From positions 1 through 46,076 of the forward strand of contig JAFRDM010000078.1 of assembly GCA_017403885.1 (NCBI GenBank): a stretch of 46,076 nt of DNA, written 5' to 3'. A model generated the notes under the pieces. The model saw only the letters and a program-made list of their open reading frames with translations. It made no database searches and was not told the DNA's origin. Source of the DNA: Oscillospiraceae bacterium (lineage in GTDB: Bacteria; Bacillota; Clostridia; Oscillospirales; Oscillospiraceae). A program made the position numbers and the translations under genes. Positions 1 to 46,076 of the stretch are shown piece after piece (within the stretch, counting starts at the first letter, position 1; each line of letters begins with the position of its first letter).

Positions 1-226
1 CAAGTACGGCAACGGAGCCGAGCGCAAGGCGAAGCTCGAAGCCGCCGGCTACGATTACGAGACGGTGCAGCGCCTGGTCAACGGCCTCTCGGCCGGCTAC
101 GGCAAGGTCGCGCAGGACGTCATCGACGGCAAGTACGGCAACGGCGGCGCCCGTGTGGCCGCCCTGAAGGCCGCGGGCTTCGACGCCCAGCTGGTGCAGG
201 ACATCGTCAACGGCATCCTGCTTTAA
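1..226 (+). CDS. C-terminal end of a CW_7 (Cpl-7) repeat cell-wall-binding protein, partial
   Basis: The frame is open from base 2 and ends at TAA 224-226, giving 74 residues of a protein whose start lies outside the window. Two copies of the CW_7 (Cpl-7 lysozyme C-terminal) repeat are visible. The first starts inside the motif KYGNGAERKAKLEAAGYD. The second reads VAQDVIDGKYGNGGARVAAL and ends the protein with VNGILL. Such repeats bind peptidoglycan muropeptides and sit at the C-terminus of GH25 muramidases, amidases or NlpC/P60 enzymes. The catalytic part is not in the window, so the enzymatic class is unknown. A strong hairpin follows the stop, so this is the last gene of its unit. Confidence 0.85.
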   Translation, partial: KYGNGAERKAKLEAAGYDYETVQRLVNGLSAGYGKVAQDVIDGKYGNGGARVAALKAAGFDAQLVQDIVNGILL

Positions 227-236
227 GGCAGAGCAA

Positions 237-275
237 AACGGCCGCGTGACCTTATTCGGTCATGCGGCCGTTTGC
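237..275 (+). terminator. Hairpin terminator after the CW_7 protein
   Basis: A 15-bp stem (237-251 with 258-272, core ACGGCCGC/GCGGCCGT, one G-U pair) with a TTATTC loop begins 10 bases after the stop codon. The T run after it is short (TTTG), so termination may be imperfect. Confidence 0.6.
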
Positions 276-393
276 GCTTGACGGGCGTCGGAGTTTTTCC
301 GCCATATTCAATTTGAAAAGCGGTTTTTTTTGTGATAGTATTGTGACCGGACAAATGCTATGATAAGCACAAGATCATTGAGGAGGCATCGAT

Positions 394-1002
394 ATGGGAC
401 TCTTTTCCAAAATCCAGAAATTCCACGAAGCGGGCACGCGCCCGAGCGAGGACAACCTCGAGCGATACGGCGCGCCGAAAAGCTCTCTGTACACCGAGCA
501 GGATCCCGGCGATCTGCATCAGAAGATCCAGGTCAAGGACGAGCAGGGCAAGACGCTGTATTGGACAAAATCCTCGATCATCGCCATCCGCGGCAAGACC
601 GATATTTTCGACGCGAGCGACCGCCAGGTGGCGCATCTCGAGAGAAAACCGATCAGTCTCCACGAGGAGCATTATATCACGATGGCCGATGGGCTTCAGA
701 TCACGCTTTCCAACGAGTTGTTCCACGTTTTCAAGGACGTCACCAACATCAAGGGTCTTGACTGGCAGCTGCAGGGCAACGTCATCGGCCTGAACTTCAT
801 GCTCCTTGACCGGAACGGCGAACCGATCGCTGCGATCGGACAGAAAATGCTCTCTCTACACAACCGCTACAGCATCGATCTCTATCAGCCGCAGCACAGC
901 GAGATCGTAGTGGCCATCGTGATCGCGCTGCAGAAAATGCTCGCCGCACGCCGGGAGCGCGAAAGCAGCTCCAGCTCCGGCTTCAGCTTCAGCAGCGACT
1001 GA
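394..1002 (+). CDS. LURP-one-related (YxjI/Tubby-C-like) family protein
   Basis: A 202-residue protein with ATG at 394 and AGGAGG at 381-386. It matches the LURP-one-related/YxjI pattern of repeated short strand pairs: IQVKDEQGKTLYWTKS, then DIFDASDRQVAHLERK, then WQLQGNVIGLNFMLLD and PIAAIGQKMLSLHNRYSID. These form a Tubby-C-like beta barrel around a central helix. The C-terminus ends in a Ser-rich tail after a basic AARRERES stretch. The biochemical role of bacterial members is not settled; some are linked to membrane or phospholipid binding. It has no signal peptide. Two lipoprotein genes follow, but a functional link is not evident. Confidence 0.7.
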   Translation: MGLFSKIQKFHEAGTRPSEDNLERYGAPKSSLYTEQDPGDLHQKIQVKDEQGKTLYWTKSSIIAIRGKTDIFDASDRQVAHLERKPISLHEEHYITMADGLQITLSNELFHVFKDVTNIKGLDWQLQGNVIGLNFMLLDRNGEPIAAIGQKMLSLHNRYSIDLYQPQHSEIVVAIVIALQKMLAARRERESSSSSGFSFSSD

Positions 1003-1042
1003 TCCCCGGCCGATCCCTTTTTGAAAACAGGAGGAATATGTC

Positions 1043-1441
1043 ATGAAAAAGACGGTATCTATTATCATTTTACTTGCCATGCTGCTCGGCCTCGCCGGCT
1101 GCGGGGGCGGCGTAACGATCGGTTCGTTCTCGTCGAAGTACTTTAATACCGAGGATTATGATTCCGCGGTGCAGGAGGTCATGACGGCCTTTAGCGAGTA
1201 TGAGGGCTGCACCTTGAAGAAGATCGGCTATGTCGGTGATGCTGCGGTAAAGGCGGAAGCTGACGCCCGCGGCCTCGCTCCCGAGCAGATCATTGTGCTG
1301 AGTTCGACCTTTACCACCGATGACAAGGACCACGGGCTTGTGTTCGAGCCCAACAAAACCTATGAGGATTACCTTTGGGTCCTGACCCGGAGCTCGTCGA
1401 CCGACCCCTTCTGGGTCGTCGCGGATCGCGGATATAATTGA
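1043..1441 (+). CDS. Small predicted lipoprotein, unknown function
   Basis: A 132-residue protein with a clear lipoprotein signal: MKK, a hydrophobic core, then lipobox LAGC with the lipidated Cys near residue 20 followed by a Gly-rich spacer. AGGAGG lies at 1030-1035 before the ATG at 1043. The mature part is about 110 residues, mixed alpha/beta in appearance, and ends in PFWVVADRGYN. I do not recognise a named domain. It lies 22 bases before a second lipoprotein gene, so the two are probably co-transcribed surface proteins. Confidence 0.75.
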   Translation: MKKTVSIIILLAMLLGLAGCGGGVTIGSFSSKYFNTEDYDSAVQEVMTAFSEYEGCTLKKIGYVGDAAVKAEADARGLAPEQIIVLSSTFTTDDKDHGLVFEPNKTYEDYLWVLTRSSSTDPFWVVADRGYN

Positions 1442-1463
1442 AAAGAACGGGGGAAAAACGAAA

Positions 1464-2843
1464 ATGAAAAAGATGATTTGCCTGTTGCTGGCGGTCTGCA
1501 TGCTCTTGTCGCTGGCGGCCTGCGGCGCCCCCGCGCCGAAGCAGGAGACTACTGCGTCCCCGCCGGAACAGGCGGCTGCTGAATGGACCCGCCAGGGCTA
1601 CTATTTTGACGAGCTCGGCAATATGCTCTCCGTCACCAGAATGGACGACGTCGACGATCCCGGCTGGTATGTGGGCTTTATGAACGGCGAGGACTTTATC
1701 GAGGACGCTTACGGCGGCATGCTTCCCCAGGAAGGAAACACGCTGCACGGCGCTCTGCCCTCCTCCGGCAGCAAGCCGGATATCACGGTGACGGTCTCCG
1801 AAGAAGGAGAGAACGGTCTGCTGCTCGTTATTGAGGGCGGCGAGAGCTATCATTTCACCGTCATGGAAATGGAAGCGCCCCTTGCGACTCTCTGGGTCAA
1901 CACCGAGGGCTACGGCAGCTTCAGCTGCGTCGAAGAAGGGGACGATTCCGAGGTCGATACGAACACCACGTCACTTCAGTACGGCCTGGCTGAGCCGACG
2001 AGCTATTTGCTCACCGCATATCCGGGCGAGGACTGGTATTTTGTGAAGTGGACGCTCAACGGGGAAGATTACTCCACCCAAGAGCAGATCACGATCGAGG
2101 TCGGCGAGGATACGGACATTGTCGCCGTGTTTGACTTCGCGGGCTCTGACGGTCAGAATCCCGTGATGAACTTTATCGGCAGCTACCAGTGCGACCGCGC
2201 GAACGCGCTGGTCGAATGCATCGGCGACGACGGCGCGCAGATCACGATCAAGTGGGGCGGCAGCGCCTGGGAACTGGCACAGTGGGATATCGTCGGCCGT
2301 CTCGATCTTGACACACTGACGGTCGATTACACCGGCTGCACGAAGTCGATCCTCGTCTATGACGACAGCGGCGAACTCAAGAGCAGGGAAGTCGAATACG
2401 AGGACGGCACCGGCTCCATCGTCTTCCATGATGACGGCAGCTTCACCTGGCATGAGGATCAGGCCGACCGTGAGGACATGCTCTTCGAGTGGCTGCCCGT
2501 CGCCGAGGAGCGCTGCGGCTTCGAGGGCATGTGGGCGGAGGAGATCGCCGGCCGCTGCCAGATCTTGTTCAGCTATCGCGGAGAGGGAAGCCAGAACGTC
2601 GAGATCACATGGTCGGGCTCCGCTTTCGAGCGCCGCTGCTGGGAGATGACGGCGGACGTCTATAAAAACGACATCATGATCTACGAGAACGCGCATTCCT
2701 GGGTGGAGACCTACACCGACGAAGAAAACTATACGGTCTCCGATGAGAGCTTTGATGGAACCGGAAGCTTTTATCTCGAAGACGGAAAGCTCCACTGGAT
2801 CAATGACCAGACGGGCGAGGACACGGTGTTCATCCCGGCTTGA
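1464..2843 (+). CDS. Lipoprotein with an InlB B-repeat-like domain
   Basis: A 459-residue lipoprotein with signal MKKMICLLLAVCMLLSLAAC and the lipidated Cys at residue 20. After a short acidic linker there is a region containing a bacterial repeat of the divergent InlB B-repeat type (residues about 165-225, with LTAYPGEDWYFVKWTLNGED and ITIEVGEDTDIVAVF). Two related acidic beta-rich segments follow; compare AQITIKWGGSAWELAQWDIV with NVEITWSGSAFERRCWEMTA, which looks like an internal duplication. It is probably surface exposed. Function is unknown. It is the second gene of the lipoprotein pair. Confidence 0.75.
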   Translation: MKKMICLLLAVCMLLSLAACGAPAPKQETTASPPEQAAAEWTRQGYYFDELGNMLSVTRMDDVDDPGWYVGFMNGEDFIEDAYGGMLPQEGNTLHGALPSSGSKPDITVTVSEEGENGLLLVIEGGESYHFTVMEMEAPLATLWVNTEGYGSFSCVEEGDDSEVDTNTTSLQYGLAEPTSYLLTAYPGEDWYFVKWTLNGEDYSTQEQITIEVGEDTDIVAVFDFAGSDGQNPVMNFIGSYQCDRANALVECIGDDGAQITIKWGGSAWELAQWDIVGRLDLDTLTVDYTGCTKSILVYDDSGELKSREVEYEDGTGSIVFHDDGSFTWHEDQADREDMLFEWLPVAEERCGFEGMWAEEIAGRCQILFSYRGEGSQNVEITWSGSAFERRCWEMTADVYKNDIMIYENAHSWVETYTDEENYTVSDESFDGTGSFYLEDGKLHWINDQTGEDTVFIPA

Positions 2844-2948
2844 TCGCCGGAAAGAGGATAAAAAGAGGGGGATTCATTTAGTTAAGGATACAAAAAGCTG
2901 AAACTCACGCTTACTGTACTTCCAAATCATTATTTGGAGGTAACTCAC

Positions 2949-3353
2949 ATGAAAACAGCAGTATCCTTTTTTGAGCAGAATGGCGGGACTTATACGCGCG
3001 TTGGCGATATGCTTTTGCCGAACTTGATCCTCGAAGAAACCGAGAGCAAACCGATCGGCAAGTATGGCCGGATGCGGAAGAAGTATCTGAAAGAGCATCA
3101 TCCAGCGGTTTATTCTGCGATGCTCCTCAACGGCGAATTGTATAGGCACCTCTCTGAGATCGACGAAGGCTGCGAGGAGCGCATGGATCTGCTTGCTCGC
3201 CAGATGGCCGAGCGCGAGGGCGTGACCGAAGCACTCAAGGCCGCCGATCAGGTGGAATGGGTGCAGCGGATGAACAGCATCCGCTGCCGCGCCGAGGAGA
3301 TCGTGTTGAACGAGCTTGTTTTTCCCGAGGAGGTGCGAGATGCAAATTCTTGA
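2949..3353 (+). CDS. TnpV family transposon-encoded protein
   Basis: A 134-residue protein. ATG 2949 is chosen over an in-frame upstream start at 2934 because GGAGG (2935-2939) precedes it at normal spacing. It resembles the TnpV family found in Tn4451-like and related clostridial mobilizable elements: KYGRMRKKYLKEHHP, followed by a helical acidic C-terminus with LLARQMAEREGVTE and MNSIRCRAEEIVLNELV. The molecular role of TnpV is unknown. It overlaps the next gene by 14 bases, so the two are translationally coupled. No transposition gene lies directly beside it, so this looks like a left-over accessory pair. Confidence 0.8.
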   Translation: MKTAVSFFEQNGGTYTRVGDMLLPNLILEETESKPIGKYGRMRKKYLKEHHPAVYSAMLLNGELYRHLSEIDEGCEERMDLLARQMAEREGVTEALKAADQVEWVQRMNSIRCRAEEIVLNELVFPEEVRDANS

Positions 3354-3621
3354 AGACCTCTACCTCGGTGACATCCGCCCCAATGAGCGCTTTTTCAAGC
3401 GCAACAGCCAGTATGCCAAAGCACTGGACGAAGTCGTCAAGGTCAGCGACGTACTGATGGCCTCGCTCAACAAGGACGAGAAAAAGCTCTTTGAGGATTT
3501 TATGGACGCCCAGCGCGAGGTCTCGGTCCTCACGGATTGTGAAACTTTCTGCTACGCATTCAAGCTCGGCGCGAAGATCATGCTGGACGTGCTGACAGAT
3601 GGGCAAATGAAGGAAATATAG
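3340..3621 (+). CDS. DUF6809-like small protein of a mobile-element remnant
   Basis: A 93-residue protein, MQILEDLYLGDIRPNERFF..., with GAGGAGG at 3327-3333 supporting ATG 3340 over an upstream start at 3316. It is predicted all-helical, with the conserved-looking segment FMDAQREVSVLTDCETFCYAFKLG. Proteins of this kind (DUF6809) commonly follow tnpV in clostridial mobile elements, and that family assignment is from memory of the pattern. No enzymatic motif is visible. A terminator follows within 7 bases of the stop. Confidence 0.65.
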   Translation: MQILEDLYLGDIRPNERFFKRNSQYAKALDEVVKVSDVLMASLNKDEKKLFEDFMDAQREVSVLTDCETFCYAFKLGAKIMLDVLTDGQMKEI

Positions 3622-3627
3622 AAACAG

Positions 3628-3664
3628 GGTCCGAACAGAATATCATGATCTGTTCGGACCATTT
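3628..3664 (+). terminator. Hairpin terminator after the tnpV pair
   Basis: A perfect 12-bp stem GGTCCGAACAGA (3628-3639) / TCTGTTCGGACC (3649-3660) with a 9-base loop starts 7 bases after the stop. Only ATTT follows, so the T run is weak. Confidence 0.6.
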
Positions 3665-3946
3665 CATAATGCATGTTTACAAGAAAGGACAGTTTCCGAG
3701 CGGTGGAAAGAGAAGTTGCATTCAATGTGCTGATAATTGTATAGTACTTTTTTCAGTCTACTTGAGCGGACGGAAGCCCAAAAAGCTTCCGTCCGCCCAA
3801 GTTACTCTATTCACGTAGAACAAATCGGAATAAAACCTGCGCTGTAGATTGATTTATAGATAATTTTGGATTGGCATATAGGTACAGCAGTATTTCTCAA
3901 TACTGACAGCAGCTATTCTCACAACGAAATCTCAACAAAAACCAAA
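3665..3946. other. Gene-free AT-rich stretch with one inverted repeat
   Basis: No convincing gene is seen in this stretch. It holds a 17-bp inverted repeat with one mismatch: CTTGAGCGGACGGAAGC at 3761-3777 and GCTTCCGTCCGCCCAAG at 3785-3801. There is no T run next to it. It may be an old terminator or a mobile-element end. Base composition is lower in GC than the flanking genes. Confidence 0.5.
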
Positions 3947-3989
3947 AAACAAGACGACGAGCAATGGAAAAACGCTCGGCGTCTTGTTT
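3947..3989 (-). terminator. Terminator of the MaoC-type hydratase gene
   Basis: A 16-bp stem with one mismatch (3947-3962 with 3974-3989). Read on the minus strand it is followed by a T-rich tract (complement of 3941-3949). It lies just beyond the stop of the gene at 4000-4419. Confidence 0.75.
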
Positions 3990-3999
3990 TTTGCGGCAA

Positions 4000-4419
4000 T
4001 TACGCTTTCGGCGGCATAACAGTCGCTTTGCCCTTGATCACAACGTCGCCATTCTGATTGGTGCAAACGGTGTCAAGAATGGCGCGATTTTTCTCGGGGA
4101 TCAGTTCAGCCACCGTAGCCGTGGCCGTGATGGTATCGCCGATGGCAACGGGCTTGGTGAAGCGGAGCTCCTGCCCCATATAGATGGTGCCGGGACCGGG
4201 CAGCAGCGTACCGAGCACGGCGGAAATCAGGCCTGCCGAAAGCATGCCGTGGGCGATCCGCTTGCCGAACATGCCTTTTTCAGCTTCGGTCTGGTTGACG
4301 TGAGCAGGGTTGAAGTCGCCGCTGATGCCGGCATACAGATACACGTCGGTTTCGGAAATGGTCTTGGTGAAAGAGGCGCTGTCGCCGATCTTCATTTCTC
4401 CGATAGTAATACCTTTCAT
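4000..4419 (-). CDS. MaoC-family (R)-specific enoyl-CoA hydratase
   Basis: A 139-residue single hot-dog-fold hydratase. The catalytic motif is intact: YAGISGDFNPAHVN supplies Asp35 and His40, and FGKRIAHGML follows. The length fits PhaJ-type (R)-hydratases. The expected reaction is reversible hydration of a trans-2-enoyl-CoA to the (R)-3-hydroxyacyl-CoA. GGAGG stands before the ATG at 4419. The gene is divergent from the KAS III-like gene and shares with it a control region holding two identical palindromes. It is therefore very likely the hydration step of the acyl-CoA pathway encoded across 4.6-18.8 kb. Confidence 0.88.
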   Translation of the reverse strand: MKGITIGEMKIGDSASFTKTISETDVYLYAGISGDFNPAHVNQTEAEKGMFGKRIAHGMLSAGLISAVLGTLLPGPGTIYMGQELRFTKPVAIGDTITATATVAELIPEKNRAILDTVCTNQNGDVVIKGKATVMPPKA

Positions 4420-4456
4420 TTCAAAGCCTCCTGAAAATCAGATTTGATCGTGAAAG

Positions 4457-4476
4457 ACATGAATAGCAGTTCATGT
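4457..4476. promoter_or_regulatory. Palindromic operator, copy 1 (hydratase side)
   Basis: The sequence ACATGAATAGCAGTTCATGT has 7-bp perfect arms (ACATGAA/TTCATGT) and a 6-base spacer. It sits 3 bases downstream of the -10 box of the minus-strand promoter, an ideal position for repression. An identical copy lies at 4607-4626. The form is typical of TetR-family sites; the TetR gene at 13547 is the natural candidate. Confidence 0.85.
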
Positions 4477-4479
4477 AGA

Positions 4480-4508
4480 ATCATATCACGAGCCCTATTT
4501 GCTGTCAA
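4480..4508 (-). promoter_or_regulatory. Promoter of the MaoC-type hydratase
   Basis: On the minus strand, TTGACA (complement of 4503-4508), 17 bases, then TATGAT (complement of 4480-4485). This is a near-consensus housekeeping promoter, and the operator copy 1 covers the start of the transcript. Confidence 0.85.
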
Positions 4509-4568
4509 TGCCAAAAACAAATAAGTAATTTTGTACAAACTGTCAAGACAATAATACGAGCCTTTTCG

Positions 4569-4597
4569 TTGACATTGAAGATTCACATTGTTATATT
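4569..4597 (+). promoter_or_regulatory. Promoter of the KAS III-like/liv operon
   Basis: TTGACA at 4569-4574, 17-base spacer, TATATT at 4592-4597. Operator copy 2 starts 9 bases after the -10 box and would cover the transcription start. Confidence 0.85.
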
Positions 4598-4606
4598 TAT
4601 AGCAGA

Positions 4607-4626
4607 ACATGAATAGCAGTTCATGT
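4607..4626. promoter_or_regulatory. Palindromic operator, copy 2 (operon side)
   Basis: This is a 20-base exact duplicate of the palindrome at 4457-4476, 150 bases away. It lies between the plus-strand -10 box and the ribosome site of the gene at 4663. Confidence 0.85.
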
Positions 4627-4662
4627 GAATTAAAATTCGTTTGCGGTAAGGAGGACAATCAT

Positions 4663-5688
4663 ATGAGTGATAAAGTTCCCGTAGGCATCGTAGGTATCGG
4701 CATCTATCTGCCGAAGAAGATCATGACGGCTAAGGAAATTTCCGACGCCACCGGAGGCGTCTGGAGCGAGGACGCCGTTAAGAACAAACTGGGCATAATT
4801 CAGAAGTATGTTCCCTCCGACGATCCCTGCGACGGAACGCAGGAAATGGGCGCTCTGGCTGCGCTGGACTGCCTGAAGAACACGGGCATTGACCCGCTGG
4901 ACATCGACGCGATCCTCTGCTTTGGCGAGGAGTGGAAGGAGTATCCTCTCACGACTTCCGCCTGCTATATTCAGGACCGTATCGGCGCAAAGAACGCCTG
5001 GGGCATCGATGTACAGAACCGCTGCTGCACCACGGTTTCGGCCATGAAGCTGGCCAAGGATATCCTGATCGCCGACGACGAGGTCAAGACGATCCTGGTC
5101 GCGGGCGGCTATCGCAACTGCGACTTCATTGACTTCACCGACAGCGGCGTGTCCTTCATGTTCAACCTGGCCGCGGGCGGCGGCGCGGTGATCCTGCAGA
5201 AGGGCTACGAGAAGAACCAGCTCCTCGGCACGCACATCATGTCCGACGGCTCGGTCGTCCATACCTGCGGTTCTAAAGTCGGCGGCATTACGGAACGTGT
5301 CACCGCGGAGAACGTGAAAGAGTTCGGGATGCTCCGTCTGATGGATTCCCCGAAGATGAAGGGCCTGCTGAACACGGTCTCCATGCCGAACTGGTATCAC
5401 TGCATCGACGAGGCGCTGCGCAAGTCCGGAAAAACCCGCGCGGACATCGGATATCTCGATATCCTTCACATCAAGCGTTCCGGGCATCTCGGCATGCTCA
5501 AGGACCTCGGCCTCACGGAGGATCAGACCATTTATCTTGAAAACTATGGCCACGTCGGTCAGGTCGACCAGATCCTGTCTCTCAAGCTCGGCCTTGAGGC
5601 AGGCAAGGTCAAGCCGGGCACCGTCGTCTGCATGATCGCGGCGGGCATCGGCTATACCTGGGCGGCAAACGTGATTCAATGGGGTTGA
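4663..5688 (+). CDS. 3-oxoacyl-ACP synthase III (FabH/KAS III)-like condensing or thiolytic enzyme
   Basis: A 341-residue thiolase-fold protein. ATG 4663 follows AAGGAGG at 4648-4654 and is preferred to an in-frame start at 4609, which falls inside the operator. Active-site Cys122 lies in QNRCCTTVSA and the His in DILHIKRSGH (His269). Where FabH enzymes have Asn in YGN, this protein has YGH (His297), giving a Cys-His-His arrangement. FabH joins acyl-CoA to malonyl-ACP; relatives outside fatty-acid synthesis use other acyl-CoA partners. As first gene of an import and acyl-CoA oxidation operon it may catalyse the C-C bond step, cleavage or condensation, of the pathway. That role is inference. 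Confidence 0.8.
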   Translation: MSDKVPVGIVGIGIYLPKKIMTAKEISDATGGVWSEDAVKNKLGIIQKYVPSDDPCDGTQEMGALAALDCLKNTGIDPLDIDAILCFGEEWKEYPLTTSACYIQDRIGAKNAWGIDVQNRCCTTVSAMKLAKDILIADDEVKTILVAGGYRNCDFIDFTDSGVSFMFNLAAGGGAVILQKGYEKNQLLGTHIMSDGSVVHTCGSKVGGITERVTAENVKEFGMLRLMDSPKMKGLLNTVSMPNWYHCIDEALRKSGKTRADIGYLDILHIKRSGHLGMLKDLGLTEDQTIYLENYGHVGQVDQILSLKLGLEAGKVKPGTVVCMIAAGIGYTWAANVIQWG

Positions 5689-5692
5689 TTTT

Positions 5693-6628
5693 TTGTTCAT
5701 TTCCTTTCTTTCAACCATTTGCGGTTCGCTTTTGAGCATGTGCGTAACGGCGCTGGCGGCTTTCGCCGTCACGATCATCTTCCGCACCTCCACAACGGCG
5801 AACTTTGCCCAGGGCGCGATCTCGGCTTTCGGCTGCTATGTCGTCGCCGACCTCTTGAATAAGAAGGGCGTCCCGGTCTATCTCGGCGTGTTCGGCGGTA
5901 TCCTTGTCGGCGTCGCGATCGGCGTGTTCATCGACCTGCTCGTTTTCCGCAAGGGCCGTCATGTCAACGAACTGGGGAAGCAGATCATCACGATGGGCTT
6001 TGTATCGCTCTTCTTCGGCGGCATCCCGCTCATATTCGGAACGCCTGAGCGGATCCCGTTTGAAGCCTTCTACAACACGGTCAAGGCCAAGACCTCTCCG
6101 AACTTCGTGATCCCCGCGATGGGCGGCGAGATCGTCATCACCAAGCATGCTTTGATCTGCCTGGGCATCACCGTCGTCATACTTGCGGTTCTGTTTCTGC
6201 TGCTGAAATTCAGCAAGTGGGGTCTCGGCGTACGCGCCACGGCCTCGAGCGAATTCACGGCAGAGCTCATGGGCATCGACACGCATGTGATCACCGCGAT
6301 CTCTTGGGCTTTGGCCTGCGGCCTCGGCGTTCTGGCAGCCGTCATGTACGCCGGAGGCGGCACGTCCATCTCCGCGGGCTTTATGACGACGATCCAGGTC
6401 AACGCTTTTCTGGCCTGTATCCTTGGCGGCTTCTCCACCTTTTACGGGCCGGTCATCGGCGCCGTGCTGATCCCGCTTGCCGCGAGCTGTGTCGGTTTTC
6501 TGGCCAACTTCAAGGGCTTCTATGGGATTTCCCGCTGGCAGATGGTCATTGTCTACGTCTTGCTGCTGATTGCCATTCTGATCAAACCCGAAGGGCTGTT
6601 CGGCAAGAAGACCGTCAAGAAGGTATGA
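5693..6628 (+). CDS. livH: Branched-chain amino acid-type ABC transporter permease LivH
   Basis: A 311-residue membrane protein of about eight hydrophobic segments. The start is TTG at 5693, 4 bases after the upstream stop, with only weak ribosome-site sequence (GGGG), so translation is probably coupled. Family features are the early TTANFAQGAISAFG segment and the cytoplasmic loop KWGLGVRATASSEFTAELMGID, which contacts the ATPase. The partner permease, two ATPases and the binding protein follow in the usual order. Substrates of this importer class range from Leu/Ile/Val to amides, urea and small aromatic or aliphatic acids. The gene context favours a carboxylic acid here. Confidence 0.88.
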   Translation: MFISFLSTICGSLLSMCVTALAAFAVTIIFRTSTTANFAQGAISAFGCYVVADLLNKKGVPVYLGVFGGILVGVAIGVFIDLLVFRKGRHVNELGKQIITMGFVSLFFGGIPLIFGTPERIPFEAFYNTVKAKTSPNFVIPAMGGEIVITKHALICLGITVVILAVLFLLLKFSKWGLGVRATASSEFTAELMGIDTHVITAISWALACGLGVLAAVMYAGGGTSISAGFMTTIQVNAFLACILGGFSTFYGPVIGAVLIPLAASCVGFLANFKGFYGISRWQMVIVYVLLLIAILIKPEGLFGKKTVKKV

Positions 6629-6636
6629 GGTGATTT

Positions 6637-7722
6637 ATGGATATCAAACAGGAATATCTCAGCGCCGCATACCCGGAAAGCGCAAAAAAGGCCGCAGGCG
6701 GAAATGTTCGGGCGGTTTTTGCCAATCCGCTGGCGCAGATCGCGCTGGTCGGGGTCGTGCTCGCGCTCGTGCAGTTTCTGGCGCTTGGCGGCATGATCTC
6801 CTCGGCCTTTGCCTATGCGCTGGGCAACACGCTGATCTACGCGATTGTGGCGATCGGCTTCTGTCTGCTGCTGGGTTACTCCGGCCTCGCCTCGCTGGGA
6901 ACGGCCGGCTTTATCGGCCTTGGCTCCTATGTGGCTTTCTATCTGATCGAGGGCATGGGCGCGCCGTACTATGTCGCACTCTTTGTGACGCTCGCGGTGT
7001 CGATCGCGCTGGGCGTGATCGTCGGCTTCATTTCGCTTCGGATAGAGGGCATCTATCTGGCGATCATGACGCTGGCGCTGGCGGAGATCATCCGAAGCCT
7101 GCTGATGGTGCTCAAGGCGACGATCAAAATCAACATCAACAACATCGTTTTATTCGGCGTCAACGTCAACGAGAAAGCCGTCTATCTTCTGATTACGGCC
7201 ACTTTCATTATTCTCATGGCGCTGACCTCCAATCTCATCCGCAGCCCCGTCGGCCGTGCGATGCTGGCCATGAAGGACAGCACCTCGGCCGCTCAGGCGA
7301 TGGGCATCAGCCTGATGAAATACCGGCTGCTCGCCTTTGTCATCTCCACGATCTACGCGGCGATGGGCGGCCTGCTGTACATGATGTACGTGCGCAACAT
7401 GACCACCGCGACCTCGACGCTGCTCACGCTGAGCACGTCGCTGAATATTCTCGGCGCGGTCATCATCGGCGGCGCCAAGTCGCTCTGGGGCACGACCTTC
7501 GGCACTTTCATCATCTACGGCCTGCAGTCCATGTTCCTCAGCAAGATCCGTTTCTTTGTTGAAAACCCGGCCTTTATCACCATGATCACCGGTCTTTTGA
7601 TCATCGTTGTGGTGATGTTTTTCCCCGGCGGCTTTGCCCAGATGCTCAGCTCCCTGCGCCTCTGGCTGCGCCGCAAGCGGGTCGAAAGGAGGATCCGCGA
7701 TTATGTCGGCAACGAGAGCTGA
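6637..7722 (+). CDS. livM: Branched-chain amino acid-type ABC transporter permease LivM
   Basis: A 361-residue permease, starting 8 bases after livH. The first 30 residues are soluble, followed by many membrane spans. The LivM signature is present: GYSGLASLGTAGFIGLGSYV near residue 87 and the coupling loop SPVGRAMLAMKDSTSAAQAMGIS. The C-terminal tail is strongly basic (LRRKRVERRIRDYV). It overlaps the following ATPase gene by 20 bases, which means coupled translation and matched subunit amounts. Confidence 0.88.
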   Translation: MDIKQEYLSAAYPESAKKAAGGNVRAVFANPLAQIALVGVVLALVQFLALGGMISSAFAYALGNTLIYAIVAIGFCLLLGYSGLASLGTAGFIGLGSYVAFYLIEGMGAPYYVALFVTLAVSIALGVIVGFISLRIEGIYLAIMTLALAEIIRSLLMVLKATIKININNIVLFGVNVNEKAVYLLITATFIILMALTSNLIRSPVGRAMLAMKDSTSAAQAMGISLMKYRLLAFVISTIYAAMGGLLYMMYVRNMTTATSTLLTLSTSLNILGAVIIGGAKSLWGTTFGTFIIYGLQSMFLSKIRFFVENPAFITMITGLLIIVVVMFFPGGFAQMLSSLRLWLRRKRVERRIRDYVGNES

Positions 7723-9064
7723 GCGGCGCCTTCTGGAAAAGGCCAGACGTTTGCGCATTGAGATCGGGATGCTGGAAGCGGCGCGCGAACTGCAGATCGA
7801 AAAGGCCGCGGCCAAAAAAGCTGCGCGTTCGGCTGAGCGCGCGCGTGCCGCCGGGCGGGAGCTTGCGGAGAAAAGCTTTGAAAAGCTCGGTGCGGACGAG
7901 ATCCGCCGCGCGATCACAGAGAAGCGGCTGCGTGAGGAAAACGAACGCTATGCGGCGCTTCGCAAGGAGATCCTGCTCAGCGGCTATCTGCTGAGCGACA
8001 AAGACAACGAGGCGCTTGCCGATGCGCATACGGCGCGCCTGGAGCGTATTCGTGAAAACACGGCCGCCGAGCTGTCAGAGCTGTCCAATCCCGCACAGGG
8101 ACAGCTTCCCATTCCGACTGTGGACGAGCCGGAAGAGACTTCCTCTGCCGAAGCGATCCGAGCCAGGTTCGATGAACAGATCAGTCAAGCGCGAAAGCGT
8201 CTCCGGGAGGTCGAGCGGCGACTGGAATCCGGCGCGGCATCGACGGAGCGCACCGAGCTGGAAGAGGGCCTTGTCCTGAGTGTAAAGGAACTCAAAATGT
8301 ACTTCGGCGGCGTTAAGGCTGTCGACGGACTGAGCTTCGATGTGCGCGAGGGTGAGATCTTCGGCCTGATCGGTCCGAACGGCGCGGGCAAAACCACGGT
8401 TTTCAACTGTATCACTCAGTTTTACAAGCCCACGGGCGGAAAACTGCTGTTCCGCGGAAGGGAAAACGAAGTCCTGGATCTGACGAAAGAGAAGGTGCAC
8501 GACGTTATCCTGCACGGCATCGTCAGAACCTTCCAGAACGTGGAGGTCGTGCCGGAGCTGACGGTACTGGAAAACCTTCTGATCGCCGGACACCGCCAGT
8601 ATTCCTCCGGGATCGCGGCCAGCGCGCTGCATCTGCCAAAGCTGCGGCGCGAAGAGGAGATCATCCGCCGCAAAGCCGAAAAGGTCCTGCAGTTCATGGG
8701 ACTTACCGCTTTTTCCGGCGCGTACGCTTTCGGCCTGCCCTATGGCATCCTCAAGAAAATTGAGATCGCGCGCACCCTGATGTGCTCTCCGCGTCTCATT
8801 ATCCTCGACGAGCCGGCGGCCGGCCTCAACGACGCGGAGACCGCGGAGCTTGCGTCGCTGATCCGGCGCATCCGCGACGAATACCGCTGCACGATCCTGC
8901 TGGTCGAGCATGACATGGGTCTGGTGATGGACGTCTGCGACAGGATCTGCGCGATCTCCTTCGGCAAGCTGCTGGCTTTCGGCACGCCCGAGGAGATCCA
9001 GACCGATCCGAACGTACAGCAGGCGTATCTCGGCGTAGAGGAGGATGACGATGGCACTGCTTGA
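7703..9064 (+). CDS. livG: LivG-type ABC ATPase with a long N-terminal coiled-coil extension
   Basis: A 453-residue protein. ATG 7703 follows AAGGAGG (7686-7692) and lies inside livM. Residues 1-190 are not part of any LivG I know. They are a Lys/Arg/Glu/Ala-rich region with heptad-like helices (ERRLLEKARRLRIEIGMLEA; later QISQARKRLREVERRLES), split by a Pro-rich break near 135-145. The ATPase domain starts near 192. Walker A is GPNGAGKT (224-231), the Q-loop Gln lies in RTFQN, and Walker B is LIILDEP (365-371), followed by AAGLN and the VEHDM switch His. The signature, usually LSYGQ, is LPYGI here. It should pair with LivF to drive the importer. Confidence 0.87.
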   Translation: MSATRAERRLLEKARRLRIEIGMLEAARELQIEKAAAKKAARSAERARAAGRELAEKSFEKLGADEIRRAITEKRLREENERYAALRKEILLSGYLLSDKDNEALADAHTARLERIRENTAAELSELSNPAQGQLPIPTVDEPEETSSAEAIRARFDEQISQARKRLREVERRLESGAASTERTELEEGLVLSVKELKMYFGGVKAVDGLSFDVREGEIFGLIGPNGAGKTTVFNCITQFYKPTGGKLLFRGRENEVLDLTKEKVHDVILHGIVRTFQNVEVVPELTVLENLLIAGHRQYSSGIAASALHLPKLRREEEIIRRKAEKVLQFMGLTAFSGAYAFGLPYGILKKIEIARTLMCSPRLIILDEPAAGLNDAETAELASLIRRIRDEYRCTILLVEHDMGLVMDVCDRICAISFGKLLAFGTPEEIQTDPNVQQAYLGVEEDDDGTA

Positions 9065-9770
9065 AATCAGAAACCTCAAGGTCAACTACGGCCCCATCCA
9101 GGCTGTCCGGGGGATCGACATCACGGTGGAAGAGGGCGGTATCGTCGCGCTCCTCGGCGCCAACGGCGCGGGCAAGACCACCACGCTTCGCACGGTCAGC
9201 GGCGTCATCAAGCCCAGCGGCGGCAGCATCCAGCTCGCCGGGCAGGAAATCTCCCAGCTTCGGGCCTGCAAGGTCGCGCGCATGGGGATCAATATGTCCC
9301 CGGAGGGCCGCCTTGTCTTTGCCGGGCTGACGGTGGAGGAAAACCTGCGCGCCGGCGCCTACTGCATCCGCTCCCGCGCGGAGACCGAGAAGAATATGAA
9401 GCGCGTCCTCACGCTGTTCCCGCGGCTGGAGGAGCGACTGCGCCAGCAGGCCGGAACGCTCTCCGGCGGCGAGCAGCAGATGCTCGCCATTGCCAGAGCG
9501 CTCATGGCCAGCCCCAAGCTGCTGATGCTTGACGAACCGAGTCTCGGCCTCGCGCCGCTGGTCATCAAGGACATCTTCCGCACGCTGCAGGAGATACGCA
9601 ACGAGGGGACCACGATCCTGATCGTGGAGCAGAACGCGCTCGCAACGCTCAAGATCGCGGATTACGCCTATGTATTGGAGCTCGGCAAGATCAGCATGCA
9701 GGGCCCCGCGGAAGAGCTCATCCACGACGAAAAACTGATCGAGGCTTATCTCGGCGACAAAAAATCGTAA
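9051..9770 (+). CDS. livF: LivF-type ABC ATPase
   Basis: A 239-residue ATPase of normal LivF length. ATG 9051 is preferred over ATG 9045 because GAGGAGG ends at 9043. It has Walker A GANGAGKT, the LivF hallmark NMSPEGRLVFAGLTVEENL, signature LSGGEQQ, Walker B LLMLDEP followed by SLGLAP, and switch region VEQNA. It overlaps livG by 14 bases. It is the second nucleotide-binding subunit of the importer. Confidence 0.92.
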   Translation: MALLEIRNLKVNYGPIQAVRGIDITVEEGGIVALLGANGAGKTTTLRTVSGVIKPSGGSIQLAGQEISQLRACKVARMGINMSPEGRLVFAGLTVEENLRAGAYCIRSRAETEKNMKRVLTLFPRLEERLRQQAGTLSGGEQQMLAIARALMASPKLLMLDEPSLGLAPLVIKDIFRTLQEIRNEGTTILIVEQNALATLKIADYAYVLELGKISMQGPAEELIHDEKLIEAYLGDKKS

Positions 9771-9819
9771 TCAGTCGCGAAAGCGATAAAAAAACAGGAA
9801 AAAATAAGGAGGAACAAAC

Positions 9820-11247
9820 ATGAAAAAACTGCTGGCACTCCTGCTCGTGTTCGCACTCTGCCTTTCTCTGGCGGCCTGCGGAAGCGGCCTGACCAATGAG
9901 CCGAGCACCCCGGCTGACAAACCCGCGGATCAGCCGACCCAGGCGGACAAGCCCGCCGACACCCCTGCGGACAAGCCCGCCGACACTCCCGCTGACGAGC
10001 CCGCGCCCGCGGGCGACGGCTACGCGCCTTTCGTTCCGGTGCAGGGCGTGGACGACAGTACGATCCTCGTCGGCAACACGGCGGCTACGACCGGCGCTTT
10101 CGCCACGGTCGGCATTCCGTTCAACGCCGGCATGGAGGCCGCCTTCAAGGCCTACAACGACGCCGGCGGCTTTGACGGCCGTTCCATCCAGCTCATCCAC
10201 TATGACGACGGCTTTGACGCCGCGCAGGGCCTGACCTACACGCAGACCCTCGTCGAGACCGACCACGTCTTCGCCATCGTCGGCCACTTCGGCACCAACA
10301 CCGTCGGCGCGACGCTCGACTACCTCAAGCAGATGGGCATCCCCATGGTCTATGCCGCCACCGGTATCGCGGAGCTCTATCAGGAGGGCGCGACCGGCAA
10401 CGACAAGGTCATCTACCCCGTGCAGCCCATCTACAACTCCGAAGGCCGCGTGCTGCTGGCCCGCGCGCTCGCTCCCGCTGAGGGCGGCATGGGTCTCGGC
10501 GGCACGAAGATCGGCGTGATCTCCACGACGGACGACGCCGGCGTCGGTCTCCTTTACGGCGTGATGAAGCAGAACGAGACGCTCAACGCCGATATCGTCT
10601 ATCAGGAAGTTGACGCGGCGGCCACCGACTACTCCGCGGCTGTGAACGTGCTGAAGAACGCCGGCTGCGACGTGGTCGTCGCCTGCATGAACCAGGCGCC
10701 GCTCGCGATCCTCATGTCTTCGATGCGCGACGCCAACTTCAACGCGAACGTCGTCACCTCCTATGTCAACGCCTCCGCCGTCACGCTCGGAGCTTTCGTT
10801 GAGAACGGCTCCGTGACGGAAGACCGCCGCGTCTACTCCACGGCCTGGCTCGACACCAGCACCGAGGAAGGCATGGCCGGCTATCTCGAGTTCTACGCCG
10901 CGATGAGCGCCTGGGAGCTTGCCAACGGCGGCTCCGGCAATGACAATGCCCTTAACTCCTACGCCATGGCCGGTTACATCGCCGGCAGCCTCTTCGTCCA
11001 GGCGCTGCAGGCTCTGCATGATCAGGGCCTCGAGCTCAACTGGGCCAACTTCAACGACGTCATGGAAGCCACCGACTTCATGATCCCCATGGGCGGCGAG
11101 ATCAACTTCCACAACGGCGACCGTCTGGCCATCACCTCTCTGGCACTGAACACCATCTCCCTCGAGCCGGGCGAGAGCGGCTACTACGAGCTTCAGGTCG
11201 TCAGCCCGATCATGAGCCTCGACGACGTGCTTGCAACGATCCAGTAA
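9820..11247 (+). CDS. Liv-type ABC substrate-binding lipoprotein
   Basis: A 475-residue lipoprotein with lipobox LAAC (Cys at residue 20). A linker of imperfect PADKPAD/TPADKPAD repeats (residues about 27-66) lifts the binding domain off the membrane. The rest is a type I periplasmic-binding fold (Peripla_BP_6), starting TILVGNTAATTGAFATVGIPFN, with HFGTNTVGATLDYLKQMGIP and VISTTDDAGVGLLYG. AGGAGG stands before ATG 9820. It supplies the substrate specificity of the LivHMGF importer. The bound ligand cannot be read from sequence. Confidence 0.9.
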   Translation: MKKLLALLLVFALCLSLAACGSGLTNEPSTPADKPADQPTQADKPADTPADKPADTPADEPAPAGDGYAPFVPVQGVDDSTILVGNTAATTGAFATVGIPFNAGMEAAFKAYNDAGGFDGRSIQLIHYDDGFDAAQGLTYTQTLVETDHVFAIVGHFGTNTVGATLDYLKQMGIPMVYAATGIAELYQEGATGNDKVIYPVQPIYNSEGRVLLARALAPAEGGMGLGGTKIGVISTTDDAGVGLLYGVMKQNETLNADIVYQEVDAAATDYSAAVNVLKNAGCDVVVACMNQAPLAILMSSMRDANFNANVVTSYVNASAVTLGAFVENGSVTEDRRVYSTAWLDTSTEEGMAGYLEFYAAMSAWELANGGSGNDNALNSYAMAGYIAGSLFVQALQALHDQGLELNWANFNDVMEATDFMIPMGGEINFHNGDRLAITSLALNTISLEPGESGYYELQVVSPIMSLDDVLATIQ

Positions 11248-11265
11248 CTGTGTCATAATCGGATA

Positions 11266-11289
11266 GGGCTGCGGCATCTGCCGCAGCCC
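11266..11289 (+). terminator. Intercistronic GC hairpin after the binding-protein gene
   Basis: Complementary arms GGGCTGCGGCA (11266-11276) and TGCCGCAGCCC (11279-11289); in practice about nine base pairs closed by a CATCTG loop. There is no T run. It probably acts as a partial terminator or 3' stabiliser that keeps the binding protein more abundant than downstream enzymes. Confidence 0.5.
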
Positions 11290-11313
11290 AATGCAAAAAT
11301 CGGAGGACAGATC

Positions 11314-12630
11314 ATGGATTATACGTCTAAAATCATCTCTCTGGAAAAGGCTCTGTCGCTTGTAAAAAGCGGCGATACCATCGTCACGGGCCTCGGCGCG
11401 GCCGAGGCGGGCCTGATCATGGAAAACATCCATACACTCAACGGCAAGGTCAAGGACATCCGGATCGTCAACTGCAATCCGTCTCATACCTGCGAGTTCT
11501 ACAAACCCGAATATGCGGAGAACTTCAGCGTGGACGGCTGGTTTTACGCGACGCCGCTGCGCAAGGCTCACGCGCAGGGCAATATGTCTTACATCCCGAA
11601 CAATCTTCATTTTGCGGCCACCAAGTGGCTGTATCGCAACAAGCCCAATATTTTCTGCGCATCGGCTTCCATGCCGGATAAAAATGGCTTCATTTCACTG
11701 TCTACGTCCAACACGTATGAGCGCCGCATGATGGAGGCCGCGGACATCACGATCCTGGAGATCAACCCGAATTTCCCCTTTGTCTACGGGGATGTTGTGA
11801 TTCACTATACAGACGTGGATTATCTTCTGGAAGCGGACTATCCCGTTCCCACGCTTCCCGACGTGCCGTTCAACGACAAGGACCGCGAGATCGGCCGCCT
11901 GATCAGCCAGTATGTGCCGGACGGCGCCTGCCTGCAGCTCGGCATCGGCGGTATTCCCAACGCCGTGGCCGAGTACTTGAAGGAGAAGAACGATCTCGGC
12001 ATCCACACGGAGCTGATCACCAGCGGCATGGCGGAGCTTGTCAAGATGGGTGTTGTCACCAACAAGCGCAAAAACATCAACCGCGGGCAGATGGTTGCCA
12101 CGATGATCCTCGGCAGCAAGGAGCTCTTTGAATTCTGCGATCACAACTCCGGCGTAGCGCTCTATGACGGCGCCTGGGTCAACGATCCCTATACCATCGC
12201 GCAGAACGACAATCAGATCTCGATCAACACGAGCCTGGAGGTCGATCTGACCGGCCAGTGCGCCAGCGAGTCGATCGGCTCGCGCCAGTTCTCCGGCACG
12301 GGCGGCCAGGCGGATACCGCCATCGGCGCTCAGATGTCCAAGGGCGGACGCTCGATCATCGCACTCTACTCCACGGCCATGATCAAGGACAAGGCCACCG
12401 GCGAGCGCCACGAGGTCTCCAAAATTGTTCCGCAGCTGCAGACCGGCGCGGCCGTCAGCCTCTCCCGCAACGACGCGGATCTGATCATCACCGAGTACGG
12501 CGTGGCGGATCTGCGCGGCGCGACCATCAAGGAGCGCGTGGAGAGCCTGATCGCGATCGCGCACCCGAAGTTCCGCGACGAGCTTTGGGATCGCGCTCTC
12601 GAGTGCGGCATCATCGGCAAAAAGTGGTAA
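11314..12630 (+). CDS. Acyl-CoA:carboxylate CoA-transferase (4-hydroxybutyrate/butyrate family)
   Basis: A 438-residue enzyme of the acetyl-CoA hydrolase/transferase family. Typical motifs are LQLGIGGIPNAVAEYL, GIHTELITSGM, INTSLEVDLTGQCASES and FSGTGGQADTAIGAQMSKGG. Glu233 in GIHTE falls close to the position of the catalytic Glu238 known for the 4-hydroxybutyrate CoA-transferase of Clostridium aminobutyricum. The reaction moves CoA from acetyl-CoA or another donor to a free acid. Following the importer directly, it is best read as the activation step for the imported acid. A second, distinct paralogue lies at 26265. Confidence 0.87.
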   Translation: MDYTSKIISLEKALSLVKSGDTIVTGLGAAEAGLIMENIHTLNGKVKDIRIVNCNPSHTCEFYKPEYAENFSVDGWFYATPLRKAHAQGNMSYIPNNLHFAATKWLYRNKPNIFCASASMPDKNGFISLSTSNTYERRMMEAADITILEINPNFPFVYGDVVIHYTDVDYLLEADYPVPTLPDVPFNDKDREIGRLISQYVPDGACLQLGIGGIPNAVAEYLKEKNDLGIHTELITSGMAELVKMGVVTNKRKNINRGQMVATMILGSKELFEFCDHNSGVALYDGAWVNDPYTIAQNDNQISINTSLEVDLTGQCASESIGSRQFSGTGGQADTAIGAQMSKGGRSIIALYSTAMIKDKATGERHEVSKIVPQLQTGAAVSLSRNDADLIITEYGVADLRGATIKERVESLIAIAHPKFRDELWDRALECGIIGKKW

Positions 12631-12636
12631 GACTGT

Positions 12637-13452
12637 ATGGCAACTTTCCGCTTTGAAGGCCGCCAGGTCTACTACGAAACTTACGGACAGGGCAAGCCGC
12701 TGCTCCTGCTGAACGGCATCATGATGTCCTGCGCGAGCTGGAAGGAATTCATCGAGCCGCTGAGCGCCATGAACAGGCTGATCCTCGTGGACATGATGGA
12801 CCAGGGAAAGACGGACAAGCTCCGCGAGGCCTACGACCACGCGGTGCAGGTCTGGCTGGTGCACGCGCTGCTGGAGCACCTGGAGATCGAAAAGCTGTGC
12901 ATTGCCGGTATCTCCTACGGCAGCGAGATCGGGCTGGAATACGCCATCGCTCATCCGGAGAAGGTGGAGCGACTGCTGCTCTTCAATGCGACGGCGGCGA
13001 CCGGGCCGTGGCTCGACGATATCGGCAAGGCGTGGAACCTCGCCTCGAGCGACCCCATGCAGTACTATTACACGGCGATCCCCGTCATCTACTCGCCGCG
13101 CTTCTATACGCAGAACAACGACTGGATGGAGCGGCGGCGCGGACTGCTGGGGCCGGTGTTCGGCAATCGGGAATTCATCGAATCCATGATCCGTCTGACC
13201 AACAGCTCATCCAACTTCGACGTGCGAGACCGGCTCGATCGGGTCCTCTGCCCCACGCTGATCGTCTCCTGCCGACAGGATTATCTGACGCCCGCGGAGG
13301 AGCAGCAGTATCTGGCGGCACACATCCGTGACAGCCACTACGTCATGATCGAGAACAGCGGCCACGCCTCCATGTACGAACAGCCGATGCTGTTCGCCAG
13401 CCTGATCGTCGGCTTTGCCAACGCCGCAAAGGATCGCTATAACATCGTCTGA
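12637..13452 (+). CDS. Alpha/beta hydrolase (first copy)
   Basis: A 271-residue alpha/beta hydrolase. The oxyanion region, normally HG, reads LLLNGIMMSCASW, so the usual His is Asn. Nucleophile elbow GISYGSEIG has Ser near residue 93. The acid lies in VSCRQDYLTP and the His in ENSGHASMYEQP. It starts 6 bases after the CoA-transferase with almost no ribosome site, so it is coupled to it. The fold covers esterases, thioesterases and C-C hydrolases of beta-diketones; which one applies is open. Confidence 0.8.
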   Translation: MATFRFEGRQVYYETYGQGKPLLLLNGIMMSCASWKEFIEPLSAMNRLILVDMMDQGKTDKLREAYDHAVQVWLVHALLEHLEIEKLCIAGISYGSEIGLEYAIAHPEKVERLLLFNATAATGPWLDDIGKAWNLASSDPMQYYYTAIPVIYSPRFYTQNNDWMERRRGLLGPVFGNREFIESMIRLTNSSSNFDVRDRLDRVLCPTLIVSCRQDYLTPAEEQQYLAAHIRDSHYVMIENSGHASMYEQPMLFASLIVGFANAAKDRYNIV

Positions 13453-13481
13453 GGCAGAGGGAAAACCGAATATGCTCTTGT

Positions 13482-13509
13482 TGAATTGACCGATGATCTG
13501 TGTTAAAAT
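13482..13509 (+). promoter_or_regulatory. Possible promoter of the tetR gene
   Basis: TTGAAT (13482-13487), 16 bases, TAAAAT (13504-13509). The gap between the hydrolase and tetR genes is 94 bases. No copy of the 4457/4607 palindrome is present here, so the regulator may not control itself through that site. Confidence 0.4.
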
Positions 13510-13546
13510 AATCCAATCATACTAAAGAGACGGAGCGAATAAACAA

Positions 13547-14254
13547 GTGGACGAACTTCTGAAGATGCCTCAAACCCCCAAAGGAATGGAAACCCTCAAC
13601 AATATCCTTTCCGCTGCCGCGCAGCTCATCTACGAGAAGGGCTATTACGGCGCCAACATCGCAGATATCACCAAGCTGGCCGGCGTGGCGACAGGGACCT
13701 TTTACGTGTATTTCAGCAGCAAGATCAGTCTTTACCGCTACCTTCTGCTGCAGTTCGGACACCAGATCCGAAAGGAAATGTCCCAGAAAACCGCCAACTG
13801 CCAGACGCGGCGCGAAGCGGAGCGCGAGGGTCTCCGGGCATGGCTGGAATACGTCCGCAAGCATCCCTATGTGTACAACATCATTTGGGAATCGCTCTAC
13901 GTCGACCGCAATTTGTTCAAGGAATATTACGAGACCTTCAGCAAAGCGTATTCGTCAGGGCTGTCGCTCGCGCAGGAAAACGGCGAGGTCAAGGACATCG
14001 ACCTCTCGGTCCTGTCCTATATGCTGATGGGTATTTCCAACTTCGTCGGTTTGAAATACTGCCTGCTCGGCGACGGAAGCGCCGACCTCGACACGGTCGT
14101 GGACGAGGCCATGCGCGTGCTGGACGGCGGCATGTTCACGGGAGAAACGCCCGTGAAGAAGGAGCGGGCCGCCAAGCCCCGGAAGGACATGAACTTTCGG
14201 GTCGAGGTGGACTTCGGATTTCTTGAAAACAGAGAACGCGAAGGAGACAAATAA
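13547..14254 (+). CDS. TetR/AcrR-family transcriptional regulator
   Basis: A 235-residue regulator; the start is GTG 13547 after GGAG at 13532-13535. The N-terminal helix-turn-helix spans about residues 18-65, with ILSAAAQLIYEKGYYGANIA and GVATGTFYVYFSSKISLYRY, the standard TetR recognition region. The C-terminal half is a helical ligand-binding and dimer domain, ending in a basic tail. Family members are usually repressors released by a small molecule or acyl-CoA. Placed inside the catabolic locus, it is the best candidate for binding the palindromes at 4457, 4607 and 15805. Confidence 0.9.
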   Translation: MDELLKMPQTPKGMETLNNILSAAAQLIYEKGYYGANIADITKLAGVATGTFYVYFSSKISLYRYLLLQFGHQIRKEMSQKTANCQTRREAEREGLRAWLEYVRKHPYVYNIIWESLYVDRNLFKEYYETFSKAYSSGLSLAQENGEVKDIDLSVLSYMLMGISNFVGLKYCLLGDGSADLDTVVDEAMRVLDGGMFTGETPVKKERAAKPRKDMNFRVEVDFGFLENREREGDK

Positions 14255-14256
14255 GC

Positions 14257-15279
14257 ATGTTTTATGAAGTACAAAAGGCAGAGACTTCCCGTCTGACGAC
14301 CGCCTTTTACCACGCCGGCAAGGCGGGGCTGCCGAAGCTGATGCTCATCCACGGCAACGCCTCCTCGGCCAAGTTTTATCTTCCGCTGATGAAGCGGCTG
14401 GAGGATCGCTTTGAGCTCGTGGCTCCTGACCTGCGCGGGTTTGGCGATACCGAGCCCAAGCCCATCGACGCCCGCCGCGGTATGCGCGACTTCTCCGACG
14501 ATGTGGACGCCCTGGCCGAGACGCTCGGCTGGGAGCGCTTCAGCCTGCTCGGCTGGTCCATGGGAGGCGGCGTTGCGATGCAGTACGCCATCGACCACAG
14601 CGAAAAGCTGGAGAGCCTGATCCTGGAGGCTCCGCTCTCTCCCTTCGGCTTTGGCGGCACCTACGGCGAGGACGGCAAAAAGCTCCAGCCGGTCGGCCTG
14701 GCCAGCGGAGGCGGCTGCGCCAACGCGCAGCTGATCGCCTGCCTGCAGAGCGGCGAGCGCAGCTTCATCGCGCAGACCATCGATGGCGTATATGTCGCGC
14801 CGCCGTATCAGATCGACCCGGAGCTCAAGGAGATGTTCATCGACAGCGTGCTGTCCACCCGTGTCGGCGACGGTCTGTATCCCGGCGACAAGACGGCGGC
14901 CCCCGTATGGCCCTTCTTTGCCGCGGGAGAAAACGGCGTCTGCAACACGATGGCTCCCAACTACTGCGATCTTTCCCCGATCGCGGAGATCCCCAACAAA
15001 CCCCCGATCCTCTGGATCCGTGGCGCGTCGGATATCATGGTTTCTGACACAAGCCTGATGGACCTGGCCTGGCTCGGACAGCTTGGTTATGTGCCGGGCT
15101 GGCCCGGCGCGGAAGCCTGTCCGCCGCAGCCCATGCTGAGCCAGACGCGCTATGTGCTTGAGAAGTACAAGGCCAACGGAGGCAAATATGAGGAGGTCGT
15201 CATCGCGGGCGGACACGGTCCGATGCTCGACAACGAGGACGGCTTCGTTGCGGAGCTCCTGCGTTTCCTCAGCGAATAA
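14257..15279 (+). CDS. Alpha/beta hydrolase (second copy)
   Basis: A 340-residue alpha/beta hydrolase starting 2 bases after tetR, with GAAGGAG upstream. It has the oxyanion motif LIHGNASSAKFY, nucleophile elbow GWSMGGG (Ser near 104), a likely acid in RGASDIMVSD and the His in AGGHGPML near the C-terminus. A long cap insert separates the core halves (residues about 130-255). It is only distantly related to the hydrolase at 12637, so two different hydrolytic steps, or one on each side of CoA activation, are likely. Substrate unknown. Confidence 0.83.
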   Translation: MFYEVQKAETSRLTTAFYHAGKAGLPKLMLIHGNASSAKFYLPLMKRLEDRFELVAPDLRGFGDTEPKPIDARRGMRDFSDDVDALAETLGWERFSLLGWSMGGGVAMQYAIDHSEKLESLILEAPLSPFGFGGTYGEDGKKLQPVGLASGGGCANAQLIACLQSGERSFIAQTIDGVYVAPPYQIDPELKEMFIDSVLSTRVGDGLYPGDKTAAPVWPFFAAGENGVCNTMAPNYCDLSPIAEIPNKPPILWIRGASDIMVSDTSLMDLAWLGQLGYVPGWPGAEACPPQPMLSQTRYVLEKYKANGGKYEEVVIAGGHGPMLDNEDGFVAELLRFLSE

Positions 15280-15299
15280 AAACAGAAAGGCGATGCCTA

Positions 15300-15764
15300 T
15301 TGAAAGCGGTTTATGCCGGAAGCTTTGACTGCTATACAAACGGGCATCACGATATCGTGCGAAAAGCCAGCCGTCTGTTCGACGAGGTGCACATCGTCAT
15401 CGCGGTCAATTCCGCGAAGAAACGGAGCTATCCCGCCGAACAGATGGCCGAGGCCATCCGCGCGGCTTTGGAGCGCGAAGAGCTCTCCAACTGCAAGGTC
15501 AGCATTTACAGCGGTATCGTTGCGGAGTATTGCCGCGAGCATGAGATCGACTATTTCATTCGCGGGCTGCGCAACAACCTCGACTACAACTATGAGGAAA
15601 ACGTGGCCAATGTGAACAAGCTGATTATGCCGGACATGGACACCATTTATTTTCGCGCGGTAGCGCCCGCGATCTCCTCCTCCATGGTGCGCGAGCTGCA
15701 CTCCTTCGGCAAGGACGTATCCGCGTACGTCCCTGCCGAGGTGTGGGAGAGGATCAAGGCATAG
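15300..15764 (+). CDS. Phosphopantetheine adenylyltransferase-like protein (CoaD paralogue)
   Basis: A 154-residue nucleotidyltransferase. The start is TTG 15300, with AGAAAGG about 10 bases upstream. N-terminal YAGSFDCYTNGHHDIV carries the T/HxGH nucleotide-binding motif, FIRGLRNNLDYNYEENVANVN matches the CoaD phosphopantetheine region, and ISSSMVREL matches the C-terminal ISS-S motif. CoaD forms dephospho-CoA from 4-phosphopantetheine and ATP. It is clearly divergent from textbook CoaD, for example SFDCYTNG instead of SFDPxTNG. In this operon it could supply CoA for acid activation or have changed substrate. Whether the genome has another coaD cannot be seen. Confidence 0.78.
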   Translation: MKAVYAGSFDCYTNGHHDIVRKASRLFDEVHIVIAVNSAKKRSYPAEQMAEAIRAALEREELSNCKVSIYSGIVAEYCREHEIDYFIRGLRNNLDYNYEENVANVNKLIMPDMDTIYFRAVAPAISSSMVRELHSFGKDVSAYVPAEVWERIKA

Positions 15765-15804
15765 CGTCAAGCGGAACAAAGACATATTTTTTTACCCGTA
15801 AAAC

Positions 15805-15818
15805 TGAATGACAATTCA
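15805..15818. promoter_or_regulatory. Third operator-like palindrome, before the acyl-CoA dehydrogenase
   Basis: TGAATGACAATTCA has the same TGAA-N6-TTCA layout as the core TGAATAGCAGTTCA of the sites at 4457 and 4607 (11 of 14 bases equal). It sits in the 74-base gap before the dehydrogenase gene. It suggests that acd-etfBA belongs to the same regulon. Confidence 0.6.
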
Positions 15819-15838
15819 TATTGAAAAGGAGAGTACTC

Positions 15839-16978
15839 ATGTTCAGACTGGATGAAGAGCATCTGGAGCTTCAGGCTTCCTTTAAAGAATTTGCGGAAAA
15901 TGAGATCAAGCCCCTGGCCAAGGAGATCGACGAGACCGAACGCTTCCCCCTTGAGAGTGTGAAGAAGATGGCCGAGATGGGCATGATGGGCCTGCCCATC
16001 CCCGAGGACTACGGCGGCAGCGGCATCGACCAGCTCGGCTACGTGCTGGAGATCGAGGAGCTGGCGAAGGTCTGCGCGACCACGGCGATCATCGTCTCCG
16101 CCCACACCTCTCTCTGCTGCTGGCCGATCCTCAAGTTCGGCACCGAGGAGCAGAAGCAGAAGTATCTTGTGCCTCTGGCCCGCGGCGAAAAGCTCGGCGC
16201 TTTCGCGCTGACCGAGCCCAGCGCCGGGACCGACGCCTCCATGCAGAAGTCCACGGCCGTTCTCGACGGCGACAGCTATGTCCTCAACGGCAGCAAAATC
16301 TTCATCACCAACGCCGGCGCGGCGGACGTCTTCATCGTCTTTGCCATGACGGACAAGGAGCAGGGGACCCGCGGCATCTCCGCCTTTATCGTCGAGCGCG
16401 ATATGCCCGGCTTCAGCATGTCCAAGCCGGAGAACAAGATGGGTCTGCGCGCCTCCTCCACCTGCGAGCTGATCTTCGACAACGTCCGCATCCCGAAGGA
16501 AAATCTGCTCGGCCAGGAGGGCAAGGGCTTCAAGATCGCGATGGCGACTCTTGACGGCGGCCGTATCGGCGTGGCCGCGCAGGCCACCGGCATCGCGCAG
16601 GGCGCGATCGACGAGGCCGTGAAGTACACGGCCGAGCGCATCCAGTTTGGCCGCCGCATCTCTCAGTTCCAGAACACGCAGTTTACGCTGGCCGATATGC
16701 AGACGAAGACGGACGCCGCCCGCCTGCTGGTATGGCGCGCCGCCGCGGCCGAGCAGGACGGCCTTCCCTACACGGCGCCCGCCGCCATGGCAAAGCTTTT
16801 TGCCGCGGAGACCGCCTCCTACGTTACCAACCGCGCGGTACAGCTTTTCGGCGGCTACGGCTACTCGAAGGACTACCCCGTGGAGCGCATGATGCGCGAC
16901 GCAAAAGTGACCGAAATCTACGAAGGCACCAGCGAAGTGCAGAAGATGGTCATTTCCGGCTTCATGGGTGTGAAGTAA
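15839..16978 (+). CDS. Acyl-CoA dehydrogenase
   Basis: A 379-residue FAD enzyme of normal family length. ATG 15839 follows AAAAGGAG and is preferred to an upstream TTG at 15821. Domains in order are an N-terminal helical domain, a middle beta domain with [17 protein letters not shown] and FITNAGAAD, and a C-terminal helical domain with [19 protein letters not shown] and [20 protein letters not shown]. The catalytic Glu is the one in IYEGTSEVQ. It oxidises a short or medium acyl-CoA to the 2-enoyl-CoA, passing electrons to the EtfAB encoded immediately after. The product is the substrate type of the MaoC hydratase at 4000. Confidence 0.93.
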
Positions 16979-16988
16979 GGGAAACGGC

Positions 16989-17774
16989 ATGAAGATTCTG
17001 GTATTTGTCAAGCAGGTCCCCGACACAGACGACGTCAAGCTCGATCCCAAGACCGGCAACCTGCGCCGCGACGGGGTCAAGAGCATGATGAATCCCATGG
17101 ACGCCAACGCGATCGAAGCCGCGCTTCAGCTCAGGGAGAAGCACGGCGGAAGCGTCTGCGTCGTCACGATGGGTCTGCCGATGGCGACCGAGGTGCAGAA
17201 AAAGGCGCTCGGCATGGGCTGCGACGAGGCATATCTGCTTTCGGACCGTCCTTTCGGCGGCGCGGATACGCTTGCGACCTCCTATACGCTGGCCAAGGCG
17301 GCGGAGAAGATCGGCGGCTATGATCTGCTGCTCTTCGGGCGTCTCGCGACCGACGGCGACACGGCGCAGACCGGGCCGGCCGTGGCGGCACAGCTCGGTA
17401 TCCCGCAGATCAGCCTGGCCTCTTCCATCGCTGTCGAGGACGGCTGGGTATATTGTGACCGCGATCTCGGCGACACGGTGCAGCGCGTCCGCGCGAAACT
17501 GCCCGCCGTCGTCACGGTCAACGGCGGGATCAACAAGCCGCGTTACGCCACGCCCATCAACATCATGCGCGCGCAGAAAAAGCCGCGCACGACCTGGACG
17601 GCGGCGGATCTCGGCTGCGATATGACGAAGATCGGAACGCCCGGCTCTCCCTCTTCGACAAAAAAGGTCTTCGAGCCGGAGAAGCGAAACACCGATACGC
17701 AGTATCTGACGGGCAGCCCGGAGGATATGGCCAGGGCGCTGGCGGACCTGCTCGAAAACGAGCATCTGCTTTGA
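16989..17774 (+). CDS. etfB: Electron transfer flavoprotein beta subunit
   Basis: A 261-residue EtfB starting 10 bases after the dehydrogenase. It has N-terminal MKILVFVKQVPDTDDVKLD, the nucleotide-binding part NPMDANAIEAALQLRE and GRLATDGDTAQTGPAVAAQLG, and the ETF-beta signature region around LPAVVTVNGGINKPRYAT. It forms the heterodimer with EtfA, accepting electrons from the acyl-CoA dehydrogenase. Clostridial Etf complexes may bifurcate electrons to ferredoxin; sequence alone does not decide this here. Confidence 0.93.
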   Translation: MKILVFVKQVPDTDDVKLDPKTGNLRRDGVKSMMNPMDANAIEAALQLREKHGGSVCVVTMGLPMATEVQKKALGMGCDEAYLLSDRPFGGADTLATSYTLAKAAEKIGGYDLLLFGRLATDGDTAQTGPAVAAQLGIPQISLASSIAVEDGWVYCDRDLGDTVQRVRAKLPAVVTVNGGINKPRYATPINIMRAQKKPRTTWTAADLGCDMTKIGTPGSPSSTKKVFEPEKRNTDTQYLTGSPEDMARALADLLENEHLL

Positions 17775-17788
17775 GAGGCGGTGGGAAT

Positions 17789-18784
17789 ATGAAATCGGAT
17801 TATCAGGGAATCTGGGTCTTTGCCGAACAGGAAAACGGCAAGCTGCACCCCACCGTGCTCGAGCTGCTGGCAAAATCCAAAGAGCTGCAAAAGCATAACG
17901 GCGAGAAGATCACCGCCGTTCTGCTCGGCGCGGACGTCTCGGCGCTTGCCGACACGCTCTTCTCTTACGGCGCGGACGCCGTCCTGCTGTGCGAAAACGA
18001 AGCGCTCCGCAGCTACAGCGCACGGCCGTATCAGAAGGCGCTGACACAGCTTTCCGAAAAGTACAGGCCGTCGATCATCCTGTACGGTGCTACGCCGCTG
18101 GGCCGTGATCTGGCTCCGCGCGTGATGGTCTCGCTCGACACCGGCCTGACCGCGGATGCGATCGACCTCGGCTTTGACGAGGATGGCGTGTTCTATCAGA
18201 CGACGCCCGGATACGGCGGTAAGATCCTTGCTCACATCGTCATTTTGGAGCGCCGTCCGCAGATGGCCACAGTCCACGCACAGATCTGTTCGCCAATTGA
18301 GCCGATTGCCGATGCGTCCGGTGAGCTGATCGTGGAAAAGCTCAACATTGAGCCGGACGGTGATTACGAGGTTCTGGAGACACGCAGCGCGGAGAAGAGC
18401 GGCGAATCTCTTGCGGAAGCAAAAGTCGTTGTGGCAGGTGGCCGTGGCGTAAAGACCGAGGAAGATCTTGCCATGCTGCGAGAATTGGCTGATCTTTTGG
18501 GCGGGCAGTTGGCTTCTTCACGCCCGCTTGTGGACAACGGTATGCTGCCGCATGACCGTCAGATCGGCCAGAGCGGCGCGACCGTCAGCCCGGACTTGAT
18601 GCTCAACATCGCGATCTCCGGCTCGGTCCAGTATCAGCTCGGTATGCAGAAGGCCAAATGTATCGTGGCGATCAACCAATCTGAGGACGCGCCGATCTAC
18701 GACATCGCGCACATCGGTGCTGTCACAGATTACAAAAAACTCGTTCCCGCGCTGATCGCGAAGATCAAAGCGAGAAAACAGTAA
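17789..18784 (+). CDS. etfA: Electron transfer flavoprotein alpha subunit
   Basis: A 331-residue EtfA. ATG 17789 follows GAGGCGGTGGG and is preferred to a TTG at 17771 that overlaps etfB. The N-terminal domain starts GIWVFAEQENGKLHPTVLEL. The C-terminal FAD domain is intact, with VAGGRGVKTEEDLAMLRELA, ASRPLVDNGMLPHDRQIGQS and IAISGSVQYQLGMQKAKCIVAINQ. No N-terminal ferredoxin domain is fused. It ends the operon, and a strong terminator follows. Confidence 0.93.
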   Translation: MKSDYQGIWVFAEQENGKLHPTVLELLAKSKELQKHNGEKITAVLLGADVSALADTLFSYGADAVLLCENEALRSYSARPYQKALTQLSEKYRPSIILYGATPLGRDLAPRVMVSLDTGLTADAIDLGFDEDGVFYQTTPGYGGKILAHIVILERRPQMATVHAQICSPIEPIADASGELIVEKLNIEPDGDYEVLETRSAEKSGESLAEAKVVVAGGRGVKTEEDLAMLRELADLLGGQLASSRPLVDNGMLPHDRQIGQSGATVSPDLMLNIAISGSVQYQLGMQKAKCIVAINQSEDAPIYDIAHIGAVTDYKKLVPALIAKIKARKQ

Positions 18785-18802
18785 AACCCAATCGTTTTCA
18801 GC

Positions 18803-18836
18803 AAAGATGCCGTGCCAACAGACACGGCATCTTTTT
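18803..18836 (+). terminator. Terminator of the acd-etfBA unit
   Basis: A 12-bp perfect stem AAAGATGCCGTG (18803-18814) / CACGGCATCTTT (18823-18834) continuing into TTTTT. It lies 18 bases after the etfA stop. Confidence 0.9.
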
Positions 18837-18853
18837 GCTGTACAGAAAGAAAA

Positions 18854-18868
18854 GAAACAAAAAGTTTC
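18854..18868. promoter_or_regulatory. Inverted repeat GAAAC-N5-GTTTC upstream of the LexA-like gene
   Basis: GAAAC AAAAA GTTTC lies just upstream of the -35 box. The same half-sites recur at 18887-18923, so these are probably operators of the LexA-like repressor itself. Confidence 0.55.
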
Positions 18869-18877
18869 AAACTGGGC

Positions 18878-18906
18878 TTGACACGGATTGTTTCATGTGA
18901 TACTAT
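18878..18906 (+). promoter_or_regulatory. Promoter of the LexA-like gene, with operator across the -10 box
   Basis: TTGACA (18878-18883), 17 bases, TACTAT (18901-18906). An inverted repeat ATTGTTTC (18887-18894) / GAAACAAT (18916-18923) is centred on the -10 box. This points to strong autorepression. Confidence 0.8.
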
Positions 18907-18943
18907 AGCACTAGCGAAACAATTTGTTTTAAGTGAGGGCTCT

Positions 18944-19549
18944 ATGAAAAAAGACGCATCCAAAAAAGCTGTTATCGCTGAATATATCGACAAGCACTTC
19001 TGCGAAAATGACGAGATCCCTTCCGTGCGGGATATCGTCGAAGGGACGGGAATTCCGCTCTCGACGGTGCACCGTTATCTCATCTCCATGCGCGAAGATG
19101 GATCGCTGGATTATTCCGGCCGCCGCACCGCGCGCACGAAGATGATGGAGGACGCCGCGCCGATCCACGCGCTGCAAGTACTTGGAACGGTCGCCTGCGG
19201 CCCCGGCCAGGAAGAGGAACAGCGCTTTATTGAATATATCCGTATGCCGGAATCGCTGGTGGAAAAGGGAGATTACTTCGCGCTGATTGCCAAAGGTGAA
19301 AGCATGATCGGCGCGGGTATCTTCCCCGGGGATTATGTGTTCGTGAAACGGCAGCAGACAGCCAACGAGGGCGATCTCGTCATCGCGCTGTTCGACGGGA
19401 AGAACAATCTGAAAAAGCTCGGCTTCGATCAAAATAAGAAAAAGTACATCCTTCACTCCTGCAATCCCGATACGAAAACCTATCCGGATATTATCGTAGA
19501 TGAATTGCAGATCCAGGGCGTGGTGAAGGGATCGTATCATAAGCATTGA
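18944..19549 (+). CDS. LexA-like self-cleaving repressor (S24 peptidase family)
   Basis: A 201-residue protein. ATG 18944 follows GTGAGGG; an in-frame start at 18812 would lie upstream of the promoter. Residues 1-60 form a winged helix of LexA type, with IPSVRDIVEGTGIPLSTVHR. The cleavage region reads LGTVACGPGQEEE, giving Cys-Gly as in UmuD rather than the Ala-Gly usual in LexA. The catalytic Ser is in AKGESMIGAGIFPGD and the Lys in DGKNNLKKLGF. It should repress its own gene and others, and be released on DNA damage. It stands directly before a recombinase remnant, so it may belong to a mobile element rather than be the chromosomal LexA. Confidence 0.85.
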   Translation: MKKDASKKAVIAEYIDKHFCENDEIPSVRDIVEGTGIPLSTVHRYLISMREDGSLDYSGRRTARTKMMEDAAPIHALQVLGTVACGPGQEEEQRFIEYIRMPESLVEKGDYFALIAKGESMIGAGIFPGDYVFVKRQQTANEGDLVIALFDGKNNLKKLGFDQNKKKYILHSCNPDTKTYPDIIVDELQIQGVVKGSYHKH

Positions 19550-19552
19550 TCG

Positions 19553-19803
19553 CGGAGGAACAAGAACGAAATTGAAAAACCAAATCGCGGAAAGCAGAAT
19601 TGACGGAAGAAAAGCAGACCGTCGAGGACGCGCAGAAATGGGTCGAGCTGATCAAGCAGATCGGTGTCCCCAAAGAACTGACCGCGGAACTCCTGAATAC
19701 GCTGATCGAGAAGATTTTGGTCCATGAAGCAACGGAAGACGACTTCGGCTTCCGGCAGCAGGAAATCGAAATCATCTTCCGTTTCGTTGGCAAGATCGAC
19801 TAA
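19553..19803 (+). pseudogene. Remnant of a TnpX-type large serine recombinase (C-terminal end)
   Basis: The region 19600-19803 encodes AQKWVELIKQIGVPKELTAE, then LLNTLIEKILVHEATEDDFG and a final RFVGKID. This is the typical C-terminal end (DUF4368-like) of large serine recombinases of the Tn4451/TnpX group. Upstream, NKNEIEK (19559-19579) is in another frame, and KSRKAELTEEK continues the coiled coil in the main frame after an indel near 19580. The catalytic N-terminal domains are absent; the LexA-like stop is only a few bases upstream. It is therefore a truncated and frameshifted relic of a lost element. Confidence 0.8.
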
Positions 19804-19836
19804 GTTGTAAAAGAGTATCCTTAACGAAATGAAACC

Positions 19837-19861
19837 GGTATCTTTCGATACCCTCTTTTTT
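19837..19861 (+). terminator. Hairpin with T run after the recombinase remnant
   Basis: GGTATC (19837-19842) TTTC GATACC (19847-19852), then CTCTTTTTT. It is short but has a good T tract on the plus strand. Confidence 0.6.
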
Positions 19862-19975
19862 GCACGAGCAACTGTGTTCGAACCGGCGGCCGCAGCGGCG
19901 ATAAACGCCGCCACGGCCGCAAAGCGGCCATGATTGAATTGCAAGAGGCCGCTGGTTCGTACCGGTACACAGATT
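19862..19975. repeat. tRNA-derived palindromic element, copy A
   Basis: This is a roughly 110-base element whose ends are inverted T-arm-like sequences: CGAACCGGCGGCC at the left and GGCCGCTGGTTCG at the right, with a GC-rich core (GCGGCCGCAGCGGCG, GCCGCCACGGCCGC). Copy B at 20015-20128 is about 80 percent alike over its length. The end sequences resemble the 3' half of the tRNA-Pro gene at 20168-20243. No protein-coding content is credible. Confidence 0.7.
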
Positions 19976-19978
19976 AAC

Positions 19979-20012
19979 AAAATGCAGACCATCAAATGAT
20001 GGTCTGCATTTT
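19979..20012 (-). terminator. Hairpin terminator between palindromic elements A and B
   Basis: A 16-bp perfect stem AAAATGCAGACCATCA / TGATGGTCTGCATTTT with a 2-base centre. On the minus strand it directly follows the CCA-like end of element B, as a tRNA terminator would. Confidence 0.7.
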
Positions 20013-20014
20013 GT

Positions 20015-20128
20015 TGGTCCGAGTGACTAGATTCGAACTAGCGGCCGCAGCGGCACACATGCCGCCACGGCCGCCTTGCGGCCATTGATTAAATTGCAAG
20101 AGGCCGCTAGTTCGATCCGGTGCACGAA
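20015..20128. repeat. tRNA-derived palindromic element, copy B
   Basis: The left end (20017-20047) is nearly identical, in the same orientation, to the 3' end of tRNA-Pro, including the T-loop and the CCA. The right end carries CAAGAGGCCGCTAGTTCGA, 19 bases identical to the same tRNA in the opposite orientation. The inner arms CGAACTAGCGGCC and GGCCGCTAGTTCG are perfectly complementary. Relative to copy A, some arm differences are paired, for example AACTAG/CTAGTT versus AACCGG/CTGGTT. Confidence 0.75.
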
Positions 20129-20130
20129 TG

Positions 20131-20168
20131 AAAATACGGGCTGTCCCAAATGGGACAACCCGTATTTT
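20131..20168 (-). terminator. Terminator of the tRNA-Pro gene
   Basis: An 18-bp stem (20131-20148 with 20151-20168), with one position that pairs as G-U in the minus-strand RNA, begins at the tRNA 3' end and ends in TTTT on the minus strand. Confidence 0.75.
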
Positions 20169-20243
20169 GGTCCGAGTGACTAGATTCGAACTAGCGGCCT
20201 CTTGAACCCCATTCAAGCGCGCTACCAACTGCGCTACACCCGG
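20168..20243 (-). tRNA. tRNA-Pro (anticodon GGG)
   Basis: Seventy-six bases with encoded CCA. On the minus strand: acceptor CCGGGTG pairs with CACTCGG (one G-U), D-arm GCGCAGTTGGTAGCGC, anticodon arm CTTGA-ATGGGGT-TCAAG with GGG at positions 34-36, and T-arm CTAG-TTCGAAT-CTAG, then ACCA. Promoter and terminator are both visible. The two palindromic elements downstream contain copies of its 3' half. Confidence 0.93.
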
Positions 20244-20273
20244 AAATGCGCTTTTCTCTATCGGCGCTCAAAT

Positions 20274-20302
20274 ATAATAGCACACAGAAGGAAAAAATGC
20301 AA
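20274..20302 (-). promoter_or_regulatory. Promoter of tRNA-Pro
   Basis: On the minus strand TTGCAT (complement of 20297-20302), 17 bases, TATTAT (complement of 20274-20279), about 30 bases before the tRNA 5' end. Confidence 0.65.
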
Positions 20303-20321
20303 GCCTTTTTTCCCTTTTAGT

Positions 20322-20353
20322 GAAAAAACACGGGGCGGATGACCGCCCCGTGC
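20322..20353 (-). terminator. Terminator of the AGCS symporter gene
   Basis: A 10-bp stem CACGGGGCGG (20329-20338) / CCGCCCCGTG (20343-20352), followed on the minus strand by TTTTTT. Confidence 0.85.
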
Positions 20354-20366
20354 AGCTGCTGCATCT

Positions 20367-21782
20367 TTACTTGTCTTTCAGCTTGTCGGATGAAAAGTGC
20401 TCCTTTGTCAGCTTGACTACTACGCCGCTCAGACCGATGAGCGCGATGAGGTTCGGGATTGCCATGAGGCCGTTGAGGGTATCCGCAATATCCCAGGCGA
20501 GGCCGGAACCCATCTGGCAGCCGATCAATGTGATGATGATGTAGATCATATAGTAGGGCTTGATGCACTTGGGCGTCTTAAAGATATACTCGCAACAGCG
20601 CGAGCCATAGAGCGCCCAGCTCAGGATCGTGGACAGCGCGAAAAGGGAGATGCCAAGCGCAACGATGATGGCACCGAGCTTGTTGCCGAGGATAGTGCCG
20701 AAGGCGCCTGCGATGATGGAGTTGCCGCCCTTGACGCCGAACTCCCAGTTGACACCGCCGGAGTAGAAGGCGCTCAGGATGGTCAGGCCGGTGAGAGAGC
20801 AAATGACGATGGTGTCCATGAAGACTTCAAAGATTCCGTAGAGGCCCTGCTTGACAGGGTTGGTCTCGGAAGAGGCGGCATGCGCGATTGGGGCGGAGCC
20901 GAGGCCTGCCTCGTTAGAAAAGACGCCTCGTTTGACACCCCATGTAATACAAGTCTTGATGGCCGCGCCTGCAGCGCCGCCGATGACAGCATGGGGAGTA
21001 AAAGCATACTGAAAGATGCTGCCGAAGACCTTGCCAATGGAGCCGATGTTTCCGAAGATGACAATGAGGCAAGAGAGAATATAGATGATGGACATGAACG
21101 GGACGAGCTTCTCGGTAACGCTGCCCAGACGCTTGATGCCGCCGATCAGCGTGGCGCCGCTGATGGCCGCTATGATGATGCCGATGACCCAGTTGACAGT
21201 CGTCGCGCCGGAAAAACCGGGACTGAAGGTGATGATGGCGGCATTGATGGCGTCAGTGATGTTGTTCACCTGCACGGCGTTGCCGATGCCGAAAGCCGCA
21301 AGTGCACCGAAGATACAGAAGAGAATGGCGAGCCAATTCCAATTCTTCCCCAGACCATTCTTGATGTAGTACATCGGTCCGCCGACCCAGTCGCCGTCCT
21401 TGTTGCGCTCGCGGTACTTAATGGCGAGCACGACCTCGGAGAATTTGGTGCACATACCGATGAGGGCGGTGATCCACAGCCAGAAGATGGAGCCCGGGCC
21501 GCCGAGCGTGACAGCCGCAATGACACCGGAGATGTTGCCGGTACCGACGGTCGCTGCCAAGGCGGTGGTGACGGCCTGGAAGGGTGTGACCTCACCCTTG
21601 CCCGCCGTATGGCCCTTGAAAATCTTGCCCAGGGTGTTGCGCATCGCATAGCCGAACTTGCGGAACTGAATGAATCCGGTCATGACGCTGAGAACCACGC
21701 CCGCGCCAACCAGAAGAACGAGCATAGGGATGCCCCAAACGATGCCGTTGACTGCATCATTGATTCTTGCCAGCCACTCCAT
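20367..21782 (-). CDS. Sodium:alanine/glycine symporter (AGCS family)
   Basis: A 471-residue membrane protein. ATG 21782 follows GAGAGGG; longer in-frame starts would run into the structured leader. Family motifs are FIQFRKFGYAMRNTLGKIF, PFQAVTTALAATVGTGNISG (the AGCS signature GTGN), EVVLAIKYRERNKDGDWVGG and GVFSNEAGLGSAPIAHAASS. About ten hydrophobic segments are seen. It should import alanine or glycine with Na+. The long leader resembles a glycine riboswitch, which favours glycine as a main substrate. Confidence 0.92.
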   Translation of the reverse strand: MEWLARINDAVNGIVWGIPMLVLLVGAGVVLSVMTGFIQFRKFGYAMRNTLGKIFKGHTAGKGEVTPFQAVTTALAATVGTGNISGVIAAVTLGGPGSIFWLWITALIGMCTKFSEVVLAIKYRERNKDGDWVGGPMYYIKNGLGKNWNWLAILFCIFGALAAFGIGNAVQVNNITDAINAAIITFSPGFSGATTVNWVIGIIIAAISGATLIGGIKRLGSVTEKLVPFMSIIYILSCLIVIFGNIGSIGKVFGSIFQYAFTPHAVIGGAAGAAIKTCITWGVKRGVFSNEAGLGSAPIAHAASSETNPVKQGLYGIFEVFMDTIVICSLTGLTILSAFYSGGVNWEFGVKGGNSIIAGAFGTILGNKLGAIIVALGISLFALSTILSWALYGSRCCEYIFKTPKCIKPYYMIYIIITLIGCQMGSGLAWDIADTLNGLMAIPNLIALIGLSGVVVKLTKEHFSSDKLKDK

Positions 21783-21899
21783 AATTTTTCCCTCTCTTTT
21801 CTGTTTTTCACGTTTTCCGGCGTGAGTTCGCACACAGGGAATCAGCGAAGTTGCCACTGCCTGTACATGAATACAAGACGCGCGCCTTCCGCACCGGGG

Positions 21900-22010
21900 G
21901 AACTCGAACAGAAGCACCCAGCTCTGCCTGTTATGCAGATGTGCCCTGCTCTTTTGCCTGAAGATATCCCTTCGCGGCACGAGGTCCTGCATCTTCAGCG
22001 TTCACATAGG
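21900..22010 (-). ncRNA. Probable glycine riboswitch in the symporter leader
   Basis: The leader RNA (minus strand) contains GAAGATGCAGG, GTGCCGCGAAGGG, then ATCTTCAGGCAAAAGAGCAG and GGGCAC. GAAGAT (complement of 21991-21996) pairs with ATCTTC (complement of 21960-21965). The TCAGGCAAAAG-GCAGGGC string closely resembles the conserved glycine aptamer core CTCTCAGGCAAAAGGACAG, and GCCGCGAAGG resembles GCCGAAGG. A further 90 bases upstream are structured and could be a degenerate first aptamer. A covariance-model search is needed to settle this. Confidence 0.55.
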
Positions 22011-22105
22011 AGCGGACCGCGCCGGAGTGCGAACCCTTCTCTGCGGTAGGCCCCGTCCGTGAAGCGTCACATCCCCGCAGCCGCGCAGTGCTTGCGTATG
22101 CACAC

Positions 22106-22134
22106 AATTTAGCATAGATTTCTCCGCAGAGCAA
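22106..22134 (-). promoter_or_regulatory. Promoter of the AGCS symporter
   Basis: On the minus strand TTGCTC (complement of 22129-22134), 17 bases, TAAATT (complement of 22106-22111). Transcription from here gives a leader of about 315 bases, enough for a riboswitch. Confidence 0.5.
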
Positions 22135-22183
22135 GTGTTATTTTCAATAGCTGTTTGTGCGTCGGGACGACTTTTGAGGATGG

Positions 22184-22212
22184 TTGAATAATGATTTGGA
22201 ACGTGTTATAAT
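22184..22212 (+). promoter_or_regulatory. Promoter of the GtrA-like gene
   Basis: TTGAAT (22184-22189), 17 bases, TATAAT (22207-22212). The expected RNA start is only about 10 bases before ATG 22229, so the 5' leader is very short. Confidence 0.75.
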
Positions 22213-22228
22213 ACATCGAGGTAAGCAT

Positions 22229-22663
22229 ATGAAAATGATCGATAACACCATTCCGAAATTTCTTTTGACGGGCGTGATCAACACGCTTGTCGGCGCATCC
22301 GTCATGTTTCTGCTGTATAATCTGGCGGGCTGCTCGTACTGGCTCAGCTCGGCGGCGAACTATCTCGTCGGCGGGACGGTGAGTTTTTTCCTGAATAAAT
22401 ATTTCACCTTTAAAAACCGCGAGCGCTCCTGGGCGCAGGTCCTGCGCTTCGCGCTGACGGTCGCCGTCTGTTGGCTGATCGCCTACGGGATCGCCAAGCC
22501 GCTCACGCTGCGGCTGCTCTCCGGCATGGGGGAAAAGCTGCAGACAAACGCCGCGATGGTCGTCGGCATGGGGCTGTACACGGTGCTGAATTATCTCGGG
22601 CAGAGGTTCTTTGCCTTCAAAACAACGACGCAGGAGGACGCGGATGATCACGTGGCTGACTGA
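22229..22663 (+). CDS. GtrA-like membrane protein
   Basis: A 144-residue protein with four hydrophobic segments, typical of GtrA (PF04138). It has FLLTGVINTLVGASVMFLLY at the start, then SAANYLVGGTVSFFLNKYFTF, the best family signature, and a final NYLGQRFFAFK. ATG 22229 is used because an upstream in-frame start lies in the promoter. GtrA proteins help move undecaprenyl-linked sugars across the membrane in cell-surface polysaccharide modification. It overlaps the next gene by 20 bases. Confidence 0.85.
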   Translation: MKMIDNTIPKFLLTGVINTLVGASVMFLLYNLAGCSYWLSSAANYLVGGTVSFFLNKYFTFKNRERSWAQVLRFALTVAVCWLIAYGIAKPLTLRLLSGMGEKLQTNAAMVVGMGLYTVLNYLGQRFFAFKTTTQEDADDHVAD

Positions 22664-23123
22664 TACGACGATCGGGAAAATGACGATGACCTTTCTGATC
22701 TCGATGCTCCCCGTTGTCGAGCTCAGACTGGGCCTGCCGTACGGAATCGCGATCGGGCTGAATTACCCGCTGGCGCTGCTCTCGGCGATCGTGGGGAATC
22801 TGCTCCCCGTACCGTTCATCATCTTGTTCATCAAAAATTTTCTGATCTTTCTGCGCAGAAAGCTGAAAAGGCTCGACGGCTTCGTTACCCGGATCGAGGA
22901 AAACGCGCACCTCAAAAGCGAGGTCGTCAAGAAATACGGCTCTATCGGGCTATGTCTGCTCGTCGCGATCCCGCTGCCCGGTACCGGCGCATGGACGGGC
23001 GCGCTCGTAGCGGCGCTGATGGGGATGGAGCTCCGGCGCGCGATGCCCTCGATCGTCATCGGCGTGCTGATCGCCGCGGCCATCATGACGGGCGTCACCT
23101 TCGGCGTGATCCGGCTGGTATAA
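22644..23123 (+). CDS. Small multidrug export-like (Sm_multidrug_ex) membrane protein
   Basis: A 159-residue protein; ATG 22644 follows CAGGAGG (22631-22637) inside the gtrA-like gene. It carries the pattern of family PF06695: MTFLISMLPVVELRLGLPYG, then PFIILFIKNFLIFLRRKLKR, then CLLVAIPLPGTGAWTGALVA. It is related to DedA-like proteins, with re-entrant PLPGTGAW loop. Export function is a historical label; lipid-related transport is also possible. Confidence 0.82.
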   Translation: MITWLTDTTIGKMTMTFLISMLPVVELRLGLPYGIAIGLNYPLALLSAIVGNLLPVPFIILFIKNFLIFLRRKLKRLDGFVTRIEENAHLKSEVVKKYGSIGLCLLVAIPLPGTGAWTGALVAALMGMELRRAMPSIVIGVLIAAAIMTGVTFGVIRLV

Positions 23124-23129
23124 GACAAA

Positions 23130-23168
23130 AAACAAGACTGCGTCACCAAACGTGACGCAGTCTTGTTT
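23130..23168. terminator. Shared bidirectional terminator
   Basis: A 17-bp perfect stem AAACAAGACTGCGTCAC (23130-23146) / GTGACGCAGTCTTGTTT (23152-23168), with T tracts on both strands. It ends the plus-strand pair and the converging malQ. Confidence 0.92.
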
Positions 23169-23177
23169 TTTTCGGCT

Positions 23178-24659
23178 TTATGCTCTTCTGTACAGCCTGG
23201 TATAACGGCGCAGCTTCCTCGCAAGCTCGGTCGTGAGCGCGCCGGGCTTCATGCGCCACTGCCAGTTGCCGGAGGCGGTGCCCGGGATGTTCATGCGCGC
23301 GTCGCCGGGCAGCTCGAGCGCGTCCTGCATCTGCAGCACGAACAGCTCGCTGGGCGTGGCCATTCCGGCGCGGATCATGCCCCAGCACCAGCCCTCGTCC
23401 TTCGTGATGTGCATGTATTCCTTCGCGAACGTGCGCGTTTTGCGGTCGAGACAGCGGATCCAGCCGCGCACGGTTTCGTTGTCGTGCGTACCGATATAGC
23501 AGACGCTGTGCTTCGGGCAGTTGTGCGGCATATAGGGCGCGTCTCCCGTCGGGTCAAAGCCGAACTCCAGCACGCGCATGCCGGGCAGACCGGAATCGGC
23601 CAGCAGCTTTTCCACCTCCGGCGTCGTGTAGCCGAGATCCTCGGCGATGAAGCGCAGATCATGAAACCAGGAGGTCAGCACGCCGACAAGATCCATGCCG
23701 GGGCCCTTCTTCCAGCGGCCTCTCCGCGCGGTCTCGTCGCCGTAGGGGACGGCCCAGTAGCTTTCAAAGCCGCGGAAGTGGTCGATGCGGATCACGTCGT
23801 AGAGCTTGCCGACGCCTTCGATCCGGCGGATCCACCAGCCGAAGCCGTCTTTTTTCATCACGTCGTAATCGTAGAGCGGGTTGCCCCAAAGCTGGCCGTC
23901 GTCGGTAAAGGGATCGGGCGGGCAGCCGGCGACCTCGATGGGGAGATTGTCCTCATCGAGCTGGAAGTATTTCGGCTCGCTCCACACATCGGCGCTGTCG
24001 AGAGCCACATAGATCGGCACGTCGCCGATGAACTGGATGCCCTTTTCGTGGGCATAGGCGCGCAGCGCGTTCCACTGGCGGAAGAACAGGAACTGCAGGA
24101 AAGCGTAGAAAGAGATATCGTCGGCAAGCGCGAGGCTGTATTTCTTCACGGCTTCCGGTTTGCGCAGACGGATATCCTCGTCCTCCCATTCGACCCAGCT
24201 GCGCATGCCAAAATGCGCCTTGAGCGCCATGAACAGCGCGTAGTTTTCAAGCCAGGAGGCGTTCTCCGCGCGGAAGGCGGCGAATTCGGCGGCATAGCGG
24301 CCGATCCCGCGTTCGTAGGCTTTGCGCAGCACGGCGAAGCGGCTGACGTAGATCGCGCCGTAATCGGTGCGCTCCGCGTCCGCGCCCCAGAAGAAGCTTT
24401 CGACCTCGTCTTTTTTCAGCAGTCCGTCGCGGATCAGCAGATCGAGATCGATATAATAGGGGTTGCCCGCAAAGGTGGAGAAGGAAGCGTAAGGGCTGTC
24501 GCCGTAGCTGGTCGGCCCCAGGGGGAGGAGCTGCCAGTAGCGCTGGGAAGAGCGACGGAGAAAGTCCACGAATTCATAGGCGCTCTTGCCCATCGTGCCG
24601 ATCCCGTAGGGGGAGGGCAGCGAACTCATCGGCATCAGGACGCCGCAGGATCTGTTCAT
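23178..24659 (-). CDS. malQ: 4-alpha-glucanotransferase (amylomaltase)
   Basis: A 493-residue GH77 enzyme of normal length. ATG 24659 has GCGGG 8 bases upstream; a GTG 9 bases further out is possible. Family motifs are SSLPSPYGIGTMGKSAYEFV, LLPLGPTSYGDSPYASFST, FIGDVPIYVALDSADVWSEP, the nucleophile region DVIRIDHFRGFESYWAVP (Asp after RI), the acid/base Glu in FIAEDLGYTTPEV and CYIGTHDNETVRGW. It transfers maltodextrin segments between glucans in maltose and glycogen metabolism. No other mal genes are adjacent. Confidence 0.95.
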   Translation of the reverse strand: MNRSCGVLMPMSSLPSPYGIGTMGKSAYEFVDFLRRSSQRYWQLLPLGPTSYGDSPYASFSTFAGNPYYIDLDLLIRDGLLKKDEVESFFWGADAERTDYGAIYVSRFAVLRKAYERGIGRYAAEFAAFRAENASWLENYALFMALKAHFGMRSWVEWEDEDIRLRKPEAVKKYSLALADDISFYAFLQFLFFRQWNALRAYAHEKGIQFIGDVPIYVALDSADVWSEPKYFQLDEDNLPIEVAGCPPDPFTDDGQLWGNPLYDYDVMKKDGFGWWIRRIEGVGKLYDVIRIDHFRGFESYWAVPYGDETARRGRWKKGPGMDLVGVLTSWFHDLRFIAEDLGYTTPEVEKLLADSGLPGMRVLEFGFDPTGDAPYMPHNCPKHSVCYIGTHDNETVRGWIRCLDRKTRTFAKEYMHITKDEGWCWGMIRAGMATPSELFVLQMQDALELPGDARMNIPGTASGNWQWRMKPGALTTELARKLRRYTRLYRRA

Positions 24660-24705
24660 TTCATACACCCGCTTTCGTCAAAAAGAGTGTTTTTTCCACC
24701 TGCTT

Positions 24706-24734
24706 ATATTACCAAGCAAAAAGTGGAAAGTCAA
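24706..24734 (-). promoter_or_regulatory. Promoter of malQ
   Basis: On the minus strand TTGACT (complement of 24729-24734), 17 bases, TAATAT (complement of 24706-24711). Confidence 0.7.
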
Positions 24735-24760
24735 TTGTTCACCGCCCTTTTCAAGGGGAC

Positions 24761-24787
24761 ATATTTCGCGCCGGGCTGCGATATATA
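24761..24787 (+). promoter_or_regulatory. Possible sporulation (sigma-E-like) promoter of yabP
   Basis: ATATT (24761-24765), 14 bases, then GATATATA (24780-24787) partly fits the sigma-E pattern of ATATT-N14-CATACANT. In Bacillus subtilis yabP is sigma-E dependent, which makes it plausible, but the -10 match is poor. Confidence 0.3.
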
Positions 24788-24809
24788 TTATGAACGGAGG
24801 CGATGGCGA

Positions 24810-25097
24810 ATGAGCATAAACGGCAAGGGCGCGGAGCTGCCGGCGCGGCCGCACGCGCTGCAGATGGAAAACCGCGAAAAACTGCGGCTCACGGGCGTGA
24901 GCGACGTGAGCGGCTTTGACGAGAACCTGATCGTGCTCTCCACGGACATGGGCGAGCTTTCGGTGCGCGGGGAGGGGCTGCATATCGACAAGATCGATCT
25001 GGACGCGGGACTGCTGGAGCTGCGCGGAAGGATCTGCGAGCTGTGCTATGAAGAGACGGCAGCCGCGGCGAGCTTGTGGAAGAAGATCTTCGGATAG
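24810..25097 (+). CDS. yabP: Sporulation protein YabP
   Basis: A 95-residue protein; ATG 24810 has GGAGG at 24796-24800. It matches YabP: HALQMENREKLRLTGVSDVS, GFDENLIVLSTDMGELSVRG and a final strand-rich ELRGRICELCYEE. YabP is a spore coat/envelope morphogenesis protein made in the mother cell. The order yabP-yabQ-divIC-S1 gene is the standard Firmicute arrangement and supports the call. Confidence 0.9.
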   Translation: MSINGKGAELPARPHALQMENREKLRLTGVSDVSGFDENLIVLSTDMGELSVRGEGLHIDKIDLDAGLLELRGRICELCYEETAAAASLWKKIFG

Positions 25098-25100
25098 CGC

Positions 25101-25445
25101 ATGCGCGTCACGATCGGCGCACAGATGATATCGATCGCGGCCTCCGCGCTCGGCGGTCTGCTGGCGGGGCTGCTCTACGATCTGTTCCGGGTGCTCCGCC
25201 GCGGCGGAGGAAGGCTTCTCGGCGTGGTCTGCGACCTCGTATTCTGCCTCTTCTGCACCGGGGAGATGTTTGTCACGGGCATGGTATTCTGCGGCGGACG
25301 GCCCGGCTTCTGGGAGCCCTTTTTCTTTCTCGGCGTCTTCGGGCTGTACATCTTCGGCGTCAGTCCGTCCGTAACACCATTTTTTGGAATTTGCAGGGAG
25401 AAATGCGCTGTTTTCCTGAAAAAAAGGAAGAAAAACATGAAATAA
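25101..25445 (+). CDS. yabQ: Spore cortex biosynthesis protein YabQ
   Basis: A 114-residue membrane protein, 3 bases after yabP. It begins MRVTIGAQMISIAASALGGL and has three or four hydrophobic spans with LLYDLFRVLRR, VVCDLVFCLFCTGEMFVTGM and a very basic C-terminus (KKRKKN). In Bacillus YabQ is needed for cortex formation and sits in the outer forespore membrane. The position next to yabP is diagnostic. Confidence 0.88.
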   Translation: MRVTIGAQMISIAASALGGLLAGLLYDLFRVLRRGGGRLLGVVCDLVFCLFCTGEMFVTGMVFCGGRPGFWEPFFFLGVFGLYIFGVSPSVTPFFGICREKCAVFLKKRKKNMK

Positions 25446-25520
25446 ACACTTCCATTTTTCATGGGAGTAAGCTATATTTATAATAGTTTGAGAGGTTGTG
25501 AACCTACGGGCGAAAAAACC

Positions 25521-25799
25521 ATGTCGCGGATCCTGGGGATCCTGATCGCGGCGATGCTGGCGTACGGTCTGCTGCGCTGCTGCGTCGTCAAAAGAATGCT
25601 GGAGGAGGCGGAAAGCGCACGCCGAATGCTCAGTTCGGAGGTGCAGGCGCTCCGGGAGGAGACCGACGCGCTGGAGAGCGCGCTGCGCTCCGGACCGGAT
25701 GACCGTGAGATCGAAAAATTGGCGCGTGAACGGCTGGGACTTGTCATGCCGGACGAAACAATTTTTTATTTTACCAATGCTGAGGATAAAGAGGGATAA
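25521..25799 (+). CDS. divIC: Septum formation initiator DivIC/FtsB-like protein
   Basis: A 92-residue protein: a short cytoplasmic end, one membrane span (ILGILIAAMLAYGLLRCCVV), then a coiled coil (MLEEAESARRMLSSEVQALR) and the conserved end IEKLARERLGLVMPDE. ATG 25521 is chosen because it directly precedes the membrane span; the ribosome site is weak, and an in-frame ATG at 25461 has none. It belongs to the division complex with FtsL and DivIB. Placement between yabQ and an S1-domain gene fits Firmicute divIC. Confidence 0.85.
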   Translation: MSRILGILIAAMLAYGLLRCCVVKRMLEEAESARRMLSSEVQALREETDALESALRSGPDDREIEKLARERLGLVMPDETIFYFTNAEDKEG

Positions 25800-25800
25800 T

Positions 25801-26253
25801 ATGGCACTGGAAATCGGATCAGTCGTGGAAGGCAAGGTAACCAGCATCGCAAAGTTCGGCGCGTTCGTGCTGCTGCCGGAGGGCAAGAGCGGGCTCGTAC
25901 ATATTTCGGAGATCGCGAATGCCTTTGTCTCTGACGTGGGCGAATTCGTCCAGGTCGGTCAGAGCGTAAAGGTGCGCGTGCTGAACATCAGCGAGGACGG
26001 AAAAATCAATCTGTCGATCAAGCGGGCGGAGGAGACGGGCGGCAATACCGCGCCGAGAGCTCCGCGCGCCCCGCGCCGCCCCGAAACGGAGCGGCCGCGC
26101 GAGAACGCCGCGCCCAAGGTGGGCGAGGTCGCGCCGCGCAGCGAGAACCAGGAATTCGAGGACAAGCTCAAAAAATTCATGCAGGAGTCGGACAGCCGCA
26201 TCGCAGACAACCGCCTGTATGCCGACCGTCCGCGCCGAGGCAGAAAACATTGA
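25801..26253 (+). CDS. S1 RNA-binding domain protein (YabR-like)
   Basis: A 150-residue protein; ATG 25801 follows AGAGGG. Residues 1-75 are one S1 domain: GSVVEGKVTSIAKFGAFVLL, GLVHISEIAN and VKVRVLNISEDGKINLSIKR. Residues 80-150 are a disordered Arg/Pro-rich stretch (APRAPRAPRRPETERPREN) with a short acidic helix and a basic end. B. subtilis YabR has the same position. An RNA or ribosome-associated role is likely. Confidence 0.88.
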   Translation: MALEIGSVVEGKVTSIAKFGAFVLLPEGKSGLVHISEIANAFVSDVGEFVQVGQSVKVRVLNISEDGKINLSIKRAEETGGNTAPRAPRAPRRPETERPRENAAPKVGEVAPRSENQEFEDKLKKFMQESDSRIADNRLYADRPRRGRKH

Positions 26254-26264
26254 CGGAGGAAGAC

Positions 26265-27572
26265 ATGAACGACTATTCCGAGCAGTACAGACAGAAGCTG
26301 ACGGACGCCGCCTCTCTGGCAGCGAGAGTGGAAAACGGCTGGGTCATCGGCATGGACGCCGCGACTTCGCACACCCCGGCGATCATCAGCGCCGTCGCCG
26401 CGCGGGCGGCCGGCGGCGAGCTGAAGGACGTCAAGGTGCAGACGCTGCTTGACGTGTACCCGCTGGAATTCTATGCGGACAAGTCCCTGGACGGGAAGCT
26501 CAACGGCGTTTCCTGGTTTGCGGGCGGCGGCGCGCGCAAGGCGATCAACGCCGGCTTTGCCGATTTTATCCCGAACTACTACCGCGACATCCCCGGCCTG
26601 ATCCGCCGGTTTTACGATTACGACGTATTCTGCGTCTCCGTCTCGCCGATGGACGAGCACGGCTATTTCTCGCTCGGCTGTGTGTCGTCTTACAGCGAGG
26701 CGATGATCGAAAAATCCAAGCGCATTTTTCTTGAAGTCAACAACTGCCAGCCCCGCGCGGTCTGCGGGCTGCAGATCCATATCAGCCAGGTGGACGGCCT
26801 GATCGAAAACAATATGACGCTGCCGGTCCTGCCCGCGGCCAACATCGACGAGACCAGCAAGACCATCGGCGGCTATATCGCCGAGCTGATCCCCGACGGG
26901 GCCTGCATCCAGCTGGGCATCGGCGCGATCCCGGACGCGACGGGCATGGCGCTCAAGCAGAAGCACGATCTCGGCATCCACACGGAAATGTTCACCGACT
27001 CGATGGTCGAGCTGATCGAGTGCGGCGCCGTGAACAACAGCAGAAAACAGATCCACCGCGGCGTGTCTGTCACGACCTTTGCCTTCGGCTCGCAGCGCAT
27101 CTACGACTATATCAACGACAATCCGGCCATCGCGCTCATGCCGGTGGACTATGTCAACGACCCGAACGTCATCTGCAAGAATGACAACATGATCTCCATC
27201 AACGCCGCTCTCGAGGTGGATTTCTGGGGTCAGGTCTGCGCCGAGAGCGTCGGCACCAGGCACATGTCGGGCTCCGGCGGGCAGATCGACTACGTCCGCG
27301 GCGCCTGCCAGTCGAGGGGAGGCAAGAGCTTTATCGCCTTCTCCTCCACGGCCAAGGGCGGCGCGATCAGCAAGATCAAGTCCACCCTCACCCCCGGCGC
27401 GGTCTGCACGACGAGCAAGAACGACGTGGACTATATCGTCACCGAATTCGGCGTGGCGCATCTGCGCGGCCAGAGTCTGGCCAGCCGCACGCGCCAGCTC
27501 ATCGCCATTGCGCACCCCGATTTCCGCGACCAGCTGAGCTTCGAGGCGAAGCAGCGCGGCATCATGATCTGA
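26265..27572 (+). CDS. Butyryl-CoA:acetate/4-hydroxybutyrate-type CoA-transferase
   Basis: A 435-residue CoA-transferase; ATG 26265 follows CGGAGGA, and an upstream TTG at 26250 is less likely. Motifs are WFAGGGARKAINAGFADFIP, VSVSPMDEHGYFSLG, QLGIGAIPDATGMALK, GIHTEMFTDSM (catalytic Glu near 241) and MSGSGGQIDYVRGACQSRGG with KSFIAFSST. This set fits enzymes of the butyrate or 4-hydroxybutyrate type. It differs clearly from the copy at 11314 and has no linked acyl-CoA genes. It may support butyrate formation. It starts 11 bases after the S1 gene and may be read through from it. Confidence 0.88.
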   Translation: MNDYSEQYRQKLTDAASLAARVENGWVIGMDAATSHTPAIISAVAARAAGGELKDVKVQTLLDVYPLEFYADKSLDGKLNGVSWFAGGGARKAINAGFADFIPNYYRDIPGLIRRFYDYDVFCVSVSPMDEHGYFSLGCVSSYSEAMIEKSKRIFLEVNNCQPRAVCGLQIHISQVDGLIENNMTLPVLPAANIDETSKTIGGYIAELIPDGACIQLGIGAIPDATGMALKQKHDLGIHTEMFTDSMVELIECGAVNNSRKQIHRGVSVTTFAFGSQRIYDYINDNPAIALMPVDYVNDPNVICKNDNMISINAALEVDFWGQVCAESVGTRHMSGSGGQIDYVRGACQSRGGKSFIAFSSTAKGGAISKIKSTLTPGAVCTTSKNDVDYIVTEFGVAHLRGQSLASRTRQLIAIAHPDFRDQLSFEAKQRGIMI

Positions 27573-27585
27573 TCTGAATAAGCCA

Positions 27586-27613
27586 AACGCGGCGGGGGAG
27601 ACCCTGCCGCGTT
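27586..27613 (+). terminator. Terminator after the CoA-transferase (left flank copy)
   Basis: Stem AACGCGGCGGGG (27586-27597) / CCCTGCCGCGTT (27602-27613), with one G-U pair. It closely resembles the terminator at 31496 and is part of the flanking duplication. Confidence 0.7.
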
Positions 27614-27655
27614 CTTCATACTTGATACTTTCCCGGTAAAATAGTAAAATATTAC
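27586..27655 (+). repeat. Left copy of the terminator-promoter block flanking the Rhs array
   Basis: A GC hairpin, then CTTGATACTTTCCCG-TAAAAT, closely similar to 31496-31567 in order and spacing. It contains TTGATA (27622-27627), 17 bases, TAAAAT (27645-27650). The right copy precedes rpiB. The left copy ends 1 base before the truncated Rhs reading frame. Confidence 0.8.
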
Positions 27656-27656
27656 C

Positions 27657-28331
27657 GTGACGAAAGCTGAGGGCCATATCGCCGGGACGAAGAGCCCCTT
27701 CCGCTACCGCGGCTACTACTTCGACGCCGAGACGGGCATGTACTATCTCGGCAGCCGCTATTACGACCCGGAGATTGGAAGGTTCATCAGCCCGGACGTG
27801 TTCATCTGCACCGGCCAGGGTCTCCTCGGCGCGAACATGTTTGCGTATTGTCTCAATAATCCAGTGAACAGGACCGACAAGACTGGACATGATGCCGCAT
27901 CAATAGTTTCTGAGTGGACAACAATGATGTGGTGGTTGACATTAGTTGATGGTCCATTTCCAAAAGGAGATATATTATTTTTCCTCGGTGTTTTCATATT
28001 GAGCTTTTTTGCATTTCAGGAGCAGATAAACAATCCTATCATTTCCTTTGATAACTATGAGCACACCAGTTTTAATGAGATCATTTATCAAAACAAAGCA
28101 GGAGACGGAGTAACTGAGCATACAAACGGGCACAAAAACTGGCAAAAACATAGCAACCCTCGGTCTGGAAGATTGACGACAAAAAACAGAAAAAAGAAAT
28201 CTTGGAAACCAAACCCAAATCCAAAGCAAAGGTTGATTCTGCCATTTGATCGATTTGATGAAGATAATGAAGATGAAGGCACTTTTGAAGGCAGCTCTCA
28301 GTTTTATGAAATAGTACATTCTTTGAAATAA
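27657..28331 (+). CDS. Truncated Rhs/YD-repeat C-terminal cassette with a variable tip (unit 1)
   Basis: A 224-residue frame beginning GTG 27657, without a ribosome site and about 7 bases after a promoter -10 box. Residues 1-70 are the end of an Rhs core: FRYRGYYFDAETGMYYLGSR, YYDPEIGRFISPDVF and FAYCLNNPVNRTDKTGHD. The DNA over 27657-27869 aligns without gaps to 29623-29835. After NPVN the sequence changes to an unrelated AT-rich tip with a hydrophobic segment and a basic end (GRLTTKNRKKKSWKPNPNPK). That break is typical of polymorphic toxin tips. The toxin class is not recognised. The long N-terminal part of an Rhs protein is missing, so it may be an orphan module. Confidence 0.75.
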   Translation: MTKAEGHIAGTKSPFRYRGYYFDAETGMYYLGSRYYDPEIGRFISPDVFICTGQGLLGANMFAYCLNNPVNRTDKTGHDAASIVSEWTTMMWWLTLVDGPFPKGDILFFLGVFILSFFAFQEQINNPIISFDNYEHTSFNEIIYQNKAGDGVTEHTNGHKNWQKHSNPRSGRLTTKNRKKKSWKPNPNPKQRLILPFDRFDEDNEDEGTFEGSSQFYEIVHSLK

Positions 28332-28347
28332 AGGAGAGTGAATCACA

Positions 28348-28917
28348 ATGTACAAGGAATTGTTCTCTCACATAAATGATGGTCAACTCGTTTCATTATT
28401 CAGCACTTCGGGCGACGATAATGGTTTTATCGTTGGTTTCATTCTTGGCGTCTCGGAAGAAAGCGTGCTGATAAAGGAAGTTGATCAGTACGGCAGTTTT
28501 GATGGATTTACTCTGACTCGACTTAATGATATTTATCGAATCGCTTATGCGGGAAAATATGAAAACAAGCTGATGAAGCTATATAGCCAAAAAAAAGATA
28601 ATAATGTTTTCATGCCTGACGCTCGCCGTTCACTGGAAGATTCGTTTTTGTTGTTTGGAAGTGAAAACCATCATTTGATCTCTGTTTTGATGAACACTGA
28701 GAACGGCGAAACAGTTTCGGGTTATATCGATTCTTTTACATCTGAGAATTTGATTCTGAACTGTATAGATGAAGACGGTCAAAAAAACGGGAAGACCATC
28801 ATTGATCGAGGACAAATCATACGAATCGCATGTTTGTCAGCTTATGAAATCATGTTAAGCTCTTTATATGAACAATCAGGTGGAATGAGGGACGGTTTTC
28901 ACGTCCCCCAAAGGTGA
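28348..28917 (+). CDS. Candidate immunity protein of Rhs unit 1
   Basis: A 189-residue soluble protein with AAAGGAGA before ATG 28348, 16 bases after the toxin-tip frame. It has two related halves: SLFSTSGDDNGFIVGFILGV with LTRLNDIYRIAYAGKYENKL, and SVLMNTENGETVSGYIDSF with IDRGQIIRIACLSAYEIML. So it looks like a tandem duplication of a small beta-rich domain. The AT-rich composition matches the tip and not the genome. Position behind an Rhs tip is the reason for the immunity call; no named family is recognised. Confidence 0.55.
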   Translation: MYKELFSHINDGQLVSLFSTSGDDNGFIVGFILGVSEESVLIKEVDQYGSFDGFTLTRLNDIYRIAYAGKYENKLMKLYSQKKDNNVFMPDARRSLEDSFLLFGSENHHLISVLMNTENGETVSGYIDSFTSENLILNCIDEDGQKNGKTIIDRGQIIRIACLSAYEIMLSSLYEQSGGMRDGFHVPQR

Positions 28918-28952
28918 AAAGATAATGACAGTGGAATAGAAAACGCTTTCCT

Positions 28953-29158
28953 GTCCCACCTATAGAAAGGGCGATATGCCGGAATGAACAACAAATCAAC
29001 AGCACCATTCCCTTGCCTCCTTTTTGTTGTTTTCTACGACGCGAAGAACCAGCTTGTCCGGCATGACAGCGTGACGCAGAACGCCTCGTTCACCTGGGAA
29101 TACGACCCTGCGGGGAACATTACGGCGCGGAAACGCTACGCCTACACGACGGGGACGC
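28953..29158 (+). repeat. Rhs cassette leader repeat, copy 1
   Basis: It starts GTCCCACC and runs through a ribosome site, an MNNK start and the first Rhs core codons to GGGGACGC. Copy 2 at 31305-31509 matches in the same order, and the coding part is free of gaps. Confidence 0.8.
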
Positions 29159-30417
29159 TCGGCACGCCGACCGAGACGCGCAGCTATGTCTACGGCAATT
29201 CCTCGTGGGGCGACCTGCTGACGAGCTATAACGGTTTGCCCATCACCTATGACGGCATGGGGAATATGACGTCGTACAACGGCCGGACCTACAGCTGGAA
29301 CGGGCGGGAGCTGTCGGGGATCAGCGGCGGCGGGAACACGTATTCGTATAAGTACAACGCCGCGGGCTTCCGCACTTCCAAGACCGTGAACGGCACGACG
29401 ACGGAGTACTTCCTCAACGGCTCGCAGCTTCTGGCGCAGAAGACGGGCGACACGCATCTTTGGTTTTTCTACGACAGCGAGGGGAACCGCGTCGGTCTGA
29501 TCAGCGGCGGTCTGATCTTCTACTACCTCTACAACGTACAGGGGGACGTGGTCGCGATCGTCCGCGCTTCAACGGGGCAGATCGTGGCGCGCTACAGCTA
29601 CGACGCGTGGGGCAACTGCACGGTGACGAACGCCGAGGGCTACATCACCGGCACGAAAAACCCCTTCCGCTACCGCGGCTACTACTTCGACGCCGAAACG
29701 GGCATGTACTATCTCGGCAGCCGGTATTACAATCCGGAGCTCGGAAGGTTCATCAGCCCAGACGTGTTCATCAGCACCGGACAGGGCCTTCTCGGATGTA
29801 ATATGTTTGCGTATTGCAACAATAATCCGGTGAATATGGCGGATTATGCTGGAGGAGAGCCCATTTCAATCGGCGTAGCTACAGCAGTAGGAATTGTTGC
29901 TATCTTGCTGGCAACGGCGGCCGCATATATTTCGACACCCATCGGTCAAAGGAGCTTTCGAGGATTTATTTCAAGTCTGGTTGACTCATATAATATACTT
30001 AAGGTAACAGCAATTAATGTATTTTCTTCATCAGAAGCGTTTACATCCTCAATTGAAACTGACCAAATTAAAACTTATTCAGTTTATTTTTTAGAAGATG
30101 ATAGTGGAATAATACAGTATGTGGGAAGAGTGTCAGATACCGGATATGAAAAAAGAATGAGTTATCACAAACAGACAAAAGGGTATCTTCCTGCATATCG
30201 AATACAAGGACTATCTTATGCTGAAGCAAGGGGATTGGAGGAACTAGGAATGATAAAATACCATACTTTAAATCCTGGCAAATACGGAAGTAACCAAATA
30301 CATGGAATAAGTAATAAGAACCCCAAAGGTCCTTTATACTTGACAAAAGCGCTTTCTTGTTTGACTGGCTATTTAGAAAACAAGAGGGAGCAATTTATTT
30401 TAAACTTATTTGATTGA
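28984..30417 (+). CDS. Rhs/YD-repeat C-terminal cassette with a GIY-YIG-like nuclease tip (unit 2)
   Basis: A 477-residue protein from ATG 28984. Residues 1-17 (MNNKSTAPFPCLLFVVF) are a short hydrophobic lead not seen in Rhs cores. YD-repeat sequence follows (DAKNQLVRHDSVTQNASF, ITYDGMGNMTSYNGRTYSWN), then the conserved closing block GYYFDAETGMYYLGSRYYNP and NNNPVNMADYAG near residue 285. The variable tip (about 290-477) is AT-rich. Its last 120 residues hold TYSVYFLEDDSGIIQYVGRV, an Arg/His pair, ARGLEELGMIKYH and SNQIHGISNKNP. The order of Tyr, Gly, Arg, Glu and Asn fits a GIY-YIG endonuclease. It is probably a DNA-cutting toxin cassette. Confidence 0.8.
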   Translation: MNNKSTAPFPCLLFVVFYDAKNQLVRHDSVTQNASFTWEYDPAGNITARKRYAYTTGTLGTPTETRSYVYGNSSWGDLLTSYNGLPITYDGMGNMTSYNGRTYSWNGRELSGISGGGNTYSYKYNAAGFRTSKTVNGTTTEYFLNGSQLLAQKTGDTHLWFFYDSEGNRVGLISGGLIFYYLYNVQGDVVAIVRASTGQIVARYSYDAWGNCTVTNAEGYITGTKNPFRYRGYYFDAETGMYYLGSRYYNPELGRFISPDVFISTGQGLLGCNMFAYCNNNPVNMADYAGGEPISIGVATAVGIVAILLATAAAYISTPIGQRSFRGFISSLVDSYNILKVTAINVFSSSEAFTSSIETDQIKTYSVYFLEDDSGIIQYVGRVSDTGYEKRMSYHKQTKGYLPAYRIQGLSYAEARGLEELGMIKYHTLNPGKYGSNQIHGISNKNPKGPLYLTKALSCLTGYLENKREQFILNLFD

Positions 30418-30432
30418 ATAGAGGTTGGAACA

Positions 30433-31275
30433 ATGAAAAACAATTTTTTGATTGAAGAAAGTCCGCTTATCGAAGAAATTTCGGATCGATATACTGCGCT
30501 TAGAAACAAGGGAAAGGGCAGAGAAAAATCCATCGAGATAGTCAGAGAAGAATTCCATAATGAATTTAGTGACGTAGATGATGGGCCTTACGCGGAAGTG
30601 GCATTAGCACTTTCTCTATGTAAAAAAGATGAGCTGACGCAAAAGGAAAAGGATAACGCTATTCACGCGGCAAATCATTTAAAAGAGCGCGCAGCTGAGG
30701 AAAACGATCCCTTCAGGCAGAGTGAGTATGACGGCTTGTTCCGATATTTTTCGGAAAAGAGTATTGGAGCCGAGGCGATTTACAGGATGCGGAAAACCTA
30801 TGATCCGGGATGGAACATAGGAGATACTTTCATTCACCCGTTCTCTCAGCTTGCCGTGGAAAAAACAGGTTTGCCTGGCTGGTATATAGTAATACGAAAA
30901 GTTGGTGAATATGTGAACACGGAATCCCGACATAAGCAGTTGGTTTACATTACGATCTGTCCGCCCGATAAAATACCGAAGAACGACGAAGAACTTCGGG
31001 CACTGGGATTCTTAAGAATGATGGATCACACGTATGCTTGGGACTATCTCGGGCAACTGGATTTTAAAAACAAAAAGGATGAAGAGCGTTGGGAGCTCCA
31101 GAAGATAGGATGCTTTCCGAATGCAGGCTGCCCCGACGACGCCACGATAGAAAATCCTTTTGTCTCCATGCCAATTTTCAGCGGCGTGGAAAAAAACGGC
31201 ATGTTGACATATGAGTATCAGGTTTGCAGACTAATCAAGTCTAGAGGTATTCACTTTGGGACAGCGGACAATTAA
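30433..31275 (+). CDS. Candidate immunity protein of Rhs unit 2
   Basis: A 280-residue soluble, acidic protein with AGAGGTTGG before ATG 30433, 15 bases after the GIY-YIG-like tip. The N-terminal half is helical (IEEISDRYTALRNKGKGREK, YAEVALALSLCKKDELTQKE). The C-terminal half has strand-rich parts (YDPGWNIGDTFIHPF, KQLVYITICPPDKIP). No family name is recognised. Position and AT-rich composition suggest it neutralises the adjacent toxin tip. Confidence 0.55.
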   Translation: MKNNFLIEESPLIEEISDRYTALRNKGKGREKSIEIVREEFHNEFSDVDDGPYAEVALALSLCKKDELTQKEKDNAIHAANHLKERAAEENDPFRQSEYDGLFRYFSEKSIGAEAIYRMRKTYDPGWNIGDTFIHPFSQLAVEKTGLPGWYIVIRKVGEYVNTESRHKQLVYITICPPDKIPKNDEELRALGFLRMMDHTYAWDYLGQLDFKNKKDEERWELQKIGCFPNAGCPDDATIENPFVSMPIFSGVEKNGMLTYEYQVCRLIKSRGIHFGTADN

Positions 31276-31304
31276 CGCGAACATGAGACAGAGGCCGCTT
31301 CTCC

Positions 31305-31509
31305 GTCCCACCAACAGAAAGGAGTGACAAGGGAATGAACAACAAAACAACAGAATCCTTCCCTTGTCTCGTTTTCGTTTTTTGTTACGACGCGAAGAAC
31401 CAGCTTGTCCGGCACGACAGCGTGACGCAGAACGCCTCGTTCACCTGGGAATACGACCGCGCGGGGAACATCACGGCGCGGAAGCGCTACGCCTACGCGG
31501 CGGGGACGC
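31305..31509 (+). repeat. Rhs cassette leader repeat, copy 2
   Basis: The counterpart of 28953-29158: GTCCCACC, AGAAAGGA, MNNK start, and Rhs core codons up to GGGGACGC. It ends inside the terminator stem at 31496. Confidence 0.8.
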
Positions 31510-31550
31510 CCCCCGCCGCGTTTTTTTCATGCTTGATACTTTCCCGATAA
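31335..31550 (+). pseudogene. Rhs fragment, 5' end only (unit 3)
   Basis: A 71-codon frame: MNNKTTESFPCLVFVFCYDA, then KNQLVRHDSVTQNASFTWEY and GNITARKRYAYAAGTPP, then a run into the terminator and a stop at 31548-31550. The core, closing block, tip and immunity gene are all absent. It is the broken remains of a third cassette, cut at exactly the point where the right flank block begins. Confidence 0.8.
31496..31527 (+). terminator. Terminator at the right edge of the Rhs array
   Basis: A perfect 10-bp stem CGCGGCGGGG (31496-31505) / CCCCGCCGCG (31511-31520), then seven T. Its left arm is formed from Rhs codons. Confidence 0.85.
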
Positions 31551-31561
31551 AATGATAAAAT
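31533..31561 (+). promoter_or_regulatory. Promoter of rpiB
   Basis: TTGATA (31533-31538), 17 bases, TAAAAT (31556-31561). The ribosome site CGGAGGA follows at 31580-31586 before ATG 31595. Confidence 0.75.
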
Positions 31562-31594
31562 ACTACAGTCAGAAAACAACGGAGGAAGCTATTC

Positions 31595-32023
31595 ATGATT
31601 GCTCTCGGATGCGACCACGGCGGATTTGAACTCAAACAGGAGATCATGGCTCATTTGGAAAAGCGCGGCCTGGCATACAGGGACTTCGGCACCTATACGA
31701 AGGACAGCTGCGACTATCCCGTGTACGGCAAAGCGGTGGCGAAGGCCGTCGCCTCGGGCGAGTGCGAAAGGGGCATCCTCATCTGCGGCACGGGCATCGG
31801 CATCTCGATCACGGCCAACAAGATCCCCGGCGTCCGCGCGGCCGTCTGCACCGACTGCTTTTGCGCCGAGGCCACGCGCCTGCACAACGACGCCAATATC
31901 CTCGCGCTCGGCGGCCGCGTCGTCGGCCCCGGCCTTGCGCTGAAGATCGTCGACACCTTCCTTGACACGCCCTTTTCCGGGGACGAGCGCCACAAGCGCA
32001 GGATCTCCATGATAGAGGAGTAA
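31595..32023 (+). CDS. rpiB: Ribose-5-phosphate isomerase B
   Basis: A 142-residue RpiB/LacAB-family isomerase: IALGCDHGGFELKQEIMAHL, the Cys-containing active-site loop ILICGTGIGISITANKIPGV, and CTDCFCAEATRLHNDANILA followed by LGGRVVGPGLA. It interconverts ribose 5-phosphate and ribulose 5-phosphate in the pentose phosphate pathway. The length is normal. The gene for a DUF4015 protein follows 8 bases later. Confidence 0.95.
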   Translation: MIALGCDHGGFELKQEIMAHLEKRGLAYRDFGTYTKDSCDYPVYGKAVAKAVASGECERGILICGTGIGISITANKIPGVRAAVCTDCFCAEATRLHNDANILALGGRVVGPGLALKIVDTFLDTPFSGDERHKRRISMIEE

Positions 32024-32031
32024 AGCTTTTC

Positions 32032-33183
32032 ATGGCCAGACACGCGGAATTCTATAAAGGCAGCAAAAAACAGAGAAGCCATTACTACGTGATCGTCGCC
32101 GTGGCGGTCGCGCTGATCGCGCTGCTGGTGGTCCTGTTTTACAGCATGCAGAAGTACGCCGTCATCACGAAGGACGACGTCAAGGTCGTGCTGCCCTTCC
32201 TCGCGGGCGAGGGCGCCTCGGCGTCCGGCGACGCGGCGGGGGAGGAGCGCGCCCCGCTCGAGCATACCACGGTCGAGATCCGTTTCGACCAGGCGGATTA
32301 CTCGAGCATCCAGCCCATCGCCCGCACGGACGTGAAGGCCATGCGCGCGATCTACGTCCCGCACGAAAACATCACGCTTGAAAAGCTGGAAGAGTACGCC
32401 GCCCGGCTGCAGACCGGCAACGCCCTGATGATCGAGATGAAGCCCCGCAGCGGCAACCTGATGTGGTATTCCCGCTCCAGCGCCGCCGTGGGCTACGGCC
32501 TGTCGATCGAAAACGAGGTCACCAATTCGATCCAGCGCTATGTGGACATGCTCAAGGCCAAGAACGTCTACCTTGTGGCGAAGATCAGCTGCTGCGTGGA
32601 CGAGCGCTATCCCGCATACAGCACGCTCGTCGCGCTCAAGACCTCGTCGGGCATGAACTACTACGATGAGACGGGGATGTGGCTCGACCCTTTCAGCCAG
32701 AAGGTGCGCGACTATGTGATCGAAATGGCGCAGGAGCTCTATGACATCGGCTTTGACGAGGTCGTGCTTGCCGATCTGCGCCACCCCGTTCCGGATCCGG
32801 AGCGGGGCGAGGTCGAATTCCTCTACAACGCCGAGATGTCCACCACCCCAACGCCCGAGGGAGGCATCAGCGGCTTTGCCATCACCGTGGCCCAGCGTCT
32901 CGCCGACCGCGAGGAGGGCAAGGCGCTGTCGATCTACAGCTATACGCCCGTCTCTCTCGTCAAGACCGACCCGGGCACGGGACAGAACACGCCGCTGTTT
33001 TTCAAGCTGTTCGACCGCGTGTATTACGAGACCGACCGCGGCACCTACACCTACAACCTCGAGGACGTGACGCGCTCGATCTCCGCGGGCGAGGCCGCCC
33101 GCCGCTTCGTCCCCGTCGTCGTCAACTATCTGCCGGACAACCCAGACAAGATCTCCTGGGTCCTGATCGACAAGGAAGAGTAA
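32032..33183 (+). CDS. Membrane-anchored DUF4015 putative glycoside hydrolase
   Basis: A 383-residue protein. A basic N-terminus is followed by one membrane span (residues about 18-40, VIVAVAVALIALLVVLF), leaving the rest outside the cell. The domain is of the DUF4015/GHL type, a TIM-barrel fold: MRAIYVPHENITLEKLEEYA, then ALMIEMKPRSGNLMWYS, NVYLVAKISCCVDERYPAYS and LYDIGFDEVVLADLRHP, which replaces the family GFDEIQFDYVRFP. A Glu/Asp pair in the last motif is a possible catalytic site. Substrate unknown; cell-envelope glycans are likely. Confidence 0.78.
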   Translation: MARHAEFYKGSKKQRSHYYVIVAVAVALIALLVVLFYSMQKYAVITKDDVKVVLPFLAGEGASASGDAAGEERAPLEHTTVEIRFDQADYSSIQPIARTDVKAMRAIYVPHENITLEKLEEYAARLQTGNALMIEMKPRSGNLMWYSRSSAAVGYGLSIENEVTNSIQRYVDMLKAKNVYLVAKISCCVDERYPAYSTLVALKTSSGMNYYDETGMWLDPFSQKVRDYVIEMAQELYDIGFDEVVLADLRHPVPDPERGEVEFLYNAEMSTTPTPEGGISGFAITVAQRLADREEGKALSIYSYTPVSLVKTDPGTGQNTPLFFKLFDRVYYETDRGTYTYNLEDVTRSISAGEAARRFVPVVVNYLPDNPDKISWVLIDKEE

Positions 33184-33196
33184 CAGAGATAAGAAG

Positions 33197-33234
33197 ACAG
33201 CCCTGCAGGCTTTGGCTTGCAGGGCTGTGTTTTT
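33197..33234 (+). terminator. Terminator after the DUF4015 gene
   Basis: An 11-bp perfect stem ACAGCCCTGCA (33197-33207) / TGCAGGGCTGT (33218-33228), followed by GTTTTTG on the plus strand. It may also slow the converging bioY transcript. Confidence 0.85.
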
Positions 33235-33237
33235 GTT

Positions 33238-33768
33238 TTACAGCTTCACGGCTTTTTTCACCCGCCGCGCCAGCACAAAGGCCAGCAGCAGCTTGATCGC
33301 GTCGGGGATGAGATAGGGCACGACGCAGAGCATCATCGCCGCGCCGAAGCCGATCTCCTTCCCGTCTGAGGAATAGACGTAGACGAACCAAAGCGTGCCG
33401 AAGAGATAGCATATGAGAAGCCCGGCGATGAGCAGCAGAAGCGGACGCGCCCTTCCCTCGAAGAGCCAGTAGAGAGCCGCCGAGAGCAGAAAGCCGAGGA
33501 TATAGCCGCCCGTCGGCCCGAGCAGCGCGCCGATCCCGCCGCGGAAGCCGGACAGGACGGGCAGCCCGAAGGCGGCGAGCAGGATATACAGCCCAACGGC
33601 GAAGAAGCCGCGCCTGCCGCCGAGCAGCAGCAGCGCGCAGAACACCGCGAAGGTCTGCATCGTAAAGGGGATGACCGTGGGGACGCTCAGCCATGAGCAG
33701 AGCGCGATCACGACCGCCATGAGCGAGACGTAGATCATATTGCGTATCGTGCTGCCGTCTTTCATCAC
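33238..33768 (-). CDS. bioY: Biotin transporter S component BioY
   Basis: A 176-residue membrane protein with six hydrophobic segments. Family motifs are VPFTMQT-like VIPFTMQTFAVFCALLLLGG, then LPVLSGFRGGIGALLGPTGG and YILGFLLSAALYWL. The start is GTG 33768 with GGAGG 9 bases upstream; the ATG at 33765 is the alternative. BioY binds biotin and works with shared EcfAT energising units or alone. It is the last gene of the operon with the phosphoesterase and BMP-domain genes. Confidence 0.92.
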   Translation of the reverse strand: MMKDGSTIRNMIYVSLMAVVIALCSWLSVPTVIPFTMQTFAVFCALLLLGGRRGFFAVGLYILLAAFGLPVLSGFRGGIGALLGPTGGYILGFLLSAALYWLFEGRARPLLLLIAGLLICYLFGTLWFVYVYSSDGKEIGFGAAMMLCVVPYLIPDAIKLLLAFVLARRVKKAVKL

Positions 33769-33772
33769 GCGA

Positions 33773-34363
33773 TCATACCTCCAGCAGATATTTCTCCCAT
33801 GCGTTGATCACCGTGGTCTCGCCGTGCTGCATGGTGCGCGGCGCGCCAAAGCTGTAGTTCATATGGACGTGGCCATGCACGTGATAGCGCGGATGATACT
33901 TGTCGATGAGCGCGTTGAAGCACTCAAAGCCGCGGTGGGCGTAATCCTCGCCGTCGCCCCAGCCGGCGGCCGGCGCGTGCGTGAGCAGGATATCAAAGCC
34001 GCCCGCCCGGCGCAGATCGAGCCAGCGCTTGCCGATGCGGCGCTTCATCTCTCTTTCGGTGTACTGAAAGGGCTGGTCGCAGTAGCGCGCGCTGCCGCCG
34101 AGACCCAGGATCCGCAGCCCTTTGTAAACATAGAGACGGTCCTCGATGCACTCGCAGCCCTCGGGCGGCTCAGCGCGATAGCGCAGATCGTGATTGCCGT
34201 GCACATACAGGACGGGAGCGCGGCCCATCGTGACGAGGAAGGAGAGATAGCTGGCCTTCAGATCTCCGCAGGAGAGGATCAGATCGATCCTGTCAAGACG
34301 GCCGGGGCGGTAATAGTCCCACAGATAGGCGTCCTCTTTGTCGGACAGAAGCAGGATCTTCAT
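33773..34363 (-). CDS. Calcineurin-like metallophosphoesterase
   Basis: A 196-residue phosphoesterase. Metal-binding motifs are LILSCGDLKASYL, YVHGNHDLRYR, LLTHAPAAGWGDGED and HVHGHVHMNYSFG. The first motif, usually DxH, reads LLSDKEDAY, so the His is replaced by Lys and the metal site may be atypical. The ATG overlaps the upstream gene stop by 4 bases (ATGA). Substrate unknown; members cleave cyclic nucleotides, UDP-sugars or phosphoproteins. Confidence 0.87.
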   Translation of the reverse strand: MKILLLSDKEDAYLWDYYRPGRLDRIDLILSCGDLKASYLSFLVTMGRAPVLYVHGNHDLRYRAEPPEGCECIEDRLYVYKGLRILGLGGSARYCDQPFQYTEREMKRRIGKRWLDLRRAGGFDILLTHAPAAGWGDGEDYAHRGFECFNALIDKYHPRYHVHGHVHMNYSFGAPRTMQHGETTVINAWEKYLLEV

Positions 34364-36312
34364 ATCTGTATGCCGTCCTTCTCCGGCGGGATCGTCTCTC
34401 GATGGACGCCCAGCAGGCGCACGAGCGGGCGGGACATCTCCAGCAGCTCGTCAAAGGACGGGATCGTACCGCGGACGCGGTCGCACAGCCAGTCGATGTG
34501 CAGGATCTCCTCGGGGGAGAGGGTACGGCTGCCGTCGTTGACAAGGCGGCCGTCCGCGGTGAGGATGCGGCGGCGGAAGGGGTCGATCTCGCCGGAGATC
34601 ACGCCGCGCTTGAGGATGTCCGCAAGGGCGATCATGCTCTCGCCCATCGCCTCCGAGGGGCGGACGTCCACCACGCCCGCGCTCAGGCCCCACCAGTAGT
34701 TGACGGCCTTCTGCGATCTCTCGCCCAGCTCTTCCCAGGAGCCGGAGAAGATGCTCTGCACCAGACGCACGTAAAACTCGCCCCAGTTCCAGACCGGCGA
34801 CAGGATCGGCGTGAGCGAGCCGTCGTTCTCCAGCCGGCAGAGACCGTAGGCCTCGTGCGCCTGCTGCTGCGTCGTAACGTCGCGGTTGGCGATCATGTCG
34901 CAGCCCTCGGCGCGCAGCTCGGAGATCGCATCCTGCGACACGCAGGTCCAGCGCAGCACGACCTCCGCGTCCGGGTTCGTCAGCGAGGCGCCGAGCGCAA
35001 AGGCGTTGATCCCCGCGGGGACGCCGTAGATCGGGTTGCTCGCGATATAGCCGAGACGTCCGCTCTTCGTTATCGCGCCGGCGACGGCGCCGGAGATGAA
35101 CTTGCCCTCGTAGATGCGGCTGTAATAGGTGCGCACGCCGGGGAAAGGCATGGACACCGAGCAGTTGAGTATCTTGCAGTCGGGATACTTCGCGGCGGCC
35201 TTGCGGCAGGCGCTGATCAGCATGGGAGTGGTCGCGAAAATGACCTGCGCCCCGTCCTCGACGGCGGCGTCGAAGAGAAGATCGGCCTCGCCGCCGTTCA
35301 GGGCGGTATAGGTACGCACGCTCAGCTTGTCGCCCAGAGCCTCCTCAAGCCGCAGGCGGCCCTGCTCGTGGGCATAGACCCAGGGGCTTTCGGCGCTGCT
35401 GCGATCGTTGATAAAGGCCACGTTCAGATGGCCGGGCAGCAGAACGGAGTCGATCAGCTTGGAAAGGATGTTCTTTCCGCTCTGCTCGGGCGCGGTGCTC
35501 ACGTCGATGGGCTGCTCCGCGGAGAGGAGCTTCGCGTCGGGCAGGATCTTTTTGATCGAGGCGGCAAGCTCCTTTGCCGTCATATCCTTGAGGTCCGAGA
35601 GCTTATAGAGCTGAAGCCAAAGCAGGAAAAGATCGCCTGCGTTCTCCGTCCCGGCGCCGCCCTGCGCGTCCAGCGCGCGCTCGAAACTGCTCAGCGCCGT
35701 CAGGAAGCGCTTGCGCTCTTCCTCCGTCCAGACGTGGTCGCTCTCAAAGCCGAGCGCGGCCTGCAGCTTCTGATAGGAGCCGCTGCGGCTGAACTGAACG
35801 CGATAGAGCCTGCTGAGACGGTAAAAGTCCATGAACTCGTAATAGAGCTTGATCTCCTCGTCCTCCGAGCGGACGGGGACGATGCGCGTGACCTGCCCCG
35901 CGATCGTCGGCGCGTCGAAGCTCTTGAGCACGCTTACGCGCTTGTTGCCCTCCTGCACGTAGAATCGGCCGAGATACTCAAAGCAGCGGATCGGGTCGCG
36001 GATGCCCTCTGAGCCGAGGTTGGCGCTGCAAAGCGCGATCCATTTGCTTCCGAATTCGGATTCCATCGGCAGCAGCGGCATGAAATTGGCGGCAAAGGCG
36101 TTGCGCCGTCCCTCGCTCTTGGTGCCGACGATCCGGTCCATCGGGATGTCGATCAATCCGAGCTCCGTCCGCCCCGCGGCAAGATGCTCGTCCAGGATCT
36201 CGTCGAGGACCTGCGGATAGGGATATTCGCCTTTGATCACGGCCTCTTTATAGCATTTTTGCCCCGCCTTGAGCGCGGCGGCATACTGGGCCTGGGCTTC
36301 GGAGATGGGCAT
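34360..36312 (-). CDS. Cytosolic BMP-domain protein with a ParB-like N-terminal region
   Basis: A 650-residue protein; ATG 36312 has GGAGG 6 bases upstream. There is no signal peptide or lipobox. Residues about 45-150 contain DRIVGTKSEGRRNAFAANFM and CFEYLGRFYVQEGNKRVSVL, a ParB/sulfiredoxin-like pattern in which the G-x-R part is EGNKR. A helical linker follows. The C-terminal half (about 290-600) is a BMP/Med-type periplasmic-binding fold: LNVAFINDRSSAESPWVYAH, VIFATTPMLISACRKAAAKY and GRLGYIASNPIYGVPAGINA. BMP proteins normally bind nucleosides outside the cell. Here ligand sensing inside the cell is more likely. Confidence 0.75.
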   Translation of the reverse strand: MPISEAQAQYAAALKAGQKCYKEAVIKGEYPYPQVLDEILDEHLAAGRTELGLIDIPMDRIVGTKSEGRRNAFAANFMPLLPMESEFGSKWIALCSANLGSEGIRDPIRCFEYLGRFYVQEGNKRVSVLKSFDAPTIAGQVTRIVPVRSEDEEIKLYYEFMDFYRLSRLYRVQFSRSGSYQKLQAALGFESDHVWTEEERKRFLTALSSFERALDAQGGAGTENAGDLFLLWLQLYKLSDLKDMTAKELAASIKKILPDAKLLSAEQPIDVSTAPEQSGKNILSKLIDSVLLPGHLNVAFINDRSSAESPWVYAHEQGRLRLEEALGDKLSVRTYTALNGGEADLLFDAAVEDGAQVIFATTPMLISACRKAAAKYPDCKILNCSVSMPFPGVRTYYSRIYEGKFISGAVAGAITKSGRLGYIASNPIYGVPAGINAFALGASLTNPDAEVVLRWTCVSQDAISELRAEGCDMIANRDVTTQQQAHEAYGLCRLENDGSLTPILSPVWNWGEFYVRLVQSIFSGSWEELGERSQKAVNYWWGLSAGVVDVRPSEAMGESMIALADILKRGVISGEIDPFRRRILTADGRLVNDGSRTLSPEEILHIDWLCDRVRGTIPSFDELLEMSRPLVRLLGVHRETIPPEKDGIQI

Positions 36313-36356
36313 GACTGCCTCCTTCACGAAAGAAAAAACATGGTTTGAACGGGATC

Positions 36357-36385
36357 ATTATAGTATATAAGCCGGGTGAATTCAA
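36357..36385 (-). promoter_or_regulatory. Promoter of the BMP-domain/phosphoesterase/bioY operon
   Basis: On the minus strand TTGAAT (complement of 36380-36385), 17 bases, TATAAT (complement of 36357-36362). Its -35 box is one base from the -35 box of the divergent tcdA promoter. Confidence 0.8.
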
Positions 36386-36386
36386 G

Positions 36387-36416
36387 TTGACAAATCGCCG
36401 TGCTCTCCACTATCAT
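36387..36416 (+). promoter_or_regulatory. Promoter of tcdA
   Basis: TTGACA (36387-36392), 18 bases, TATCAT (36411-36416). It is back to back with the minus-strand promoter, so polymerases probably compete. Confidence 0.7.
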
Positions 36417-36446
36417 AAGAAACGGAAAGACCGGGGAGGGAAGAAC

Positions 36447-37163
36447 ATGACGGATCAGTTTTCCAGAACGAGGATGCTCCTCGGCGGGAGGAACATGGAA
36501 AAGCTCGCGAACGCCCGCGTGGCCGTGATCGGTCTCGGCGGTGTGGGCAGCTATGCCCTCGAGGCGCTGGCGAGAAGCGGCGTCGGCGCATTCGAGCTGG
36601 TAGACGGCGACATGGTATCCCTGACGAACCTGAACCGTCAGATCCTCGCGCTGCACTCCACGCTCGGACAGCGCAAGACCGACGCGGCGGAAGCGCGCGC
36701 AAAGGACATCAACCCCGCCGCAGCCGTGAGGAGCTGGCCGCTCTTCGTCACGGCGGAGAATATCGGCGAGCTTCCGCTGGAGGACTGCGATTACATCGTC
36801 GACGCGATCGACACCGTCAGCGCCAAGATCGCGCTGATCCTCCGCGCGCGGGAGCTGGGCGTGCCGATCATTTCCAGCATGGGCACGGGCAACAAGCTCG
36901 ATCCCTCCGCGCTGCGTGTCGCGGACCTTGCCGAAACGAGCGGCGACCCGCTTGCGCGCGTCATGCGCAAGGAGCTGCGTCGCCGCGGCGTCGAGCATGT
37001 CAGGGTGCTTTTCTCCACCGAGCTTCCGCACGTCGAGGAGGAAGGGGAGGAGACAAAGGGCGAGCCGCCGCGGCCGGTGCCGGGCAGCGTGGCCTTCGTA
37101 CCCTCCGCGGCCGGGCTGATGATCGCCGGAGAGGTGATACGCGATCTGTGCGCAAGAGAATAA
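36447..37163 (+). CDS. tcdA: tRNA threonylcarbamoyladenosine dehydratase (ThiF/MoeB/HesA family)
   Basis: A 238-residue E1-like enzyme; ATG 36447 follows GGGGAGGG. It has nucleotide-binding VAVIGLGGVGSYALEALARS, then LVDGDMVSLTNLNRQILALH, and DYIVDAIDTVSAKIALILRA. MGTGNKLDPSALRVADLAET is characteristic of TcdA (CsdL/YgdL) rather than MoeB or ThiF, and AFVPSAAGLMIAGEVIRDL ends the protein. It uses ATP to close t6A37 in tRNA to the cyclic form. Confidence 0.92.
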   Translation: MTDQFSRTRMLLGGRNMEKLANARVAVIGLGGVGSYALEALARSGVGAFELVDGDMVSLTNLNRQILALHSTLGQRKTDAAEARAKDINPAAAVRSWPLFVTAENIGELPLEDCDYIVDAIDTVSAKIALILRARELGVPIISSMGTGNKLDPSALRVADLAETSGDPLARVMRKELRRRGVEHVRVLFSTELPHVEEEGEETKGEPPRPVPGSVAFVPSAAGLMIAGEVIRDLCARE

Positions 37164-37205
37164 ACGGAAACAGGATCGATGAGAACATCGATCCTGTTTC
37201 CGTTT
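37162..37205. terminator. Bidirectional terminator between tcdA and copA
   Basis: A perfect 20-bp stem (37162-37181 with 37186-37205) with loop AGAA; it overlaps the tcdA stop codon. TTTT follows on the plus strand. Confidence 0.88.
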
Positions 37206-37214
37206 TCCGGCGCC

Positions 37215-37424
37215 TTACTCGATCCCGAGCACCTTGTAGTCCTGCGCCTCGACGGCTGCCTTCAGGACCTCGTCCGCCTCCGGGGCGGCCAGCGTCACGA
37301 CGGCGGTGCCGGAGACGTGGCTGACCTCCGCCGCGGAGACGGCCTCGAGCGCCTCGAGCGCTTTCTTCACGCGGGCTTCGCAGTGCGGGCACATCATGCC
37401 CTCGATCTTCATGGTCTTCGTCAT
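37215..37424 (-). CDS. copZ: Possible independently translated CopZ (internal start inside copA)
   Basis: Inside the copA frame, TAAGGAGG lies 8 bases before an ATG at 37424, a textbook ribosome site. Translation from it would give a 69-residue CopZ-like copper chaperone with CPHC, identical to the C-terminal domain of CopA. In many Firmicutes copZ is a separate gene right after copA, so this may be an ancestral copZ that became fused by stop-codon loss but keeps its own start. Not proven from sequence. Confidence 0.6.
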
Positions 37425-39731
37425 GGATAACTCCTCCTTATCGCTCTCGGCGAGCGTTTTTTTGATCATTTTGTCCCTTCCCGGGTCGAAAATGTTTTTC
37501 AGATTGAGCCGCAGCGCGTTCGAAACCACGCAAAAGCTCGACAGGCTCATCGCAGCCGCGCCGATCATGGGGCTGAGCGTCAGCCCGAAGCGGGCGTAGA
37601 CGCCCGCCGCCAGCGGGATGCAGACGACGTTGTAGAAAAAGGCCCAGAACAGGTTTTCCTTGATGTTCACGAAGGTCGCGCGGCTGAGACGGATCGCCGC
37701 GGGGATATCCCGCACGCGGCTTTTCATCAGCACCACGTCCGCCGCGTCCACCGCCACGTCCGCGCCCGCGCCGATCGCAATCCCGATGTCGGCGCGCGCA
37801 AGGGCGGGGGCGTCGTTGATGCCGTCGCCGACCATCGCGACACGGCCGCGCTGCCGCAGCGAGCGGATCACGCTCTCCTTGCCGTCGGGCAGTACGCCCG
37901 AGATCACCTCGTCCGCGCCGATCTGCGCGCCGATCGCAGCGGCGGTGCGGGCGTTGTCTCCGGTTAACATAACAACATATATCCCCATGCCCTTGAGCTC
38001 GCGCACGGCTTCGGCGGCGTCGTCCTTGACCGTGTCGGCCACGGCGATCACGCCCAGCAGACGTCCGCCGCGGGCGAAGAGCAGGGGCGTTTTGCCTTCT
38101 TCGGAAAGAGCGTCGGCCTTCTCGCGCAGCGCCTGCGGGACGGATGCGAGCGTGGAGATATAGGCAAGGCTGCCGCCGAGCAGCTCCTCGCCGCCGCGGC
38201 TTGCGCGCAGGCCGTTGCCGGGCAGGGCGGAGAAGTCCTCGACCTCGAAGGCCGCCGCGCCGCGCTCGGCGGCATAGGCGGTAACGGCTTTGGCGAGCGG
38301 ATGCTCGCTCTTTTTCTCCAGAGACAGCGCGGCTGAGATCAGCTCCTCCTCGCTCACGCCCTCGGCGGGGAGAAGGTCCGTGACGACGGGTTCGCCGTTC
38401 GTGACGGTGCCGGTCTTATCCAGCACGACGATCTGTGTCTTGCCGGTCTCCTCCAGCGAGACGGCTGTTTTGAACAGGATCCCGTTCCGGGCGCCGACGC
38501 CGTTTCCGACCATGATCGCCACGGGCGTCGCAAGCCCGAGCGCGCAGGGGCAGGAGATGACCAGCACCGCGATGGCGCGCGAGAGGGAATAGCCGAATTC
38601 CCGGCCGAGCAGCAGCCACACGGCGAAGGTCACGAGCGCGATCGCGATCACGGCGGGGACAAACACGCCCGCCACGCGGTCGGCCAGCTTCGCGATCGGG
38701 GCCTTGGTGGCCGCGGCGTCGCCGACCATCCTGATGATCCGGCTGAGAGTGGTATCCTCGCCCACGCGCACGGCCTCGCAGCGCAGAAATCCGGACTGGT
38801 TCACCGTCGCGGCGGACACGCGATCGCCTGCGGCCTTGTCCACGGGAATGCTCTCGCCCGTAAGCGCGGCCTCGTTGACCGAGCTGACGCCGTCCAGCAC
38901 CACGCCGTCCACGGGGATGCTCTCACCGGGACGCACGAGAAAGACGTCGCCGCGCGCGACCTCTCCGATCGGAACGGTGACTTCCTTGCCGCCGCGCTCG
39001 ACGCAGGCGGTCTGCGGCGCAAGGCGCATCAGCGATTTGAGCGCGTCCGTGGTCTTTCCCTTTGAGCGCGCCTCGAGCATTTTGCCGACGGTGATGAGCG
39101 TGAGGATCATCGCCGCGGATTCGAAATACAGATCGTGCATCAGCCCGTGCGCCCGTTCGCCGTCGCCGTTCTGGACGGCGGCCGTCATCGCAAAGAGCGT
39201 GACGGCGCTGTACGCGAACGACACGCCGGAGCCGAGCGCGACGAGCGTGTCCATGTTCGGCGCGCCGTGCAGCAGGCCGCGAAAACCGCTGATAAAGAAT
39301 TTCTGGTTGATCACCATGACGATCGCGGCGAGCAGCAGCTCGATAAGCCCCAGCGCCACATGGTTGCCCTCGAAAAAGGCGGGCAGGGGAAAGCCCCACA
39401 TCGTGTGGCCCATCGAAATATACATCAGAACGATCAGAAAGCCGAGCGAGCTGAGGAGACGGCGCTTCAAAACGGGCGTTTCGCGGTCACGCAGCGCGTC
39501 CTCTTCGGCGGCCGGGGAGGCGGCTTTTCCCGCGCCCTTGCGGGAGGCGCCGTAGCCCGCCGCCTCGACAGCCGCGATGATCGCCTCGGGCGAGGCGGTT
39601 CCCTCCACGCCCATGGAGTTGGTCAGCAGGCTCACCGAGCAGGCGGAGACGCCCTCCACGCCCGAGACGGCTTTTTCTACGCGCGCACTGCAGGCCGCGC
39701 AGCTCATGCCGGTCACATTGTATTGTTCCAT
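37215..39731 (-). CDS. copA: Copper-exporting P1B-type ATPase CopA with a fused C-terminal CopZ-like domain
   Basis: An 838-residue P1B ATPase. In order: N-terminal metal-binding domain ([15 protein letters not shown]), membrane helices, the actuator domain, the ion-binding CPC in [20 protein letters not shown], the phosphorylation motif [11 protein letters not shown], an HP motif in [11 protein letters not shown] and the hinge [20 protein letters not shown]. Past the last helices a linker ([14 protein letters not shown]) leads to a second metal-binding domain ([20 protein letters not shown]) that fills the last 69 residues. It exports Cu(I). AAAGGA precedes the ATG. It lies 12 bases after csoR in the same operon. 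Confidence 0.93.
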
Positions 39732-39743
39732 ACGGTTTTTCCT

Positions 39744-40052
39744 TTATTTCATCAGTTTCTGCACCGTGTCGACCAGTTCGTCGACAACGCCCTCGTCCCC
39801 CGAGAGCAGATCGCGCTTCACGCAGCCGCGGATATGGCAAGCGAGCAGTTCGCGGTTGAATGCGTTGAGCGCCGCATTCACGGCGGCGGACTGGGTGAGG
39901 ACGTCGTTGCAGTAGGCGTCGCTCTCGATCATGGCCTCGATGCCGCGCACCTGACCCTCGATGCGGCGCAGACGGTTGAGCAGCTTCTTTTTCAGTTCCT
40001 CGTCGCGTATCGTCGTTCTGGCGCAGGCGGGGCAGCTTTCCGTATGGCTCAT
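39744..40052 (-). CDS. csoR: Copper-sensing repressor CsoR
   Basis: A 102-residue DUF156 protein; ATG 40052 has GGAGG 7 bases upstream, and a longer in-frame start at 40115 lies in the promoter. The copper ligands are visible: Cys in SDAYCNDVLTQ, and His and Cys in LLACHIRGCVKRD. The helical core LNRLRRIEGQVRGIEAMIE is diagnostic. CsoR releases its operator when it binds Cu(I), freeing the csoR-copA operon. Two operators lie directly upstream. Confidence 0.92.
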   Translation of the reverse strand: MSHTESCPACARTTIRDEELKKKLLNRLRRIEGQVRGIEAMIESDAYCNDVLTQSAAVNAALNAFNRELLACHIRGCVKRDLLSGDEGVVDELVDTVQKLMK

Positions 40053-40065
40053 TCTCACACCTCCG

Positions 40066-40082
40066 ATACCCCTTGGGGGTAT
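40066..40082. promoter_or_regulatory. CsoR operator, proximal
   Basis: ATACCCCTTGGGGGTAT, an almost perfect palindrome between the -10 box and the csoR start. It fits the known CsoR site form (TACCC...GGGTA). Confidence 0.85.
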
Positions 40083-40086
40083 CTTG

Positions 40087-40115
40087 ACTATATACCCCCG
40101 GAGGGTATTTGTCAA
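40087..40115 (-). promoter_or_regulatory. csoR-copA promoter
   Basis: On the minus strand TTGACA (complement of 40110-40115), 17 bases, TATAGT (complement of 40087-40092). The spacer is filled by the distal CsoR operator. Confidence 0.88.
40092..40108. promoter_or_regulatory. CsoR operator, distal
   Basis: ATACCCCCGGAGGGTAT lies between the -35 and -10 boxes. Together with the site at 40066, two CsoR units could bind side by side. Confidence 0.85.
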
Positions 40116-40214
40116 GTAAAAAAACTCGGTCTGAAGCGCGAGATTTTGTTATGGAAAAAAACGGATCGCTGTGCTATGATGGAGCAGACATCGGTGAACG
40201 AACGGGAGGCAAAT

Positions 40215-41150
40215 ATGGCAAGAATCGTCGTGGCCCTGGGCGGGAACGCGCTGGGCAACACCCCCGCCGAGCAGCGGGAAAAGGTGGCGGAGGCGGCCGG
40301 GACCCTGGTCGGCCTGATCGAGCAGGGGAATGAGATCGTCGTCGCCCACGGCAACGGACCGCAGGTCGGCATGATCAACCTGGGACTGAGTCATTCCGCG
40401 GCAGACGGCGTTATCAAGGCCGAGATGCCCTTCCCGGAATGCGGCGCGATGAGCCAGGGCTATATCGGCTATCATCTGCAGAACGCGATCCTGCGCCGCA
40501 TGCGCGAGAGAGGACTGCCCTGGAACGTCTGCACCGTCGTAACGCAGGTGGAGGTCGATGCGGACGACCCCGCCTTCCGGAACCCCACCAAGCCGATCGG
40601 CTCGTTCTATTCCGAGACTGAGGCGGCCGCGCGCATGGCGGCGGGCGACGGCGTCTATAAGGAGGACGCCGGACGCGGCTGGCGCAAGGTCGTGCCTTCG
40701 CCGATCCCGGTCGATATCGTGGAGAAGGAGAGCGTGCTCTCGCTGCTGCGCGGCGACTTTGTGGTCGTCGCCTGCGGAGGGGGCGGCATCCCCGTGGTGA
40801 AGAGAGGAGAGGGCGACTATGAGGGCGTCGCCGCCGTCATCGACAAGGACTTCGCCTCCGAGTGCCTGGCCGAGGTCTGCGACGCGGATTTCCTCTTCAT
40901 CCTCACGGCTGTGGACCGCGTCTGCATCAACTTCAACAAGCCGGATCAGCGGGAGCTGAAGGAGATGACGGCCACCGAGGCCGAAAGCTTTGCCGCAGAA
41001 GGGCAGTTCGCCCCCGGCTCGATGCTGCCGAAGGTGAAAGCCGCCGTCAAATTTGCCCGCTCCAAGCCGGGGCGGCGGGCCGTGATCTGCTCGCTGGAGA
41101 AGGCGACGCTCGCCATGTCGGGCGAGAGCGGCACGATCGTCACCGCCTGA
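40215..41150 (+). CDS. arcC: Carbamate kinase
   Basis: A 311-residue amino acid kinase-family enzyme; ATG 40215 follows GGGAGG. Motifs are VVALGGNALGNTPAEQREKV, VVAHGNGPQVGMINL, MSQGYIGYHLQNAI, VTQVEVDADDPAFRNPTKPI, VVACGGGGIPVV and GSMLPKVKAAVKFARS. It makes ATP from carbamoyl phosphate. No arginine deiminase or ornithine transcarbamoylase gene is next to it, so it stands alone between the copper operon and an ABC-transporter operon. Confidence 0.94.
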   Translation: MARIVVALGGNALGNTPAEQREKVAEAAGTLVGLIEQGNEIVVAHGNGPQVGMINLGLSHSAADGVIKAEMPFPECGAMSQGYIGYHLQNAILRRMRERGLPWNVCTVVTQVEVDADDPAFRNPTKPIGSFYSETEAAARMAAGDGVYKEDAGRGWRKVVPSPIPVDIVEKESVLSLLRGDFVVVACGGGGIPVVKRGEGDYEGVAAVIDKDFASECLAEVCDADFLFILTAVDRVCINFNKPDQRELKEMTATEAESFAAEGQFAPGSMLPKVKAAVKFARSKPGRRAVICSLEKATLAMSGESGTIVTA

Positions 41151-41162
41151 AAACAGAACGAC

Positions 41163-41196
41163 AAAAACCGCACCGTCTGAAGACGGTGCGGTTTTT
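41163..41196. terminator. Bidirectional terminator between arcC and the kinase gene
   Basis: A perfect inverted repeat AAAAACCGCACCGTCT (41163-41178) / AGACGGTGCGGTTTTT (41181-41196), with A and T tracts at both ends. Confidence 0.92.
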
Positions 41197-41208
41197 CTTC
41201 CTGTCGGA

Positions 41209-41949
41209 TCAGCGCAGCACGTATTCTCCTCCGGGGAGCATGCGCAGGTTCAGATCGCCGTCGAAGCTGTGATCGAGAACGCGGCGGACGTTGGGGATGT
41301 CGCTCCCGCGTACATGGCGCTCGACCTCGGCGGGCGCGAGAGCGCCGCTGCGCGCCTTGCGCTTGTACAGCCGGCCGTAGAGCAGTTCTTCCGGCACGTC
41401 GATGCGGATCGTATAGTCGGCGAGCGTCCGCAGCTCACGCCAGCCGGGCTCGTCGAGCAGCAGGTAATTCCCCTCCAGCAGGACCAGATCGCCCGTCACG
41501 AGGATCGCGCCCTCCACGGGATCGTGGAGCGTGCGGTCATACAGCGGCCAGGGCGTGTCCGCGCCGCTGCGCAGCGCTTCGATCCGCTCGCGCAGCTTCC
41601 CGAGATCAAAGGTCTCCGGTGCGCCCTTGATGCGGGAAAGAGGCATCTCCGCTCCGTCCCGGACGATCGTGTGAGCGGCGAGATAATCATGGTAACAGTG
41701 AAAGCCGTCCATTCCTATGGCTGTCAGAGGCGTCAGGGCTGGATCGTTCTCCGAGAGCTTCTGCAGAAACAGCGACAGCGTGCTTTTCCCCGCGCCGGGA
41801 GGAGCCGCCAGCATCGCGAGGATGCGGCGGCTCTTTTCCTTCTGCATTTGTCCGAGTGAGCGCAGCAGGGGACGGAAGATCCCCTCCACGCTCCGCTCGG
41901 AGTAGGCGGCCTCGACCGCGAGACCGTTGATCGCGCAGCAAAAGTCCAT
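41209..41949 (-). CDS. Uridine kinase-like P-loop kinase (nucleoside/sugar kinase family)
   Basis: A 246-residue P-loop kinase. Walker A is APPGAGKST (residues 49-57), and TAIGMDGFHCYHDYL matches the MDGFH of uridine kinase/PanK-like enzymes. The lid region has VTGDLVLLEGNYLLLDEPGW and LYGRLYKRKARSGALAPAEV. ATG shares its A with the stop codon of the upstream ABC ATPase (TGATG), so the two are tightly coupled. It probably phosphorylates what the ABC importer brings in. Relatives act on sugars, nucleosides or pantothenate; the substrate is not visible. Confidence 0.82.
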   Translation of the reverse strand: MDFCCAINGLAVEAAYSERSVEGIFRPLLRSLGQMQKEKSRRILAMLAAPPGAGKSTLSLFLQKLSENDPALTPLTAIGMDGFHCYHDYLAAHTIVRDGAEMPLSRIKGAPETFDLGKLRERIEALRSGADTPWPLYDRTLHDPVEGAILVTGDLVLLEGNYLLLDEPGWRELRTLADYTIRIDVPEELLYGRLYKRKARSGALAPAEVERHVRGSDIPNVRRVLDHSFDGDLNLRMLPGGEYVLR

Positions 41950-43022
41950 CAGATGCAGTGGGCGTTCTCGCTCTCAAAGCTCAGATACGCCGTCTCTCCC
42001 TGCTGGAAGATGCGCTTGTTCTTGGGGTTGTATTCGTGGATGATCAGCTTCGTATCGCCGAGCATGACGTGGTAGAGCTGGTAGGCGCCCATGAAGCAGG
42101 AGACGACCACGTCCACGGGGAAGAAGCCCTCCGCGTCGAGGATCGTGGACTCGGGACGCAGGACGATCGTGGTGTCGGCGCCGTCGGCGACCGAGCTGTC
42201 CTCAACGCGGACCTCCGTGCCGTTGATATCCACGATGCCGCAGCCTCCCTCGTGGCGCAGCATACGGCCGCGCAGGAAGTTGGCGTCACCGATGAAGTCG
42301 GCGACGAATTCGCTCTTCGGATGATAGTAGATCTCGGTCGGCGTGCCGATCTGGGCCACGACGCCGCCGTTCATGATGATAATCTGGTCGGAGATGGACA
42401 TGGCCTCGCTCTGGTCATGGGTGACGTATACGGCCGTGATGCCCGCCTCCTGCTGGATGCGGCGGATCTCGGTGCGCATCGTCACGCGCAGCTTGGCGTC
42501 GAGGTTGGACAGCGGCTCGTCGAAGAGCAGCACGCCCGGCTCGACGACCAGGGCTCTGGCCAGGGCGACGCGCTGCTGCTGGCCGCCGGAGAGCTGGTTG
42601 GTCATGCGGGCCTCCATGCCCTCGAGACCGACGAGCTTGAGGATGTCGGTGACCTTTTTCTTGATCTCGTCCTTCGGGACCTTGCGGATCTTCAGGCCGT
42701 AGGCGACGTTGTCGAAGATGTTGTAGTGCGGCAGCAGGGCGTAGCTCTGGAACACCATCGCCGAGTCGCGCTTGTCCGGCGTGAGCTCGTCGATCTTCTC
42801 GCCGCCGAGGTAGATGCCGCCCTCGTCCGGGCTCTCGAAGCCGGCGATCATGCGCAGCGTCGTGGTCTTGCCGCAGCCGGAGGGGCCGAGCAGCGTGACG
42901 AAGCTGCCGGGCTCAATGTCCAGCGAGACGTCCTTTACGGCGTAAAAATCTTTTTTGGTCTTGGGATCCACATAGATCTTGGAGATGTGATCCAGACGAA
43001 TGCCTTTTTTCTCGTTAGCCAT
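41949..43022 (-). CDS. ABC transporter ATP-binding protein (PotA/FbpC-like)
   Basis: A 357-residue ATPase with a C-terminal TOBE domain. Walker A is GPSGCGKTT, the Q-loop is in MVFQSYALLPH, the signature is LSGGQQQRVALARAL, Walker B LLFDEPLSNLDAKL and the switch His is in YVTHDQSEAMSISD. Residues about 245-357 form the regulatory TOBE part, with VVLRPESTILD. This matches importers for iron, spermidine or phosphonates. The permease gene lies 2 bases upstream. Confidence 0.93.
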   Translation of the reverse strand: MANEKKGIRLDHISKIYVDPKTKKDFYAVKDVSLDIEPGSFVTLLGPSGCGKTTTLRMIAGFESPDEGGIYLGGEKIDELTPDKRDSAMVFQSYALLPHYNIFDNVAYGLKIRKVPKDEIKKKVTDILKLVGLEGMEARMTNQLSGGQQQRVALARALVVEPGVLLFDEPLSNLDAKLRVTMRTEIRRIQQEAGITAVYVTHDQSEAMSISDQIIIMNGGVVAQIGTPTEIYYHPKSEFVADFIGDANFLRGRMLRHEGGCGIVDINGTEVRVEDSSVADGADTTIVLRPESTILDAEGFFPVDVVVSCFMGAYQLYHVMLGDTKLIIHEYNPKNKRIFQQGETAYLSFESENAHCI

Positions 43023-43024
43023 TG

Positions 43025-44731
43025 TTATTCCTCCATGTATTTACTGGTGCCGAAGTGCTTGATGAACAGGTTCATCAGCGCGACCACGGCGTAGACGATG
43101 ATGATCAGGATCGTGGCGAAGCCGCAGGCCTCGCCGTAGTCGCCTTTCTCGGCCAGAGAGTTGATCTGTATCGTGACCATCTTCCACCGCGGCGTGACGA
43201 GCAGGATGACGGCGGAAATGGCCGTGATGCTGCGGACGAAGGCCGTCACGAGACCGGAGAGGAAGGAGTCCTTGATCAGCGGCAGCGTCACCGTGAAGAA
43301 CACGCGCGAGCTGCCCGCGCCGAGGTCTATGGCGGATTCCTCGATCGATTTGTCTATCTGCCGCAGGGCGGAGATACCGCTTCGCGTGCCGGTCGGCAGA
43401 GAGCGCACGACAAAGGCGATGATCAGGATCAGCGAGGTGCCGTAGATCCCCTTGAGGATGCCGGAGTGGAAGATGCCGCCGGAGAAGCCGCGGATATAGC
43501 CGACGCCGAGCACCGTGCCGGGCACGGCCATCGCCAGGATAGACAGCAGCTCGATCAGGCCGCGGCCCTTGAAGCGCTTTTTGACCACAAGGTAGGCGAT
43601 GATCATCGACAGCACCGCCGTGATCGGCGAGGCGATCGCCGAGAGGATCGCGGAGTCCTTGAAAGCGCGCAGGCCGCCGTGCATGAACAGCACGCGGCGG
43701 AAGTGCTCGAGGCTCAGCGAATAGTTGCGGCCCCAGACCTTGAACAGCGCGCCGAAGAGCACCATGACGTACATCACGATGACGAAAACGGAGATCAGGC
43801 TGCACAGCACCGTCAGCGGCGCCGTCACGCGCTTTTCCGTGATCGGCATGCGCGCCCGGCTGGCCTTGCCGGTCAGCGTGGCGGCCGTCTTGGATTCGAG
43901 ATAGTACTTTTGTATGATGAACATGACGATCGTGATCGACAGCAGCACGATGGCCATCGCCGCGGCGCCCTGCTTGTCGTAGGCGCCCGTGATCTGCAGG
44001 TAGATCGTTGTGGCCAGCGTGTCGTAGTTGCCGCCGATCAGCATGGGGTTGGCAAAGTCGGCCGCGCACTCGATAAAGGTCACGAGGAACGCGTTGCCCA
44101 AACCGGGGAGGATCAGCGGGAAGGTCACAGAGGTGAAGACCTTCCAGCGGCTGGCGCCCATGTCGCGGGCGGCCTCCTCCAGCGAGGGATCGATGTTGCG
44201 GAGCAAGCCGCGCAGCATCATGTAGCACACGGGGAAGAAGGTCATGGTCTGCACGACGGCAAGGCCGCCCAGACCATAGATATTGGAATTCCGGATGCCG
44301 AGGAGATACTTGGTGATGAAGCCCGCGCGTCCGAAAAGGCAGATCATGCTCAGCGAGAGCACGAAGGGCGGCGAGACGACGGGCAGCAGCGCCACGAGAT
44401 TGAACAGCTTCTCCAGGATGCGCGAACGCAGCCGCACATACACGTCCACATAGGCGAAGAGCAGGCCGATCAGCGTGGAGAGCACGCCGACGATCATGCC
44501 GTCGAGCAGCGTGTTCCAGAATGCGACCTTGAAGCGCTGCAGATGCAGGACACGCTCAAAGATCGCCCCGGTCAGGTGCCCTTCCTCCAGAAAGCTGTCT
44601 ACCAGCAGGATGACCAACGGATAGAGCACGAAGAGCAGCAGCATGGCGATCAGGAGGAAGACCGTGACCACCAGCACCGGGTCGGCAAAGAATTTGGTCC
44701 GGTCCAGTCTTGCGCTCTGGTTTTTGTTCAT
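43025..44731 (-). CDS. ABC transporter permease with two fused permease domains
   Basis: A 568-residue protein of about twelve membrane spans. Both halves carry an EAA-type coupling loop: LEEAARDMGASRWKVFTSVT in the first and IEESAIDLGAGSSRVFFTVT in the second. Fused double permeases of this length are typical of FbpB/ThiP-type importers (iron(III), thiamine, 2-aminoethylphosphonate). It starts 218 bases after the binding-protein gene, past a hairpin, and ends 2 bases before the ATPase gene. Confidence 0.9.
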   Translation of the reverse strand: MNKNQSARLDRTKFFADPVLVVTVFLLIAMLLLFVLYPLVILLVDSFLEEGHLTGAIFERVLHLQRFKVAFWNTLLDGMIVGVLSTLIGLLFAYVDVYVRLRSRILEKLFNLVALLPVVSPPFVLSLSMICLFGRAGFITKYLLGIRNSNIYGLGGLAVVQTMTFFPVCYMMLRGLLRNIDPSLEEAARDMGASRWKVFTSVTFPLILPGLGNAFLVTFIECAADFANPMLIGGNYDTLATTIYLQITGAYDKQGAAAMAIVLLSITIVMFIIQKYYLESKTAATLTGKASRARMPITEKRVTAPLTVLCSLISVFVIVMYVMVLFGALFKVWGRNYSLSLEHFRRVLFMHGGLRAFKDSAILSAIASPITAVLSMIIAYLVVKKRFKGRGLIELLSILAMAVPGTVLGVGYIRGFSGGIFHSGILKGIYGTSLILIIAFVVRSLPTGTRSGISALRQIDKSIEESAIDLGAGSSRVFFTVTLPLIKDSFLSGLVTAFVRSITAISAVILLVTPRWKMVTIQINSLAEKGDYGEACGFATILIIIVYAVVALMNLFIKHFGTSKYMEE

Positions 44732-44870
44732 GCGTTTTCACCTTCCTTAAAACGGGAAATGAGAGAAGCATGCCGCCCTTCAAAGCCGAAGCGTTTCTTT
44801 GCGGCAGGCTGTCGGTGCGCAGGAGGGATAGCGAAAGATGGCGTTTCACTTCGGCGGAAAGCCGAAACTT

Positions 44871-44903
44871 GAAAAACGGGGGATGACAGAAGTCATCCCC
44901 CGT
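44871..44903 (-). terminator. Attenuating hairpin after the solute-binding protein gene
   Basis: A perfect 12-bp stem ACGGGGGATGAC (44876-44887) / GTCATCCCCCGT (44892-44903) with loop AGAA, followed on the minus strand by TTTTTC. The permease gene follows downstream, so it probably reduces rather than stops read-through. Confidence 0.8.
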
Positions 44904-44949
44904 CATGGTTCAAATGCGATGGGAAACGATGGATCGAATCCGGGAAAGA

Positions 44950-46076
44950 TTACTCAGTCTTGAAACGATCGTCGGCGTTGGCGCCGATCACTTCGAAGAA
45001 GCGCTCCACGCGCTCGGTGGTGTGGGCCTTGGCGTCGGCAAAGTCATAGTCGATGCAGGCGTCGAGCGTCAGACCGAACTGCTCGATGACCTCGGGCTGC
45101 TTCGCGTTCTTCAGAACGAGGAACTGGAAGGAGCCGGTTTTGGCGGCGTTCTCAACGCACTCGGGCGTCAGGCAGAACTCGATGAAGAGCTTGGCGGCGT
45201 TCGGGTGCTTGGCGCCCTTGAAGATGGAGACGGCGCCGACCTCGGCGGAGGTGCCGGAGGACGGGACGGACATGCCGATGTTGTCATAGCCGTTGTTCGC
45301 GATCTGGTAGATGGCGTCATGCAGGAAGCCGATGCCGATGTTGCACTCGCCGGGGCCGACGTTCTTGGACGGGCCGCCGCCGGACTTGGTGTACTGGTCG
45401 ATGTTCTTATCGAAAGCGACCCAGTACTCCTCGGCCTTCTCCTGGCCCCACATCTGGATCGTGGTGTTCAGGAAGAGCTTGGCGGTGGAGGCGGTGTTCG
45501 GGTTGGAGAACCAGATAACGGCCTGTTCATACTCGGGCTTGATGAGGTCGGCCCAGTCCTGCGGATAGGGAAGGCCCATCTCGTCGAGAGCTTCCATGTC
45601 GTAGAAGAAGCCCATGACGCCGGTGTAGATGCCGTACCAGTAGCCGTCGGCATCCTTGTACTTGTCGGAGATCAGGTTGACGGCGTTGTGGGCGTCATAC
45701 TGCTCCAGCAGGCCCTGGCCGGCGCAGACAGCCTGCGGGTCGGAGGTGCCGCCGAACCAGACGTCGCCGGAGGGGTTGCCGTTCTCTTCCTGGATCTTGG
45801 CCTGGACTTCACCGCCGGTCAGGCGCTGCCACGAAGTCGGGATGCCGTACTTGGCCGTGAAGGCGTCGCATGCGGCGGCGATGTACGGATCTTCGCAGGA
45901 GCCGTAGACGACCAGCTCGCCATCAGCCTTGGCCGCGGCGATCAGCTCGTCAAAGTAGGCGGCCTCGGGATCCGCGGGAGCCTCGGCAGCGGGAGCCTCG
46001 GCGGCAGGAGCGGCAGCATCAGCAGCATCAGTAGCAGGAGCCTTGGCGTCCTTCTGCTGGCTGGCACCGAAACCAG
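44950..46076 (-). CDS. Extracellular solute-binding lipoprotein (iron/phosphonate-type), N-terminus outside the window
   Basis: The frame is open to the window end, giving about 375 residues. The visible N-terminal part is an Ala/Pro/Glu-rich linker (KDAKAPATDAADAAAPAAEA) typical of the region after a lipidated Cys. The binding domain starts ELVVYGSCEDPYIAAACDAF, then PSGDVWFGGTSDPQAVCAG, GFFYDMEALDEMGLPYPQDW and GECNIGIGFLHDAIYQIAN. It matches the FbpA/AfuA/PhnS-type family. It feeds the permease and ATPase encoded downstream. A ligand is not readable; the kinase in the operon argues against plain iron. Confidence 0.9.
   Translation of the reverse strand, partial: GFGASQQKDAKAPATDAADAAAPAAEAPAAEAPADPEAAYFDELIAAAKADGELVVYGSCEDPYIAAACDAFTAKYGIPTSWQRLTGGEVQAKIQEENGNPSGDVWFGGTSDPQAVCAGQGLLEQYDAHNAVNLISDKYKDADGYWYGIYTGVMGFFYDMEALDEMGLPYPQDWADLIKPEYEQAVIWFSNPNTASTAKLFLNTTIQMWGQEKAEEYWVAFDKNIDQYTKSGGGPSKNVGPGECNIGIGFLHDAIYQIANNGYDNIGMSVPSSGTSAEVGAVSIFKGAKHPNAAKLFIEFCLTPECVENAAKTGSFQFLVLKNAKQPEVIEQFGLTLDACIDYDFADAKAHTTERVERFFEVIGANADDRFKTE

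Follow-up and report, generated by a model that had tools for sequence, protein, structure and literature searches.

The window analysed here, a 46,076-nucleotide stretch of the genome of a gut-type anaerobe of the Oscillospiraceae (contig JAFRDM010000078.1), carries at positions 4000-18784 a locus that raises two questions: which carboxylic acid do its products import and convert, and what does a KAS III-like protein contribute? In profile searches every gene that the original prediction had named in this interval was present with the expected families, i.e., a Liv importer, a CoA-transferase, two hydrolases, an acyl-CoA dehydrogenase with EtfAB, a MaoC protein, a KAS III-like protein, a CoaD paralogue and a TetR regulator. 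The features are as follows.

4000..4419, minus strand: MaoC, MaoC-type (R)-enoyl-CoA hydratase (PF01575, 85 bits; motif YAGISGDFNPAH at residues 29-40)
4457..4476, no strand: palindrome ACATGAATAGCAGTTCATGT, putative TetR operator at the MaoC promoter (motif search)
4480..4508 (read 4508-4480), minus strand: sigma-70-like promoter for MaoC (TTGACA-17-TATGAT, 11/12 match)
4569..4597, plus strand: sigma-70-like promoter for KAS3 (TTGACA-17-TATATT, 11/12 match)
4607..4626, no strand: identical second 20-bp palindrome, putative TetR operator at the KAS3 promoter (motif search)
4663..5688, plus strand: KAS3, KAS III-like thiolase-superfamily protein (NF005308/PRK06840, 440.1 bits, cut-off 315; PF08545 and PF08541)
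5693..6628, plus strand: LivH-type permease (PF02653, BPD_transp_2, 96 bits)
6637..7722, plus strand: LivM-type permease (PF02653, BPD_transp_2, 107.8 bits)
7703..9064, plus strand: LivG-type ATPase (NF008449, 284 bits over residues 214-467 of a 476-residue ORF)
9045..9770, plus strand: LivF-type ATPase (NF008626, 249 bits)
9820..11247, plus strand: LivK-type binding lipoprotein (PF13458, Peripla_BP_6, 130.5 bits; N-terminus ends LAAC)
11314..12630, plus strand: CoAT, acetyl-CoA hydrolase/transferase-family CoA-transferase (PF13336, 193 bits; PF02550)
12637..13452, plus strand: ABH1, alpha/beta hydrolase (nearest PDB entry 4q3l, MGS-M2, 3.5e-75; GISYG at residue 91)
13547..14254, plus strand: TetR-family regulator, putative repressor acting at TGAA-N6-TTCA (PF00440, 48.9 bits)
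14257..15279, plus strand: ABH2, diverged relative of the intracellular short-chain PHA depolymerase (NF050089; GWSMG at residue 99)
15300..15764, plus strand: CoaD paralogue, perhaps for CoA supply (TIGR01510, 145.5 bits, cut-off 103.3)
15805..15818, no strand: TGAATGACAATTCA, the same operator core upstream of ACD (motif search)
15821..16978, plus strand: ACD, short-chain acyl-CoA dehydrogenase (NF042972; YEGT at residue 367)
16989..17774, plus strand: EtfB (PF01012, 150.8 bits)
17771..18784, plus strand: EtfA (PF01012 and PF00766)

The genes KAS3-LivHMGFK-CoAT-ABH1-TetR-ABH2-CoaD-ACD-EtfBA share one strand, and no gap between neighbours exceeds 94 bp; MaoC is divergent from KAS3. The promoter scan gave 17 sigma-70-like matches against 5.7 expected, counting matches of any quality. 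The operator core TGAA-N6-TTCA stands before ACD as well. Of 77 related loci, 42 have it upstream of cassette genes at a distance of no more than 400 bp (in the other 35 no operator was found near a cassette gene), and because of this recurrence we refer to the gene set as a regulon, predicted from the shared motif to cover MaoC, KAS3 and ACD. The TetR protein, whose gene is present in 33 of the 41 loci with full flanks, probably pairs with this operator and would repress MaoC, KAS3 with the genes behind it, and ACD as long as no acyl-CoA inducer is present. Co-regulation is supported in silico by the single strand, the short gaps, the divergent promoters and the repeated palindrome, and the core at 15805-15818 suggests that ACD has a second promoter of its own; a single transcript for all genes is a candidate arrangement only. 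Separate transcripts with unrelated inducers were not seen, a single operator motif spanning MaoC, KAS3 and ACD. The CoaD protein is indeed a paralogue, as predicted, because contig C28 of this genome carries a second copy above the TIGR01510 cut-off (175.7 bits).

Related loci were fetched by KAS3 homology. LivG was found in 60 of the 63 loci whose rightward sequence extends for at least 4.5 kb, and CoAT in 46 of the 53 where it extends for at least 8 kb, so that the grouping is far beyond chance. When the locus's own copy is set aside, the 22 best relatives of CoAT (at least 45% identity) in the 398 genomes of the phylum surveyed include 20 that lie within 8 kb of KAS3. The view of the locus as a conserved unit that joins carboxylic-acid import to CoA chemistry, and whose KAS III-like protein is unexplained, was upheld. 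Neither a 3-hydroxyacyl-CoA dehydrogenase nor an ordinary thiolase was among the families found for genes within 4000-18784, so the original prediction was right in this narrow sense. Its further view that no named pathway has this set did not survive: the same cassette holds a FabG/PhaB-like SDR in 30 and a thiolase in 28 of the 41 full-flank loci, and the genome itself has genes for a FadB-like dehydrogenase and a thiolase next to each other on contig C48. SDR alone occurs in 16 of these 41 loci, MaoC alone in 7, both in 14 and neither in 4, and the two may be alternative enzymes for (R)-3-hydroxyacyl-CoA. In a cluster of 10 loci the thiolase has acetate kinase as its neighbour, which was confirmed for one member. 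On haloarchaeal plasmids, KAS3 adjoins Liv permeases.

The individual enzymes point to short-chain acyl-CoA chemistry. MaoC has the features of an (R)-specific enoyl-CoA hydratase (MaoC/PhaJ type), i.e., a MaoC domain with G-D-x-N-P-x-H, which we take to be the hydratase-2 motif, and would interconvert (R)-3-hydroxybutyryl-CoA and crotonyl-CoA; it is 66% identical to the MaoC adjoining KAS3-CoAT in Clostridium homopropionicum. CoAT, whose nearest PDB entry, 3eh7, is annotated as 4-hydroxybutyrate CoA-transferase (1.9e-96), probably activates the acid using acetyl-CoA. ACD scored 546 bits against the acryloyl-CoA reductase model NF042972, under its cut-off of 640. The locus had been described as running from import to oxidation; oxidation holds for half of the chemistry, and the more likely task of ACD-EtfBA is the reduction of crotonyl-CoA to butyryl-CoA. 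ACD-EtfBA is also what the locus shares with the crt-bcd-etfBA-hbd-thl butyrate operon, the only part of that set at 4000-18784, whereas in the related locus L160 the full set adjoins KAS3: crt, ACD, EtfB, EtfA, hbd, thiolase, MaoC, KAS3 and CoAT stand in one row, with the C4-specific models for crt (433.6 bits, cut-off 394) and hbd (486.2 bits, cut-off 408) above cut-off.

The substrate is indicated by the company that KAS3 keeps. Across the 398 genomes, NF005308 (the KAS3 family) was above cut-off in 36 and NF050089, the intracellular short-chain PHA depolymerase, in 19; the two occurred together in 17 against about 1.7 expected (Fisher p 4e-18), and in 14 of these 17 they lie no more than 10 kb apart. 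KAS3 was found in 9 of the 11 taxonomic families bearing the depolymerase, but 8 of the 17 co-occurrence genomes belong to one family. The hydrolase adjoining KAS3 exceeds the NF050089 cut-off of 300 in two related loci (L003, 309.5 bits; L055, 370.9 bits). Class III PHA synthase was above cut-off in only 2 of the 36 KAS3 genomes, so the depolymerase would mostly not serve the cell's own granules. In another relative, L165, an esterase about 7 kb from KAS3 belongs to the PHB-depolymerase family (TIGR01840, 175 bits, cut-off 107.85; PF10503; PDB 8daj, 1.8e-149); TIGR01840 was above cut-off in 1 of the 36 KAS3 genomes and had no match whatsoever in the genome of the locus. Two neighbouring secreted-type proteins match PhaZ7 weakly (5e-4 to 2e-3) and match lipases better. 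C. homopropionicum, which ferments 3-hydroxybutyrate (3HB) (PMC4591306), carries KAS3-CoAT-MaoC followed by 3-oxoacid CoA-transferase A/B and a TIGR00366 protein. The acid, previously described as unknown, is thus not wholly so: since the depolymerase linkage, the L165 esterase, the C4 butyrate genes and C. homopropionicum agree, it is most likely (R)-3HB or its oligomers. We put at roughly 0.6 the probability that TetR here controls a regulon by which (R)-3HB, and probably also short 3HB oligomers from PHB breakdown, are taken up and fermented.

The chief competitor, a reading we consider possible but clearly less probable, is that the same machinery serves a different (R)-3-hydroxy acid or ester, or a wider range of these, with 3-hydroxyvalerate, other short hydroxyalkanoates and crotonate as candidates. 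Neither ABH1 nor ABH2 reaches a PHA-depolymerase cut-off. ABH2 scored 110.2 bits against NF050089, whereas relatives' cassettes carry above-cut-off members, and its match to the PHB depolymerase 8ynv is 2.7e-21; ABH1, which may hydrolyse oligo-3-hydroxybutyrate or another ester, has as its nearest structure a metagenomic esterase with no stated natural substrate, which counts against 3HB. No above-cut-off NF050089 match was found in the genome (G000, 78% complete), and the branch of the locus (with L002, L008 and L031) has neither SDR nor depolymerase-type hydrolase at the locus; the substrate in this species may therefore differ or have shifted. The LivK branches of different loci are also far apart (for many, 34-45% identity), and in L174 the importer is exchanged for a sodium symporter. 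Against this breadth stand the C4-specific crt and hbd of L160, the 3HB fermenter C. homopropionicum, and the short-chain family of the linked depolymerase.

A less probable alternative still is side-chain beta-oxidation of cinnamate-like arylpropenoic acids, in which KAS3 would be a thiolase specific for aryl substrates. Papillibacter cinnamivorans, which, as its name implies, transforms cinnamate to benzoate and acetate, carries MaoC-KAS3-Liv-CoAT-ABH1-TetR (MaoC, CoAT and KAS3 63-71%), a cassette that fits cinnamate or crotonate equally and to that extent counts against 3HB; the literature search found no paper on Papillibacter with crotonate. However, the conserved set has no aryl-specific partner, the Alkalibacterium and Erysipelotrichaceae cassettes lack ACD or MaoC, and the depolymerase linkage and C4 genes point elsewhere.

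KAS3 itself is a clear member of NF005308 and shares with FabH, the KAS III of fatty acid synthesis, its fold family and the catalytic Cys and His positions, but adds invariant Glu90, Lys271 and His275 and reached 103.5 bits against the FabH model TIGR00747 (cut-off 292.1). In an alignment of 78 sequences, with the copy of the locus counted twice, C121 was conserved in 78, H297 in 77, E90 in 76 and H269 in 75. A FabH-type Cys-His-Asn triad was rejected: by the FabH numbering that we assumed, Cys121 and His269 are kept, and in 77 of 78 sequences His297 stands where FabH has Asn. An HMG-CoA-synthase-like reaction run in reverse on a branched hydroxy acid is improbable; archaeal HMG-CoA synthase models match KAS3 (TIGR00748, 47.5 bits; NF003274, 52.1 bits), and Glu90 aligned by eye with what is presumably the catalytic base of that enzyme, but these scores are far under the cut-offs of 353.35 and 244, His occupies the Asn position, and the reverse reaction would form a thioester with no energy input. 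Should the rest of the 3HB reading hold, the chance that KAS3 performs a thiolase-like step falls a little short of even; the most likely form would be to do or assist acetoacetyl-CoA thiolysis at a Cys-His-His plus Glu site, and the thiolase in 28 of the 41 loci, which makes KAS3 redundant there, counts against the 3HB reading. More speculative, and on balance doubtful, is that KAS3 is a new mechanistic class of the thiolase superfamily (Cys-His-His, Glu base) making CoA thioesters in PHB/3HB catabolism, by acetoacetyl cleavage or by thiolysis of 3HB esters with the ester energy kept as thioester, and that it and the Liv importer make up a polyester-scavenging module, so far unrecognised, whose range extends from anaerobes of rumen and gut to plasmids of haloarchaea.

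The importer has the five-part Liv architecture of two permeases, two ATPases and a binding lipoprotein, but among the matches listed no subunit reaches the cut-off of its Liv or urea equivalog (LivK, 46.6 bits against PRK15404, cut-off 477), and it is tied to KAS3 and CoAT. The LivG ORF opens at 7634 with a likely ATG start at 7703 and a core from 8273; a charged N-terminal extension of about 190 residues is present in 21 of 62 loci, judged by gap length, and the first ABC ATPase also carries BCA_ABC_TP_C. An ordinary branched-chain amino-acid importer adjoining unrelated acyl-CoA genes, which this architecture might suggest, is very improbable and already contradicted by the retention of LivG and CoAT beside KAS3, the KAS3-Liv adjacency in haloarchaea and the operator common to the cassette.

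Under the 3HB reading, LivKHMGF would bring in 3HB or its oligomer, ABH1 and ABH2 would cut ester bonds, CoAT would transfer CoA from acetyl-CoA to 3HB, and MaoC would turn (R)-3HB-CoA into crotonyl-CoA. Part of this would be reduced to butyryl-CoA by ACD-EtfBA; for another part the FadB-like enzyme and the thiolase of C48 would take over, with hydration to (S)-3HB-CoA followed by oxidation and cleavage into two acetyl-CoA. By sequence, all steps are encoded between the locus and this contig. In relatives, the SDR would act directly on (R)-3HB-CoA, and the 4 of 41 loci with neither MaoC nor SDR count against the reading. The net outcome would be acetate and butyrate, PMC10096456 giving the known stoichiometry as 2 3HB to 2 acetate and butyrate. 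The expected chemistry is that of Ilyobacter and C. homopropionicum, a 3HB/PHB fermentation already known from physiology, whereas its importer, regulon and KAS III-like protein were not found described, nor was this locus, in the literature searched.

3HB is a bioplastic building block and a ketone body. If the reading is true, a fermentation studied so far mainly as physiology would gain its genes, an importer and a regulator, and the locus would offer markers for anaerobic breakdown of PHA bioplastics. It would single out a well-conserved thiolase-superfamily protein, KAS3, with directly testable chemistry, and many gut and rumen MAGs could turn 3HB, PHB-derived or a host ketone body, into butyrate.

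The window corresponds to contig C58 in a genome of 1.98 Mb (91 contigs, 78% complete), and the closest named relative of its KAS III-like protein (KAS3, family NF005308) comes from a goat-omasum Oscillospiraceae MAG (98% identity). Intergenic gaps in the locus are at most 94 bp, and its genes, assigned by family profile matches, are as follows.

Within 4000-18784, minus strand: MaoC
Within 4000-18784, plus strand throughout: KAS3, LivH, LivM, LivG, LivF, LivK, a CoA-transferase (CoAT), an alpha/beta hydrolase (ABH1), TetR, a second alpha/beta hydrolase (ABH2), CoaD, an acyl-CoA dehydrogenase (ACD), EtfB and EtfA

CoaD (15300-15764) is a paralogue that L001 and L002, both near relatives, retain, and the other copy lies on contig C28; in L047, L049 and L052 a CoaD-like match (32-34%) directly after TetR is perhaps the housekeeping copy. 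LivG is extended at its N-terminus by a charged stretch of roughly 190-210 residues (7634-8272), and the gap of more than 350 bp ahead of the LivG core in 21 of the 62 loci having LivM and LivG would fit the same extension. Two further CoA-transferases of the CoAT family are encoded in the same genome, at 26250-27572 of the window (41% to CoAT) and at G000:C46:76848-78137 (40%). Left of the locus are a TnpV transposon-encoded protein and a DUF6809 protein (2934-3621); the window also encodes an RHS-repeat protein (28984-30417) and a heavy-metal-type E1-E2 ATPase (37215-39731).

A homology scan with KAS3 recovered 77 loci, in hosts that include Oscillospiraceae, Lachnospiraceae, Erysipelotrichaceae, Tissierellia, Alkalibacterium, Bacillus, Papillibacter, Clostridium homopropionicum, Anaerolineaceae, Spirochaetales, Thermotogales and others. 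For some loci the genes were listed with a simple ORF caller, in which antisense frames can mask genes, so that a single absence from one of these lists carries little weight. In the full-flank set, 41 loci with at least 7 kb to the left and 8 kb to the right of KAS3, we counted LivG in 39, CoAT in 35, LivK in 34, TetR in 33, a PHA-depolymerase-type hydrolase in 32, ABH1 in 31, a FabG/PhaB-like dehydrogenase (SDR) in 30, thiolase in 28, MaoC in 21 and ACD in 15. The original prediction, a gene set lacking both a 3-hydroxyacyl-CoA dehydrogenase and an ordinary thiolase, describes the locus itself; in most relatives SDR and thiolase are members of the cassette. MaoC and SDR are both expected to act on (R)-3-hydroxyacyl-CoA; the two occur together in 14 of the 41 loci, SDR without MaoC in 16, MaoC without SDR in seven and neither in four. 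On contig C48 of the window's genome, a FadB-like protein (524.8 bits to NF052272, under the cut-off of 999) adjoins a thiolase (429 bits to TIGR01930, cut-off 240.55); no close SDR was found in this genome, the best match being 37% and at a contig end.

Because the loci were collected by KAS3, its constancy among them is no proof, and searches with the depolymerase and CoAT serve as reciprocal tests of this anchor bias. The extra hydrolase of the relatives scores over the cut-off of NF050089, the model for intracellular short-chain PHA depolymerases. Among 398 genomes, NF005308 was over cut-off in 36, NF050089 in 19 and both in 17, and in 14 of these 17 the two lie within 10 kb of each other; eight of the 17 belong to one family, and counted by family the figure is 9/11. 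Twenty of the best 22 CoAT relatives (at least 45% identity, own copy excluded) are within 8 kb of KAS3. In an order-level sample of 295 genomes, five passed the NF005308 cut-off, that of the window among them. KAS3 relatives were found in 10 of 72,556 plasmid records, all haloarchaeal, and in none of the phages at 1e-20. On the three plasmids inspected, the megaplasmids L186, L187 and L188, the KAS3 relative (34-35%) directly follows the Liv permeases; one adds MaoC, a hydrolase, a ligase and SDR, one MaoC, a hydrolase and a ligase, and one has Liv and KAS3 only, the ligase being in both cases an AMP-ligase near KAS3. Next to the distant cassettes L160 (18120-18929) and L164 (2795-3610) are small soluble proteins that contain the signalling domain of chemotaxis receptors.

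Import of branched-chain amino acids was rejected, every Liv subunit scoring under the equivalog cut-offs shown. A PHB storage role was likewise rejected: by the class III model, PHA synthase was over cut-off in only 2 of the 36 genomes, which suggests that granules made by the cell itself are mostly not the source of the esters. We read the locus as one for uptake and fermentation of (R)-3-hydroxybutyrate (3HB) or its oligomers, and put the probability of this C4 substrate at roughly 0.62. In C. homopropionicum, KAS3, CoAT and MaoC are followed by 3-oxoacid CoA-transferase A and B and then by a TIGR00366 protein, which we take to be AtoE-like. L160 has a full C4 set (crt, ACD, EtfBA, hbd and thiolase) adjoining MaoC-KAS3-CoAT. 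C. homopropionicum itself ferments 3HB (PMC4591306). A PHB-depolymerase-family esterase lies about 7 kb from KAS3 in L165, the sole such genome over cut-off among the 36, and Lipase_2-type proteins occur in L159, L160, L164 and L174; two of these matched PhaZ7 weakly in the PDB, scoring below lipases. The C4 reading draws mainly on the relatives, because at the locus the window's branch has neither SDR nor a hydrolase of the depolymerase type, ABH2 scores far under the NF050089 cut-off and Papillibacter cinnamivorans has the same cassette. NF050089 had no match over cut-off anywhere in the window's genome, at 78% completeness.

In the pathway that we propose, the Liv importer would bring the acid in, ABH1 and ABH2 would cleave the ester, CoAT would transfer CoA, and MaoC would convert (R)-3HB-CoA to crotonyl-CoA. 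ACD-EtfBA would then form butyryl-CoA from crotonyl-CoA in a reductive branch, while in the other the C48 enzymes would oxidise and thiolyse to acetyl-CoA, and acetate kinase would yield ATP. Among relatives, acetate kinase adjoins thiolase in a cluster of 10 loci, confirmed in one member. The net conversion, 2 3HB to 2 acetate and butyrate, is given in PMC10096456.

By sequence, the locus is a regulon. The gap between MaoC and KAS3 holds two divergent sigma-70-like promoters, each with an 11/12 match and each followed by one copy of a palindrome with the core TGAA-N6-TTCA.

4457-4476, MaoC/KAS3 gap: 20-bp palindrome
4607-4626, MaoC/KAS3 gap: identical copy of the 20-bp palindrome
15805-15818, immediately upstream of ACD: third TGAA-N6-TTCA core

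Three cores in the window compare with 0.59 expected, and three were reached in 1 of 100 shuffles. The stricter form TGAAYN4RTTCA has five sites genome-wide, three of them at the locus; the other two, ahead of a small HMA-type protein (C29) and within an lspA-like frame (C84), contribute nothing to the regulon. An N6 site lies in the 350 bp upstream of KAS3 in 18 of 78 loci (17/77 when the window's copy is left out), where 1.24 would be expected. In 42 of 77 loci (75 sites), at least one stands no more than 400 bp upstream of a cassette gene, compared with 1-12 loci for each of the spacings N2-N5 and N7-N12 and 0-11 for other palindromes; the 35 loci with no site in this range seem to include many short contigs. 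Sites sit mostly upstream of KAS3, MaoC, thiolase and SDR, and the operator targets are the operon-opening genes in each arrangement. The motif is not universal, as any site was found in only 4 of the 20 more distant loci (L158-L177), several of which instead carry regulators of the sigma-54 or BTAD type. From the presence of TetR in 33/41 full-flank loci, we infer that TetR binds this operator.

KAS3 falls by cut-offs in NF005308 and outside FabH and HMG-CoA synthase. A plain FabH was rejected on cut-offs and the conserved-residue pattern, and an HMG-type reaction on model cut-offs and thermodynamics. Across 78 sequences, Cys121 is conserved in 78, His297 in 77, Glu90 in 76 and His269 in 75, and Lys271 is present in every sequence of a 44-member alignment. 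His297 aligns with the position that is Asn in FabH, and Glu90, aligned by eye, is presumably at the base position of HMG-CoA synthase. A base next to Cys-His would suit non-decarboxylative Claisen or retro-Claisen chemistry. Since, in addition, no canonical thiolase was found within the available flanks in 13/41 full-flank loci, a thiolase role is our first choice for KAS3, although the co-occurrence of KAS3 and thiolase in 28/41 counts against it. Six loci encode a second KAS III-like protein near KAS3 or CoAT, possibly a partner subunit, in which the catalytic Cys is kept, His is replaced by Gln and Asn by Tyr.

L046, 18544: second KAS III-like protein
L159, 11623: second KAS III-like protein
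L163, 1205: second KAS III-like protein
L169, 7975: second KAS III-like protein
L173, 6760: second KAS III-like protein
L176, 6937: second KAS III-like protein

A description of this locus was not found in the literature searched, at the level of titles and abstracts; the physiology of 3HB fermentation is already known. The most interesting part of the locus is KAS3.
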